NCBI GenBank assembly: GCA_017506865.1
Contig: JAFCMP010000547.1
Coordinates: 1,426,001-1,490,000 of the forward strand
DNA from: Tribonema minus
Lineage: Eukaryota; Sar; Xanthophyceae; Tribonematales; Tribonemataceae
Length of the DNA stretch: 64,000 bases
Direction: 5' to 3'
Shown: in pieces, positions 1 to 64,000 of the stretch
Position numbering within the stretch: the stretch's first letter is position 1
Layout of the letters: each line of letters begins with the position of its first letter
The notes under the pieces: generated by a model
What the model was told of the DNA's origin: nothing
Seen by the model: only the letters and a program-made list of their open reading frames with translations
Databases searched by the model: none
Program-made: the position numbers and the translations under genes

Positions 1-3000
1 GGTCCGCATCGAGGCCGTGCAGGATGTGGTGCTGGTTGGGGTCGTAGCCGGGCTGCGTGCGCTGCTGGCGCACGTACTCCATGATCTGCAGCAACGCTCA
101 GCACACATTTGCGTGTCAGAGCTCAACCGCAGTTGCTGATCGACATGCATCGAATTATATTGGCGCAATGGCGCACGTACTCCATCCGATCTCTGCAGCA
201 GCGTTCAGCACATGTTTGCGTGTCAGCGCTCAGCCCGATACAGTTCCTGAGACCGATATGCATTGAAGCATGTACTGACGCAATGGCGCATGTACTCCAT
301 GATCTGCAGCAACGCTCAGCACAAACATTCCCGTGTCAGCGCTCAACCTGATGCAGTTACTGATCGACATGCATTGGAAGTATACAAATTGACATACTTC
401 GAAGTATGTACCGAAGTATGGCTTGCGTACTCTGCGGTCTGCCGCAGCGCTCAACACACATTTGCGTGTCGTCGTTCAGCCAAGCGCAGACTTGACACAC
501 ACACCCTACACGTGCGGGTCAGGTAGAATATTTGCACAACCACCACAACCACCGAGAGTGCAGTTGCTGCTGGCGGCACGTGCTCCATGATCTGCAGCAA
601 TGCTCAGCACCATTGCATGTCAGCGCTCGGCTCAATGCAGTAACTGCCACAAACTTCAACTTTTACATGAAGTATACATTGAAGAACATGGTGAAATATG
701 GTGCGCACGTACTCCCACGATCTGCAGCAGCACTCAGCACACATTTGCACGTCAGCGCTCAGCTCGATGCAGCTCCCAATCCATGTACACGACTCAGCTT
801 GGTGCTGAGTCGGGGCATGCCGTCTGCCTCATTCTTGACACGCCGATTGATCATGCCATCACTGCGGTTCGCCAAGCGTTCTGCACCGGCTACAACTGCT
901 TTCTTGTTGATGCACTCCCTCACTAGCGGCGAGTAAGCGCGCAAGCAATCGCACTGACAGTTGAAGTATGGCACTACTACTTCACCTTGTGCTCGCCCTC
1001 CCCCGGCTGGTTCGCGTCGCTCAGGATGACCTTGATGTTGCGCCACGCCTTGTTGGTGTTGATCCTGCGCGTGGCAGCGCTCAGCGAGCGGCGAATGGCG
1101 TCAGCGGCCACGCCGTGGTTTCATGGTGTTTGAATGGATTAAATCGCGTGAAGGATGTCATGAGCCCCATAATTGCATTGTTGAGTTCGTCTGTTGCCTG
1201 CCCTGCAGGGTCTTGCACAGCGAGCTGTGGAGCTCAGGGTTAGGGTTAAGGTTAGGGCGGCGCGCGCGGCCACAAAAGCAAAGCGGTGATATGCGCCGTG
1301 TAAGTTGTATTGCTCGGAGCAGCTGGGGCGAGTCACTTGTCGAAAAACATGATGTGCGGAGAGACCTGATGCGCATGCCTGATGGCGCATGCCCCCCCCC
1401 CCCTTATACGCGAACTTACTGCCCCGAGTGCGCCATCGCACCGAAGTCCACGCCCTGATGTCTCGCTCACGTGAAGGTTTGTCTAGCGAGCTCCTGTGCG
1501 TGCCCTTGCGCGTCGCGACAAACTTTACCCTAACCTAACCCTAACCCTAACCCCAACCCTAACCATTACTGACGCGCTGAACAGGGCCGCGAGCCGCGGC
1601 ATGGCGCGGGCGTGTTCTCCTTCAATGTTGAAGTATACCCGCTTTGCGCTGCTCCGTAGAGCGGATGAAATTCAGAGGCGAGCGCGCGCATGATACCAAT
1701 CCAAGCCAAGCCGCCTGATAACGTGCTGTCTACATCTCTTTGTTGTGCAAAAACTTCCCAACACTAACCCAAAGTATACGAGCTGTATACTACCTGTGCT
1801 GTAAGCAGGAACCCCAACAAACCCATTTGTCAACACCTGTGCTGTACGTAGACGAGCAGGGACACGCTCAGGCGCTGCCTCGAGGCAATGTGTGATCACG
1901 CGCCGCTTATGTTGGTGTTTGTAATCCTTTCGTAAGCCGTAGTCTACCCTGAAAAAGCTTCTTTTAAAGTATACTGATTGTAAACACACCTGTGCTGTAT
2001 GTAGAAGCGCAGGTACACGCTGAGGCGCTGCATGAGGTCTGTGACCCGCATGACAGCGCGCTGTCCACATGTATGTCCTGTTATCCCTTGTAAGCCGCAG
2101 TCTACCTGAAGTATGTATACAAATTGTAGAACACACCTGTGCTGTATGTAGAAGCGCAGGTACACGCTGAGGCGCTGCATGAAGGCGGTGCCCGGCGTGA
2201 TGACGTTGCTGTCCCACGCGGGCCCGGAGACGGGCGGCACCGGCAAGCCCAGCCTATGAAAACATAGCAATTGCAGCAACGCTCAGTGTGATGAGCTCAT
2301 TAGCAGCAACTCCTGCTGTGGCGAATGACTGCGAGCCCAGCCTGTCGAAACACGGCATTGCAGCAATGCTCAGCAGGGTCAACCACGTGTAGCCCAGACT
2401 GTAGGAACACAGCGTTGCAGCAAGGCTCAGTGTGAGATGATCAGTAGCAGCAATTTCTGCTGTGGCAAATGATAAGCAGCGTTTTTGAACTGTGGCATCG
2501 CAGCCGCAGTTTCCGCTGTGCTCAATGACTGCAAGCCCAGCCTGTCGGAGCATGGCATCGCAGCAACGGTCAGTCACATCAGTCGGTAGCAGCAGTTTCT
2601 GCTGCGGCGGATGAGCAGCAGTTTCTACTGTGGTGAATCAGCGGCAGCTTCTACTGCGGCGAATCAGAGGCAGTTTCCGCTGTGTCGGATGACTGCGGGC
2701 CCAACCCGTAAAGCCGCGCAGCACGTGCAGCATTGTTCAGTTGCATCGGCGCGCTCGCAGCCAGCAGCTGCAGCAGATTCTGCTGTGCCGCGCCACTGCG
2801 AGCCCAACCTGCCAAGTCGTTCAGCGCACGCAGGACTGCTCGGCCCTGCAAGCTGAATTTCAAATTGGCACTTCGTGTGTTGTGTTAGCGATTTGCGCCG
2901 CCGTGCGCGCCGTTTCGCTCGCCGTTCCGCTGCGCGCGGCAGTGCTCAATGTGTGACACAGAGCAGCCCGACCTGTTGAGCCGCAATGCGTGTGCCGCAA

Positions 3001-5519
3001 TGTCATTGAACCCGCACGTCAGCAGCAGCGCTTGCGTCAGCGTGGGGCGTCTGACCAAGGCGCCAGATGCACCAAAGTCTGAAACGCGAGGGGTTCTCTG
3101 ATGAGCAGATACCTCAAAGAAGAGCTTACTTTGCGAGGGCGCGAACAGTGCCAGATCAACAAGGGAGGTGATGCAAGGGGGGTGATGACATCTACACCTT
3201 TCGAGGATTCGAGGGAGGTTATTCAACACCTACACCTTGCAGAGGTCGATGCTGCAATGCGCCGCCATGCGGCGCGGCGAGACCCATGAAGCTCAAGGAC
3301 GGTACGCTCCTCTTGGCATATTGCGGCTAACCATCCCTTGTCACCTAGAGCTCTACGATCTTTTGATTCGTTTTCATATGCTCCAGTTCACATGTATGTG
3401 CACGTGTACATCGTCCTGAGCTCGACAGCGTATTGTACTCCACACCGTGGTGAGTCCGCCCTGTTTTGTGACTGGCATGGAGCCGTCGGTGAAGTTGATG
3501 CAAACTTCAACTATGATTTCCAGCTTGAAACTTCAACAACATTGGTGACCAGGAAAGTGTGCACGAGATGCTGTTGGGCGTGCCCATTCAACAGTCTCGG
3601 CGACCAGCAACTGCGGCGGACCCAGATGAAATGCTCAGCGCGCGCTTCGCATGCCGCACCCAACGATGGCGAGAGGTCTGTTGACGACCTAACCGTAACC
3701 CCAGTTCCAAGCCAAACCCCACCCTAACCTCAACCCTACGACAGGCACCGCCAATGTAGCCCACGTAGAATATAACAACTGTGCAGCGCACACATGGCAT
3801 ACCAAATAATGACGAACTGCTGCTCTTGCATACGACAATCGTGCCCATCGTCAAACGGCTTGTTGCCTGCTTGGCACTCCCCGCCACAACAGTATGGTAT
3901 CAACAGTTTCTTTGGTTGACTCCAGCAGTTACTGAGCACTGGCTCAGTTAAAATACACATTACCTGGAGCCCCAGGTGCGTGCACCGGCTGTACTGCAGT
4001 TGGTGTACAGTTGAACTCCACACGAACTCGGTGGACGTGCAGGATCTGCAAGATCTGGAGGGCCACACAAACTTCAACTTTCCGACGCGCGGACCTACAT
4101 CCTCAACTGACTCAATAACTCGTGACTCACTCTATCATCTCCTTGCACGTCTCCTCCATGACCTTGCGGTGCTCCTGCGCCTCCTGCGCCGCAACACGAA
4201 CTTCAACTTGACCGAACATGGGACTTTGTGACAAAAGATTCATGCTGTTGGTAACGGTCGCTTGACCCTTCTTTCGCGGACACAGTATGCTCAACTGACT
4301 CAATGACTCGGGACTCACGATATCATCTCCTTGCGCGTCTCCTCCATGACCTCCCGGTGCTCCTGCGCCTCCTGCGCCGCGCGGAAGCGCCGGCTGCGCT
4401 GCTGGTTCATCTTTGCGCGCGGCGCCACGCCGTCCACCGCCAGGTACAGCACGCGCCGCGGCCGCACCGCCGACATGAGCCTGCGATCATCCATAAGAAT
4501 GAAGCACAGCGCGCACAATTGCTTGTATAAAAGTGGCACGAGTGCAAGCATAAGGCTACCGGCAGCGCGCAATATCAGAGGGAGTGGCGCGTAAACGACA
4601 GTGGTTGAGGCGCGCCCCCAAAAATATGAAGATGAGAATGTTGCCATCACAGTGGGTTGAAAGCATATAAACAAATACTATGGGTTGAAAGCATATAAAC
4701 AAAAACTTAATGTGTCCGCCAGATAGGTAAGGCTTGGGCAGGACATCGCGCCATGAGGCCGCTGCACGCATCAGCGTATGCTGGAAAATTCTATGCGCAA
4801 GGATGCGCGAGCGGTCGAGCGATCTGAGGGCACTGCTTAGCAGCGTAGGTGGGTATCGCAGCGACGGGTTGCACCTGGTCAGAGACTAGCGGAGCACTAC
4901 CGCAGGTGCCTTCGTTGGTGACAAAGTGGGTCAGAGCTTGCTGCATGCCTCGGAAAACATTTTGCTGTGAGCGGACATGGGCTCATATAACAGTATTCAG
5001 CGGTGCTGGCGCATTGCTCGAGCGCCGCATCGCAAGAAGGCACTTCTCTTTGTGTTGTCAAACTTGGGTAAAGCCTAGACCATGATAGCTTCTGGACAAC
5101 GGCAAAATAAACCACAAAAGGTGACGAGGGCTTATTATAATAATGTGGAACACCAACACATGTGACATCACTCACCTTACAAAAGCTCGCGAAAGTCATT
5201 AAGGACCTTTTTGCTACTTCAATTAGTACTGGTAAGCGCGTTTTTCCTCACCCACTCACCTGTCCACATACTTCATCACATTTACATACATCTCCTCCTC
5301 CGTCTTGGGCTGGGGGCCATCCTCCGGGTGAGCGCACGGGTGAATAATGCCATTCATGTCCACATAAAGATTGTCGAACTCCATGCCGTTAGGATTGGGC
5401 TCCGTAAGGTCCAGGGGCATGCGCACGCCGTTGACAACGGTGGGCCGCTTCTCCATCATATCCGTCACAATCTTGGGGTACTTTTCGCTCAGCCATCTGT
5501 AGAAAGCAGGAACTCCCAT
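1..5519 (-). CDS. XRN2: XRN2/RAT1-type nuclear 5'-3' exoribonuclease (N-terminal part, runs off the left edge)
   Basis: Exons by hand: 5519-5260, 4480-4319, 2253-2137, 1064-986 and 85 to the window edge. All junctions are GT-AG and phase-compatible, giving the first 234 residues. The start [18 protein letters not shown] is the invariant XRN N-terminus, so the ATG at 5519 is secure. Family motifs follow in order: [55 protein letters not shown], and the beginning of the DAD motif at the edge. These contain the acidic metal-binding residues of the nuclease core. Family knowledge: XRN2/RAT1 degrades 5'-monophosphate RNA in the nucleus for rRNA processing and Pol II torpedo termination. [15 protein letters not shown] favours the nuclear XRN2/RAT1 form over cytoplasmic XRN1. 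Introns carry many copies of their own splice junctions. Only the C-terminal two thirds is missing. Confidence 0.95.
86..740 (-). repeat. tandem copies of an XRN2 acceptor junction (last visible exon)
   Basis: The real acceptor is at 85/86 (minus strand: ctgcag then exon ATCATGGAGTACG). Diverged copies of the same block, exon head plus branch/acceptor region, lie near 166-200, 282-315, 415-455, 575-612 and 700-735 in the same orientation. Each is recognisable on the plus strand by cacgtactccatgatctgca or a decayed version followed by gctcagca. Spacing is about 115-160 bp. The copies do not extend the reading frame and look intronic. Confidence 0.8.
1515..1566. repeat. interstitial telomere-like block
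   Basis: A run of CCCTAA/CCCCAA-type units (ccctaaccctaaccctaacc) lies in an XRN2 intron. Similar blocks occur at about 3700-3740, 8135-8155, 16092-16126, 18530-18560, 53258-53288 and 60515-60640. They are mostly intronic or next to junction repeats. Confidence 0.9.
1836..2060 (-). repeat. copies of an XRN2 donor junction (exon 2253-2137)
   Basis: The end of the exon (plus-strand acctgtgctgtatgtagaag, ending in cgctgaggcgctgcatga) recurs at about 1987-2035 and, more diverged, at about 1833-1885, downstream of the true donor at 2137. The copies keep the donor and up to about 50 bp of exon. Copy spacing is about 150 bp. Confidence 0.8.
2254..3010 (-). repeat. tandem copies of an XRN2 acceptor junction (exon 2253-2137)
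   Basis: On the plus strand the string gcaagcccagcct, followed by a short spacer, tgcagcaa and gctcag, marks the true acceptor region at 2241-2285. It recurs in decayed form near 2330-2365, 2388-2425, 2528-2565, 2694-2740, 2797-2835 and 2965-3005. Each copy carries a few exon bases plus the polypyrimidine/AG region. Spacing is irregular at about 60-170 bp. Confidence 0.7.
3330..3405 (+). repeat. dispersed repeat family A, short fragment
   Basis: The stretch tgtcacctagagctctac, with an adjoining gattcgttttcat, also occurs on the minus strand at about 56590-56635. There it is joined to a second segment shared with 43050-43150. This is a non-coding dispersed repeat of unknown class lying in an XRN2 intron. 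Confidence 0.6.
4127..4205 (-). repeat. single copy of an XRN2 donor junction (exon 4480-4319)
   Basis: The last 70 or so bases of the exon at 4480-4319 (encoding [19 protein letters not shown]) are repeated here as [19 protein letters not shown], followed by the same donor-side sequence with a gactcgtgactca motif. The copy is about 190 bp downstream of the real donor on the minus strand and is treated as intronic. Confidence 0.85.
4653..4707. repeat. 28-bp direct tandem repeat
   Basis: tgggttgaaagcatataaac plus a short tail occurs at 4653 and again at 4681, a perfect or near-perfect two-copy tandem with a 28 bp period inside XRN2 intron 1. No coding role is visible. Confidence 0.85.
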
Positions 5520-6108
5520 GACCTAACTCGCCCGTTTGTTTATCCTCCTTCCTGGCAGCCAAGTTTCTCTCTTGGCAGCTGCTGTCAACTGCTGCTGAGG
5601 TCAGGCTATAGGAGTACCTCACGAACCTTCGATGGCGGCAGTGAAAACCTCCAGCACCACCACGCCGTGCCCACACACAGATGCTATTCCCCAAACGACG
5701 CTGCACCTCAGCTCATTCCGCAAATAGAGCCTTTCTTTCTTACAGTATGTTAAATAGGACCTTCTAGCCTTCATGGAGTATCCTTTGGGCTAGATGAAAA
5801 GTTTATAAAATTAGGGTTCACATCATCAGTGCGCACTGTTGTCCTGACGTGTGAGCATTGACCCGTGTAACTGAGGCAGTGTGGCCGGAAATTTCAAGAG
5901 GAGTCAGTTGCCTACCGCGGTCTGCGCATGCCATGTACCAGCAGCATTTGCTTTCTTGTTTGAAAAATAGACACTGGCGTCGCATAGGGGCAGCAATGGC
6001 AATCTGAAAGTGCAGCAGCACAAGGTTACATGTAACACGACGCTTTATTTCATCAGCTTCAACAATCTGTAGTCGCACAACAATGTACACAGCCTATAAA
6101 GCACTAGG
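5520..6108. other. XRN2 upstream region, no gene recognised
   Basis: About 590 bp separate the XRN2 start codon from the next minus-strand exon cluster. It presumably holds the XRN2 promoter and 5' UTR and the 3' UTR of the upstream gene. I see no convincing TATA box or coding segment. Confidence 0.5.
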
Positions 6109-6947
6109 TTAGCCAATGAACTCCTGCAGCGTGCCCAGGGCAACATCAATGATCAACTGCACAGCAGTGCTCAGCGCCATTATACACGCGGGCGTCACCC
6201 GTTGAAGTGGCTCGCGCAATCGGAGCGTTCACAACGCCCCTCTCAGTCGCAAAGTCCAGCATGCCGTGCGCATGCAGCCACCGTCACTTGAGTTCAAAGA
6301 CCTCGGTCATCCTCACTGCCGGCCACCTCAACAAGAGCAGCGGCCCGCACCGTCTTGCCGTCCGGCTCCGTGTGGATGAAGGATAGTAAGTAGCAGATGG
6401 GATCAGTGACTCTCCTGCGCCAGCTCAGCCCGCGCGCGTGGCCTCCGCGGCCCGCATTTTTCTGGCAACAGAAAAACCACCAAAAATTTTTGAAAGAGAA
6501 AAAAGTTTTGAAGCGGTACCATCCTGATTCTTCACAACAAATTGCTTTTCTTGGAAGTATAACATCAGCTACTTGAGGCTGCTGTAGCGCGCGCGCGTCC
6601 TGCGCCTGTCGCCCTGCCTGCTCACTGCGCACGCGCTGGCCACTGGTGAGCATGCCCCGCACGGCCTGCCGCGCGCCGTCCGCAGCGATGCCGCGCGCCG
6701 CCGCGGCGGCACGTGTCAATGCATGGCTCCATAGTACGTATGGACTTGTATTTATAAAAGCCCAAGGGAGGCCGGGTTGCCTATGCAATCGAAAAGCTTG
6801 CGTCAACGCAGCAGCCTAGTCTGCGCTGTGCCCTAGGAGCTTGGATACCGGCGCTGCAGCACAGCCCAGCATTCGCGCTCCGCGTGTGTACGCCATGACG
6901 CGCTCCGCCAACTCCCGCGCCATCGATATGCTCAGCTCAATGAGGAT
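6109..6947 (-). CDS. unrecognised protein, 3' exons of a minus-strand gene
   Basis: Two exons are well formed. 6414-6351 has acceptor gcgcag and donor ACG|GTGCGG and encodes RVTDPICYLLSFIHTEPDGK plus T. 6156-6109 has acceptor tgtgcag and encodes LIIDVALGTLQEFIG followed by TAA. They join in frame at phase 0. Upstream on the same strand, 6947-6880 (acceptor gcgtcag) encodes ILIELSISMARELAERVMA, which looks helical. A stretch near 6720-6600 encodes GIAADGARQAVRGMLTSGQ. I could not join these last two unambiguously, so the 5' structure is uncertain. I do not recognise the family. The gene lies in tandem with XRN2, about 590 bp upstream. Confidence 0.4.
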
Positions 6948-7179
6948 CTGACGCTTATAGTACTGTGTCAGGCGCAGCACATTTCCTGGTGGTCATCTGG
7001 CCACGATCCGACCAGGATGCCACGGGCGACGGCGACATTGGCGCATTGACAATCACTCCTAAACGGCATCACCACGCGACTTCACCCCCCCCCCCCCCCC
7101 ACTACATCCTCATCCAGAGAAAGAGTGTCTGCAACGATGACTTCAACTGGCATAGCAAAGCATGTGCTCTTCACTACAC

Positions 7180-7345
7180 TAATTCTCGCTTAGGGGGCAA
7201 AGAAGCCTAGATTGTTATGTCTACATGAAGTCTATCTTGTGACAACTTGAAAGTGTCTCAATGCGCACAGTGACAGTCACTCCTCGACGGCATCACCAAA
7301 TGACATCACCCCCCCCCCCCCACTACATCCTCATCCATCTGTCCA
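7180..7345 (+). repeat. dispersed repeat family C
   Basis: This block contains attctcgcttagggggcaaa, then agaagcctagat, a gaaagtgtctca segment and a poly-C run before tcctcatccatctg. A diverged copy with the same order of segments is at 31745-31945 (attctcgctcagggcgcgaa, gaaagtgtcgca, poly-C). A shorter version of the poly-C part is at 7055-7120. It does not encode a recognisable protein. Confidence 0.6.
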
Positions 7346-7520
7346 CCCCCCGTGGACTCCGCCATGGGCGTTATCACACGCAAAGAGTACGCCATGTGGA
7401 GCGCTGCCCAGAGAGCTGATTGTGCGCACATGTACTTCTTGTTACATGTACTTCAACACAGTTGGCGCAAAAAATGAGGAGTGAAACATCGCAGCTCTCC
7501 AGCCAGGGATCAAAACCACG

Positions 7521-10500
7521 TCATAATTGCTTTGATTGGTATGCAGCAGCGCTCGCCCCTTGCTCGGCTGCGCCATCACCACTTCCACTGTCAGCGGCAG
7601 CAGCAGCAGCATCACCGCGCAGCGCCTCCGCGGCACCGACGCCGCTGCCGCCGCCGCTGCTGCTGCCGTCGCCTTCTGCAGCCACTGCGTTACTGCATGC
7701 GGCATCTGCCGCAGCTGCTGCGGCGGCAGCAGGGGCGGCTTCGTCGTCACCAAAGGCAAAGGCGCCGCGGAAGCGTTTTCGCGCGTGCGAGAGGCCCGAG
7801 CGGCTCTGGTCGCGCGCGAGCCGCCGCGCGGCTGACACGTATTGCTGCGTGAATGCGCGGAGAGTAAGGGGTGGGGGGTGGGGTTACAGGTCGAATGCGC
7901 AACTCGATTGATGGTTGAAAGGCTGCTGGCTTCAAAACACCGTATTTGTGACTGCTGCCATACCAAACCCGGGCCTGCCGACAGAAGAAGACAGACTAGT
8001 ACAAGTGTCCATGCTGCGCCAGTTCAAGCCCATAGGCATCACAGATTTCACCATCACCCCTGCCTGCAGACCACGCAGCGTCTGCACACACCTGATGGCA
8101 GATCGTGCCATTGCTTCCGAACATGCGTTCTAACCCTAATCCTAACCCGAAATGCCCTGGCAGAATGAAAAGGCGCACCTTTCTGAGCCCTGTTGCAGCG
8201 TCAACCTCGCCGCTGTCTGCTGCCACAGCAACCGTGATGCCCAATTCTGCCGCACGGGTGCGCACTGCCGTCGCCGCCCGCCCCGCTGCGCTGTCCTGCA
8301 GTAGCCAATCAGTTGATGTTGCAGAGGCAGCAGCGATGGAGTGTGTAGGTCAGTGGTGGCAGTGTGCACCCTAGTGTTGTCAATACGACGCATCTTTGTA
8401 CCTGTGCAGGTATTGTCGACACACGGCATCTTGGTACATACCCGTACAACGCATCCATCTTGGTACCTGTGCAGACGTATCGACACACCTGGGCACACAG
8501 CAGAGCTTAGGGACAGGGTCAACCCTGACCCCAACCCTAACCATATGGGACTTTGCGCATGAGACGGGAGGAGCCAAGATAGAAACACTTCAGGAGGCTG
8601 CGCCTGGCACACAATGGGGGGCACTCTGACATTGTTGAACTTGAGCTTATCATGAGTGCGCCATTGGCTTTAACCCTACAGAGCCAGGCATCGTCGTCTT
8701 CGGCTGAGCATGAGTGGCACGATGCAGTTTCAACTCAAGTTGTATGTCATCTATTCTGACAGTGCTAGTCGCATTTCATGGGTGCAAGCCTGTTTAGTAC
8801 TAGAATCGTTGCTGCATGCAGGCACCGCCAACGCTGATGGCATGGTGATGGACAGATTCGACACCGTTTTGTTGACACCAACAAATGCTGACTGAGACTA
8901 TTCCTACTGGAGGTGGCGAGAGCATCAGCAGCCCCGCAGAACCGCGTTGTTGCAGGTAGGTGTCTTCATCATTGATCTTGCTACGCAAGGAGAGCGCATC
9001 GCCAGCTCCGCTCCAAAATTGATGACAGTTGGTGCATTACGTAAATGTCATGTTCATAACCGTGACAACATTCACAAAATGTTGCACACACGCATGATGA
9101 GTCTCATGCCCTAAGCCAAATCTCAACAAATGTCTCTTGACTGCAGTAGCTGCGCGTGCAAGAAATAGTTTCATACCACTGCAGCCAACCAACTGACCGA
9201 AGACTTGAGGCAGCGCTGAGCACGGTATCAGTTACGGCAGACCCTCACACCAATGTGGAGCGATCAGGAGCACAACAACAGGCGCGTACAATCCCCATAC
9301 CAATCTGCCTCCATGAGCTTATTAGGCGGCGCGAGCTGAGCTGTCTTGCCAAGGCAACTTCATCACAGTTTGAAGCAAGCGCGTGACACGCTTTGACACT
9401 GGTGTACTATCCTGTGCTGAAAAACATATTTCGAAGTAACTTTGTAGTCCTAAAACAATCCTCTGAAAGGGCCCTAGTGTTATTTTTATTCTTCAGAAGT
9501 AGGGACCTATTGATGTGCATTCAACAAGGCGACAATACAGGCTATCTGCCACGCACCTCTGTGAGTTCTTGTGCTGAGGTCTCACCCAGCTTGTATGCCT
9601 GTGCAGCAATGTTAAGGTAGATGGATCACAACAGAAAAAGGTGGGCAATCGGATACAGCCATGGTTTGTTGCACTTACGTGTGATACAGCTAGTCATCAG
9701 GCACCTACGCAGCTGATGTGCAGCTGCGAGCGGGTGGCTGTAGGAACATTGCATGCAGCTTGGCATGCGTGCCTGCACAGCCAATGTTTAAGCAGATTTT
9801 AACAGTAGATAAGCCTGCGTGAAGAACCGACAATACTATAATGCAGGTGCATAGGATTGAGCCAACCGGCGAGCACCTAAACTGCTGAGACGCGCTGCTG
9901 CAAGGGGCGCTGGCTGTAAGACACTGGCTGAATACGCTGGATGAGTAAATGCAGCACACATGAATATAAGGGCATACATACACACATGGCATGTACCTCA
10001 ACGACAGCGGCATCGAAAACAGACGCTGTCACTGCGCGACTCTGGCTCACGGACACTCACAGAATGCACCCCCCTATCGACATTGCGCACAACAGCAGCA
10101 CGCACCAGCAGGCAGCGCTCGCCTGCAACAGCACGCCCCCCGCACGCCGCAGCGCCAGCACATCCGTAGCAGTACAAAGCCCTACCGTGCAGTGACGGCG
10201 GCACGTGCAACACTGGCTTGCGGATACTTGCAGAATGCACAGCGCTTTCGACATTGCGCACAGCAGCAGCACGTACCAGCAGGCAGCGCTCCCGCGCCAC
10301 CGCCACAAACAGCGCGCCCCCCGCGCACCCCAGCGCCAGTGCGTCCGCAGCAAATCAGAGCCCTTATCGCGCAGTGGCGGTGGCACGCCTGACTAACACT
10401 CACAGAACGCACAGCGCTATTGACATTGCGCATAGCAGCAGCACGTACCAGCAGGCAGCGCTCCCCCGCAACCGCCACGAACAGCGCGCCCCCCGCGCAC

Positions 10501-13052
10501 CCCAGCGCCAGCGCATCCCCCTCCCCCGGCAGGTCCAGCCGATACGCCAGCGTCAGCGCCGTTTTCGCCGACCCGTCTTCGTTATTTGTTGCGATGCGGA
10601 GCACTGCCACAGCGCCTCGCGCGCCTCTGACGCCCACCGCTATGAGGCCCGTCAGCGGGCACACTGCGAGGTAGGTAGGGTATACGGCGCGCGACGGGCC
10701 TTTGTCCTCGTCTGCCTCTGCTGCGTCGTCGCCCTCCCCCTGCTCCCCGCCCTGAAAGTGATGTGATTGGTTGAACGGAAGCAACAGTTACGAGAAATGT
10801 AACGGTTGTTTGGACGGCGACGTGAAGCTGGCCTCTGGACCAACACCAGACTCATGGGCACGCATGCTGTGTGGATATGAAGCAGTCGCTGCCAGATTGT
10901 GCTTTGTGCGTACTTCAAAGTATTACATGAGCTTGTCTGCGTCAGCGTATCCGTGTGGGGAGCGCAGTAGCGGCCAGCTGACCTCAACCATGCAGCATTA
11001 GGCAGCTGAAAATCAAACTTTGCACTGATGAGTGATCCCAGCGAACAGCGGGCGCACTCAACAAGATGCACTTCCACATGCAGGAGGGAAACGGGCCCGC
11101 GTGCCGAGGCATTGTACAGCCTGATGTTGCGGGCAACACCTATGCATGGCCTCTGAGCACGCACACAACTAGCGCGCGCTGCAGGGCACATGCCACCAAA
11201 TAACACCGCTCATTCCGATAGATACCAGAAGCGATGTGCCCATGACATCCGCGCAGCACGCCCCTTGGACAGCTCACCTTGGCCGATCCAACATCCCCGC
11301 TTTCACTGCCGCCCTGCGCATCCCCTAGCCCGTTCCCCTCTGCACCTCCTTCCGCTTCCCCTTCCGCAGCAGCGCCCCCCGTCTCCCCCTCACCCCCCTC
11401 TTCCCCCTCCCCCACCCCCAGAACCCCCGCCTGCGCCGCCGTGCCACGGCTCAGCAGCTCCTCCACGTCTGCCACGCAGCAGCGCTCGCCGCTCAGCAGC
11501 CGCCACAGCGCCACGGTGCCGTCGGCCGCGGCGGTTACGATGCGATCCGATTCGCCGGGGTCATGGCCGCCGCTGCTGCCGCTGCTGCCGCTGCTGCTGG
11601 GCGGCGCGGCGGCGACGGCCGTGATGTAGTCCGTGTGGCCGACCAGAAAGGACTGGATCAGGGGGGTGAGGGGGAAGCGCGTGACGCGCACGTGCTCCGC
11701 GCGGTCGCCCGTCACCAGGTACTGCTGGCCGCCGTGCCTGGCGAGTGGCAGCATTTTTTGTGAATACACTTTGTCAACAGCTTGGTTTTGGTAGTATGGT
11801 GAAATGGCCGCGGCGTGCGCATGTGGGGTAGGTTTGCGGTGAAGGTACAGGTGGTCGCGGGCGCGGATGGCGCAAGGCGTGGATGAGTGCCTGGACGGGG
11901 ATCGGAGCGTCAGCGCAGCAGCGGGTGCCGTTGGCGCAGCGCGCACGCGCTGTACGCTGTGGCTGGGCCTTTATGATGGTTTCGCAACAGTCAGGATGGC
12001 GAATCCTTGGGCGTTTACTGACGCCACATGACAACACTTCGATGCTGGAATACATTACCTGCGAACCAAGCCTCTGACACTGATGGGACGCTCAGAGACG
12101 ACGACGAGAGCGCTGTAGTCTGACAACGGCTCGCCTCATTTCAGACTGTTTGTGGCAGATGTGGTCCAAAAGATGCGCAACAAAACACATGCACTATAAC
12201 TGTCATCACAAGACAGTACTGCAGGCGTTGTTGGGGGATGTCACATGCCGTTCCCTATCATATCTCTGCGAGCATGCTCTGCTCCGTGTGAGGTGGAACC
12301 GCTCAACGCCCAAAGCGCGTCGCTGATCGGCCGTTAATTCAGCATGACTACTTTGCTGCCAGGTTTCTTGCTGGCTATTCTGTTTGTCACAGCATCAGGG
12401 CAGGCTCAGGTAGGTCCGTGCAGCGTCCGCTTACCACAGGCGAAGGGTGCAGTAATTCTAAAAGTGAGGTGGGGGACGATGCATGGAAAAGATGACCGTG
12501 CATCACTATCAGCATGGAGAACAATGGTTGGCTGATGACAAGCTGTCACCTCCAAACGAATCATGATCAGCCAACCCACCTGCACATGGTCATGCAGGTC
12601 ACACAGGTAGCCGTGTGCCCCAGCAGATGCTTGACCGCGCTACCAATGTCTGGCACAGGGCTCGCCCAGACGTCTCCGAACTTGTCGCTGGCCAGCAGCA
12701 CCTGCTTGCCGGCAGCATCAGCAAACAGCAGGGCGGTCGCTTTCTTGGGCACCTCCCTCTTGCCAATGACGGTCCCCGCGTCGCACCCCGCCAGCGAAAC
12801 CAGCTTTACAGCCTTGCTTTCTGCTCCCAAGGCCAGCATTGATCCGTTGTCACTGAGAGCTACCGACAGCACGTCGTCTTGATCCCCCGCAACGTGCTGC
12901 ACGACGGGAGCAGCGTCCTCAATGGTTGGCACCGCCACCACAAGCAGATTGCCTCCCGACATGGACAAGGCCACCTTGCCGGCATTAATGGCCATCACAG
13001 ACCTCAGTGACCGCATAGTATTGCTCTGCTGCTCCTGCTTTTCCGGCGCCAT
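7521..13052 (-). CDS. WDR4: WDR4/TRM82, non-catalytic WD40 subunit of tRNA (guanine-N7)-methyltransferase
   Basis: Exons: 13052-12580, 11737-11278 and 10751-10449 (secure), then 8295-8179 and 7844-7521 (likely). All are phase-compatible and total 558 aa. WD40-type segments include VLSVALSDNGSMLALGAES, LLASDKFGDVWA, HLLGHTATCVTC, YLVTGDRAEHVRVTRFPLTP, LIQSFLVGHTDYITAVAAAP and RIVTAAADGTVALWRLLSGE. The order of DKFGDVW, LLGH, GDRAEHVRV and SFLVGH is diagnostic for TRM82/WDR4. Family knowledge: it scaffolds METTL1/TRM8 for m7G46 in tRNA. An acidic Glu/Gly-rich insert (about 11470-11285 and 10750-10690) is lineage-specific. The last exon encodes QYVSAARRLARDQSRSG and an Ala/Gly/Ser tail. Its assignment rests on phase and position, not homology. 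The gene lies head-to-head with GTF2E2. Confidence 0.85.
8385..8490 (+). repeat. dispersed repeat family B, three degenerate tandem units
   Basis: A unit of the type gtcgacac-acggcatcttggtacctgt is repeated about three times here with period 30-40 bp. Related blocks occur at 30645-30730 (gacaacgcatctcggtacct, then a second unit) and about 58705-58745 (gttgtcgattcaacgcatct). No coding potential is recognised. Confidence 0.6.
10065..10448 (-). repeat. tandem copies of a WDR4 donor junction
   Basis: The true donor is at 10449 (minus strand CTG|GTACGTGC after AGERCLL). Copies of the junction, gcacgtaccagcaggcagcg on the plus strand, lie at about 10269-10310 and, with gcacgcacc, at about 10100-10140. 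Each is followed by cgccacaaacagcgcgcccc-type exon sequence. The repeats are about 170-180 bp apart and keep 60-100 bp of exon. Confidence 0.85.
12344..12409 (+). CDS. possible signal-peptide exon nested antisense in WDR4 intron 1 (doubtful)
   Basis: An ATG opens MTTLLPGFLLAILFVTASGQ plus AQ, a plausible secretory signal peptide, followed directly by a good donor (CAG|GTAGGT). I found no downstream exon and cannot exclude chance. It lies within WDR4 intron 1, on the opposite strand. Confidence 0.2.
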
Positions 13053-14123
13053 GGCTGCTCAAGCCTTCCAACAAAAATGAGGCCACACTTCAACTTCCTG
13101 TTCATGTTGAGGTTCCCCCACCTGAGAGGTGTAGACACGCCGCTACAAGGGTGGCACTTGTTTGCAAAGGAAAGCTCGGGATTGTCGCTGGTGTGACACC
13201 AGTCTTTCCGCCATGGCGGACAATAAATTTGGATTCGCCTTCATGGAGGCTTCCCACAAGGAGGAAGGTCAGGGAGTCACGCGCGCCCACTGCGTTGAGG
13301 CCAGCTGCGCGTTGCCCGCGTCCATTGCCTCAAAGGATTGCTGCTGACCGTTTTTCAATTCTCTTGCATGCTGACCGTCTGCGCGACCTAGTGGTTTTGT
13401 GCTACCAGGTCAAGGAAAACGCCGAGACGCCAAAAAATTCGTTGAGATTGGCAGCGTTGGGGTTTGGTGAAAGTAGCTATTCTTGACCGATGGCTTTCAC
13501 GAAGCATGGCCTGCATGTACCGCTTGGGTGGTCAGGGGTTGATCTCATGTCGACGCCAGAAAAAAAGCTCCGGCCCTGTATGTATATTGATGTTCGTGGG
13601 TTGCTGTCGATCACCCAAATGGGCGGCCTATACACCTGCTCGCTCACACTCACTGCTGCTCTAGAACAGGGCCATAGACTTCATATGCTGTTGCATCACA
13701 CCATGAAAGTGTCTGGACAGGCGCAGAACTCACGAATCTTTCCTCAAATCACCGACTGGATGCCACGGCACACTTCAGTGCAGGCCGTAATGACTGCCGT
13801 TGCTTTTGCGCAGTGCAATTGGCTGGAAGACCACCACGGCGTTGGCTCGGTGGCGGTCACAGCACAGCTATGCCCAACTGGGCTCTTGACCCGTTTACTG
13901 GCAGAACCGCAGCTCCCATCTTAACACGATGCCTCTGTTCTTTCGGCACAGTGAAATCGAACGACCAGCGAGGCCACAATGACTCTTGGTGGCGACTATG
14001 GCACAGCTGTCCGCCACTTCAATCCGTCCCCGTTTGCCGGCAGAACGGCAGCTCACTCACATGCTATTGGTAAACTAAACAGCTCTCACTTCTGCCTTTC
14101 ACGACGCAACAGCGCGGCCGGCG
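13053..14123. promoter_or_regulatory. shared divergent promoter region between WDR4 and GTF2E2
   Basis: The two start codons (13052 minus, 14124 plus) face away from each other across about 1.07 kb. A bidirectional promoter is inferred from geometry only; no defined core element stands out. A 144-codon plus-strand open frame at 13490-13924 lies here but matches nothing I recognise. A direct repeat of the type cagaaccgcagctc / cagaacggcagctc (13903 and 14040) with a shared upstream region occurs near the GTF2E2 start. Confidence 0.4.
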
Positions 14124-17100
14124 ATGGCGATGCCGCAGTGGCTCGGCGGCGGCCACGGCACCGGCGTCCTGGGCCGCGAGGACGGCCTGTCGGGCTCGAG
14201 CTTCCTGTTCGGGCTGGGTGGGGGGGGGGGCGGCGGGGGCGGCGTGCGCCAGAAGTCTGCCCCGGAGAAGCAGGCGGATGTGCTGGAGTACCTGAAGGAC
14301 ATGCCGGATAGGAGGCCTGTAAGTGCGGCGGATATCCTGGTGGCGACGGGCGTGGATCTGGAGGGCGCTGATGCGGAGGTGAGCGCGGCATTGGGAGCGG
14401 GTGGTTGGCTGAAGCGCAAGTGGTGTTAACAAGCAGGTTCAGGAAGGCGACAGAACTGCTTCAACACGTCGAGGTAGCTGTCGCTTTTGAATTGTTTTGT
14501 TCTCGGCCGCTGGACTAGAGCATGGACAGGGCTGATACCCACTCGCTCCCATGCACGGGATGACGTCTGACCAACATTTGAAGCAGCATTGCGGTACTTC
14601 TGGTCGTACATGAGCGGCGAGATGTACTGGCGGCGACGGGCGTGAATCTTGAGGGCGCTGATGCGGAGGTGAGCGGTTGGGGTTGGCGGTGTCGCAAGTG
14701 GGTTGATAAGCATGTTGAGGAAGCTGACAGAACTGCTTCAATACGTCGAAGTAGCTGTTGAAGGGCGCCGATGCGGAGGTGAGCGCGGAACTGCAAGTGG
14801 AGCTAATAAGCAGGTTAGGGAAGGCGACAGTACTGCTTCATGACTGTTCAGCCGACTTGCTGACGCGGAGGTGAGCGCGCGTGGCGTTAGGGGGGCTGGG
14901 GGGTGGCGGAATTGCAAGTGGGGTTGATAAGCATGTTCAGGCAGCTGACAGAACTGCTTCAATACGTTGAAGTAGCTGTTGGAGGGCGCCAACGCGGAGG
15001 CGAGCGCGTGGCGCGTCAGGGGGGCTGGGGGTTTTGCGGAACTGCGAGTGGAGTTAATAAGCATTTTCAAAAAGGCGGGAGTACTGCTTTATGACTGTTC
15101 AGCAGATCTGAACAGAGCTGCTTTGATACTTCCAAAGCCTCAGATTAAGGTCTATTTGGGATTAAACGTGTTGACAACTGTTGCGTTGAACTGTTTTGTA
15201 GTCGACCCCTAGAGTGGAGCATCGACAAAGCTGACGCCCACTCGCTCTTATTAACATAATCACGTCTGACAAACATTTGAAGAAGCTTTGCGGTACTTCT
15301 GGTGGAACTGTAGGGGCGAGAGGTGTGTTCATCATGGCAGCTACTAGCTACTGATACTGTAATGATCAAGTGCCGTGTTCAAGCTGCTCTTGCACTGCTC
15401 TCTCAAAGATTTTCTGTCGTTTTTTGGCTCCTGTCCTCAGGTGAAGGAGATGCTGAGCGCTAACCCCAAGGTGGATATCATGGAGGACGGTCGGTAAGTA
15501 CCATTTTTTGAAGTTTGTAGTTGAAGTGTGTGCATGTAAATTAAACAACGATATTTTTGTTAATATGTGCTTCCACTTTGTGCGGCCTTCACTTATCTGA
15601 AAGTCTGTACATGGAACTTCGTTAGAAGTATGTGCTGTGGCTTGGTTGCCGCTCTTGTTTACAAAGTTTTGTGTACGGAACTATGTTGTGTGCTGCCACT
15701 TGGTTGCAGCCTGTGCTACCTTACACATGTGTATGACGCAACTGTGGTATCCTGGCACCCCAGAAGGGGACGGCTACCCTGCCAAGTGTGCACAAGCTTT
15801 TTAGCTCAGTGGTAAAGCCAGGAGCACCACAAGCACCACACAACACACATGGTGCGGCATGGGGAGTGTACCTTCACCACGAGATGTACCTGCGCCACTA
15901 TATGTACATGGCAAACCCCATATCGCAGCTCTGTGCGCCACGTGTACCACGCGCCGCACTGGTGCCACGAGCCGAGTCTGACCTGTCTTCGCGAGTCGAG
16001 TCGAGGCCTGTCACTGCTGTCAGCTACTTGGGGCTACTTTCCTGTCTCAGCGCAGGAGGCATGTGCATGTGCCTGCCGCGGCGCCTGCTGCTTAGGGTTT
16101 AGGTTTAGGTTTAGGGTTAGGGTTAGTGCAGGGGGGCACTTACACTTGCCGGCGCGTGTCATTGTAGCACGACATTACTCTGATGTACATGCGCATAAGC
16201 ATCAAAACATACACATAATACCTATGCAGTGCATAGACAACAGTCCACACACAGACCATATTCAGTTCATGAACTATGGATGGTATAGGTCGGAGTTTAT
16301 CAGCATACCAACGCACAACGTCCTGTCCTGTGACGCCAGTGTTCGCCACAAGTACATGCAGTAATAACTGAAAGTTCCTTGCACTACATCATACATCTGA
16401 GGCAACTCAAGAACTGTTTAACTCATGCTGACGCTGGCCTCAGGTACATGTACCAGGCCAAGTACATTGCCAGCGGCCGCGCAGCATTGCTCAGCCTGAT
16501 TGAGCGCTGCCTCAGCGGTGTGAACCGCGCCGAGCTCGTGGACACGTACGAGGGCGCCGCGCGCGACATGGAGGACATGGTGAGTGACTGAGTAAGTGAG
16601 TGACTAAGTAGATGAGTAAATCAGAGCTGAGTATATGAGTAAATCAGAGTATGAGCTGGTGGGACACGTACGAGGGCGCTGCGCGCGACATGGAGGACGT
16701 GGTGAGTAAGTGAGTAAATGAGTGAGTCAGCGCTGAGTAACTGAGTAAATCAGAGAGCAGGTTTCGGTGCAACACAAAGGCCAGGGCGCCTCGCGTGACA
16801 TGGACGACATGTTGAGTGACGGAGTAAATGGGTATGTCAGAAGTGAGTAAATGAGTAAATCAGTGAGCAAGACTTGGTGCAACACAAAGGGCGGACAACG
16901 CGCTGTGCGAGTGAGTATGGCATCTGCGCTTGGCAAACCTGGTGCAATGCACAGGTTGCGACATGGTCAGTGATTGAGCGAATCAGAAGAAAGTTGTGTG
17001 CACATGAAGCAATTGTCTTTGAGAGCATGCATGTATGCTGCAGCGTGCCATACCCACTCTGCTAACCCTAAGTACCACGCTCCTCCGCGCAGATCCGCGG

Positions 17101-20100
17101 CGGCGAGGTGATCGCCATCAAGCACAAGGAGAGCATGCATGCATGCAGAGATTCACACTTGAATGCCCCTCAACAGTTACGTATGCATGCCGCAGCGTGC
17201 CGTACCCCCCTCCCCCCCCTCCCCGTGCGCAGATCCGCGGCGGCGAGGTGATCGCCAATCAAGCACACGATACGCACCGCCCATATCCAACCGTTCACAA
17301 CAACCCACCCACAAAAGCATGTACGCTACAGCGTGCTACGCGTAATCTACAACATGCCCCCCCTTCTCTCCCCCGCCCCCCGGCACAGATCCGCGGCGGC
17401 GAGGTGATCGCCATCAAGCACAAGGAGCACGGCACGGTGCTGCTGTACCCGCGCGGCGCGACGTTCCTCACGCGCCTCAGCGGCGCCGTGCGCATCGGCC
17501 CCGGCGAGCGCGTCGCGACGACGTCCGCGCCGCTCGCCGCCGAGCTGCGGCGCGGCGAGGCCGTGCGCATCGGCGACCGCTGGGCGCGCGTCAGCTGCGA
17601 GGTGCGTTCTTTGGGTCTGTACACCTTAGAGTACATGCCGCGTTGAGACGCAGGGCTAGGGCTAGGGTTAGTGTTAGGTTTAGCGGAGCTGCGTCGCGAC
17701 GACGTCTACGCCGCTCGCCGCCGAGCTGCGCCGCGGCGAGGCGGTGCGCATCGCCGATAGCTGGGCGCGCGTCAGCTGCGAGGTGCGTGCTGAGCGCTGC
17801 CGCCCCCGTACCAAAACCAAATAGTGACGTCAGGGTGAGAGTAAAGTTAGAAATTAGGTTCCAGTAGAGCTGCGCTGCGGCGAGGCGGTGCGCATCGCCG
17901 ACCGCTGGGCGCGCGTCAGCTGCGAGGTGCGTATGATGAATGGTGATGAGGGTGATGATGCTGGTGATGACGATCAGATGCCACGCTTTATTTGCACACG
18001 CCGTGTCAAGACACAGGGTCAGGCAAAGGGGTAGGGTCAGGGTAGGGAATACGGTTTAACGGGGGTGCGGCGCGGCGAGGCGGTGCGCATCGGCGACCGC
18101 TGAACGCGCGTCAGCTGCGAGATGCGTATCATGACGATGACGATGATGGTGATGCCACGCACATGCTGCATTTCGACACAGGGCAAGGGATGAGTCAGGA
18201 TCAGGTTAGGGCTAGGTTTAGGCCTGCGCATCGGCGATCGCTGGGCGCGATTCAGCTGTCAGGTGCGTGACAAGAGCGCTGCCGCTCTCATGCCGCATGA
18301 AGTTGCAATCGCAGATTCGCTATGGGTAGTACACACAACAAACACACCGGCGCGTGGTTGGGGATAGGATCAGAGTTAGGTCAGGGCTCAGATTTTGGTG
18401 AACCTGCGCTGCAATGCGGCTGTGCGCATCGGCGACCGCTGGGCGCGTGTCAGCTGCGCGGCGCATGGTGAGTACCCCCATTTGAGCTGCCACAGCCCGC
18501 AACAGCAGACGTTGTACACCTTGAAGGACATTAGGGTTAGGGTTAGGGTTAGGGTGAGGGTTATATGCCCCATATGCGCAGCTCTTATACCACCTCCTTC
18601 CGCAAGGGCCTCAGGTCAGCACCGCGCCACTCAACTGGTACCGTGCGCACGCCGCGGCTCTGTCAATTGTGTTGATTGCGATGATTTCGTCCAAAGTGGT
18701 GTCATTCTCATTGGTTCCTGCCCCCCCCCCCCCCCAAGAACAGCACTTCACTTGAATCCTGCTCATGAGTACAGCGGAGCAGGTCGTTCACCCCCCCCTC
18801 CCAATCCCCTCAGATCAGCACATGCTTGAAACCAACTCATGTACAGAGACACAGGCCGTTTACACCACCACTGAGAGCGCAAAGCTCACCACCGTGCCAG
18901 GAATGGACAACCAAGGGACCCAAGCAGACACAAGACTCGCGGCTAATGCATGTGTTGCTAGAAGAGTGATCATTGAGAACCCAGGAGGCAAACATGTACA
19001 GCCACGTCAGTGCTCAACAGAACCCAACCTCAACATGAGCTGAGTTGTGCGCTGTTCAACCACCATTGCCCTCATCCCCCCCCCCCCCCCCCCCCCAACC
19101 CCCCCCCCCCACCCCCACCCCACTCACCCCCCCCAGGTCAGCACGGCGCCGCTCGACAGGCAGCCCGCGCGCGCCGCCGTACCCGAGTCCGTCGCCACCG
19201 ACCGCGACCTCAGCGACCGCAACGTCTACGCGCAACCCTTCGGGCCCGAGGACCTGACGCTCCCGCTGCAGACCGCGCCGCTGCCGTACGCCGCGGCGGC
19301 GGCGGCGGGGCCCGGCGCGCCGAGCGGCGTGTACCAGGGTCCCGCCGTGCGGCACGGCTGCAGCCAGCGCGTGCGCGCGCTGTGGCACGAGACGCTGCAG
19401 CAGGTGCGTGCGGGCGCGCCGCTGCCGCCGCGCTTCTGACCCTACAACCTAGCCCTACTTTAACCCTAGGCGTCACTTTCGCATGTACCACCGGGCCTGC
19501 CGTGCGGCACGGCTGGAGCCAACGTGTGTGCGCGCTGTGGCACGAGACGCTGCAGCAGGTACGTGCGGGCGCGCCGCCGCCGCGCAGCGTCGTCGTCGCT
19601 GCGCAGTGATCGTCGCTGTGGCACGAGACGGTGCAGCAGGTGCGCCGCATGCGCCGCCACCGCGCAGCAGCATTGCCGTCGTCGCTGCTGCTGCGCAGTG
19701 ACCGTCGCTGTGAGTGTCTCTCACGTGCGTTCAGCAGGAGGCGCCGCTGCAGCATGTGCGGGGCACGTGGGTGTCCCGTGTGTAGGAGTCATCGCCGCCT
19801 TCGCCGCTGCCGCGTTCAGTGCTGTTTGCTGCTGTGCTCGGGTGTTGCAGTGGGATGCTGCAGGAGGCGCGCGTACGCCGCGGCTGCTCTCTGTACCGGT
19901 CAGTTGCCGCGCTTTCTCCAGACGCCCTGGGCATGTGCACATCGCCACTACCCTTGCACCAATCCTCAATCTCAACTGCTGTCCGCTACTGCAAATACCC
20001 CGGTTTCCGTCGTAAGTCTAACTCTCAGTGCTGCTGGTGCATTAGCCAGTGGCAGAGAATAGCTCATGGCGGCAGAGGCAGCGCTCGGCACCGAACGCAA

Positions 20101-21498
20101 GGGCGGAGCGAAGTGCGCAAACAAGATACTTGAAGTATTTTGTCATTGTTCGCAAATGCTAAACCCTTACACCAAATGTGAAATATCGATGTCCTGCCGC
20201 AGGTCCCGAAGGACGACGACGCGGCCCTCCATTAACACGCACTCAACAATAATCAACAAGATACTTCAACTTGAACTATTCATGCATTGCCTTTATGCTA
20301 ATTTCTGTTGACCATGTCCGGCCGCAGGTCCCAAAGGACGATGACGCGGCCCTCCACCAGATGCTCTTCCAGGCCGGGCTGGTCACCTCGGCGGCGACGG
20401 GGCAGCAGCGGCGGCCAAAGCGCTTCGCGCAGCTGGTGAGCTCACACTGATGCATGCACGTCATGGACGAACCTTGAATGTGGCCGAACCTTCGGGTGCT
20501 TGCAATGGTTTGTCAGTGCTGCGCCAAAAGCAGTAGAATCAGGCGGTTGCCTACCCAAGAGCTTGCGCGACAGGCGGGGCAGCAGCGGCGGCCAAAGCGC
20601 TTCGCGCAGCCTACAAGCTTTCTCAGAGCCAAAAGCCACATTCACATCATGCACGAACCTTGACCATGGCCAGAATCTCATCACGTTTGGTGCTTACATT
20701 AATGGTTCCCTAAAAGTCTTTGTCGTGCGTGAGGTGCATTCATGTCCCCCCCCCTCTCTCGCCTTCAGCCGCAGACGTTTGAGCAGCGCGAGAGCCAGCG
20801 CTTCTAGCTTGGAGCTCTCCTCTCAAACTCAAGAATTTTGAGTCTTTCGTACCATACGCGGGTGCGTTAATGACACGACACGCCCCCCCCCCCCCCTTCC
20901 CCCGCGCTTCCCCCATCCGCAGATGCCCGAGCAGCGCGAGAGGCAGCGCTTGGAGCTTTTCTCTCAAACTCAATACTTTATGAATAGTCTTTGGTACCAT
21001 ACGCGGGTGCGTCGATGACCCCCCCCCCTCCCCCCGCGCTCCCCCCATCCGCAGATGCCCGAGCAGCGGGAGACCCAGCGCTCCACGCAATCGCTTAGAG
21101 CTTTCCGCTCAAACTCAAGGGTTTAAGGTCTCTGGTACTGTGGTCTTGGTACTGTACGCGGGTGCGTCAATGACATGACCCCCCCCCCCCCCGCTTCCCC
21201 CATGTGCAGACGCCCGAGCAGCGCGAGAGCCAGCGCTCCAAGCAACCGCTTGGAGCTTTCCTCTGAAGCTCAAGACTTTACAACTAAATAGAGTCTTGGT
21301 ACCATACGCTATGACCCCCCCCCCCCGCGCTTCCCCCATCCTCAGACGCCCGAGCAGCGCGAGAGCCAGCGCTCCAAGCAGAAGCGGCGCATCGCGGTCG
21401 TCAAGAACGCCAAGCTCACCAACGACCACCTCGACGGCACCGCCATCGGCATCCTCATGGAGGAGGCGCGCCTGAACCCCGAGAAGTACGGCCTGTAG
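14124..21498 (+). CDS. GTF2E2: TFIIE beta subunit, general RNA polymerase II transcription factor
   Basis: Seven exons: 14124-14378, 15441-15493, 16444-16579, 17389-17601, 19137-19403, 20328-20435 and 21346-21498. All junctions are GT-AG and in phase, giving 394 aa. After a Gly-rich leader comes the first winged helix (VLEYLKDMPDRRPVSAADIL, VKEMLSANPKVDIMEDGRYM). The second follows, with AALLSLIERCLSGVNRAELV and GGEVIAIKHKEHGTVLLYP. Then come QRVRALWHETLQQ (compare the kLWrsv segment of metazoan TFIIE beta) and a basic C-terminus with QRRPKRFAQL, KQKRRIAVVKNAKLTNDHLD. Family knowledge: TFIIE alpha/beta binds the Pol II pre-initiation complex and recruits TFIIH; the basic tail binds DNA. The segment around RIGPGERVATTSAPLAAELR is an expansion relative to animal proteins. 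Introns are loaded with junction copies. Identity is secure. Confidence 0.93.
14630..15075 (+). repeat. tandem copies of GTF2E2 exon 1 donor junction
   Basis: The true donor is at 14378 (gctgatgcggag|gtgagcgc). Four further copies lie at about 14635-14680, 14760-14790, 14862-14885 and 14978-15010, each ending in gcggaggtgagcg or gcggaggcgagcg. They are followed by a shared intron block (aagcatgttcaggaagctga-like, then gacagaactgcttcaatacg) and spaced about 105-125 bp. Confidence 0.9.
16640..16925 (+). repeat. tandem copies of GTF2E2 exon 3 donor junction
   Basis: The true donor is at 16579. Copies of cgagggcgctgcgcgcgaca tggaggac with the donor and the gagtaagtgagtaaatgag intron block lie at about 16661-16720, 16785-16835 and, weaker, 16880-16920. 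The last copies have lost the donor consensus. Confidence 0.85.
17085..17388 (+). repeat. tandem copies of GTF2E2 exon 4 acceptor junction
   Basis: Two upstream copies of the acceptor (cgcgcag|atccgcggcggcgag) lie at about 17085-17132 and 17218-17270, before the true acceptor at 17389. The first reproduces 14 codons of the exon (IRGGEVIAIKHKE) in frame. Each is preceded by the tgcatgc-agcgtgccatacc block and a C-rich tract. Spacing is about 135 and 158 bp. Confidence 0.92.
17665..18480 (+). repeat. tandem copies of GTF2E2 exon 4 donor junction
   Basis: Five copies of gcgaggcggtgcgcatcggc-gaccgctgggcgcgcgtcagctgcgag plus donor follow the true donor (17601). Junctions are at about 17782, 17926, 18121, 18262 and 18465, so the period is about 140-205 bp. 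They decay with distance: the third has lost gt, and the fifth is gcggcgcatggtgag. The intron part of each unit includes a TTAGGG-like run. Confidence 0.93.
19480..19740 (+). repeat. tandem copies of GTF2E2 exon 5 donor junction
   Basis: gtgcggcacggctg-gccaacgtg, then ctgtggcacgagacgctgca gcaggtgcg, is repeated at about 19500-19575 after the true donor at 19403. A shorter copy, ctgtggcacgagacggtgca, is at about 19615-19645. Further decay products are seen to about 19735. Confidence 0.88.
20190..20620 (+). repeat. copies of GTF2E2 exon 6 acceptor and donor junctions
   Basis: An acceptor copy (gccgcag|gtcccgaaggacga) lies at about 20195-20232, upstream of the true acceptor at 20328. A donor-side copy (ggggcagcagcggcggccaa agcgcttcgcgcag) lies at about 20575-20612, downstream of the true donor at 20435. 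One intron junction on each side of the same exon has been copied. Confidence 0.88.
20755..21345 (+). repeat. tandem copies of GTF2E2 exon 7 acceptor junction
   Basis: Four upstream copies of poly-C, cgcttcccccatccgcag and gcccgagcagcgcgagag-type exon head lie at about 20745-20800, 20880-20955, 21020-21085 and 21175-21240, before the true acceptor at 21346. Each unit also contains a tctttggtaccatacgcggg segment. The period is about 130-165 bp. Up to 12 codons of the exon are reproduced. Confidence 0.93.
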
Positions 21499-23316
21499 TA
21501 CGGTGTACCCCGCGTGTACCCACGGAGTACATGGGCGTACAGGCGGTGTACACCTGCGCTGCTGGCGCCGCAGCGCAGCGCTGCCGGCATCAAGCAGCAG
21601 TTCCGTGTCCTCGTGCCCCAGCGGGAAAAGGCTACTGCCGACGCAGTGTCACGGCACGATGACGAATGCGCGCTTGAACCCAGACAGGGGCGGCTTGCAA
21701 ATGTGGCCTGTGCCTGCACATGAAGCCAGGCTAAACGCGGCGCAGCGCAGTAGTGCAAAGAAACGGTGACGTAGTGGAAGTCGGCGTGCGCATGGGTGTT
21801 ATGCTCCAGCCGTAGCACTTCACGCGAGGGGCGGAGTCTGCGCACGCGGCCGCCCGCCTGCAGCTGGCACGTCACACGGGCCAGCGTGTCAATACGGCGT
21901 TGAAGTTGCGGCGGGCGCAAGCGATGTTCGAGCGCGCTTGCGCAGGGCCCCGCTGCGTCATCGCCGACACTTACGCGCCCCAGCGTGGGGACTCACCACT
22001 AGCAAGGTACCCCGGAGGTGAAGTGCGCGCTGCTGCATGGGACAGCGGTGCAGCCAAGTGCAGGCAGGCTGGGCGAAAGACGCTGCAGGTGTCCTGGCAC
22101 CCAAGAAGAGTGTCACAAAGTGACCATGCCAAATCGGCCAGTAATGGGCTCAGGTCATGAGGCGCTGCAGTAGCAATGCAGAGCAGTTCGGCTGCTCGAT
22201 CAACAATCACACACAGCACCTGCGCCACCGGAACATGCACGGGACAGCCAATTGACAACAAACGCAAGACCGCACATTGGCATGTTCTCAGCAATTGCAT
22301 CATGTCGCTCGCGTCAATTTGTGGTGACATTGCTTGCTTCAATGCCTACAGCCTGTGGCCGCAGCTCAACTTCAACCTGCACATCTACCATAAAAGTGGC
22401 CCCCCTGGCTGCTGTGTATGCTGCGCATGAGTCGGCACACACCTTTGTGTCGTCAGTAATGGCCCACCACACACCATGCAGCTTCCGGCTCAACCCCCAC
22501 ATTCTGTGAACCTGTGAATGCAATTGCAGTCACCACAACGCCTTGCTCTGTATGTACTTGGGCGCAGGGTTGACATATACGGTCGCTGCTATGTCATACT
22601 TTTGTGATATACGTATAACACCCTGAGAAGCCAATACATGTACGTGTACGGCCGCAAACTTCAATTTTAACTTCACATTTCACTTCACGTTGAACTTCTC
22701 CGCCCACGAGGGAGCTGTGTGCGCGGTTGCCGAGCATGGTAGTGTTGTCGACCCCACGACAAACGCTTCATCGAGATGGGCAAGCCGGTTAGGTGTGTGC
22801 GTACTCACGTCGAGTTCCGATTCATTTCGGGGGGTTTTCAGTTGGCCGGACTCGGGGGAACCAACCTGCTTTTTTATTACCCGTTGGGAAAGGAGCGCCA
22901 ACAGCGCGGCGGTTGCAACGGCGCAGCCTGTGTGAGGTTTCTACACTGCACTCTCGCCCTGAAGACTCGCGGCCTACAGGTGAGAGCTTCCGATGGCTTC
23001 CTGCTGCGTCTGGATGATCTTCGGACTAATTCAAAATCCTTGGAGGCAGCTTTGCCATGTATCATCCCGTTAGTGGCGAGCGTTCGTGCTGCAAGTCGAC
23101 GACTGCATTAAGTGCCGCTCTGCAATGCAGCATGTGCTGCTTTGCTTCACCCGGCGCTGAAAACGTGCTGCACCGACGGAGAGCACTTTGAACACCGTGG
23201 CTGCTGTGTTCGCTGCCGATGGGCTTGGCGTTTGATTGTATCAGGCGTGGCGTTGCTTCTCTGATAAATGCTGTTTTCTGACTTATTGTGCCTCGCAGGT
23301 GTTTAGCAGGCTCATT
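21499..23316. other. intergenic region between GTF2E2 and the subtilase
   Basis: Open frames exist on both strands (for example minus 21920-21342 and 22342-21971) but none matches a family I recognise or shows clear splice structure. It probably contains the GTF2E2 3' UTR and the protease promoter. A cctcgcag|gtgtttag acceptor just before the protease ATG suggests a 5' UTR intron. Confidence 0.45.
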
Positions 23317-26300
23317 ATGCCATCACCAGTCGTCCGCGCCGCGTTAGCCGTCATGGCATTCGCTCTGGCACGCGCACAGGATGCATCGCGATGGCGCGTG
23401 CGGTTGCATGGTGATCCCGATGAGGCTTCGCTACACCTGCTGGCCAGCAAGTTTGGCGGCTCCATATCGCTGGTGCACGAGTTGAATCTCGCTTACGCAA
23501 CAGGCAGCGCCGACCTCGCCGACGAACTGGAGCAGCTGGCAGGTGTAGCATCCGTTATGCCCATAGCGCCACTGCGGTTCGACCACGACGTGCAGCACTT
23601 TGAAATGCCAGATCTGGGGGAGCTGCCAGAGCAGGGAGAGGAGGGAGAGGAAGAGCAGGACCACCACCGGGCCCTAAAGAAAAAGGGGGGGAAAGGGGGG
23701 AGGAAGCCAACAAAGCGGCACACCAAGAAGAAGAGGCCCACCAGGCCTGACGCGCCGGACCTGGCGAATAACCTGCAGCCGCTGCAGTGGAGCCTGAAGG
23801 CCCTCGATGTGGCGAAGGCCTGGAAGGCGGGCTACAAGGGGCGCATCAGCAAGGGCCGGCCCGTGCGGGTGGCGGTTTTGGACGGAGGTACGCATGTACT
23901 GCCCTGTACTGTGAATGTACTGACCTGTACTGTGCTGCACTTAGCCTAGAGTGGCGCTACCACCGCCGCGTTCCGTTGCAACCTGCTCTGGACAGTGACG
24001 TTGATCGATGTAACTGATGTAACCGATCGGCGAACGGTGATGCTCAGATCTCCTCAGAGCAACTCCAGCAAAGGTAGCCCCAACTGGTCTGATTGCACCA
24101 GCAGAGTATGCATGCGCAGCGCTGAGTACCATTTGCTAGCGTAGCATCAAGCATGCGTGCACCGTACAGTTCGTGCGCAATTCTCCACCAAGGGCAATGC
24201 GTGCACACAACCATGGTTGCAGGCAGAGAGGCGCACTTGGGGCGTGCATTCGGTATGCCACCAGTCTCAACGTTGCTGTCGTCCATGCCACCAGTCTCAA
24301 CGTTGCTGTCGTCCACCACACTTTGGTTGCACAATTCTCCACCCCTGTCTGTCTGAATCAGTTCATCGTGCAGGAACTGAAACCCCGTAGACTATCCCCA
24401 ATGCAGAAAATCGTTCATACCCGAGCTGCATCACGCAGCGCAACACTGTCATGTGAATGTGGGTGATGGTGCTCGTGCGGCCGCGTCACTGGTCGTTGGC
24501 ACGATGGGGCGCGTGGCGTGCGACGCGCAGCATACATACATACTACCGCAAGCAAGAAGCAACTTCAACTTCAGCTGCCCCGTTCGTCTTTCATCTGCGC
24601 AGCAGTACATGGATACTTCCTACAGGTCACACTCCCCATACGTCGCCATGCATGCATGCCCCATCGGCAAATGGCGCATTGTGCTGACAAGCGGTCCGCC
24701 ACTTACCTCTGAAGTTCCACAACGTTCTTCTGCGTATGAGGGCAGGGCAGATTGCGGCTGAAGAATGCAGCACCCTTCTCTTGAAGTGGACAAATAGCGG
24801 AGATTGGTGTCCTTGCTCTGGTGGTTTAGCACCAGCAGCGTGTGAAGAGATTGTGCAGCAGGCGGCGCAAGCGCCCTTTGCTTGAAGTTGTAGTTAAAAG
24901 TAGCCTTACACAGGTAGGGTACACTTAGGGTCAGCAGTCACTCGTCAGGGGATGGTGATATGCAGGTCTCCACTTTTGAGCAGGTTCAATACGTACCATA
25001 ACCTGCATGTCATGCAGAGTAAGAAAGAGGTATCAAGTGTATAAAATGTTGAGAAGCGAGGGCGCTGTACCAAAGGAGGTGCGCAAAGATGAAGGGCAGG
25101 TTTGCTGCATGTTGAGCAATGCCATGTTCTCGATCTCAAGAGCATTGCAGTACTCGTTGAGGATTGGACAGAGATGGCTGTGGGCACTTGGCAACGGTGC
25201 CACAGGCCACACTATCAGAAGGCTGCCCGAGACAGGGACTGTCACACTGAGGTGCACATAGGTAGATTGCACAACAGCGATGTGAGTGTGAGGAGAAACT
25301 GGTGTTCTGTATCATTGTAACATGCACCCCCAGTGGCTCCTGAGATGCTGGGAGGAGACCTGGGTTAGGCTAAGGGGTACAATTATGGAGGTGACTGTTG
25401 TGCGTGACAATGTGCGTGGCTGCAGGTGTCGGCCCCTGGCATTCGCTGTAGTGAATGCTGGGGATAACGCATCGCGTGCCGTGACAACGGCGGCAGGACG
25501 TGTCGTGTATATGTATTTTCACAGTTTGCAGTACTTCAAAGTATATGTAAGAAGTGTGTACGTATGCTCCATGTTTGCACATGACTGAGACAGCGAGCTC
25601 GCGACTCAGCGGGAACTGTCAAAGACGGCCGAGTTGAGGATGAGGGCTGGCTTATGTCCTCGACTGAGACGGTGCAGCAGGATGCCCATGGGGGGCTAGT
25701 TTCTGTACGCCTACAAGAGGATCGGGCTCGCTGTCCTCGTACGCATGGGCGTCCCCAATGAGCCTGCTACACTCACCGCGGCAGCATCCCCACTGAGTCT
25801 GCTGTTACACTCGCCAAAACCGTCGCACAACGCACGTGCAAAACGCGCCCCCGCTCTTATCATCTGAATGCCCCCCCCCTCGACTCGTGACTCATGACTC
25901 ATAATACGACTCCCCCTCCCCCCCAGGCTTCTACACGGACCGCCACACTACACGCGCAACGCGCCACTGCTCTGTCGCCACAGCCAAACAACGTACGACA
26001 GCTCGACTCGTGACTCATGACTCATATACAACTCCCCTCCCCCCCTCCCCCCCAGGCTTCTACACGTACGAATGAGTCATTCGGAATGACCCCGCTGACT
26101 CGTGACTCATGACTCATATCACAACTCCCCTCTCCCCCCCGGCTTCTACACAGACCACCCCAACATCCGCAGCAACGTGAACCGCGACCTCAGCAAGAGC
26201 CTCGCGCCATATGACCCCCCTGACTCGTGACTCATGACTCAATGACTCCCCCCTCCCTCCCAGGCTTCTACACTGACCACCCCAACATCCGCAGCAATGT

Positions 26301-29300
26301 GAACCGCGACCTCAGCAAGAGCCTCGCGCCGGAGGATCTCGAGTACCGGCCCAACCGCTCCGGCCACCGCGCCAAGCAGTTCAGCCACGGCACGTGGATC
26401 GCGGGCGTCATTGCAGGGGCCGACAGGGCGCGCGGAACAGTTGGCGTTGCGCCTGAGGCGGAGCTCATCCTGGTTAAGGTATGTGTGTTCATACGCATGT
26501 AGGCATGTATGCAAAACTTCACACTGAACTTCACATTTGAACCGCTCCGGCCACCGCGCCAAGCAGTTCAGCCACGGCACGTGGATCGCGGGCGTCATCG
26601 CGGGGGCGGACAGGGCGCGCGGGACTGTGGGCGTCGCGCCCGATGCAGAGCTCATTCTGGTCAAGGTATGCAAACTTCAATCTTGAAGTAGCTCATAGTG
26701 AGTAGGGCATGGCGCGAAGCAGTTCGGTCACGGCACGTGGATCGCGGGGCGTCATTGCGGGGGCCGACAGGGCGCGCGGCACAGTAGGCGTCGCGCCTGA
26801 GGCGGAGCTCATCCTGGTCAAGGTATGTATCTATTCATATATATGTATAGATGTATGCAAAGCGTCAAACTTGAAGTGCCTTATTGTTAGGTTGACAGCA
26901 AGTGGGGGCATCGCGCAAGTTTGGTCGCGGCACGTGGATCGCGGGCGTCATCGCGGGTGCGGACAGGGCGCGCGGCACAGTAGGCGTCGCGCCTGAGGCG
27001 GAGCTCATCCTGGTAAAGGTATGTATCTATTCATGAATATGTATAGATGTATGCAAAACTTCTTGAAGTGGCTTACTGCGCGGCGGCAATGTTCGCGGCG
27101 GCAATGTCTTGGGGCATCGTGCACCCCTGTGAAGGTCACCCCTCCCTGTCACCCCCCATTCGTATCTGCTGTTCCACTTGCCTTACCCCCTCCCCCCCCC
27201 CCCCCCCTCAACTGCGATCGGAGGCAATGTTCAAGGGCACCGTGTACGCCATGAAGGCCCCCTACTTGAACCCCCTTTGCCCATTCGTATCCGCTACTCC
27301 GCGTGGCTGACCCCCCCCCCTCCCCCACACACCCCGAACTCACCCCCCAATCAGGTGTACCAAAACGACGGCTCCGGCGACGAGGAGGCCATGGTGCGCG
27401 GCATCGTGTACGCTGCGAATGTCCCCTCCTTCCCCATGCATTTCCGCTGTTCCACATGGCTGACCCCCCCCCCCCCCCCCCCAAAATCCCCCTACTGCCC
27501 CCAATCAGGTGTACCAGGACGATGGCTCCGGCGACGAGGAGGCCATGGTGCGCGGCATTGTGTACGCAGCAAAGTCAGGCGCGGACATCATCTGCATGCC
27601 CGTCACGGGCGTGCCGGAGGACGAGTTCGACCTGCGCACGCAGCAGACGTTCGAGGCGTTCAGCGCGTCGGTGACGTTCGCGACGCTGAAGGGCGTCACC
27701 GTCATCGCGTCCGCGGGCAACCGCAACTTCAACTTTGACAACCCGCAGGGCGACCGCGTGTGGCCCGCGCAGGTGACGCTCCCGCTTTTGCTCCCACGCG
27801 CGCACTGCTGTAGCCCTAGCCCTGGCCCTAGATCACGTCCTCTGAGCCTGTCCCTGTTGTGGTGACGGCGCAGGTGCTGCTGTAGCCCTAACCCTAGATG
27901 CTTCTATTTTCCACCTAACCTTGACCCTGTTATTGCGACGGGGGAGGCGAGAGATGCGTGTAGCGCTTGCGTGGTGAGCCGTTGAGGGCTGCGAGCGATG
28001 CTCACGCTCTCCTCTAGCCCAATCTCTAAGTAGATTGCTTCGTCCGACACTGACCCTGTCGTGGCGACGGGGGAGGCGAGAGATGCAAGTTATCGCACTT
28101 GCGCGGAGAGCCGTTGAGCGCTGCGACAGGGCAGCAACGCTCAGCACTGCATGCGGGCCAGGCCTGACGCATGCTTTTGGGGAGTTGCAGACCCACTTGA
28201 ACCCAAATGATCGCGCACGAGGGGCAATCCCGATATCTAGTTCGCATTGCCAGAGCTTGCTGCCTTCCGATGCCGGCGCGGTTGACTGCGGTGCTTTTGT
28301 TGCTGCGGTCACAGCCTGCGCCCATGAGTGTGGCATAGCCTGTCTAAAGCATGTAGTCTTGGTAACTGTGTCGTGGATTGCGGGCAGCGCGTCTCAGCGC
28401 AGTCACGCACCCTCAGATGCCAAGGAGAGAAGCCGCTGATCATCCACTGCTGATATCGTGTTCGTCGGACAACAAACTATAACTTCAACTATGAACTCCA
28501 CTTTACATTTCCCCCCAGCCATTGAACTCCAACTTCGCATCTGAACTTCAACTTCAACTGCAGGTTTCCGGCGTCATCACCGTCTCCGCGACGGGCCCCT
28601 ACAACTGGTGGAACAACAAGGGCACCAACCTCAACAAGCCCGCGTCCTACTCCAACTACGGTACCTCCGTCATCAAGTTTGCGGCCCCCGGCGGCGGCAT
28701 TGACGCGCTCACCAACAAGGACGCCAAGACGGTGAGCGTTTTCACATGAACGTGAACATTCACATGCATTACATGAATGGAAAATGTGATATATGAAATT
28801 TACGGCAAAGTTTGCGGCCCCCGGCGGCGGCATCGACGCGCTCACCAACAAGGACGCCAAGACGGTGAGCGTCTTTGGATGTTTCTGAACATAAATCACA
28901 TGAATAGAAAACGTGAAAAATGCAATTTATGGCAAAGTTCACGGCGTACCCCTGACCCTTAACCCTAACCCTACCCCCCGCCCCCCCCCGCCCAAACCGC
29001 GCGCACGCGCAGTGCAACGTGCCGCTGCTCGGCGAGCCCAAGTACCCCTGTGGCGTGCTCGACTGGGTCTTCGGGCCGTGCTGCTTCGGCACCAAGCGCG
29101 GCTACACGTACTCGGCGTCGTACGGCACAAGCGCCAGCGCGGCACACGTCGCAGGTAATCTTATCTGACCAATGCAGCGCAGTATTCATGCACTGCCAAT
29201 GCTGAGCATGCACACTGCGCATTGCCAGTGCTGTGCACGCACACTGCGCTATATCATCTTGTTTGAACAGCGCAGCGTAGTGTTCATGCATTGCCAATGC

Positions 29301-29639
29301 TGCGCACGCACACCGTACATCAAAACACAGCACTAGACTACACCACCATCTCGTCTGACCAAAGCAGCGTAGTATCCATGCACTGCCAGTGCTGTCTGTG
29401 CTGCCCGTCTGTCTGTGCGTTTCCTCCTCCCCTCCATCCTCTCACCGGTACCCCCCCCCTGACTCTGTATCGCAGGCGTGGCAGCGCTCATCATGGACAA
29501 GGCGCACAAGCGCCTGTCGCCGCGCGCCATGTACGAGGCGCTGCGCGCGATTTCCGACGACCTAGGCGGCAGCGGCGCGGACCCGCGCTTCGGACTCGGA
29601 CTTGTGAACGCCGGCAGGATCGCGGACCTCAAGCTCTGA
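23317..29639 (+). CDS. secreted subtilisin-like serine protease (peptidase family S8)
   Basis: Six exons: 23317-23887, 26264-26478, 27509-27772, 28564-28731, 29013-29154 and 29476-29639, all in phase, 507 aa. The ATG at 23317 opens a signal peptide (PVVRAALAVMAFALARAQ). An I9-like propeptide follows (VHELNLAYATGS, LEQLAGVASVMPI), then a Lys/Arg-rich linker (about residues 125-150) that could be a processing site. The catalytic triad is visible: Asp in VAVLDGG, His in HGTWIAGVIAG, Ser in GTSASAAHVAG. The oxyanion Asn is in VIASAGN. Cys residues in CNVPLLGEPKYPCGVLDW and GPCCFG could form disulfides. Family knowledge: extracellular or vacuolar endopeptidase, substrate unknown. The exon encoding the catalytic His is followed by three partial copies of itself in the next intron. 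No transmembrane segment besides the signal was noticed. Confidence 0.95.
24255..24314 (+). repeat. 30-bp perfect direct tandem repeat
   Basis: Two head-to-tail copies of a 30 bp unit beginning atgccaccagtctcaacgtt occur in subtilase intron 1. No function is apparent. Confidence 0.95.
25870..26263 (+). repeat. tandem copies of subtilase exon 2 acceptor junction
   Basis: Before the true acceptor at 26264, copies of gactcgtgactcatgactca, then a C-rich tract and cag|gcttctacac-gaccaccc lie at about 25885-25960, 25995-26075 and 26095-26212. The last contains about 70 bp of exon (HPNIRSNVNRDLSKSLAP) but its AG has mutated to gg. Each unit carries a TGACTCGTGACTCATGACTCA-type block. Confidence 0.92.
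26537..27020 (+). repeat. tandem copies of the catalytic-His exon end and donor of the subtilase
   Basis: Three copies follow the real donor (26478), with junctions at 26665, 26822 and 27018. The first copy reproduces about 128 bp of exon with an open frame through QFSHGTWIAGVIAGADRARG to ELILVK. The second has a one-base insertion (gcggggcgtc). The third is shorter. Each ends in aag|gtatg plus a similar intron block ending in an acttgaagt motif. The period is about 157-196 bp. Confidence 0.95.
27080..27445 (+). repeat. tandem copies of subtilase exon 3 acceptor junction
   Basis: Upstream of the true acceptor (27509), one good copy (caatcag|gtgtaccaaaacgac through ggcatcgtgtacgctgcgaa) spans about 27345-27420. 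Weaker ones are at about 27085-27120 and 27222-27260 (gcaatgttcaagggcaccgt gtacgcc). Poly-C and a ccattcgtatccgctgttcc block lie between them. Confidence 0.88.
28790..28935 (+). repeat. copy of subtilase exon 4 donor junction
   Basis: The last 60 bp of exon 4 (KFAAPGGGIDALTNKDAKT) and the donor gtgagcgt are duplicated with their intron flank. The copy's donor is at about 28864, 133 bp after the real one at 28731. A fragment of a further copy (atggcaaagttcacggcg) follows at 28928. Confidence 0.93.
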
Positions 29640-30639
29640 GCGCCGCTGCCGCCGCCGCCGCTGCCGCCGCCGCCGCCGCTGCCGCGCCTGCCGTCTTCGG
29701 CCCGCGTGCGGAGCAGGCAGTGCTCGGCAGCCCTGCGGCAGCGCACTTCAACTGTCCGGCAGTGACGCTCCTCATTGGTAGGGACCGCTGAGCGCTGCCG
29801 CAGCGCTCGGCGCCCCCCCCCTCTAGACGCGCGGCGCGGCGCTGCCGCCGCATGCAGGGCTTGGTCCAGCCCTACTGAGCCCCCGATGTGGTCCAGGTTG
29901 CGGATGACGCCTTGAAAAAAGGCCTGCTACAGGCTGCCTGCCCCCCCCCCCTCATCCCCTTCAGAGGCTAGCACAGAACTGGCGTGGGGCGCTTCTTGCC
30001 CCTCCTCCCCCCCCCCCAACCCCTCTTCCCTTTCAAAGCTGTCAGTTTGTCCAGAAAGCCTCGGTAGGGGCTGCCCCGCACTGGCAAGACAGTATCTTGT
30101 ATTATTTTTGGGGGGCGTTAAGCCCCCCTAAGGCCTGGCATGCGCGCAGCGACGCGCGTGCTGCCACGCAGGCACAGCGCCCACCTCGGTGTCGTGCGAG
30201 CGGCTCCAGTCGGAGCCTGTGCTGCTTCTCTTTCTCGCCACAGCGCAAGGGGGCTGACCCCCTTGCTCCCCCCCCCCCCCCCCCTCCCTTGGCCTGCCGC
30301 TGCCCAGTGCAAAGTCTGTATGATATGCATATGAATTTCAACCGCTCACTACGTGCATGTGTGTTCGCAGTGGTAAGCTAGAGCCGTCTCTGTGGCGCGC
30401 CGCGCCGGAGTCGAGTATACGGTGTTTGTCCTCCCGTTTTGCGCCGTCGTGCGCGGCGCGCGCCGCCAGCGCCCAGCGGCGCGTTTCGGCGCGCGCGCGC
30501 GCGCTGCCTTGCGGGGCCCCTTCGGGCGCCCGCCGGCCCACGTCCGAATACACTCGAGAAACCACGCGTGTGCGCTTCGTCTGTGCAGTCTGTGCGCCTG
30601 CCTGCGTGTCGCGTGCCGCTGCATCTGGTGGGAGTGCTG

Positions 30640-30735
30640 TGCGCCCAGGTGTTGTCGAGACAACGCATCTCGGTACCTGTACGACAGTGTTGTGGATACA
30701 ACACACATCGGTCCTGTACGACACTGTGGCGGTCG
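30640..30735 (+). repeat. dispersed repeat family B, two units
   Basis: gttgtcgagacaacgcatct cggtacctgtacgaca is followed by a second unit gtggatacaacacacatcgg tcctgtacgaca. This is related to 8385-8490 and 58705-58745. Confidence 0.6.
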
Positions 30736-31599
30736 GTTACTGGCATTTGGATCATTTCTTTGGCGGAAAGATTGCAGGCAGAGCAGCATCAGCAGCACTA
30801 CCTGCACCAGCCTGCTGCGCCCGCACCTTTTCTTTGCCATGGCGACGACATTGGCGCAGCAGCGGTGTCAACTGTAATCGCTTGCGACAGCCGCCGCTAC
30901 AGAGTGACTGGCAGCATCTGACTCGGATGATCGAGCGACAAATATTATTTGATGCGGCGGCGGGCGGTTACCGGCCCCGCTGCAGTGCGGCGCCATCATA
31001 TGCCGGATTTTGCCACACAGCGCCGGCTCACTCAAAGTCAGGCTGGCAGCAGCAGCGGCATGGAGCCTCCAGGTAATTGGCCCACAATGGCAACCGCCAC
31101 AGGGAGCTGCCGGCGTCGCGGCGAGACAGGCGGCACCCGAGGAGTAAGCGGCTTGACCAGGCCGTAACGCTAGCGCAGGCTCTGTGCCTACCGCCCAGCC
31201 GCAACGGCTGCTGCCGCCCGTTGCGCGCGACCAGTTTTTCAACTTGTTCAGTGACATGTGGTATTAGGCGGGAAGGACGACCCAAGAGTAAGACACGTAC
31301 GCTCTCAACAAACCTGTAGGAAAATGCGCCGTGTACAGACGGCAAAGCTTCTGCTGCGGCTCAATTGCAACTTGGATGCACCGCCGCTGCCTGAACTAGA
31401 TGTTTGCTATGCCGCACTGAGTACAGGCGATGACAATTCTGAAGTTTGTCAACGTGTGCGTGCCTGGTGCAATGTGCAATGTGCAATCCGAGTTTCACAT
31501 TGAAATCTTCCAGCCAACTTCCTCTATGCAGCAGATAGGTTGCCGTGCCGTGTCACTGACTGTGTGTACGTGCGCGTACATACATATCATAGCATGTTT

Positions 31600-32880
31600 T
31601 AGCTTGCAGCATGTTAATGCAAATCACTGGAACAACGCACCTAGACTTTGGAGCAGTTTTTTTCGGTTAACGTCTCCACACACATTTATTCTACTTGCAT
31701 GCATGGGCAATGCCATGGGGGCAAAAGAGTATCAACAAGTACTTTTTATTAATTCTCGCTCAGGGCGCGAAAAAGCCCAGATGATTGGCATCTAGCTGTA
31801 AGGAATCTACATGTCGTATGACAGTCTGAAAGTGTCGCAACGACAACCACTCAAACGCCGCCGCCGCCAAATGGCATCTCGGGGTCCTCCCCTACGTCCT
31901 CCTCCATGTGCCCCCCCCCCCTGGATTCTGCCATGTGTCAACAAGTACTTCAGAGGAGGGGGGTCATATGGTTTGAGTATGAGGCGCTGTACGGAAGTTG
32001 GCATTGTGCGTGAGAGCGTAAAGGACAGCCACACACCACACAGCGCGCTCTGTCATGCAAGCCAACGAGTAGATAGGCTGCAGCAAAACATTAGAACAAC
32101 TGCGTTTAAAGACCAGGTGCATGGGCACTCTCGCTGCGATCATGCTTGGTTGATGGCGCACCACATGATTCAGTGTGACTGGGCATACGACTTCATATCG
32201 CATGCAAGTCAACCATCTCAAAAGCGGCCAAGCAGGCATTGGCAAGTGCGCTAATACTCGACACCTTAATGCAATGATTTGATAGGTCACTTGTCCTTGA
32301 CTGGGTTCCGTAGATACATCATGCTTTAGCTCTAGCGTGCCAGCATATGCCAGCATAAGCAAATCACCGGAACAACACTCTAGAGTTGTATGGCGTCGCA
32401 CGTCTGCCCACGTTTATTTCTACTTGGCATTGCTCAGTGGTGGGCATGCATGAGTCAAAGAGTATCAAGTCAGGAGGGTCGTCATTGATATGTGGTTGAG
32501 TGAGTTGCTGTACGGGCAATGGCATTTTGTGTGAGAGCGCACACGAATGGCATCAACCCACACCACACTGCAGCACGCCACGCTTTGTCACGCATGCGAA
32601 TGCGTAGACAACGTTGGAACAACTGCGTTTGATGGCAAAAGACAAGGTGCATGGGCACTCTCCATGCGATCACGATGGCTGACAGCGCACCTTATGATTT
32701 TAGTGCGACTTGACTCACAACTCTATGCCGCACTCAAGTCAACAGGCTCCAAAAGCCGCCAAGCAGGCATGTGGGCAAGTGCGCTCATACCCGACACCAT
32801 GCTGCAATGACTGAATAAGTCACTTGTCATTGACTGGATTCCCCATGCATGCATGCACGACAGGCATGGTGCACCGCTTG
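31600..32880. repeat. diverged tandem duplication of about 0.5 kb units
   Basis: 31955-32310 and 32480-32845 align along their length: a gagcgca/gagcgta block, gcaccacactgcag-like block, ggaacaactgcgttt, aggtgcatgggcactctc, gatcatgcttggttgatggc / gatcacgatggctgacagc, gccaagcaggcat, and cacttgtccttgactgggtt / cacttgtcattgactggatt. The adjacent segment caaatcac-ggaacaac, then cacatttattctacttg (31620-31700), recurs at 32352-32425. The total length is about 1.3 kb. It could be a decayed mobile element; no protein is preserved. Confidence 0.75.
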
Positions 32881-33815
32881 AACTCACTAAGACTGCCAGC
32901 GGCATAGCAGTCAGTCACCCAATGCAGCAGCGGCGAATGACATTCAAAGCAGAAAGAGAAAACAAGATGAAACCACATGACCGTCGTGATGGTACATTCA
33001 CGTGCCGTGGCAATCCCGTGTACAAACGCAACCGTGACACAGCCGTGACCAGTCTGCCCAGCAAAACACGCACACAGACAGACAGGGGGGGCGGGCTAGG
33101 GGGGGGCTGTCATGACTGCAGCAAACGACACCCCCAGACCAAGGGTAGAGGGGGCTCCCGGTAAAACGATCAGGTGCTGTTGAACCGCCAGAGAGGGGGG
33201 GGGGGGGGGGGCGGGGGCTGATGTGTCGCTCCGTCCCTGTGGGAATCAGCCCCTTGTATGGTAGCCGCATATGATACGGTAACAGCAGCAGATCGGTGAA
33301 TGGGCAAGAGGTACTGTATCCTGGCAAGCGGCGGCCATGGCCACCCGAGAAATTGCGCTCTACGCACGGCGTAAGACCTTAGTCGCCGCGTGAAAACATG
33401 CCGATACTGCAGCGCAAGGGAGGGATGTGTGGTTCGCGAAAGGGGGGGGGGGGGGGGGGGGGGCGACAGCGGATGGGTTGGGGGGGAGAAGGGATGCTTG
33501 GGGGGGGTACGGAACCGACACAAGGGGACGCACCCCCCGAAGCAGTGCCCTTCTGTGTGCGCTGCCGTTTCTCAGCGGGCGCAGCGCTCGTGAACGCCCG
33601 CCCAACATGAGAAAGGCAACAGGTGAGTGTAGGAGCTCCAGCCGTGGCAGTGCTCAAGTCACCGTCTACACATCGAGAGCTGCAGCTCCACATGCGCTGC
33701 GCGGCAGCGGCGGCGGCGGCAGAGCGTGCTCTGCCACCGCAAAACATCAACGCCGCCGCGGTGCGCACGCGCGGATGTCCCTCCCGCAGTCGGACCGGCG
33801 GTTACACGCGGGCCG

Positions 33816-34007
33816 TCACACCAGCATCTCGAGGACCTGCATGGTGTGCCCGCGGTACTCGACGCGGCGCTTCTTGTACGTGTAGATGACGGCGGACGTG
33901 CGGTCCACGCTGTCGCCGAGCGCTGCCGCAGCGGCGGCGTCGGCCTCGCCGCCGCCGCTGCTGGCCGCCGCCACCGCGTCGCCGCCGGCCATGCCGAAGC
34001 CGAAGCT

Positions 34008-34042
<35 letters not shown>

Positions 34043-36130
34043 CGCCGCTGCCGCCGCGCTCGCGCTTGACGCTCGCCGCCGACGGCGCGCCGCTGCTGCT
34101 GGCGCTGGACGCCGCGGAGGCCAGCGTCGCCGCCGCCGAGGCCACGTCGCCTAGCGCCGCCGCCGCCGCGCTTGACGATGCATTGGCCATCGCCGCGAGC
34201 ATGTCGTTGGTGCTGCCGTTGCGGTGCGCAAGCAGCATGCCGCCGCCGCCGCCGTCGCTGCCGCCGGAGCCCGGGCGCAGCAGCGGCGCCGTCAGCAGCG
34301 CGGTCATCGGCGACTGACGGCGCGCCATGGCCCACAGCGGCTGCGCGGCAGCGGAGGCGGGCGCGGCGTGCGGCGCGACTTCGACGACGGGCGCGAAGCC
34401 GCCGGACGACGTGCGGTACATGAGGCCCGCCTTGGCGAGGAGGCGCGCGCCGCCGGGCGGCAGCAGCGGCGTGTGCATCCCCTGCTGCTGCTGCTGCTGC
34501 TGCATGAACTGCATCGGCGGCGCCGCGCCGGCCATGGCGAAGGCCGCCGCCGGCGGCAGCTGCTGCTGCTGCGGAGGCTGCGGCAGGTATGAGAAGCCAA
34601 ACGTCGGCAGGAAGTGCTGAGCGGAGGGCAGCATCGGCGGCGTCGATGTGGACGGGGCGCTCAGCGGCGAGGTGCCTGCGCCGCCGCCGCCGCCGGACAT
34701 GGGCGCGGCGTGCAGCGGCAGGTGCAGGTCCATCGGGCGCTGCAGGCCCGGCAGCAGGTGCTGCTGCTGCTGCTGCTGCGAGGGCGCGCGCCCCTGCAGC
34801 TGCGCCTGCAGGTGCTGCACGTGCATCACCTGCTGCTGCTGGTGCTGCTGGTACTGCTGCTGGTGGTGCGGTGCCATCTGGAAGTGCTGCTGCTGGTGGT
34901 GCTGCTGGTGCTGCGGCGCCACCGTCTGCTGCTGCGGCATGTAGCCGACCAGACGCGGCGCCGGCGGCAGCTGGTGCCGCTGCTGCGGCGGCGGCGACTG
35001 CGGCGGCGAGCGCGGCGGCGACAGCCCCGACACCAGCGACGCAATGCTGTCCGTGCTGCGGCGCGAGCCCTCCGAGGGCACATCGCTCAGGCCGCGCGGC
35101 GAGGGCGCGCTGATGCCGTTGGCAGCGGGGGCGCTCGGCGCGCTCGTGCGCGGGCTGACGCGCTCCATGCCGTCCAGCTTGTGGGTGTCACAAGCGCGGA
35201 GCTTCTGGCCCCGCATGCGGTAGTAGGGGTACTTGCCGCACTGCGCGATGTGGCAGCGCCGGTGCTTGACGTCGACCATGCCGGGGAGCCTGAGGAAGCA
35301 GGGGCAGCGCGCGAACTTCAGGCAAACTGCGACCAGCAGAGTTCAAGTGACACAGGGCACGTCGTGCAGCACACGGCATGAGGCTGAAGCTTTGAAGAAG
35401 ATGGTTACCTGTGCACAGCGCAAAACCTCGCCCTGCCGCCCTCCAGCGCGTAGTTGGGCTGCTTGGTGCATGCCTCGTGCTCGCAGCGCCTGTGACGAAC
35501 ATCGACCATGCTCGGTGCCTGAGGAGCAAGTAAAACAGCGGCACATGAAATCGTCGATGTGACTCATGCGCGCTTGCAGTAAAAGCAACCAAGAACTCAT
35601 TGACAGGGTCAACCGACACGACGACGCCGCCGCCAACATCAACGTACCTTGTGACAAGAGCAGAACCTCGCCTTGTGTCCCTCGTGGCCTGCAAACACAG
35701 TAAGTTAAAACAATGGTCAGTTGTCTGAATCGGTCAACAACAGCAGACACAGCCATGACCATGCCATGCAACGCCATGACCGTAAACATGCACGCGCGAG
35801 AAGGCGGTGTGAAGTCGTGCAGCTCTCACCGAAATAGGGTTCTTTGCAGCACCCTGGCTGCTCGCACCGCCGGTTTCTCAGGTTGACCATGCCCTGTATC
35901 TTATGGCGGCTGCACAGCGGAGAGAGAGCGCACACACGGACGAACGCACGCTCAGCCATGCACGCGTAAAGATCACACGCTGAACCCGGACATGAAGTCG
36001 GGCACCACCTATGCACCGCCTCGCACCTGCAGTACTCCGCCTTCTGGCCATTGAAGCCGAAGGCGGGCTGCTTGGAGCAGGGAGCGCCAGGCGTTCCGCC
36101 TAGGCACACCTTTGCTTTGCTCCCGCGCAT
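33816..36130 (-). CDS. EsV-1-7 (IMMEDIATE UPRIGHT-type) cysteine-rich repeat protein with long low-complexity tail
   Basis: Exons 36130-36027, 35909-35830, 35688-35648, 35518-35409 and 35289-33816 are all in phase, 602 aa. Spliced residues 1-160 form four EsV-1-7 repeats. Repeat 1 has CSKQPAFGFNGQKAEYCSRH. Repeat 2 runs RRCEQPGCCKEPYFG to ARFCSCH. Repeat 3 runs RRCEHEACTKQPNYALEGG to ARFCAVH. Repeat 4 runs RRCHIAQCGKYPYY to LRACDTHKLDGM. They are linked by GMVNLRNRRC / SMVDVRHRRC / GMVDVKHRRC. Introns interrupt the repeats at similar places, near the CxxH pair. The remaining 440 residues are Gln-, Ala-, Gly- and Ser-rich with homopolymers and end in YTYKKRRVEYRGHTMQVLEM. Family knowledge: first noticed in an Ectocarpus virus; the brown-algal member IMM controls basal development; biochemical role unknown, probably metal binding. 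The repeats are secure; the start is likely. Confidence 0.9.
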
Positions 36131-37300
36131 AAGGCCTCCCTCTCGAGAGCTCGTGTGCGAAGCAACAAAGTCTGTTGTGGTCTGTCCAGGCCTGACTTGC
36201 GCGACGGGATGTGCTGCCTACAGCGCTCGTGCGCTATGCACTGCGAGGATAGTGAAGCCCTCCTCTCTCCCTCCTGTCTGCTGCTTGCTGCTCGCTTTCC
36301 GCTGCTGTGGGTGTCTGCTTGCTAGTCGTCTGCTTTAAGCTACAGCTAGGCTTTGAAAAGCTAAGCTTTGACGGCAATTATAATAGTGCCCTGTCATAGG
36401 CAGGGTGTGGAAGTGACAATGCGCCGAATTAACCGATGGTTATTCTGAGTTTGGACAGTATACAGCAAGCCAAGCAGCTAAGCTAAGCTAAGCTAAGCTA
36501 CAGAGCTTGCTGCCTCCACTCTGTGTGCGTTAAGCACGTGCTAGGCAGAGCGTGCGTCACTGCGGAACAGCAACAGCAGAACAGCCTTTTCGAGCGTGTC
36601 ACGGCACCGAACTTGCGGGAGCTCAGTACTGTCACTTGGCTGCAGTTCGGCCAGTAGTACTACGCCATGCCTAGGCTTTCACCTCCACACATGAATGGTG
36701 TGTCTGGTGCATTCTGCCTTTCTTCCTGCGCGCAATCCGGCTGCACACGGGGTGGGGTGTCTTCAGTCAGTCTGCAGGATTGAGCGAAACGTAGTCATGC
36801 AGGCATCACAAGAATCCAATTTATTAGCGCACTCACTCAAGACCGTACGGCCCCGTCGTGTAGACATCATGCTGTGCGTAACGCGTAGCAACCATGCTGT
36901 GATGGCTCCACAGCAAGCCAAACACTCTTTGTGTGTATTGAGTTGTCGTCGATCTGATATGACAGTGTGACGTTGAGTAAGAGAACTTGTCATAGTGCAC
37001 GCACCATGTATGTGTTCACACGAGCTCTGTCAGGTTGACCGCTATTTGTATGTCGCATTCGCTCGTGGACAACTGTAGCTGCTTGTCTTCCCATTGAGAG
37101 TACTCTAGCTTCATGCCGCCTTGCATGCATGCAGGTGCAACTTCAGAACGGCAATGTTAGAAGTTGCAGTACAATGCAGAGGTTACAACAATGAAGATGC
37201 ACCAAATCAGGTGCTAGCCCGGATACGTAGCATTGTAGCCCTGCTGCGTGCATACATGAGTTCTTGTTTTAAGTAACATGAACAACAACATGAAGCAAGT
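36131..37300. other. upstream region of the EsV-1-7 gene, no gene recognised
   Basis: About 1.2 kb without a supported gene. A pure (AAGCT)n-type microsatellite lies at about 36474-36500. The segment gagagtactctagcttcatg near 37097 resembles gagagtattctagcttcatt near 38760, so the downstream duplication extends into it in pieces. Confidence 0.5.
36474..36500. repeat. AGCTA microsatellite
   Basis: About five perfect 5-bp units (gctaagctaagctaagctaa) between the EsV-1-7 gene start and the 37 kb duplication. Confidence 0.95.
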
Positions 37301-37339
37301 TGAAGTATTGTGTCTTCAGCCATTTTCTTCAGCCATTGG

Positions 37340-38224
37340 AGTGCACAGAAAAGGCCTTGTCAATCTCTGAGCGAGGTCCTGCCGCATGATGACGCGCCTC
37401 GGATCTTCAGAGATCACTATTGTTCACCTGTGGCTACTAGTACTACTATAGTGTGCCTTGTCCACTCGCACTTGAAGATTTTTTGTTTTGTGCATTAAAC
37501 CTTCAACTTTGGCGCAAACTTCATGAAGACCTGCTTTTGGCCATCTGCAACACTTTGCTGCCTCAGAAGCCCGTCATGGTGCCAACAGTGAAGTTCAATG
37601 TCTCTGCGAGCAAACGGTTGCGCGCCATCGTTGAAGCTGCCGATGAGGGAACAGCCAGCACAGGAAGTTCATGTCCATCACATATATATAGGCAAGTGCC
37701 CTGTGTGCTCTGGCACGGGCGCAGCAAGCATCCATTTACTGAAAACTACTCTTGTAGCCACTGAGCATGCAGCCAACGTGGCCAAGGTGACAAAAGGTGC
37801 AACTGCAATTCATTTCGCTCGATTTGCATCACCTCAACGTCCGTATCATATTCACGGCGTGAAAGCCCCCTGCAAACGTGGTGACCACCGTTGCCGTCAA
37901 GTTGCTCTCCGCTTCTTCTTTGGCTTCTTGGCATGGCCGCTGACGGTAGGTGCAACTGAAGCGTCCTCAACTTCAACTTCACCGGCGGCGGCGCCCCCGT
38001 TGCGGCTGCGGCCGTTCGCCGTACCTATGTGCATACTACCGCCGCCGTTGTCTGACGCCGACAAGCCACGTGTCAGCATGCCGTTATCTGCACTGTCATG
38101 CTGAGCATCATCAGCGCAATCTGCCGCGTGACGCTTCCTACCGCGCCTCTTGCCATCAGACGCGCCACTACCCGTGTCACTCAAGCTGCCGCCACCGCCG
38201 CCCCCGCCGCTGCCGCCACTGCCG

Positions 38225-38260
<36 letters not shown>

Positions 38261-38600
38261 TGGCTGCGCGGCCCTAGCTGAAACAGCGACCGCATCAGCC
38301 GCGTCATGGCCGGCACGGGGCGTGGCCGTTTGCGCGCCTTCACAGCGTTCACCACCCAGCCGTACACTGGCGCGCCGCCGCCGCCGCTGCCACCATCGTC
38401 GCCGATAGCGCTGCTGCCGCCACGGCGCCGTACGCCGCCGCCGCCACCGCCGGAGCTGTAGCCGCCGCCGCGCATGCGCGCGGCGGCGGCGGCCCACGAG
38501 AAGGGCGAGTCCCTTGCGACGCGGTGCAGCGCTGTCTCGGTGAGCCACGCGGCCTCCGTCGCGTACGCACGGCATGCGCTGAACGTGACGCTGGTGACAT
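37340..38600 (-). pseudogene. truncated duplicate of the 3' end of the FTO-ASCH gene
   Basis: 38600-37897 repeats the C-terminal half of the FTO-ASCH last exon: RAYATEAAWL, ALHRVARDSPFSWAAAAARM, APVYGWVVNAVKARKRPR, TRLMRSLFQLG, Gly/Ser run, GHAKKPKKKRRAT, stop. It begins abruptly near 38600 (parent equivalent about 42300), so the FTO C-terminus and the first half of the ASCH fold are missing. It also lacks a block of about 80 residues present near 41650-41380 in the parent. Its 3' flank (37340-37690) matches the parent's flank (40755-41065), so this is a genomic, not retro, duplication. The frame is still open, but no start or upstream exon is visible. Confidence 0.85.
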
Positions 38601-41282
38601 TTCGTCAGTTCATAGGGAGCTGTCATAGTGGTGGGCTGGGATTCACACGCGTGCTACTAGTCGTTGGTTTGTGATGTCGTGATGTCATCGTCTTCGCTCG
38701 TGTAGCTGCAGCTTGTCTTGCCACCATGCCACCTTTTGGATCCCCAAGATGCCACCGTGGAGAGTATTCTAGCTTCATTGCCGATGTGTGGCATAGCCTG
38801 ACCCGCAATAGTTGCAGTTCCGCACCATGCACAGGTGCCTCCGCGACGAAAGCCATGGAAAGCCATGCATGTGCGTATCATGCATGTATGTATCACTGTA
38901 TCACGGCCGAAAATCAGCTGGGCAGAACAACGGGGTCTCACAAACTTTGCACGGTGCACCGCGGCAGACATGCTTACTCATGCCAGCGGCTGGCTGATGC
39001 AGCCCATTTCAAGCAGGAGCCCCATTTAAGTGTATGCACATTCGAGTGCATGCAGCCCATTTCAGGATATGTACCAGCATTGCTATGACTGCAGGCCTTG
39101 ACACAAAGTGCTACTTAGGCACCCGACTTGAGTTCAGTGATGAAATCCTTGAAACTATGTAGCACGCCTGACCCTCATGCCACTTGCATCTGCAATGCGC
39201 TCCACCATCAACGCCTCACCAAAGCACGTGTGTTTTTTTTGCCTGCATGCCTGCGCTGCAATGCAGCTTGTTGCGTCGTACGGTGTGGTGCGACAGCAGA
39301 GAAGTGGACTTGCGCACGTGCGCGGGTGAAGTACCTTCAAAACGCGAGACGCGCACCATCTTGCATTCCTGCTGTCACGCCACCACATCCACATTGTACG
39401 TCCTCATGATTGAGGCGCACCACCATGATGGTCTCAGATTGCCTCAAGCAGTCTCTCTCCAATCAGCTATGTTGAACCGTCCTGGCACAGAACCAGAGAC
39501 ATCCGCGCACTCCAGCCGCGGCATCATGCTGTACATTGCTCTGCAGCTTCATGCACTTTATGTAGCGTTTGTTGCGCCGCCTGTGCTCATACAGTCACAT
39601 TGGCATTTCCCTCACCTCTTTCATCAGTCAGTGATCTCGGGATCAGACCGTCCTGGTGTAAGGAACCAGGGGCATCCGTGTAGTGCGGGGGCTGCGCGGG
39701 TTCGACTTTCCCCTCTGGCTGGCACCTTCAGAAAATGCCTCCTTCGCTCTCTCCATACGGGTTGGAGAGAATTGAGCCACAATGGTGGTAGTTCTTCTTG
39801 GATTTTGATTTTTTGTTATGCTATGGTTATGTGAATGAGAAGAAACGCAGCACATGGCAGATGCTTGATGTCACACGCCAGTTTTTAAAAATATTCAATG
39901 AAACATACCCTAAAAAATAAAACAATTGGTGTGTTTACAGGTTAGAAGTTTCTGGCAGAGCGTCCGGCCATATACCGTGAGGCAATAGCTTAGATACTTT
40001 GGTGCAGCATGGTAGTGGGGACCAATCAGGATTTGGGCGGGGTTTGTTGGGGTCGGGTGAGACTCTTCGTAGCAACAGCATTGATACCCTTGGCACCAGT
40101 GCCTGGTGCCCAGTTATCGCTTTGCTTACAGGCATGATTCAGACGTGTCAGCATGGTCCTCGGTTCTGGGCGCTGTCAAAGGCGACCCAGGCCTGCATAA
40201 AACTTTTCCAAGACGAGACAAGTGTGCCTCACGGCTGGGCAACCCAAAGTAGGGTTTGGTGATGGGGTGTTGGTGGTAGTGTGGAGAGGAAGAAGCCTGT
40301 TTGTGTTATGGCCAGGGCGCAGATTACTAATAGGTCTTGAAGTACCAGTGACGTTGACCTGAAGATACGGGGTCACGCTGGGGGGTCTGAGCTGAAGTCA
40401 GATCACCTGGCTTGCAGAGAGGCATCTCCCTGAGCATCCTGGCAAGCATCTCTCATCCTACTGGTCTGTGCACTGACTGCTGCTGGTTCCTTCCTCTCCA
40501 CGCCCCTGGTAAGTTAATATACGGCTCACACCATCTCGCATATGTGTGCCTCTTGCTTGTTGCTTGATCTAGATCTCATGGCATGTGTAGGCAAGACATA
40601 ACATTTGCGTTTGAGTCTCTCTTTGGAGAAGGAGTGTTGCATTGAGTGCACATCCAATGAGAGGGCTTTTCGCGCCCCTAACGAAGCGAAATAAATAAAA
40701 GTACTTGAGGTGTTGTGACATGTGACACGTGCCACTCATGCAAAGCGTCAACGTTGAGGCCTTGTCCAACTCTGAGCAAGGTCCTGCCGCATGCTGACAC
40801 TTAAGAACTCGGATCTTCAGGAATACGATCCTGCTCTGCAATGCGCTGCAGCCACTAGTGTGCCTTGTCTCCTCACGCTTCCGACATTTTTTTTGTGTGC
40901 ATATCTTCAACTTTGGCGCAAACTTCATGAAGACCCGCTGGCCATCTACAACACTCTGCTGGCTCAGCACCCTGTCACGGTGCCAACAGTGAAGTTCAAC
41001 ATCTCTGCGAGCAAATGGCTGCGCGCCATCGCTGAAGCTGCCGGTGAGGGATCATCCAGCGCAAAGAAATTCATGGCCATGCATATATATATATGGGCAT
41101 GTGCGCCCGAGTCCTCCGCAGCAAGCATCCTTCTACCTATCAGAAGCTAAACGTGTAGCAACTGAGCATGGCCAAAGTGACAGAAGGTGCAATTGCAATT
41201 CATGTCGCCACTTTCACGTCAACACAGCATACCATATTCACGACGTGAAAGCCCCCTGCAAACGTGGTGAGCACCGTCGCCG
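38601..41282. other. intergenic region between the partial duplicate and the FTO-ASCH gene
   Basis: The right part (about 40755-41280) is the parental 3' flank of the FTO-ASCH gene, duplicated at 37340-37890. In both copies a plus-strand frame, LQLWRKLHED, then VPTVKFN(I/V)SASK, stays open with a 3-bp indel (37500-37660 and 40907-41060). The rest shows no recognised gene. A ggttcgactttccc stretch at about 39698 resembles a tRNA T-arm but no cloverleaf could be drawn. Confidence 0.5.
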
Positions 41283-41905
41283 CTAAGCTGCTCTCCGTTT
41301 CTTCTTTGGCTTCTTGGCGTGGCCGTTGACAGCGAGTGCCGCTGAAGCGTCCTGAACTTTAACTTCAACAGTGCTTGCACGCTGAGCATCACCAGCAGGG
41401 CAATGCCCCGCGAGCGTTTCGCCCGCACCCGCACCTCGCGTCTCGTTGCTGCGCTTGGCACGCTTGGGCGTAGAGCCATCGGCAGCGCCATCATCTACAT
41501 CTGCGCGCACAACGTGAGCAATGCTGACCCCTTCTTCACTGCCGCAGCCGCCGCTGCCCCCCTTGACGCCACCGCGAGACCGCTTCTTCTTCTTATTTCT
41601 GCTTGCGGCTGGTGCCGCTGCTGCAGTGCTGACTGCGTCGTGCTCGCCACTACCGCCAGTAGTACCTACACCGGCGGCGGCCGTGCCCCCGTTACGGCTG
41701 CGGCCGTTCGTCGTGCCCTTGCGCGTACTACCGCCGTCGTTGTCTGTCGCCGACAAGCCACGTGTCGGGCTGTTGTTGTCTGCGCTGCTTTGTTGAGCAT
41801 CATCAACGCGATCTGCAGCGCGACGCTTCTTGCCGCGCCTCTTGGCATCAGGCGCGCCACTGCCCGTGTCACTCAAGCTGCCGTCACCGCCGTCGCTGCC
41901 GCCAC

Positions 41906-41949
<44 letters not shown>

Positions 41950-44900
41950 TGACTGCTCCGCCCGAGCTGAAACAGCGACCGCATCAGGCGCGTCATGGCA
42001 GGCACGGAGCGTGGGCGTTTGCGCGCCTTCACAGCGCTCACCACCCAGCCGTACACCGGCGCGCAGCCGCCGCCGCCGCCGCTGCCGCCATCATCGCCAA
42101 CAGCGCTGCTGCCGCTGCGGCGCCGAACGGCGGCGCCGCCGCTGCTGTCGCCGCAGCTGCCGCCGCCAAGGCGCATGCGCGCGGCGGCGGCGGCCCACGA
42201 GAAGGGCGAATCCCTGGCGACGCGGTGGAGCGCAGTCTCGGCGAGCCACGCGGCCTCCGTGGCGTAAGCGCGACACTCGCCGAACGTGACGCTGCCCACG
42301 ATCGTCAGCCCCGCCGCCCCCGCTCGCACCGCATCGGGCACCGCCGATGTGACTGCTGCGGCCGCGGCGCCGCCGCCGCTGGCGCCGGCAGCAGCGGCGG
42401 CGGCAGCAGCGGCGGTGCCGCATGACTCCACGAGCGCAAGCTTGCGACCAATGAGCTCCGGCGGCAGCGCATAGGCGCGCGTCTCGACGCGCTTCTCTCC
42501 GCTCAGCAGCATGCGCGCCCACGGCGCCTGCACCTCAAGGCCGACGCGGTCCGCCACCGCCCAATCCTCCGCTGCCGCCGCCGCCGCCGGCGTTGCCGAC
42601 GCTGCTGCTGCCACCTGGGCGCTCGCTTGCGGCGCAGCGTCGCCGCCATCAGCGGCAGCAGCTGCAGCAGCGGCGCTGCCGGCGGCCGCAGCAGCAGCGG
42701 CAGGCGGCGCGCTGCCGCCCCAGTCCGGCACGGCGGCGGCGGCGGCAGCAGCGTCTGCGGCGGGCAGCGCGGCGGCGCGGCCGGCGAAGCAGTCGGCCCA
42801 CGCGCGCACGCGTGCCGCCAGCGCCGCACAGTCCGGCGGCAGCGGCGACGGCGCGGCGGCGGTGAAGAGGGGGATGCGCAGGGGGCGCGCATGGCGCGGC
42901 ACGGTCTTGAAGACGGCGTCGGACTCGCGCGCCGCCCAGCCTGCGTTGTGGAGTGCGCATCAGGAGACAATGATATGGTGTGTAAATCATATTGATGCAC
43001 CCATGTCTCAAGTGCTAGAAGCTTGCACACAGAAGTCATTTGGCTTCACACACAGAAGTCATTTGGCTCCTGCGGACATCGTGACACTGTTTGACTCGTG
43101 GCCAATTGCTGCAGCAGCGGCGACCACGGTCATTGGTAGAAGGCATTGACGGCAAACTACACTTTGTCACTTAGACAACAATCTTTTCATTCGCTTCCGT
43201 TAATCCATGTAGGACTTGCGCAGATCCTGGATACTTTGGTGAGTATGGCCAGAAATGCAGCTCCAGGCAACGGAAGCGGGCGCGCGGGGGGTACGCGTCA
43301 CGCAGAATGGTCCTAACGATGAAAACGGCGTGTGCACGCTGCCCGTTCTGTAGCGCATTTGAGAAGTCACAGCGATGGGAGGGGGGGGGGGGGGGGTTCA
43401 GGCGAGTTGAAGTGTTCTGGATGCAAGGGGGCACTCAACGGCGCGCGCGAGTCTGAGGCAACGAGTCATTGATGCACAAGTCATTTGGCCATCCGCGGTG
43501 CCGCGCGTGTGCGACGCGCAGCAATGTGCGTGTGCATTTCCAGGGGGGTGCGGGGGGGAAGAGGTGGGGGGGGGGAAGGGAGGGGGTGGTGTCCACGCTC
43601 TGGCAACCGCTGCAAGCTGCAGAAGGCATTGGATGGGGGCGTGACGAGGAAAAGGGTGATAAGGCAGGTCCGGCGCGACGTTGAAATCGTTGCGTGTACT
43701 CCAATGCACGTAACCATATGGGAGCTCAGGGGATGCGATCGCCGCTACTCAAAAGTAGGCCTAATGTACCTCTGACCCTAACCCTAGCCCTATCCCTAGC
43801 CCAGCCTCTTCCAACAAGCAGCCGCATGTCTGCCAGCGCAACGTGCAGCGCGCGGCATGACGTCAAAAAGCATCACATGTGCGTGACTTCTGCGGGAGCT
43901 CAGAGGACGCGACCGCTGTGCAGGTCCAGACACGAGAATGCTGCACTGCACGATGGCGCTGCCGCAACGAGCACTGCCGTAACCATTGACTCGCACACAA
44001 GTTATCTCAGGACTTTTTTATTCTTGAGAAGTGAAGAAACCAGACGTATCCACCATACGCGCTGGTCACAATGCACAACGCTGAGCACTGCACCTTGGCT
44101 CTGCAGCCACCACTGATCGAGCGCTGCCGCAATCGTTCACTCAAAGCGCGCCATTTTTCTTGTCTTTTTTTCAGATGACCATTCAGGTCATGTGTGAGGT
44201 GCGAAGAAACCAAATGCATCCAATGTGCACTGCACCTTGACGCTGCTGCCACCGCTGGTCCAGCGCTGCCGCGATTGCGCCGTATACATTCTCGCCGCCA
44301 AGCGCATCCACCGTCGCCAGCGCCTTAAGCCGGCGCTGCAGTAACAACAAACGTAACAGAATGTAACAGGCGTGAACAGACGTAACAGCCGCCGAGTGCC
44401 TCCACCGTCGCAAGCGCCTTAAGCCGGCGCTGCGGTTGCAACAAACGTAACAGACGTGAACAGGCGTAACAGCCGCTGAGCGCTTGCACCGTTGCAAGCC
44501 CCTTCGGCCGGCCTGCAGTTGCAACAGCCGTAAACGACGCAACAGACGTTAATAAACGAAGTGCTTCCAACGTCGCGAGCGCCTTGAGCCGGCGTTGCAG
44601 TTGCAACAGACGTAACAGAGGGAGCAGACATGAACTGGCGTAATAGCTGCTGAGCGCTTCGACTGTCGCAAGCGCCTTAAGCCGCCGCTGCAGTCGCAAC
44701 AGACGTAACAGACGAAACAGGCGTGAACAAATGTAACGGCCACTGAGCACTTGAACTTTCACGAGCGCCTTGAGCCGGCACTGCAGGCGTAACAGACGTA
44801 ACAGATGCAGCGCGGCGCTGAGATTTGAGCACTCCCGACTAGACCAGTCGGTGTGTTCGTGCTGCACTGGTGAGATATCTTCAACCAGTAGCCGTTTTGT

Positions 44901-47900
44901 GTAACTCCTCAAGTACTTCACAGTATGTACTACCTACTCCCCATGAGGCCCACACACTTGAAGTTCAGACTTCCTCGACCAGATAGCCGGTCGCGCAATG
45001 TACGTCAGCGCTGCTGACCGATGGCGCTGTGCTGCCGCTGAGGCGTGTGCCCACCTTGCTGAGCACTGCGCTGCAGCAACCTCAGGACAGTGGCGCTCCA
45101 ACAATGGCAGCGCTCATCAGCGGTGACAGTGCTCCGCAAGCAGACCAGCGCATGCGCCGCGTTTGGCGGCGCGCCATGGTCGCACCGACGCAGTCGAGCA
45201 GTGCCTCAGGCATCAGCGCTCAGCATGGCGCGTGTGCATTGAAAAAGCCCCCGTCTTCAGGGGAGTAGAGATTGATGCCGGTGCTGCATTTCCACTTCTT
45301 GCGGCCACTTCAAGCAAGAGTCGCCGCAGGGCCTCCAAAGCGCTTCAGGCGCGGACTTGCCTCATACATCGTTGGGGATAGTCCAGAGTACGCGGACACG
45401 TGGAGAAGGACGTGAGTCAACGCGCTAACAACACATGCATAGCGCTCTCGCCTAGGGTTAACTACGGTGACCCTAAATGTACGCGCAGACCTAGCCGCAG
45501 CACAACACCACCACACCACACACACGTACAGCACATGCACGCACACCTGGCGCGCCTTCTTCTGGGCGTTGGAAGCGCCGCCATCGCCGCTGCCGCCGCC
45601 GCTGCCGCCGCTGCCGCCCGCGCTGCGCTCGCGCTGTGCGCCGCCGCCGCGCGCTTGCTGCGACGATGCCTCCAGCTTCGCCGCCGCCGCCTGCCGCGGC
45701 AGCAGCGCGTACGGGCCAAAAATCAGTACCAAATTGAGGCAAACTCTGAATATTTAGTGCACAGAAAGGATATTTCTCAGGTACTCTGTACTCACTCTTG
45801 AGTCTGGGAACGGTGGCGTGGACATGCAGCAGCGCTCAGACAGAGGCGCGCGCGGCGCTGCTTGCCATCGCGACCTCCGCTTGAGACTTCAGGGTTTAGC
45901 TGAGCCCTGACCCCACCCCTACCCCTGGACTACTTCGTATCTCGGTTTGCGCGATGACGTTCCGCTGCTGTGCAAGAACTAACCCTAACCCTATTCCTAA
46001 GTGCCCCCGCATCAGAGGCGAAGCTGCGCAAACACGAGTGCTTACATCAAATTTTAAGTTGGACTTCGTCAGCACTCAACGCACGTTCAGGTGACGTGCC
46101 CCCGTAGGGGGACTCCATGCCCGCAGAGCGGAGAGTACGGCCGAAGCAATGTTTCAAACTGCATGCCAGTGCCGATCCAGTGGTTCGAAGCGCTTATGCA
46201 TACACGCTAGGCGCATATTGCACCACATAGTCCCCTACATTTGTACTTGTGAAGTATGAGTAAAGTTCAAGCGCAATGCTCAGCAACATGCCCCCCGTAC
46301 ACACGCTGCACGGAGGAGACACACCATGGTACGAAGCAGTACGCTTAGTACATCGCAACAGGCCTCTAGGAACGCATGGTCTAACACTTGTTGCAAGAAG
46401 CAAGCGTGCAGATCAGTGCTGGCGTGCAGGGCGTTTTGAACTCGGCGACCGCATAGCTCAGCGTTCAACTTCAAGCAGAAAAACGTCGCTCTCACCCGCA
46501 GGAGCGTCGCCAGCACAGTTGAAGTTCTCTCCTCCAGCGCGCGCCAGTGCAAGGTGAGACGCTCCACAGGTGCGGCCCACCATGCGTGCGCGCGCGCGTG
46601 CGCCGCACCCTGCACCCACCACTGCCTTAGCCACTCAAACTCGAGCTCCGACAGCAGCGCCTGTCGCAGTGAGAATGGGCTAAGTATATTAGCAAGTAGT
46701 GACTGGCGGCTTCACGATGAAACTTGATGAACAAGTTGAAGAAGCGCGCGTGCGCCGCGCCCTGCACCCACCACTGCCTCAGCCACTCAAACTCAAGCTC
46801 GGACAGGAGCGCCTGTCGCGGTCAGAATGGGCAAAGAAATTGAATGGCGGCTTCACAAACTTCATGACAAAGTTGAAGTAGGGTGACGCGCCCTGCGCCT
46901 ACACTGCCTCAGCCACTCAAACTCGAGATCGGGCAGCAGCGCCTGCGGCCATGACGGAGGGCTTGACCGTGATGGTGATCAACTTCAAAGCTAAATTGAA
47001 GTAGGATGTGTGCGCCGCCCCCCTGCACGCACAGCCACTCAAACTCGAGCTCGGGCAGCAGCGCGTGTCGCAATGAGAACGGGCGTCACGTGAAATGATT
47101 GGCTTGACCAGGAAACTTCATGAACAAGTTGAAGTAGGCCGCGCATGTGCCGCGCCCTGCACCCACCACTGCCTCAGCCACTCAAACTCAAACTCGGACA
47201 GCAGCGCCTGTCGCAGCGTGAATGGTTTGAATGCTCAATGGAGGCTTTACGATGAAAGTGTATGCAAAAGTTGAAGTAGAGCACGTGCGCCGCGCCCTGC
47301 ACATACCACTGTCAAACTTAAGCTCGGACAGCAGTGCCTGTCGAAATGAGAAGCGACTGTCGCAATGAGAATGGGCTTCACTTGAAGTGATCGGCTTGAC
47401 CAGAAAACTTCATGAACAAGTTGAAGTGGTCCGCGCATTGCCTCAGCCACTCTAGCTCGAGCTCGGACACCAGCGCCTGCGGCATTGACAAAGGGCTTGC
47501 CCGTAAACTCAACAATCAAGTTGAAGTAGGACGTGCGCCACACGCCCACGCCCTGCATCCAACACTGCCTCAGCCACTCAAAACTCGAGCTCAAACAGCA
47601 GCGCCTGTCGCAGTGAGAATGGGCTAAATGATGAATGAATGGCGACTTCACAATGGAACTTCATGCAAAGGTTGAAGTAGCGCGCCGCGCCCCGCACCCA
47701 CCACTGCCTCAGCCACTCGAACTCGAGCTCAGAGAGCAGTGCCTGCGGCAATGAGGGGGAATTGACTGTGATGCGCTTTTCACCAACATGCCATACTTCA
47801 TGAACGAGTTCAAGTAGGATGTGTGCGCCGCACTGCCCACCACCGCCTCCACTGCTCAAATTCCACAGCACCAATCGCAATGTGGCTGCGCTGCTGAGAT

Positions 47901-50900
47901 AATGAGTGCTTTCGGGTATGCGTACAATATGGCCGCTTTTTGGTATCAAGGATCCAACATTGACCGCTGTGCGCTGTGGAATAATGCCTTGAACTGTGAG
48001 ATGTTGTGCTTCATGACGAGGTTGAAGTACCAGACCCGACAGCTACAACTTGGTGAAGTTGAAGTTGATATGCCCAATGCCTACACGACCACCTCAGCCA
48101 CAGAAGCTTAAGTGTAGCTAGCTCAAGCAGCAGTGCCTGACTCGTTTGGATTAGGGCTAGGATGACGCGCTCAACTCTCAGGGCGAAGGCAGGACGAGTA
48201 ATCCTAACCCTAAACCTGAGCGGTGCAGCCGCACTCATATGCTCTCCATGTATGCTTCCGTGAAAATGCTTCTATGTATACACGCAGGCGGCGCAGGCTC
48301 ACGCGTATGCTCTCTCTCCCTCCAGTTATAAGACCTGCTCATGGAGTCAACAAGCTTCAAGCACATGAAGTTCACGAAGCGCGCGCACCTGCTGCGCCAG
48401 CCACTGCTTGAGCGTCCGCTTGTGCGCGCCTTGCTGCACACAACAGGGGCGGACACGGCAAGCAAGCACACAGCAGGAGGGGGGGGGGGAGGGGGAGGGG
48501 GGTCAAAGAAGCCAGATGCTGGTATCCGTCTGCCGCCAACTTGCCCTAATCTGGCTGCGCCCGTGCGCGTTCTAGGGGTAGGGGTAGGACTAGGTTTACG
48601 AGGTGATTACGGGAGGGCACCAAGGCGCAGTGCAACACTCGCGCATTCACGTGTCTCCAAAATGGCTGATGAGAGTACATGGCCGCAGCAGCAGCATTAC
48701 TACGTGCAGCAGCAGCGGCGGCGTACACAAGAGGCGGATGAGCTGGAGCCGCAAGTGCGAATACAGCGGGTGACGTGCCTCACTGTCGTCTCAACGCAAG
48801 GTCAGCGTTGCACATTTGGCAGCGACACGCGACACGCGAGGAGCGCTGGTGTGCCTGCGGCCGCGGCAGCAGCAGCAGCCGCCGCCACAGCAGCAGGAAA
48901 ACAGCGCACTCCCGCAGCGTTCAAGAGCGTCAGTGCATGTCGTAGCGACGCGCATGTAGTGCAAGTGCGGCCGCGGCAGCGGCGTCAGCAGTAGCCGCCG
49001 CCGCCGCCAGCACAGCAGCGGCAGCAAGGGGCTTTTAGCCCACTAAAGGCACTGCGGCAGCGCTCAGGAACGGCAGCAGCGCTGGCCTGCCCAGCAATGG
49101 CAAAAACGCTCATCCAATGCGAGTCACAAGCGTGGCAGCGGCAGCAGCACTCAAATTCTCCCAGAAAGCACTGAGAAGCGCTTGCCCGTGCGAGACCGCA
49201 GCAAGCGCAGCGCGCGCACGCGCCGGTAGTGGCAGCGCTCAGCTACTGAGTGGCAGCAGCAGCAGCGCTGACGCGCGGTGGCGCACGGCAATGTTCGACC
49301 GCATGGCAGCAGCAGCAGCAGCCGCCGCCGCCGCAGCCGCCGCAGCAGCAGCAAGAGCAGCGTGCGCTGCGCCAGTGCTCATCTGACCGGCAACGCCAGC
49401 GGCGCTCACCCTAGTGACAGCAGCGGCAGCAGCTTTCAGAGATGTGACAGCGACAGCATGCGACGGCGCATAGCAGCGCTCGACCGTGATGGCAGCAGCG
49501 GCAGCAGCGCTCACCTGGATGATGGCGGCGCAGCGCTCCTCGAGGTGCGCCAGCGTGTGCCCCTCGCGCTTGGCGACGCGGTACGTGCTGGCGTAGCGCG
49601 TCGACTCTCCCGCGAGCACCGCGTGCTGCGGCGGAACAACCGGTGAGAGAGTTCAAGAGTACACTTGGGAAAATGCTTGGCGGCGCGGTACATGCTGGCA
49701 ACTGCGGCATATCAGCCAACGAGAAAAGGAGGTGTGCACTTGAAGTAGCGCTTAAAGTAGCGCTTGGCGACGCGGTACGTGCTGGCGTAGTGCGTCCACT
49801 CGCCTGCGAGCACCGCGTGCTGCAGCGGATCAGTACAGGACAGAGTTGAGGATCAGCCAGTGAAAAGCGTTGATGTATGCGCTTTAAGTATGTGCTGGCG
49901 TAGCGTATCGACTCGCAGGCGAGCACTGCGTGCTGCAGCGGATCAGCAAATGAAGGAGCTGAAATGTACGCTTTAAGTAGCGCTTGGCGACGCGGTCCGT
50001 GCTGGCGTAGCGCGTCGACTCGCCCGCGAGCTCCGCATGCTGCGTGGCGGATCAGCCAATGCAAGAGATGGGAATCAGCCAATGAAAGAGTTGCAGTGTA
50101 CGCCTGAAGTATCTGTGCGTGGACTTGCCCGCGAGCACCGTGTGCCGCAGCAGATCAGCAGAGAAAGAGGTGAGGATCAGTCAACGAAAGAGTTGAAGTG
50201 TGCGCTTGAAGTATCTGCGCGTGGACTCGCCCGCAAGCACCGCGTGCTACAACAGATCAGCACAGGACAAAGTTCAAGTGTATGCTTGAAGTCTGCTGGT
50301 GTAGTGGGTGGACTCGCCCGCGAGCACCGCGTGCTGCAGCGGATCAGCCAAACACAGGGTTGAGGATCAGCCAATTAAATAGCTGAAGTACTGCCTGACA
50401 GCGCGGTATGTGCTGGCGTCGCGCATTGACTCTCCCGCGACCACCGCGCGCTAGCAAATAGAAGAGTTGAAGTGGGCGCTTGAAGTAAGGTTTCACATCC
50501 CACTTTTGCCGCGGAGGAGGGTCGTGATCGCAGGTCGCGCGAATCCGCAAGGAAGGACAGGGTTGAAGTTCGGTTTCACATCTGCGTCACGGTGGTAGAG
50601 TCTCACTTCGATTTGAGAATCAAGGTCCTCAAGCAACAAACCCCGAGCGGAATTAAAGCTCGCAACCGTTTTGGTACCAAGGTTCTCAAGCAGAGGCCAG
50701 TAACCGTTTTGGTATCGAAGTTCTCAGGCAGCAGACACCAAGTTGAGTGTTCTGCTCTCACACGTTTGGCGTGCCATTGCTCCGCAGGACACGTGGTACG
50801 AGAGAACGTCAGCAACTTCAGCAATTCGCAGGTTCGCAGGCGCTGCAGCAGACTGCGCGCCGAGCTTCACCTCCTGCTGAAGTCAACGCCACGCGGGAAA

Positions 50901-53900
50901 CGGCGCAGTTGTGCCTCTAACCTTTGACGCTATGGTGGTCAACTCACATGACACTGTAGGCTGGCACCACCAGCTGCTACTTTATCGGCTTGCGGCATGT
51001 GCGCTGGCGCTGTGCTTCAAGCACAAGGCGCGGCACCGCGGTGTTCTGTCCTACTCGATGGCAAGAGGTTGCGCGGTGTCTTCCAAGGTCGTCATACTTG
51101 AACTCTGATGCACGTTCGTACCCAACGCCACGCGCACGCGCCACAACCCTCACAGTTGAAGTGTGATGCACCTCAGCGCCCACACTGACATGGTTCTCCT
51201 ACTGTGTCATGCTCATTCTCGTGCTTCAAAGATATACTCAATAACACGGGAGAGTCACCCACCTGGTGGTGATGGTTGAAGTCGCCGAGCATGTAGTACG
51301 CGGAGCAGCTGGGCAGCGCCACGGCAACCGCGGGCGCCTGCGACACATGCGGATTCAGGAGATATCAGGGTCAGAGTTGAAGTTTGGGCTAGGGTGAAAA
51401 AAAGCAAACGCCTCTCACCGCGGCAAGGAGTCGCTTGGTGGTATGTGTGCTCAGTGGCACCGGTTAGTATCGGGCGTGCGGCGTGGCCAGAACATGCACG
51501 CGATGCGCGACAGGACGCACAAGCTGACCCTAACCCTAGCCCTCATCCTAATCCTACCCCAACCCTCAGCTGCAGGAGACTGGCTAGCGCGTGCTCATGC
51601 CACCTGTATCACTCGCCCTATCCCCAATCTCAGCCGTGTGCAAGCGCATGCACCCTCGCAAAAACTCTACTTCACGCAGACAACAGTAAGCGCTGTCTCA
51701 AGCACACAATTCTGAATGTGGCGTACTCCCAAGTACCAGGTCCGTAACGATACTTTTCGGGGAGTGGATACTGAATGCGTGCCTCCGTTTCACAGGGCCA
51801 CCACTTCTGCCGCGCATTACTTCTCCCCCCCCCCCCCCCCCCCCCTCCCCATTGGCTACATACCCCCACCGTCTGCAAGCACACGCTTGCACAATACGAC
51901 ACCTCCAGCCTCGTACATGCCTAACCCCAACACACCCCCACCTCGCCACCACGGCCGTATTGTCTTACGATAGACCACCGCAAGCGTGCTTGCAGCACGT
52001 CTCGGCGCCATCAGAGCTGGCGCATGTTGGGCGTGCGTGCGTGCGCGTGGCAGGGCTCCACACCTTCCGATCCACACCCCCTCTCCATAGCATCATACAT
52101 GCATACCCCCAATATAACTCCACTCTCTCTCGCTACCGCAGCCCTGTCATCTTACAATGGACTACCAAAAGCATGAACGCAGCATGCCTCAGCACTGCCA
52201 TAAGCTGGCACCTACAGCATCACACATGCCTACATACCCACAACAAAACGCACCATCTCGCCGGTGTGGTCTTGTAATCTGATGATGGACTACCTAAACC
52301 GCGTGCTGCTGCAGCATGTCTCAGCGTTGCCGTAACTGACACCTACAGCCTCATACTTCAAGTACATGCCTGCATACCCCAACACGATGCATCATCTTGA
52401 TGCAGTCTTGTGATCTTACAATGGACTACCTAAAGCGCGTGCACGCATCGCTTCTCAGCACTGCCGGAGCTGGCACATACAGCGTCATACATGCCCAACA
52501 CGACGCACCATCTCGCCGCCGCGCCCCCCTCCTGGTTGCTTCTTCTTGCCCCCTAGGGGCCCCTCGGCGTCGTGCTCCACGCGCAGCGCGATGCGCCAGT
52601 CGGGCGGAGCGCTGGGGTCTGTGCGTGCCACAAGTAGGGTTAGAAGGGTTAGCGCTAGGGGTCTGCACGTGCCACAAGTAGGGTTAGGGTTGGGTGGGGT
52701 CTGCGCGTGCCACAAGTAGGGTCAGGGTTAGACCTGGTTGATTTGGTTGGGCGGACTGCGTGGGGATTGTGCACGCCACAAGTAGGGTCAGGGTTAGGTT
52801 TATCGGGCGGGTCTGCACATGCCACAAGTAGCGTTGGGGTTGAGAGTTCAGTCGGGGGGCGCTGGGGTTTGCGCGTGCCACAAGTAGGGCTAGGGGTAGG
52901 TTCAGTCGTGCGGAACGCTGGGGTCTGCGCGTGCCACAAGTAGGATTAGGGTTAGGTTTAGTCGGCGGAGCGCGGGGGTCTGCATGCGGCACAAGCAGGG
53001 TTAGGGTTAGATTCAGTCGGGCGGAGCGCTGGGGTCTGCGCGCGGCACAAGTAGGATTGGCACATGCAGGGTCAGGGTTAGCACTGCGCACGGCACACAT
53101 TGAGGTGAGCCAGACGGTCAGCGCTGGGGCGACAGCACGCTTAGAGCTAGGGCTAACGTCACCGCTGCGTTAGGTCTGCGCGGCGCGTGAAGGGTTAGGG
53201 CTAGAATTGGGTCCAGTGATGGGGTTTGCGGCTGCGCATCAACGATTGGGGCTTGAGTGAGCTAACCCTAACCCTAACCCTAACCCGGACCCTGCGCGCG
53301 GCACCCGTAGGGCTAGGGCTATGGTAAGCACTAGGCCTGCGTGCTCACAGTTGCCAGGGTTGGCGTAACAAAAGTCTACACACTATCTATCTGCGCACAT
53401 CGGGATCCACCTGGAGGTCAGGGAAACATAGGGTTGAGGTTGGCGCATCAAACGTCTACAAACCGCTATGCGCGTGCGACAGCGCACCACGTGCGTACAC
53501 CCGCTCAGCGCCTGCACACGCGCTTCGGTCATTTGATGGCTGCTCGTGTTCGCAGCTCATGCGTACGCGTCGTCATGTCGTTGACCCTGTGCTCACCAGC
53601 AAGTCCTAGTCGACCTGTGCTCACAATACATACTCTACACATGGACAGACAGTGCAGAAACATATGCGCGTGCGCCGGTCTGGTGGTAGACGGCGATTGT
53701 GGAGAAGTGCTCGAGGCACGAGTCCGCGTGCCAGCTGATGCTCAGTCTAGGGCTATAGTCAGCGCTAGGGCTGCTTGCCCAGGGTCAGGGTCAGGTGGCC
53801 AGGGTTGGCGCATCACAAGTCTACACACTGCGATGTGCGTGCAAAGCGCACGTGCGTACACGCACTCAGAGTCTGCGCGCGCGCCGCTAAGGGTTGGGAT

Positions 53901-56466
53901 TAGGTTAGAATTAGGGTCATAATTAGGGTTAGGGTACATGCGCCCCGCTCACCCGCGTCGGTCTGGTGGTACACGGCGATCGTGGAGAAGTGCTCAAGGC
54001 ACGAGTCCGCGTGCCAGCTGACGCTCAGGCGCTCGCGTCCGTACAGCGGCTCCGCCTTGAGATCCGGCCGCAGCGACGCCGGCTCCATGCGGTTGATCAG
54101 CGCCACCGTGAATTCGCGGCCGCCGCCGCCGCCGCTGCCGCCGCCGCTGCCGCCGCCGCTGCCGCTGCTGTGCTGCCGCGCGCGCGCCGCCAGCGCCGCG
54201 CCGAGCACCTTGACCTGCAGTGTGTGTGTGTAGGGAGGGGGGGGGGGCATGCGCGGTTGAGGTTGGAGAGCGCGCGTTTGAGTTGCTTAGAAAACTGCAG
54301 ACATCGACGATGTTGCCTCAATAAACAAAACAGCATCGGATACGGCTACTTTGTCTATGGTGTGTAGACTGTGGCGCAAGGGCGGAGGCCGGGTATGGCG
54401 CGGAGCGTTGCTGCGGGGGCACCCACACAAGGGTAGGTATAGGTGTATGCAGGGTATGCATGCTGCTGTTGCAGGAGCGGCAGCGCTGTGTCGCCTGCGC
54501 TGCGTCCGCGAGCGCACCCTCCCTGCAGCACTGCTTAGAAGTATGCGGTTGTGCGGACCGGAACGAGACACGTCTGCAGCACGCATCATGCCTACAAGAC
54601 ACGCATTGAGGTGCGTTGCTGCTGAGCGCTGCCGACTGCTGAGCGCTGCTGACTGTGAGCCCCTGCTGACTGCTGAGCGCTGCTGACAGCTGAGCACTGC
54701 TGAGCACTGCGCTGAGCGCTGCTGAAATGCTGAGCACTGCTGCTGACTGCGCACTGCTGACTGCTGAGCAACGCTGACTGCTGAGTGCTGCTGACTTGCT
54801 GAGCGCTGCCTGCTGATGAGCGCCGAGCACTGCGAATAGCAGCTGCTGAGCACTGCTGAGTGCTGAACAATGCTGTTGGAATGCTGGGCAAAGCCGGAAT
54901 GCCGAGCGCTGCTGCGCGCTGACTGACACTGCCGAGCACTGCAGACTGCTAAGCACTGTGTTGAGCGCTGCTGACTTGCTGACTGGCAGAGCGCTGCCGC
55001 CTGATGCGCGCTGAGCACTGCAACACCAATTGCTGAGCGCTGCTGCCTGACCTTGTGCAAGGCGTCGCCGACGGCCGGCTCGCACAGCTCCGCGCGCGCG
55101 TCCCAGGGGTGGCTGAACATGCGCAGCCCGAGGTACTTGTACGTCGTGCCCGGGTCGCCCTGTCGCGGCAGTTACACGGACATACATGCATACCCATCCA
55201 GTTTCGGTCAGTGAGAGCAAGTCATCTGGTCACATATATCGAGGTGGTGCGTGCCGATTTCCCGCAATCGCGGATGGATAGTGGTAGATCATGCTGCCAC
55301 ACCAGACTGCTTCGATCAAAAACGTATTTCCTGAAGCCGTTCAGGAAGTATGCTGTACAGAGGAGGACAAGAATGGGATCACCAGACCTGCTGGTGGCAC
55401 AGGGTGCATATTCACTGCGCTCGAATTCGCTGACGTACTCAACCCTAACCTCGAGCCTAACCCTTGCCTGATTGCTGTGCGTGCACCGGGCGTGATGACC
55501 TGTGCCACGATCGCTGAATGGGACACGGCACGCAGCACATCACGACTACAGTACAATCGCTGTGCGGGGCGCACTTACCAGCAGGCAGCGCGTGACGTAG
55601 GTCTTGGCGCACTTGGTGCCGAGCCCGAACGGCTGCGTGATGTCGGCGCGGAACAGCGTTGCGCCGTCCATAGTCGCAAAGGCGCCGCGCATCACGTCGT
55701 GCACGTCGCCGCCGCTGCCGCTGCCGCCGCCACTGCCTCCGCCACCGCTGCCGACGCCTTTGCGGCCGATTTTGCTGCCGCCGCCGCCGCCGCCGCCTTT
55801 GCTGCCGCTGCCGCCGCCCCCGCCGCCACCGCCGCCGCTGCTGCCGCCGCTGCCGCCGCCGCCGCATGCCGCAGCGACCTGCATATACGCAGCGCAAGCA
55901 CACGTGCTGTGACGTGCTTTGCAATACGTAGCTCCGTGGCCAATGCTTCTAGTGGTGCTGAGGTTTGACATCAGTGCGTCGAACCTGCTAAACCTTCTTC
56001 GATAGTACCGATAGTGGCTGTTGCTCACAAATGTAAGGCCGCAGGCGCACTTCGAGCAGTCGTAGACGATGCAGCGAACGCGTGCGGTGCACAACAGCGC
56101 CGCTGCACACGTGCATCGCAGAGGCAGCGCTGCGCCGCTCACCTGCGCGCACACAGCATGACAAGTACACTTCAAGTGTTCAACGATGAAGTTCAACATT
56201 GCGACGGCGCTGCGCATTCCGCATCTGCACAAGCGCCGTGCACGCTGCCATATGCCACGGCGGCGCCTCTGCTGCTGCATGCCGCCAGCACGAATGACAC
56301 AAGCATCATGGCTGCGCCGTGTAGTTCAACTCTGTGTACTTCAACACTGCAAAGTGGCATCCATAACCGTGGTCTTGCCTGCTGTGGAGTGTCAACCTTG
56401 AACCCCGCATACGCTGCCGCTAGGCACTCGGCGAACTGCGGATCTCCCTCCTGCAGGAACCTGTCC
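41283..56466 (-). CDS. FTO: FTO-type 2-oxoglutarate/Fe(II) nucleic-acid demethylase fused to an ASCH domain (5' end not found)
   Basis: Exons: 56466-56397, 55878-55579, 55159-55052, 54214-53953, 52618-52509, 51337-51263, 49625-49515, 48433-48389 (less sure), 46660-46496, 45690-45547, 44335-44236 and 42940-41283. Phases agree throughout; about 1048 codons are recovered, lacking the first exon(s). FTO signatures: VTRCLLGDPGTTYKYLGLRM, SWHADSCLEHFSTIAVY, CSAYYMLGDFNHHH joined to QHAVLAGESTRYASTYRV, and ELEFEWLRQWWVQG. Equivalents of human R96, Y108, N205, H231, D233, H307, R316 and R322 are all present; E234 is Ser. The last exon starts with FTO C-terminal sequence (GWAARESDAVFKTVPRHARP, PLPPDCAALAARVR). 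It continues into an ASCH/PUA-like domain (42569-42018: APWARMLLSGEKRVETRAY, IVGSVTFGECRAY, VYGWVVSAV) and a basic tail. Family knowledge: oxidative demethylation of N6-methyladenosine/m6Am in RNA, probably nuclear. Confidence 0.92.
43049..43150 (+). repeat. dispersed repeat family A
   Basis: tcgtggccaattgctgcagc agcggcgaccacggtcattg is shared, almost unchanged, with the minus strand at about 56672-56745. It lies in the intron before the last FTO-ASCH exon. The translation SWPIAAAAATTVI is open in both copies but no longer protein is conserved. Confidence 0.75.
43220..43346 (-). CDS. possible exon of unknown affiliation
   Basis: After a poly-C tract and acceptor cgctacag, a frame NGQRAHAVFIVRTILRDAYP to LELHFWPYSPK is open for about 126 bp and ends near a weak donor (AAA|GTATCC). 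Its phase (0 to 2) does not fit between the flanking FTO-ASCH exons (both phase 1), so it is left out of that gene model. The family is not recognised. Confidence 0.25.
43930..44140 (-). repeat. copies of an FTO donor junction (exon 44335-44236)
   Basis: Downstream of the true donor (44236), the exon end (IAAALDQRWQQRQG, here IAAALDQWWLQSQG) and its intron flank (caccttg-, caatg-, gaagaaaccaa-) recur at about 44030-44140. They recur more diverged at about 43900-43990. Thus both ends of this exon were copied. Confidence 0.8.
44380..44800 (-). repeat. tandem copies of an FTO acceptor junction (exon 44335-44236)
   Basis: Five copies of the exon head (plus-strand gcaagcgccttaagccggcg ctgcagttgcaac) with the intron block acaaacgtaacagacgtgaa lie at about 44405-44440, 44490-44525, 44570-44612, 44660-44705 and 44755-44795. 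The period is about 85-95 bp and the translation RRLKALATVEAL recurs. The true acceptor is at 44335. Confidence 0.92.
46720..48140 (-). repeat. about ten tandem copies of an FTO acceptor junction (exon 46660-46496)
   Basis: The exon head (LLSELEFEWLRQWWVQGAA; plus-strand ctcagccactcaaactcgag ctcgga, then cagcagcgcctgtcgca) is repeated near 46780, 46910, 47035, 47170, 47320, 47445, 47575, 47710 and, decayed, 47845 and 48095. The period is about 125-140 bp. Each unit also holds aacttcatgaacaagttgaa gtag. The true acceptor is at 46660. Parts of the frame survive in many copies. Confidence 0.95.
49020..49514 (-). repeat. degenerate donor-junction copies and CAG-rich repeats in FTO intron
   Basis: Downstream of the donor at 49515, short units of the type ggcagcagcgctcacctgg / gtggcagcggcagcagcact recur every 30-80 bp to about 49020. 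They are mixed with (GCA)n and (GCC)n runs. The copies are too decayed to count exactly. Confidence 0.6.
49750..50460 (-). repeat. tandem copies of an FTO acceptor junction (exon 49625-49515)
   Basis: The exon head with the iron-ligand His (HAVLAGESTRYASTYRVAKR; plus-strand actcgcccgcgagcaccgcg tgctgcagcggatcag) recurs at about 49770-49835, 49895-49950, 49980-50055, 50120-50165, 50220-50262, 50300-50347 and 50400-50455. The period is about 70-150 bp. The intron part includes ggatcagccaatgaaagagt tgaagtg. The true acceptor is at 49625. Confidence 0.95.
51940..52500 (-). repeat. decayed donor-junction copies (exon 52618-52509)
   Basis: Downstream of the donor at 52509, units containing catacatgcctacatacccc-type sequence, cgcaccatctcgcc, and caatggactacctaaagcgc recur at about 51925-52020, 52090-52190, 52215-52330 and 52360-52470, roughly every 115-140 bp. 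Confidence 0.7.
52640..53090 (-). repeat. tandem copies of an FTO acceptor junction with telomere-like DNA (exon 52618-52509)
   Basis: About seven copies of gcgctggggtctgcgcgtgc cacaagtagggttagggtta lie between 52655 and 53090 with period about 55-65 bp, upstream of the true acceptor at 52618. Each unit includes the exon start (DPSAPP), the AG and a TTAGGG-like run. Confidence 0.93.
53670..53750 (-). repeat. copy of the FTO HxD-exon donor junction
   Basis: The end of exon 54214-53953 (gagaagtgctc-aggcacgag tccgcgtgccagctgacgct) is duplicated with its donor side. This is the block encoding the iron ligands SWHADSCLEHFSTIAVY. It lies 280 bp downstream of the real one, in the intron. Confidence 0.92.
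54600..55050 (-). repeat. minisatellite of the type tgctgagcgctgctgac next to an FTO donor
   Basis: A 13-20 bp degenerate unit (tgctgagcgctgctgac) fills about 450 bp directly after the donor at 55052. The donor flank itself (minus gtcaggcagcagcgctcagc) supplies the unit, suggesting amplification of the intron side of the junction. Confidence 0.88.
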
Positions 56467-58087
56467 CTGGCGATGCCCTTTATAGGAAATGAAGGCTTCT
56501 GAGTTCTTTCCTGTTGCTGTCCTCCCGGCCTGCGCAGTAGGGCATGCGAAGGACAGTCGTGAGCTGGAAGCCTGGTGGTGTTTGCGTTGATGAAAACGAA
56601 TCAAAGGATTGTAGAGCTCTAGGTGACAGAGTGTGGTGAGCCGTCAGACTGAATGAATGCATTCCATCAATGACCGTGGTCGCCGCTGCTGCAGCAATTG
56701 GCCACGAGCCAAACAGTGCCACCATATCCACAGTAGTCAAGACGACTTCTGTGTGCAAGCTGTTTAGCATTCGAGGCATGGGTGTTGAGTATACTATGGC
56801 AGGAGGAGGTGGGCTCTGATAGTGCGTGCGCAGCTGAGGTTGAGATTGACGACTCTCGAAGGCGCCACTTGGCGATTAAGGTGCCTGATGATGGCATGCG
56901 CGGATGAGTCTGCAGCGGCTCGTGCAGGCAGCCGATGCTGAAGGGTGTCAGCCAATGGTCATTGGGGCGTGGTAGCCAAATATGGCGACATGATGGCAAC
57001 CACTTACAAAGCATGCGATAAGGGTTGCACTGCAGCTGGTTGCAGTATACACACCGTGAACGCAGAGCACTGAGCAGCATCTGTGTTGTGTTGTGAGAGG
57101 ATGGGCAGGGGCTGGCTATTGGTGCAGTGGGAACTTGAAGTACACCCCCTTGTGGTGCATACGACATTTACATGTTACAGTGACCTGAGGCGGATCAGCA
57201 GCAGTGCAAAAGAGGTGAAGGACACCTGAAGATGACGAGGTCACATCAGCATCACGACGTGTGCATCACGATTGCATGGTGATGCCGCCGGACCGGAGGT
57301 TGCACCTAAGTATGGTATGCTGCTGCCTTGTTGCGACAAATTGCAAGGTAGAAAGCTTGCCTGAAGGAATGAGAGGGGTTGCCGCCAGCTCCTGCTGCTG
57401 CAACAGGTAATCCATTCTTCCTCCTGCCTTTTCCTGCAGCGTATCCTGCAGATGCCGCTCCCGGCCCTCCATGAGCATGCTTGAAAGCTTCGTCTCTGCT
57501 GCTTGCGACGCCGGCGCCCTTCAATGGCTTCTTCTTGTGTTTCATGTCCTTTCACCGTGCTGCACTAGGACAGCGACAACCCGCAACTCCACAACTTCAA
57601 CTTCATGTTGAAAACTACCTTTACTTCAAGGTGACATTGAAGTTGTGGACTGGAACTAAAGCCTCGGCGACTCGACTCACTCGTGCGCGTTCGAGTTGTT
57701 CCATGTTGGCGGACCCCTTTGGCGTAGTCACAGCAGATGACTGAGTCAGGCAATGTCTGGACCCTCTGGCACACCCGACTCAGAAGAACAGGGGGTGTTG
57801 GGCACTGAGCTTCAGTGCAAGTGCAAGTGCATCGCCGCGCACAGCACAGTTCATGCTTTGTCCGCCAGAGCTGATCCGCAGTGTTTGTGGTGCCGTACAC
57901 ATGAAACGCATGCAGGCTCACACAAAGGCAAATTCCAAACACACGTACACCCGATTCAGACGAAGCCCATGCGAGCCAGGCATATAATCAAAGGCACCCT
58001 CACCCCCCCCCCCCCCCCACTGTCCTATCCAGTAGCAAATCCTGCTGTCAGGCGTCGCCCCCCCCCCCCCCCCTCAACCCCCGCGCC
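56467..58087. other. region holding the missing FTO 5' end and repeats
   Basis: The first coding exon of the FTO gene should lie here or farther right; it must end in phase 2. A candidate minus-strand ATG at 57545 opens MKHKKKPLKGAGVASSRDEA, but I could not link it. Dispersed repeat family A is at about 56590-56745 (minus). Confidence 0.4.
56590..56750 (-). repeat. dispersed repeat family A, longest copy
   Basis: This minus-strand copy joins the two segments seen separately at 43049-43150 and 3330-3405, showing they belong to one element. No terminal repeats or protein are recognised. Confidence 0.7.
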
Positions 58088-61000
58088 TTAACGCGTCAAG
58101 TTCGACGCGAAAGACACGCGCTCCTTCGTGTCCTGCGCGAGCGCCTGGCCGTAACCGGACACGCGTGCGCTGCTGAGGCCGCCGCCGCCCGGCCCGCCGC
58201 CGCCGCCGCCGCCTGCAGCGTCCCGCTGCGAGGGCTTGGCAAACTCGAGCTTGAGGATGAGGTGGTCGTATCCATAGCCCTGCGATGCACGTGACGGGCA
58301 GCGAAGCAGTCAGGCTCGAGAGTGAGTATGGGCGTGTTAGTATGGGCGTTGCGGTAACAAAGTGGCCATATGTAGCCAGTGTCGAGTGTGCATATGTAGC
58401 GCCGGCCGCGTCCCGCTGCGAGGGCTTGGCAAACTCGAACTTGAGGATAAGGTGGTCGTAGCCGTAGCCCTGCGTTGCGCATGATGCAGACAGGCTCGCG
58501 AGTGAGTATGGGCGCTGCGGTAAGGAAGGGGCCATGAAGCCAGCGTCCAGTGTGCATAGCTGCAGGTACTTGACCTGGTGTGCGGTGTTGTCAGGCTCGC
58601 GAGTGAGTACATGTAAGCATTGCAGTAATGTAGTGGCCATAAAGCCGGCGTCAAGTGTGCATGAATGCAATTACCCACGGCGGGCGGTCGGATGCCCAGG
58701 GTGCGGCGTTGTCGATTCAACGCATCTTGGAGACTGTGCGACACCAACATTGATGGCGCGCACACAGGGACTCTACCCTGGTCAGAGGTAGGGTTAGGGT
58801 TAGCTTTGACATCCGCATGTGCAGCTACATGGGAGTAAGGGCAAGGTCAGGGGGTACGCCACCAGCGCGATCAACGCACTTCAGAATAGACAAACCATGT
58901 CATGGGCGCACGGAGGGACTCTGTCTTGACCCTCTGCGCCCCTCTTGAGGTGAAGCCAAAGCGTGGCTGCACCTGTACACACGCATAGCCGGTATCTGCT
59001 TCCGACGTGAAGAGCATGACTGTGAACACCATACATGGGGAGGGACGGAGGTGCACTTCGTGGTGCGTCGCGTTTACACCCGTGGCAAGCGTATGCGCGT
59101 GCCCCGTTGTCACAGAGCACAAGGTCAACTGATACAGTACCTGTAGCCGCTCTTTCTCCAGTATGTCAATACTCGTGCGCATACTCTATGAGATTGTTGT
59201 TCTGGTCCACGCGCGCGCACCTGCAGCTTGTTCGTGGCGCGTTCCGCGTCCGCCTCAGACGTAAAGCTCACAAACGCAAAGCCGCACGACTGCATCGTGG
59301 TAATAAATACTCGTACACGCACTTGGTTGATTCCTTTTCGCCTGTTCGACATGGGCACTACACGCCATCTCCTCATGCGCACCTGCAGCTTGTGCATGGC
59401 GCGCTCCGCGTCCGCCTCTGACCCTAAACCTGACCCTACCCCTAACCTTACGCTGCGTGGCACCTGCAGATTGTTCGTGCTACACAAAAAAGTGTCACTG
59501 GACGCGAAAGACGGCGACGGCGTTTCGTCTCGTCGCGTGCGCGGGCGCACCTGCAGCTTGTTCATGGCGCGTTCCGCGTCCGCCTCGGATGTGAAGCTCA
59601 CGAACGCGAACCCGCGCGACTGCATCGTCTCCGGGTCCTTGGCGAGGTACACCCTGTGAATACGTCCGAACGTGCCAAACAGCTCGCGCAGGTCGCCCTC
59701 CGTAGTGTCCTCCGATATGTTGGTGACGCGGATCTTCGTCCTGTCCTCCAGGGGCATGGGGGGCGCGTCGCCGCCGCCGGCGCCGCCCGCCGCCGCGGCC
59801 CACCGCGCGCCCGGGGGTATGTATTTGCCGCCCTCTGCGCCTATTTATGAGGGGAGACACGGGGATTGGGGAGGGGAGGCACGCGGGTGAGCCGACAAAG
59901 GGGCAGCAGCGCGCGAGGTACAGTTTATTTGTGTTGAGGGGTACGCATGTGAGGGCGCCGCCCGCCGCCGCGGCCCACCGCGCGCCCGGGGGTATGTATT
60001 TGCCGCCTTCCGCGCCTGGTCACGAGGGAAGTTGGGGAGGGAGGGCACGAGGGTAAGCCAATGCAGGAAAAGCAGCGCATGAGGCACGGTTCATCCGTGT
60101 TTGAGGGGTCTAAATGTGCCAGCTGCCGCGGCCCATCGCGCGCCGGGCGGTATGTACTTGCCGCCCTCTGCGCCTGGTGAGAAGCAAGGGGGGGGCGGGG
60201 GTTGGGGAGGGTAGGCACGTGGGTAGCGCGACACAGGGCCAGCAGCGTGTGAGGCGCGGTTCATCCGTGTGTGAGCGAAGCGCAGCAGGGCCATCGGTGT
60301 ACACACACGTCGCCGTCGCCACGAGCAACTCGGCGGAGGGGGTATGCATTTGCCGCCCTCTCCGCCTGAGTGACAAGGAAAGGACGAGGTCAGTCGATCG
60401 TACCCAGCAGGCCCGGCGCAAGGGGGAAGGCATGGAGTCGGATAATCGCAGCAATGGCGCACGTCTGGTCCGGCGCTGACGAGCTCCGTGCACGGTACCA
60501 GCAGCAACAGGTTAAGGGTTGGATTTAGGGTTAGCCTTTGCCGCCTCCAAGCCGGTTACGTCGAGAGTGTCCCCTAACCCTAACCCTACACCCTAACTCT
60601 AACACCAAACCTTTAACCCTAACACTAAACCCTTACCCTGGTACCACGGACTCAAGTACTTCGAAGTATACTGTATCGGAGCGGCAGTGGGCGGCGTGGG
60701 TTGGCGTGCGCGTGGCTGCAGTGGCCGCCTGCTGCGGCGCAGCGCACGACCAGGGGTGTAGGTGCAGAGCACGCGCGGCAATGCAACTACGCACGGCACT
60801 CCAACAGCTGTGACTGTCGCATGTGACGACACACAGGCGCCAGGGCGCGCCGCAGACACCATACCCATACTTACCGCCCAGGTGAAGCACAGGACCATGC
60901 AAAACCTTGAATGAAACAGATACACATGCAGTCGTGCAACAATGCGCAAGCACGCAGGCGCGCTGCAGCCGCCGTACCCATATACATACTTACCCCAGCC

Positions 61001-63093
61001 GCCACGTGCTGCGCGCTAGCGCAGTCCAAGTGACGTACAAGGACTCTTGTGACAAAGCACTGCACGAGTGCGATCGGGTCAAGCACTACAGCAGCCATAC
61101 ACTCGCGCAACAACGCACAAGCGCGAAGGCGCGCGCGCTGCGGCCGCCGTATGCACACTTACCACCCCCGCCGCGCAGCCCGCCACCTGGTTCGTCGTCC
61201 GTAGGCGCCGCCTCGCCGTCGCCGAGCATGCCCATCTGGCGCATGGCGTTGCGGCGGCGCACGCGCTCCATCGCCTCCTTAAGGCTGCAACAGGCAGTGG
61301 TGATGATCAGCAGGCGGTGATGATCAGCAGGCGGTGATGATCAGCAGGCGGTGATGATCAGCAGGCGGTGATGATCAGCAGGCAGTGATGGTCAGCAGGC
61401 GGTGATGATCAGCAGGTGTTGATGATCAGCGGGCAGTGAAGATGAGCGGCTCCATCGCCTTTTTGAGGATGCAATAGGCAGTGGTGATGATCAGCAGATA
61501 GGCGATGATGGTTGATGCCAGACGCGGCGCGCAAGCTCGCGCTTAGTGGTGCGCGACTCATCCGCATCAAAAAGGACGACGTGAATATATGTTGTTTGAG
61601 AACGCGACACGAAAATGTGCCCTTTGCGGCACTTACTGCGTGTCGTTCGATCGAGTGCCTGATCACAAAGGTACGGTGGCAAAGTGCAGAAAGCATCACG
61701 GCTGTGAAAACCATGGCAGCTACCCACATGAACGCATGCTGCAGCCCGCTCTTTAGCCTCTGACGCGTGCGCGGCCTCAGCGCTGACACTTGCACTTGCA
61801 CTCCACGAGTGTAAGTTCCATGGTTGAGGTTGAAGTTGAGGCCGCAATGACTCGGGCAACTCCAACAGCACACTGCATCCAAAGAAACTGCTGATGCAGT
61901 ACGCAACCAGTGTAGACAGTGGCACGACACTCCTTCAGCGTGAAACGTCCCAGTAATGCGATCTCCATCATCACGATCGCAAGGGTAAACTACAGTAGTC
62001 ACAGTTGGCATCAACGGCGGCGGCAGTGGCAGCAACTGCAGCTGGCTAGCGGTCGTGTGAGGGGGCTGGCGAAGGCGATGGTAGGGTTTGGGTTAGAATA
62101 AGATTACATCATGCCGGGCGGCAGGCGAGGGCGGCAGATGTCCTCGTAATCATTCAGTACGACCCGTCCTTCCACGGAAAACACGTAAAGCTTCCCTTTT
62201 GAGGGCAATTTCCAGCATTGCAACTGCAAGGGTAGGCTCATCACATTATGGCATCAACCGGGGGACAGCGCTCTCGTTTTGATTCCGCAAGGGTAAGCTC
62301 CTCACATATAGCAGCAACAGACGGACAGCGCTCAGGATTTGATTCCTCACGTGTTCGCGTGAGGACGGTCAGGTGACTCGCACTGAAATATGATAAGAGA
62401 GATCAGGTCGGCAGCTGGCAAAAATGCTGAGCGTTGACCTGTCGATGACGTTGGATGGCTGCTCGCCCGCCTGCGTGCTCGGAAAATGAATATACCGCGG
62501 CAAATAATGTTCCAAAGTGAAATCCATGATCGACACACCACGAAACAACATTTGCTGAGCCGTCTGTCTGCACTGGCTTAACCATTCTGCCAGGGTGAGC
62601 AGCTGGCAAAAACGCCGGCAAAAGCGCTGAGCGCTGACCTGTTGCTGACGTCGGATGGCTGCTCATCCGCCTCCTTACAAGTCAAATGATCACTGGATGT
62701 ACGTGGAGATAAGAATTCTACCAGAGGAAGCAGCTGTCGAAATAAGCAGCTGGCAAAAATGCTGACCGCTGACCTGTCGCTGATGTTGAACGGCTGCTCG
62801 TCCGCCTCCTAACATGAGAATGCAAACATGTTTACCTGAAGACTATGATGATGGCAGTGAGCAGCTGGAAGAAACGAACTGGTCAAAGTGTTGAGCGCTG
62901 ACCTGTCGCTGACGTTGGACGGCTGCTCATCCGCCTCCTTGCTCTCCCGCGGCGTCTCCATCATGACCTGCTCCTGCGACGTGAGCGTGTAGCTGTGGTT
63001 GTCGGACACCTCCGCCGCGGCGCCGAACACCTTCCACTTCTTCCGCTCCGCAACGGCGCGGCTTATTCGTTGCTGCTCCGCAAATACCTTGAC
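58088..63093 (-). CDS. EIF3G: eIF3 subunit G, RRM-containing translation initiation factor (5' end not found)
   Basis: Exons 63093-62903, 61284-61163, 59834-59551 and 58279-58088 join in phase (0/2/1/0). The N-terminal conserved helix is VFAEQQRISRAVAERKKWKV FG. A linker with LKEAMERVRRRNAMRQMGML and GGKYIPPGARW (compare GKYVPP of animals) follows. The RRM is IRVTNISEDTTEGDLRELFG, YLAKDPETMQSRGFAFVSFT (RNP1 RGFAFVSF), ADAERAMNKLQ joined to GYGYDHLILKLEFAKPS. A Gly tail and 20 extra residues end the protein. Family knowledge: eIF3g sits on the 40S subunit near the mRNA entry channel and supports scanning and reinitiation. The CCHC zinc knuckle that usually lies between the N-terminal helix and the KYxPP motif is not seen, and the surrounding exons join in phase without it. 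About 70-90 N-terminal residues are missing, probably to the right. Identity is secure. Confidence 0.93.
58380..58680 (-). repeat. copies of the EIF3G last-exon acceptor junction
   Basis: The head of exon 58279-58088 (GYGYDHLILKFEFAKPSQRD AAG) with its acceptor is repeated at about 58400-58480. Intron flanks (gctcgcgagtgagtatgggc, gccataaagccagcgtc) recur three times to 58670. The true acceptor is at 58279. Confidence 0.9.
59215..59480 (-). repeat. copies of the EIF3G RRM donor junction
   Basis: Downstream of the donor at 59551, the end of the RRM exon is copied at about 59380-59420 and, longer, at about 59219-59301 (SCGFAFVSFTSEADAERATN KLQ in frame). A fragment lies at about 59460. The RNP1 motif of the RRM is thus present twice in the DNA. 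Confidence 0.93.
59935..60380 (-). repeat. copies of the EIF3G RRM-exon acceptor junction
   Basis: Three upstream copies of the exon head (EGGKYIPPGARWAAA; plus-strand cccgggggtatgtatttgcc gcc) lie at about 59950-60030, 60110-60195 and 60335-60375. Each is preceded by the shared intron block (gttcatccgtgt-gaggg). The true acceptor is at 59834. The period is about 150-220 bp. Confidence 0.93.
61285..61475 (-). repeat. 17-bp minisatellite and acceptor copy in EIF3G intron
   Basis: About eight head-to-tail units of caggcggtgatgatcag (17 bp) fill 61289-61430 directly upstream of the exon at 61284. A decayed acceptor copy (ctccatcgcctttttgagga tgcaa) follows at about 61449. The unit contains TGATCA palindromes. 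Confidence 0.93.
62104..62223 (-). CDS. possible terminal exon of an unknown gene inside an EIF3G intron
   Basis: An acceptor (cttgcag) is followed by 39 codons and TAA: LQCWKLPSKGKLYVFSVEGR then VVLNDYEDICRPRLPPGMM. It has coding-like composition. It cannot be part of the RRM-bearing EIF3G mRNA because of the stop. It could be an alternative last exon of EIF3G (the phase after 62903 would not fit), a nested gene or chance. The family is not recognised. Confidence 0.3.
   Translation of the reverse strand: MQCWKLPSKGKLYVFSVEGRVVLNDYEDICRPRLPPGMM
62420..62830 (-). repeat. copies of an EIF3G donor junction
   Basis: The end of exon 63093-62903 (KEADEQPSNVSDR) and its donor (cag|gtcagcgctca) recur with junctions near 62787, 62640 and 62437. 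Spacing is about 115-200 bp. The shared intron block is gccagctgctcaccctggca. Confidence 0.92.
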
Positions 63094-63433
63094 CTGTGGG
63101 CGATGCAAGGGGCAGTGGCGAACATCAGCACCAGCAGGGCCAATATCAAGTCTGAACTTTAAGTCTGAACTTGAACTGCGCCAGGCCTGTTCCAGTATAC
63201 TACTAGGTCTCAGGCAGACTGGGCATGCTGTACGCTTCAGATTACCTTTGCAGCACACTCAATCGTCAGAAACGATCAAGCAGTAGTCAGCACCAAACCC
63301 CACTTGAGAAGGTTGTTGAAGGGGCCTGAGATCAAGACGGGGTATTTGCCACATAAACTTCAAGTGTTTCGTTCTGAGCTACTTCGCTGTTGAGGCTAGG
63401 CAGGCGTACAATTCCCAACCTGCATTAAGACAC

Positions 63434-63607
63434 ATGTCGGCTCAGCTGAAAACGCCGCAGAAGGATGAATCCTCAGTGCTGCTCTTTCGCAGCACTACCC
63501 CCTTGCTTGAAAATGTAAGCGGTTGCCAGCGCTAACGGAACGCGCAGTTCACTTCACTTGCAGATGATTGATGGTCCCAACAGGCCCTGCTTGGACAGAA
63601 GATTGCG
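63434..63607 (+). CDS. possible 5' exons of a plus-strand gene at the window edge
   Basis: An ATG at 63434 opens MSAQLKTPQKDESSVLLFRS TTPLLEN to a good donor (AAT|GTAAGC, 63514). A short intron follows, then acceptor cttgcag and exon 63564-63607 (MIDGPNRPCLDRRLR) ending at CG|GTGAGT. A further open stretch at about 63715-63790 (RTRVAKVHPNFRKSIWLLLK) could follow. The protein is not recognised. If real, the gene lies head-to-head with or overlaps the unseen start of EIF3G. Confidence 0.3.
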
Positions 63608-64000
63608 GTGAGTAACACTGTTCACACTTGTAAAGGCATCATCGATGAAGCACCAAGGTATCAGAGGCACCACCATGTGTGCGACGCATCCACACCGGAC
63701 CGGCTGTGCAATTCCAGGCAGCGCACAAGGGTGGCCAAGGTCCACCCTAACTTTCGAAAGAGCATCTGGCTGTTGCTCAAAACACTGGATAAGGTTGCTG
63801 GACAAGGGAATACCACCCGCATCGGTGTGTCTGCACCGCAGCTGTGCTCTTACTGCAGGATCAAATATCAGCGCTGCTGTCCGAAAGTGCTGGTTGGCTC
63901 GGATGCAACAATGAAGCTGTAGAAGCGAGATTGCCGCCACCGTGTCTGGTGGTGCTGCTGGTGTATGGCGTCAGTTCCCAATCCGAGCTGCATCTATGGG

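Follow-up and report, generated by a model that had tools for sequence, protein, structure and literature searches.

Introns of Tribonema minus carry diverged local copies of their own exon-intron boundaries, consistent with neutral growth by short tandem duplication

Introns of Tribonema minus carry diverged local copies of the exon-intron boundaries that adjoin them. Of 166 exon edges defined by homology, from 21 kinesin loci and three genes of the window (the whole stretch of 64,000 bases that was analysed), 36 had a copy in their own adjacent intron, compared to 11 positives among 10,112 tests of exon edges against introns of other genes; inverted copies were found for none of the 166. This agrees with the first-pass annotation of the window, in which such copies had been read directly in the sequence, and extends it to 21 loci on 20 contigs outside the genes of the window, as its claim of a widespread process implied. 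We consider it probable that the copies reflect neutral intron growth by tandem duplication, filtered by constraint on the exons and not specific to boundaries.

The window belongs to a 158-Mb assembly of 554 contigs in which spliceosomal introns are present. Exon-intron junctions were placed by protein-to-DNA spliced alignment in XRN2, FTO and EIF3G of the window and in the 21 kinesin loci, which were taken from a family search. The best-named matches of one kinesin came from the brown algae Discosporangium (68 % over 97 %) and Ectocarpus (78 % over 78 %), and the top match of XRN2 was the EukProt transcript protein P0122 (99 % over 88 %), followed by Ectocarpus fasciculatus (75 %). These two proteins point most probably to an ochrophyte stramenopile close to the brown algae. 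The first set consisted of 12 kinesin loci with 49 clean introns and of seven introns from XRN2, FTO and EIF3G, and the held-out set of nine further kinesin loci with 27 introns, which belong to the same gene family and include some poor gene models. Before counting, 16 of 65 kinesin introns were excluded from the first set, 12 of 39 introns from the held-out set and, as doubtful by judgement, 11 of 18 introns of the three window genes. An exon-edge copy was called at a fixed score cut-off of 22, and the copy catalogues omit introns shorter than 200 bp. As to the gene names given to the window earlier, XRN2, FTO and EIF3G are supported, whereas for the subtilase the exons come only from visual reading. 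One subtilase exon of 88 residues gave no match in a search, and no near-identical second copy of the subtilase stretch was among the matches listed. WDR4 and GTF2E2 gained no support from Pfam scans, in which ten long window ORFs had no match. Many of the modelled kinesin introns (L028 to L039) are of phase 0; donors of the GTGAG type and CAG acceptors are frequent among them.

In the 49 kinesin introns of the first set, 12 donor-side and 13 acceptor-side edges, distributed over 21 introns, outscored every cross-gene null. With the window introns added and at the cut-off of 22, a copy in the own intron was found for 25 of 112 edges, compared to 6 of 5,808 cross-gene tests and 0 of 112 inverted, and the same rule gave 11 of 54, 5 of 4,304 and 0 of 54 in the held-out set, where 9 of 27 introns were affected. 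Non-adjacent introns of the same gene, tested in the first set only, contained no exon-edge copy (0/288). The exon part of a copy had a median length of 54 nt and was adjoined in most cases by a junction that resembles a splice site, and by an intron flank that had diverged. Its end lay at most 3 nt from the junction in 46 of the 47 first-set copies and in 23 of 31 of the held-out set, where the other eight fell short of the modelled junction by a larger distance. The intron flanks could be aligned as well, with a mismatch of 0.20 versus 0.29 for unrelated sequence and 8-10 versus 16 gaps per 100. The local direct copies thus carry both exon edge and intron flank, as a duplication across the boundary would leave them, and splice-site-like sequence has been multiplied within introns as was claimed. 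Junctions with any copy (37 junctions) had one to six, and about nine were counted by eye in one FTO array. The spacing of the copies (median 166 bp, quartiles 125-193, n = 78) makes the earlier figure of 55-200 bp roughly right. As described before, the copies of a donor follow the true donor in the direction of transcription and those of an acceptor precede the true acceptor, an arrangement that is built in because introns were what was searched. The suggested decay with distance was weak: of 38 pairs compared within arrays, 24 had the higher similarity in the nearer copy and 11 in the farther, with 3 ties.

XRN2, FTO and EIF3G together contributed five junctions with copies from the seven introns tested, and arrays read by eye add further junctions. 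The features of the window are as follows.

66..772, minus strand: XRN2 intron 4, acceptor-side copy array, apparently shared partly with the retained intron of a relative (self-BLAST, tandem repeat search, tblastn of P0122)
1837..1900, minus strand: XRN2 intron 3, second donor copy, more diverged (copy catalogue)
1990..2066, minus strand: XRN2 intron 3, exon part of the first donor copy, with the GTGTGT donor kept (copy catalogue)
4133..4192, minus strand: XRN2 intron 2, copied 3' edge of the exon, then an intact copied donor GTGAGT; 57/60 exon bases identical
4319..4480, minus strand: XRN2 exon with the 3' edge and donor that are copied in intron 2 (spliced alignment, in agreement with P0122)
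16532..18559, no strand assigned: local tandem array in an unnamed gene (self-BLAST, tandem repeat search)
20741..21380, no strand assigned: local tandem array in an unnamed gene (self-BLAST, tandem repeat search)
25927..26263, plus strand: subtilase, three copies of the true acceptor 26263 on its upstream side, each with polypyrimidine tract, AG or CG and exon head (read, self-BLAST; exon by eye)
26540..27019, plus strand: subtilase, three copies of exon tail and GTATG donor downstream of the true donor 26479 (read; tandem repeat 26369-27023)
27208..27419, plus strand: subtilase, two acceptor copies upstream of their exon, which starts at 27509 (read, self-BLAST)
28811..28945, plus strand: subtilase, copy of exon tail and GTGAGCGT donor downstream of donor 28732 (read, self-BLAST)
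46592..47890, minus strand: FTO, about nine copies of acceptor and exon head upstream of the exon encoding QALLSELEFEWLRQWW (read, self-BLAST)
49760..50448, minus strand: FTO, six acceptor copies upstream of acceptor 49626, at 49760-49819, 49888-49932, 49980-50039, 50217-50246, 50294-50333 and 50393-50448 (spliced alignment, copy catalogue)
58419..58469, minus strand: EIF3G last modelled intron, acceptor copy, AG kept; true acceptor 58280 (spliced alignment, catalogue)
59221..59298, minus strand: EIF3G last modelled intron, donor copy, GTGCGC kept; exon part 70/78 identical
59383..59421, minus strand: EIF3G last modelled intron, second donor copy, GTGCGC kept (spliced alignment, catalogue)
59779..60383, minus strand: EIF3G region, tandem array of about four units, no reliable junction model (self-BLAST, read)
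62411..62944, minus strand: EIF3G region, four-unit array, no reliable junction model (self-BLAST, read)

By self-BLAST the XRN2 intron 2 duplication extends over 4088-4192 and 4275-4380, and in the subtilase the pair 28675-28818 and 28808-28945 is 83 % identical. The subtilase stretch 26369-27023 reads as exon tail followed by GTATG, four times over. The acceptor of the FTO array at 46592-47890 was assigned by eye, as the automatic model misplaces it, and the copies in XRN2 intron 4 have short exon parts that fall under the score cut-off of the catalogue.

Detectable local duplication covers 14,912 of 50,674 modelled intron bases (29 %), and first-order Markov versions of the first-set loci had no repeat cover in 108,602 bases. 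Self-BLAST of the window gave 94 direct-repeat pairs less than 3 kb apart. At a fixed search space, direct local repeats cover 32.7 % of the window, unevenly (0 to 60 % per 4 kb); inverted local repeats are few, yet present, with 3,551 of 64,000 bases. The repeat-covered fraction rose with intron length in the first set (Spearman 0.53, n = 56), from 6-11 % below 600 bp to 44 % at 1400 bp and more, in line with the earlier view that the process lengthens introns. Over both sets a copy was found in 19 of 28 introns of at least 1 kb and in 2 of 21 shorter than 600 bp. The statement that most long introns contain copies is true of the first set, with 1 of 14 introns below 600 bp, 5 of 24 at 600-1000 bp and 15 of 18 above. 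In the held-out set the effect above 1 kb was weaker, the same classes giving 1 of 7, 4 of 10 and 4 of 10. Repeat cover was 0 to 3.7 % in ten virus-like, ORF-dense loci, compared to the 32.7 % of the window, and among four shorter kinase loci it was 0 in three and 34.3 % in L003, so the duplications are uneven over the genome.

Several sampled stretches (L017 to L027) are multi-copy and 91-99 % alike, and have almost no tandem-duplication cover. L018, L019 and L023 are dense in long ORFs; among eight ORFs scanned from stretches of this type there were one protein kinase and one PCNA, and six had no Pfam match. These stretches may represent an integrated large DNA virus or a large element. A comparison of haplotypes for polymorphic copies was attempted on C90/C179 and C144/C223/C278 (91-99 % alike), which are partly virus-like and ORF-dense and are uninformative on junction copies because they are not multi-intron host genes. 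Additionally, two large contigs (L040, L041) each contain a fragmentary RuBisCO large subunit match with an in-frame stop.

A scan for young duplications, with four overlapping or near-identical loci excluded, gave 28 that were 86-100 % identical, some of them in virus-like or homologous loci. The aligned length differed from the period by at most 5 in 16 of the 28, which indicates little homology at the junction and fits end joining, and deviated by 11-15 in five. An overlap of at least 25 in the other seven reflects either more than two copies or real homology. Tandem duplication by break repair (CST-Pol alpha or paired nicks) leaves little or no microhomology at the junction. Seven young duplications fell in modelled kinesin loci, five inside introns and two across a donor. 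The donor-spanning kinesin duplication at L037:3278 is 100 % identical over 42 bases, and that at L028:60 is 95 % identical and lies just outside the modelled part.

The first-pass annotation had placed the process at the boundaries themselves, and breaks at R-loops or stalled splicing complexes would be examples of how they could be targeted. Across 42 introns of at least 600 bp, repeat cover was 0.348 in the first 40 intron bases and 0.379 in the last 40, compared to 0.268 in mid-intron, but zero lies within the bootstrap interval of either difference, and an action at boundaries did not find significant support. In the flanking 40 exon bases the cover was 0.320 and 0.345, and it fell further into the exons. 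Two of the seven young duplications across a donor would favour targeting, whereas the other five lie wholly within introns. In 8 of 78 copies, versus 3.2 expected (simulated P 0.013), the heptamer ACTTCAA stood close to the exon-side breakpoint, but the excess is weak and these copies are not independent. The comparison of exon edges with exon interiors, proposed earlier as a check, gave no copy for any of 17 exon middles and cannot separate targeting from purging, since duplications in exon interiors are expected to be purged. Moreover, copies at junctions should be the easier ones to detect, since an exon copy has just one partner that can diverge freely. We therefore regard targeting of boundaries as improbable, with a modest boundary excess possible. 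A uniform process filtered by exon constraint suffices to explain the cover profile and is the simplest reading.

Under such a uniform process the copies should be dead relics, and a second possibility is that they serve, under selection, as alternative or mutually exclusive ends of exons. Exon parts are better kept than intron parts, and the splice dinucleotides were intact in 41 of 47 copies of the first set. However, the neutral expectation for intact dinucleotides is about 0.8 (decay of 10 % per site), which is near the observed value, and only 18 of 31 were intact in the held-out set. The exon parts had 27 gaps in 2,529 columns, fewer than half the rate of the intron flanks would predict, which speaks against the neutral reading, although this shortage is partly a matter of ascertainment because copies were found by their exon part. 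In a sample of 78 copies at 37 junctions, which are not independent, mismatches between copy and true exon at codon positions 1, 2 and 3 were 10.4, 9.8 and 18.8 % (148/1423, 139/1421 and 265/1409), a ratio of position 3 to positions 1-2 of 1.87 (bootstrap 1.46-2.42). Positions 1 and 2 thus change alike, at about half the rate of position 3, which matches the 20 % mismatch of the intron flanks, the pattern expected of an unconstrained copy beside a true exon in which mainly third positions change. Compared with each other, copies differed by 14.8, 15.8 and 23.1 %. Furthermore, 51 of 54 gaps in copies were not multiples of three and would break the frame. The offset of copies modulo 3 (remainders 0, 1 and 2) was 12, 2 and 7 for donors and 10, 8 and 8 for acceptors, counts that again come from copies that are not independent. 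We found no sign of protein-coding constraint in the codon positions or the gaps, and because the pattern fits one neutral and one constrained partner and the gaps break the frame, the copies look dead, and a function as alternative exons is very unlikely.

In one case a relic may preserve a former state of the exon. At XRN2 residue 141 P0122 has E, and the present window exon gives S; the intronic donor copy, with GA at its end, would together with the G of the next exon encode the E of the relative. At the level of sequence this suggests that relic copies may keep former exon sequence.

Mobile elements or introners as carriers of the repeats are highly improbable. Telomere-like and ACTTCAA motifs do recur in introns, but the exon-edge copies match the adjoining exon and are not dispersed over many genes, as the own-intron and cross-gene counts given above demonstrate, and none was inverted, so that the earlier distinction from introners stands. 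ACTTCAA, on either strand, occurs 74 times in the window versus 5.2 expected (e.g. 46873-47678 and 28545-28557), and in the modelled genes 1.41 times per kb of intron versus 0.15 of exon. The interstitial telomere-like repeat CCCTAACCCTA was found 17 times in the window versus 0 expected, and TTAGGG/CCCTAA 1.60 times per kb of intron versus 0.08 of exon, in 38 of 83 introns. At duplication breakpoints the telomere-like motif was present in 5 of 78 copies versus 2.6 expected (P 0.11), a weak excess. Interstitial telomere-like repeats would fit break repair.

1539, 16112, 18532, 27886, 28963, 43776, 45983, 51528, 52679, 53266, 53924, 58789 and 60572: sites of the telomere-like repeat in the window

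An assembly artefact has next to no probability: misassembled repeats can mimic tandem copies, and the near-identical pair at L037:3278 is a possible case, but most copies are several to more than 20 % off the true edge with a codon-position pattern, and the array of XRN2 intron 4 is seemingly present in the independent transcript of a relative. In this transcript protein, P0122 of a close relative, XRN2 exons 1-4 are joined in agreement with the outermost junctions 1-3, and the sequence then runs on into intron 4, which is retained. Its translated intron gave overlapping matches to intron 4 of the window, one at about 985-897 and then across gaps to 718. In an alternative match the later part is placed at 728-522, and by this placing about 170 nt, or about one unit, would be present in the window and absent in the relative. 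The protein-level matches tentatively suggest that the array probably predates the split from the relative and that the number of units may differ between the two species, with perhaps one fewer in the relative.

To account for the copies as products of neutral duplication we propose the following sequence of events. Short direct tandem duplications, mostly spaced at 85-230 bp, would build up wherever the DNA is free to change. They would arise when the ends of staggered breaks or paired nicks are filled in and joined, not by slippage driven by homology; in view of the young duplications we find this fill-in origin plausible. Events within exons would presumably be purged, and those that straddle a junction would survive and leave the mRNA unchanged if the outermost splice site, on the intact exon, stays in use. 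The inner copy would then decay neutrally into a relic of exon edge, splice site and intron flank, and repeated events, including the re-duplication of copies, would lengthen the intron. Splicing would have to be sufficiently exon-defined to ignore the decoys. We infer that the outermost splice sites are used in this species, as suggested by the transcript protein of the one relative.

A single duplication across an intron-exon boundary is known from an RdRp intron of potato, where, in the excerpted account, the duplicated segment likewise consists of the 3' side of the intron and the 5' side of the exon with acceptor signals (PMC4974935). That case concerns one gene and one event, which gave a new intron with a cryptic donor, whereas here many genes are affected and the copies lie inside existing introns, up to several per junction. 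The tandem genomic duplication model of intron gain (Rogers; survey by Gao and Lynch; as cited in parts of PMC4974935 and PMC3443670) shares with our observations an internal duplication that is silenced by splicing, but duplicates an exonic AGGT segment to form a new intron, whereas here existing junctions are duplicated together with their intron flank. Fill-in by CST-Pol alpha-primase at breaks gives small tandem duplications in human and mouse cells (PMC8355091, in excerpt), which resemble those described here as short direct duplications joined end to end; they are given as shorter than 100 bp and were shown in those cells. The introner elements of Amoebophrya are likewise repeated sequences within introns of many genes, but form dispersed families with inverted repeats according to the available part of the paper (PMC7789003), unlike the copies here, which belong to their own junction. 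Ectocarpus, of a probably related lineage, also has long introns, and the available excerpt names transposable elements and tandem repeats within introns with no mention of duplicated junctions (PMC12477816). In the open-licence literature, as far as excerpts cover it and with subscription papers largely outside this scope, we found no genome described whose introns generally grow by duplicated junctions. Within that scope, what appears new is the scale and the implied load of decoy splice sites.

Long introns occur in some fairly compact genomes, including those of brown algae, and here the intron material can be read, with 29 % of the modelled intron bases under detectable local duplication. 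The arrays are natural experiments in splice-site choice, with donor and acceptor edges copied about equally (12 and 13 in 49 introns). A rule by which the first transcribed acceptor is used should not tolerate the acceptor copies upstream. Decoy splice sites have been proposed as a burden on splicing, in a treatment that, in the part available, concerns decoys in general and not duplicated junctions (PMC4476162), and the arrays with decoy sites make this proposal directly testable. We put forward with considerable reservation, as possible but on balance doubtful, that intron growth in this lineage is driven mainly by a still active mutator producing short tandem duplications, possibly a form of break repair that leaves telomere-like repeats as well, and that the spliceosome tolerates near-perfect decoys in full exonic context. 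If there were such an active mutator, the introns would preserve their own exon edges as a fossil series.
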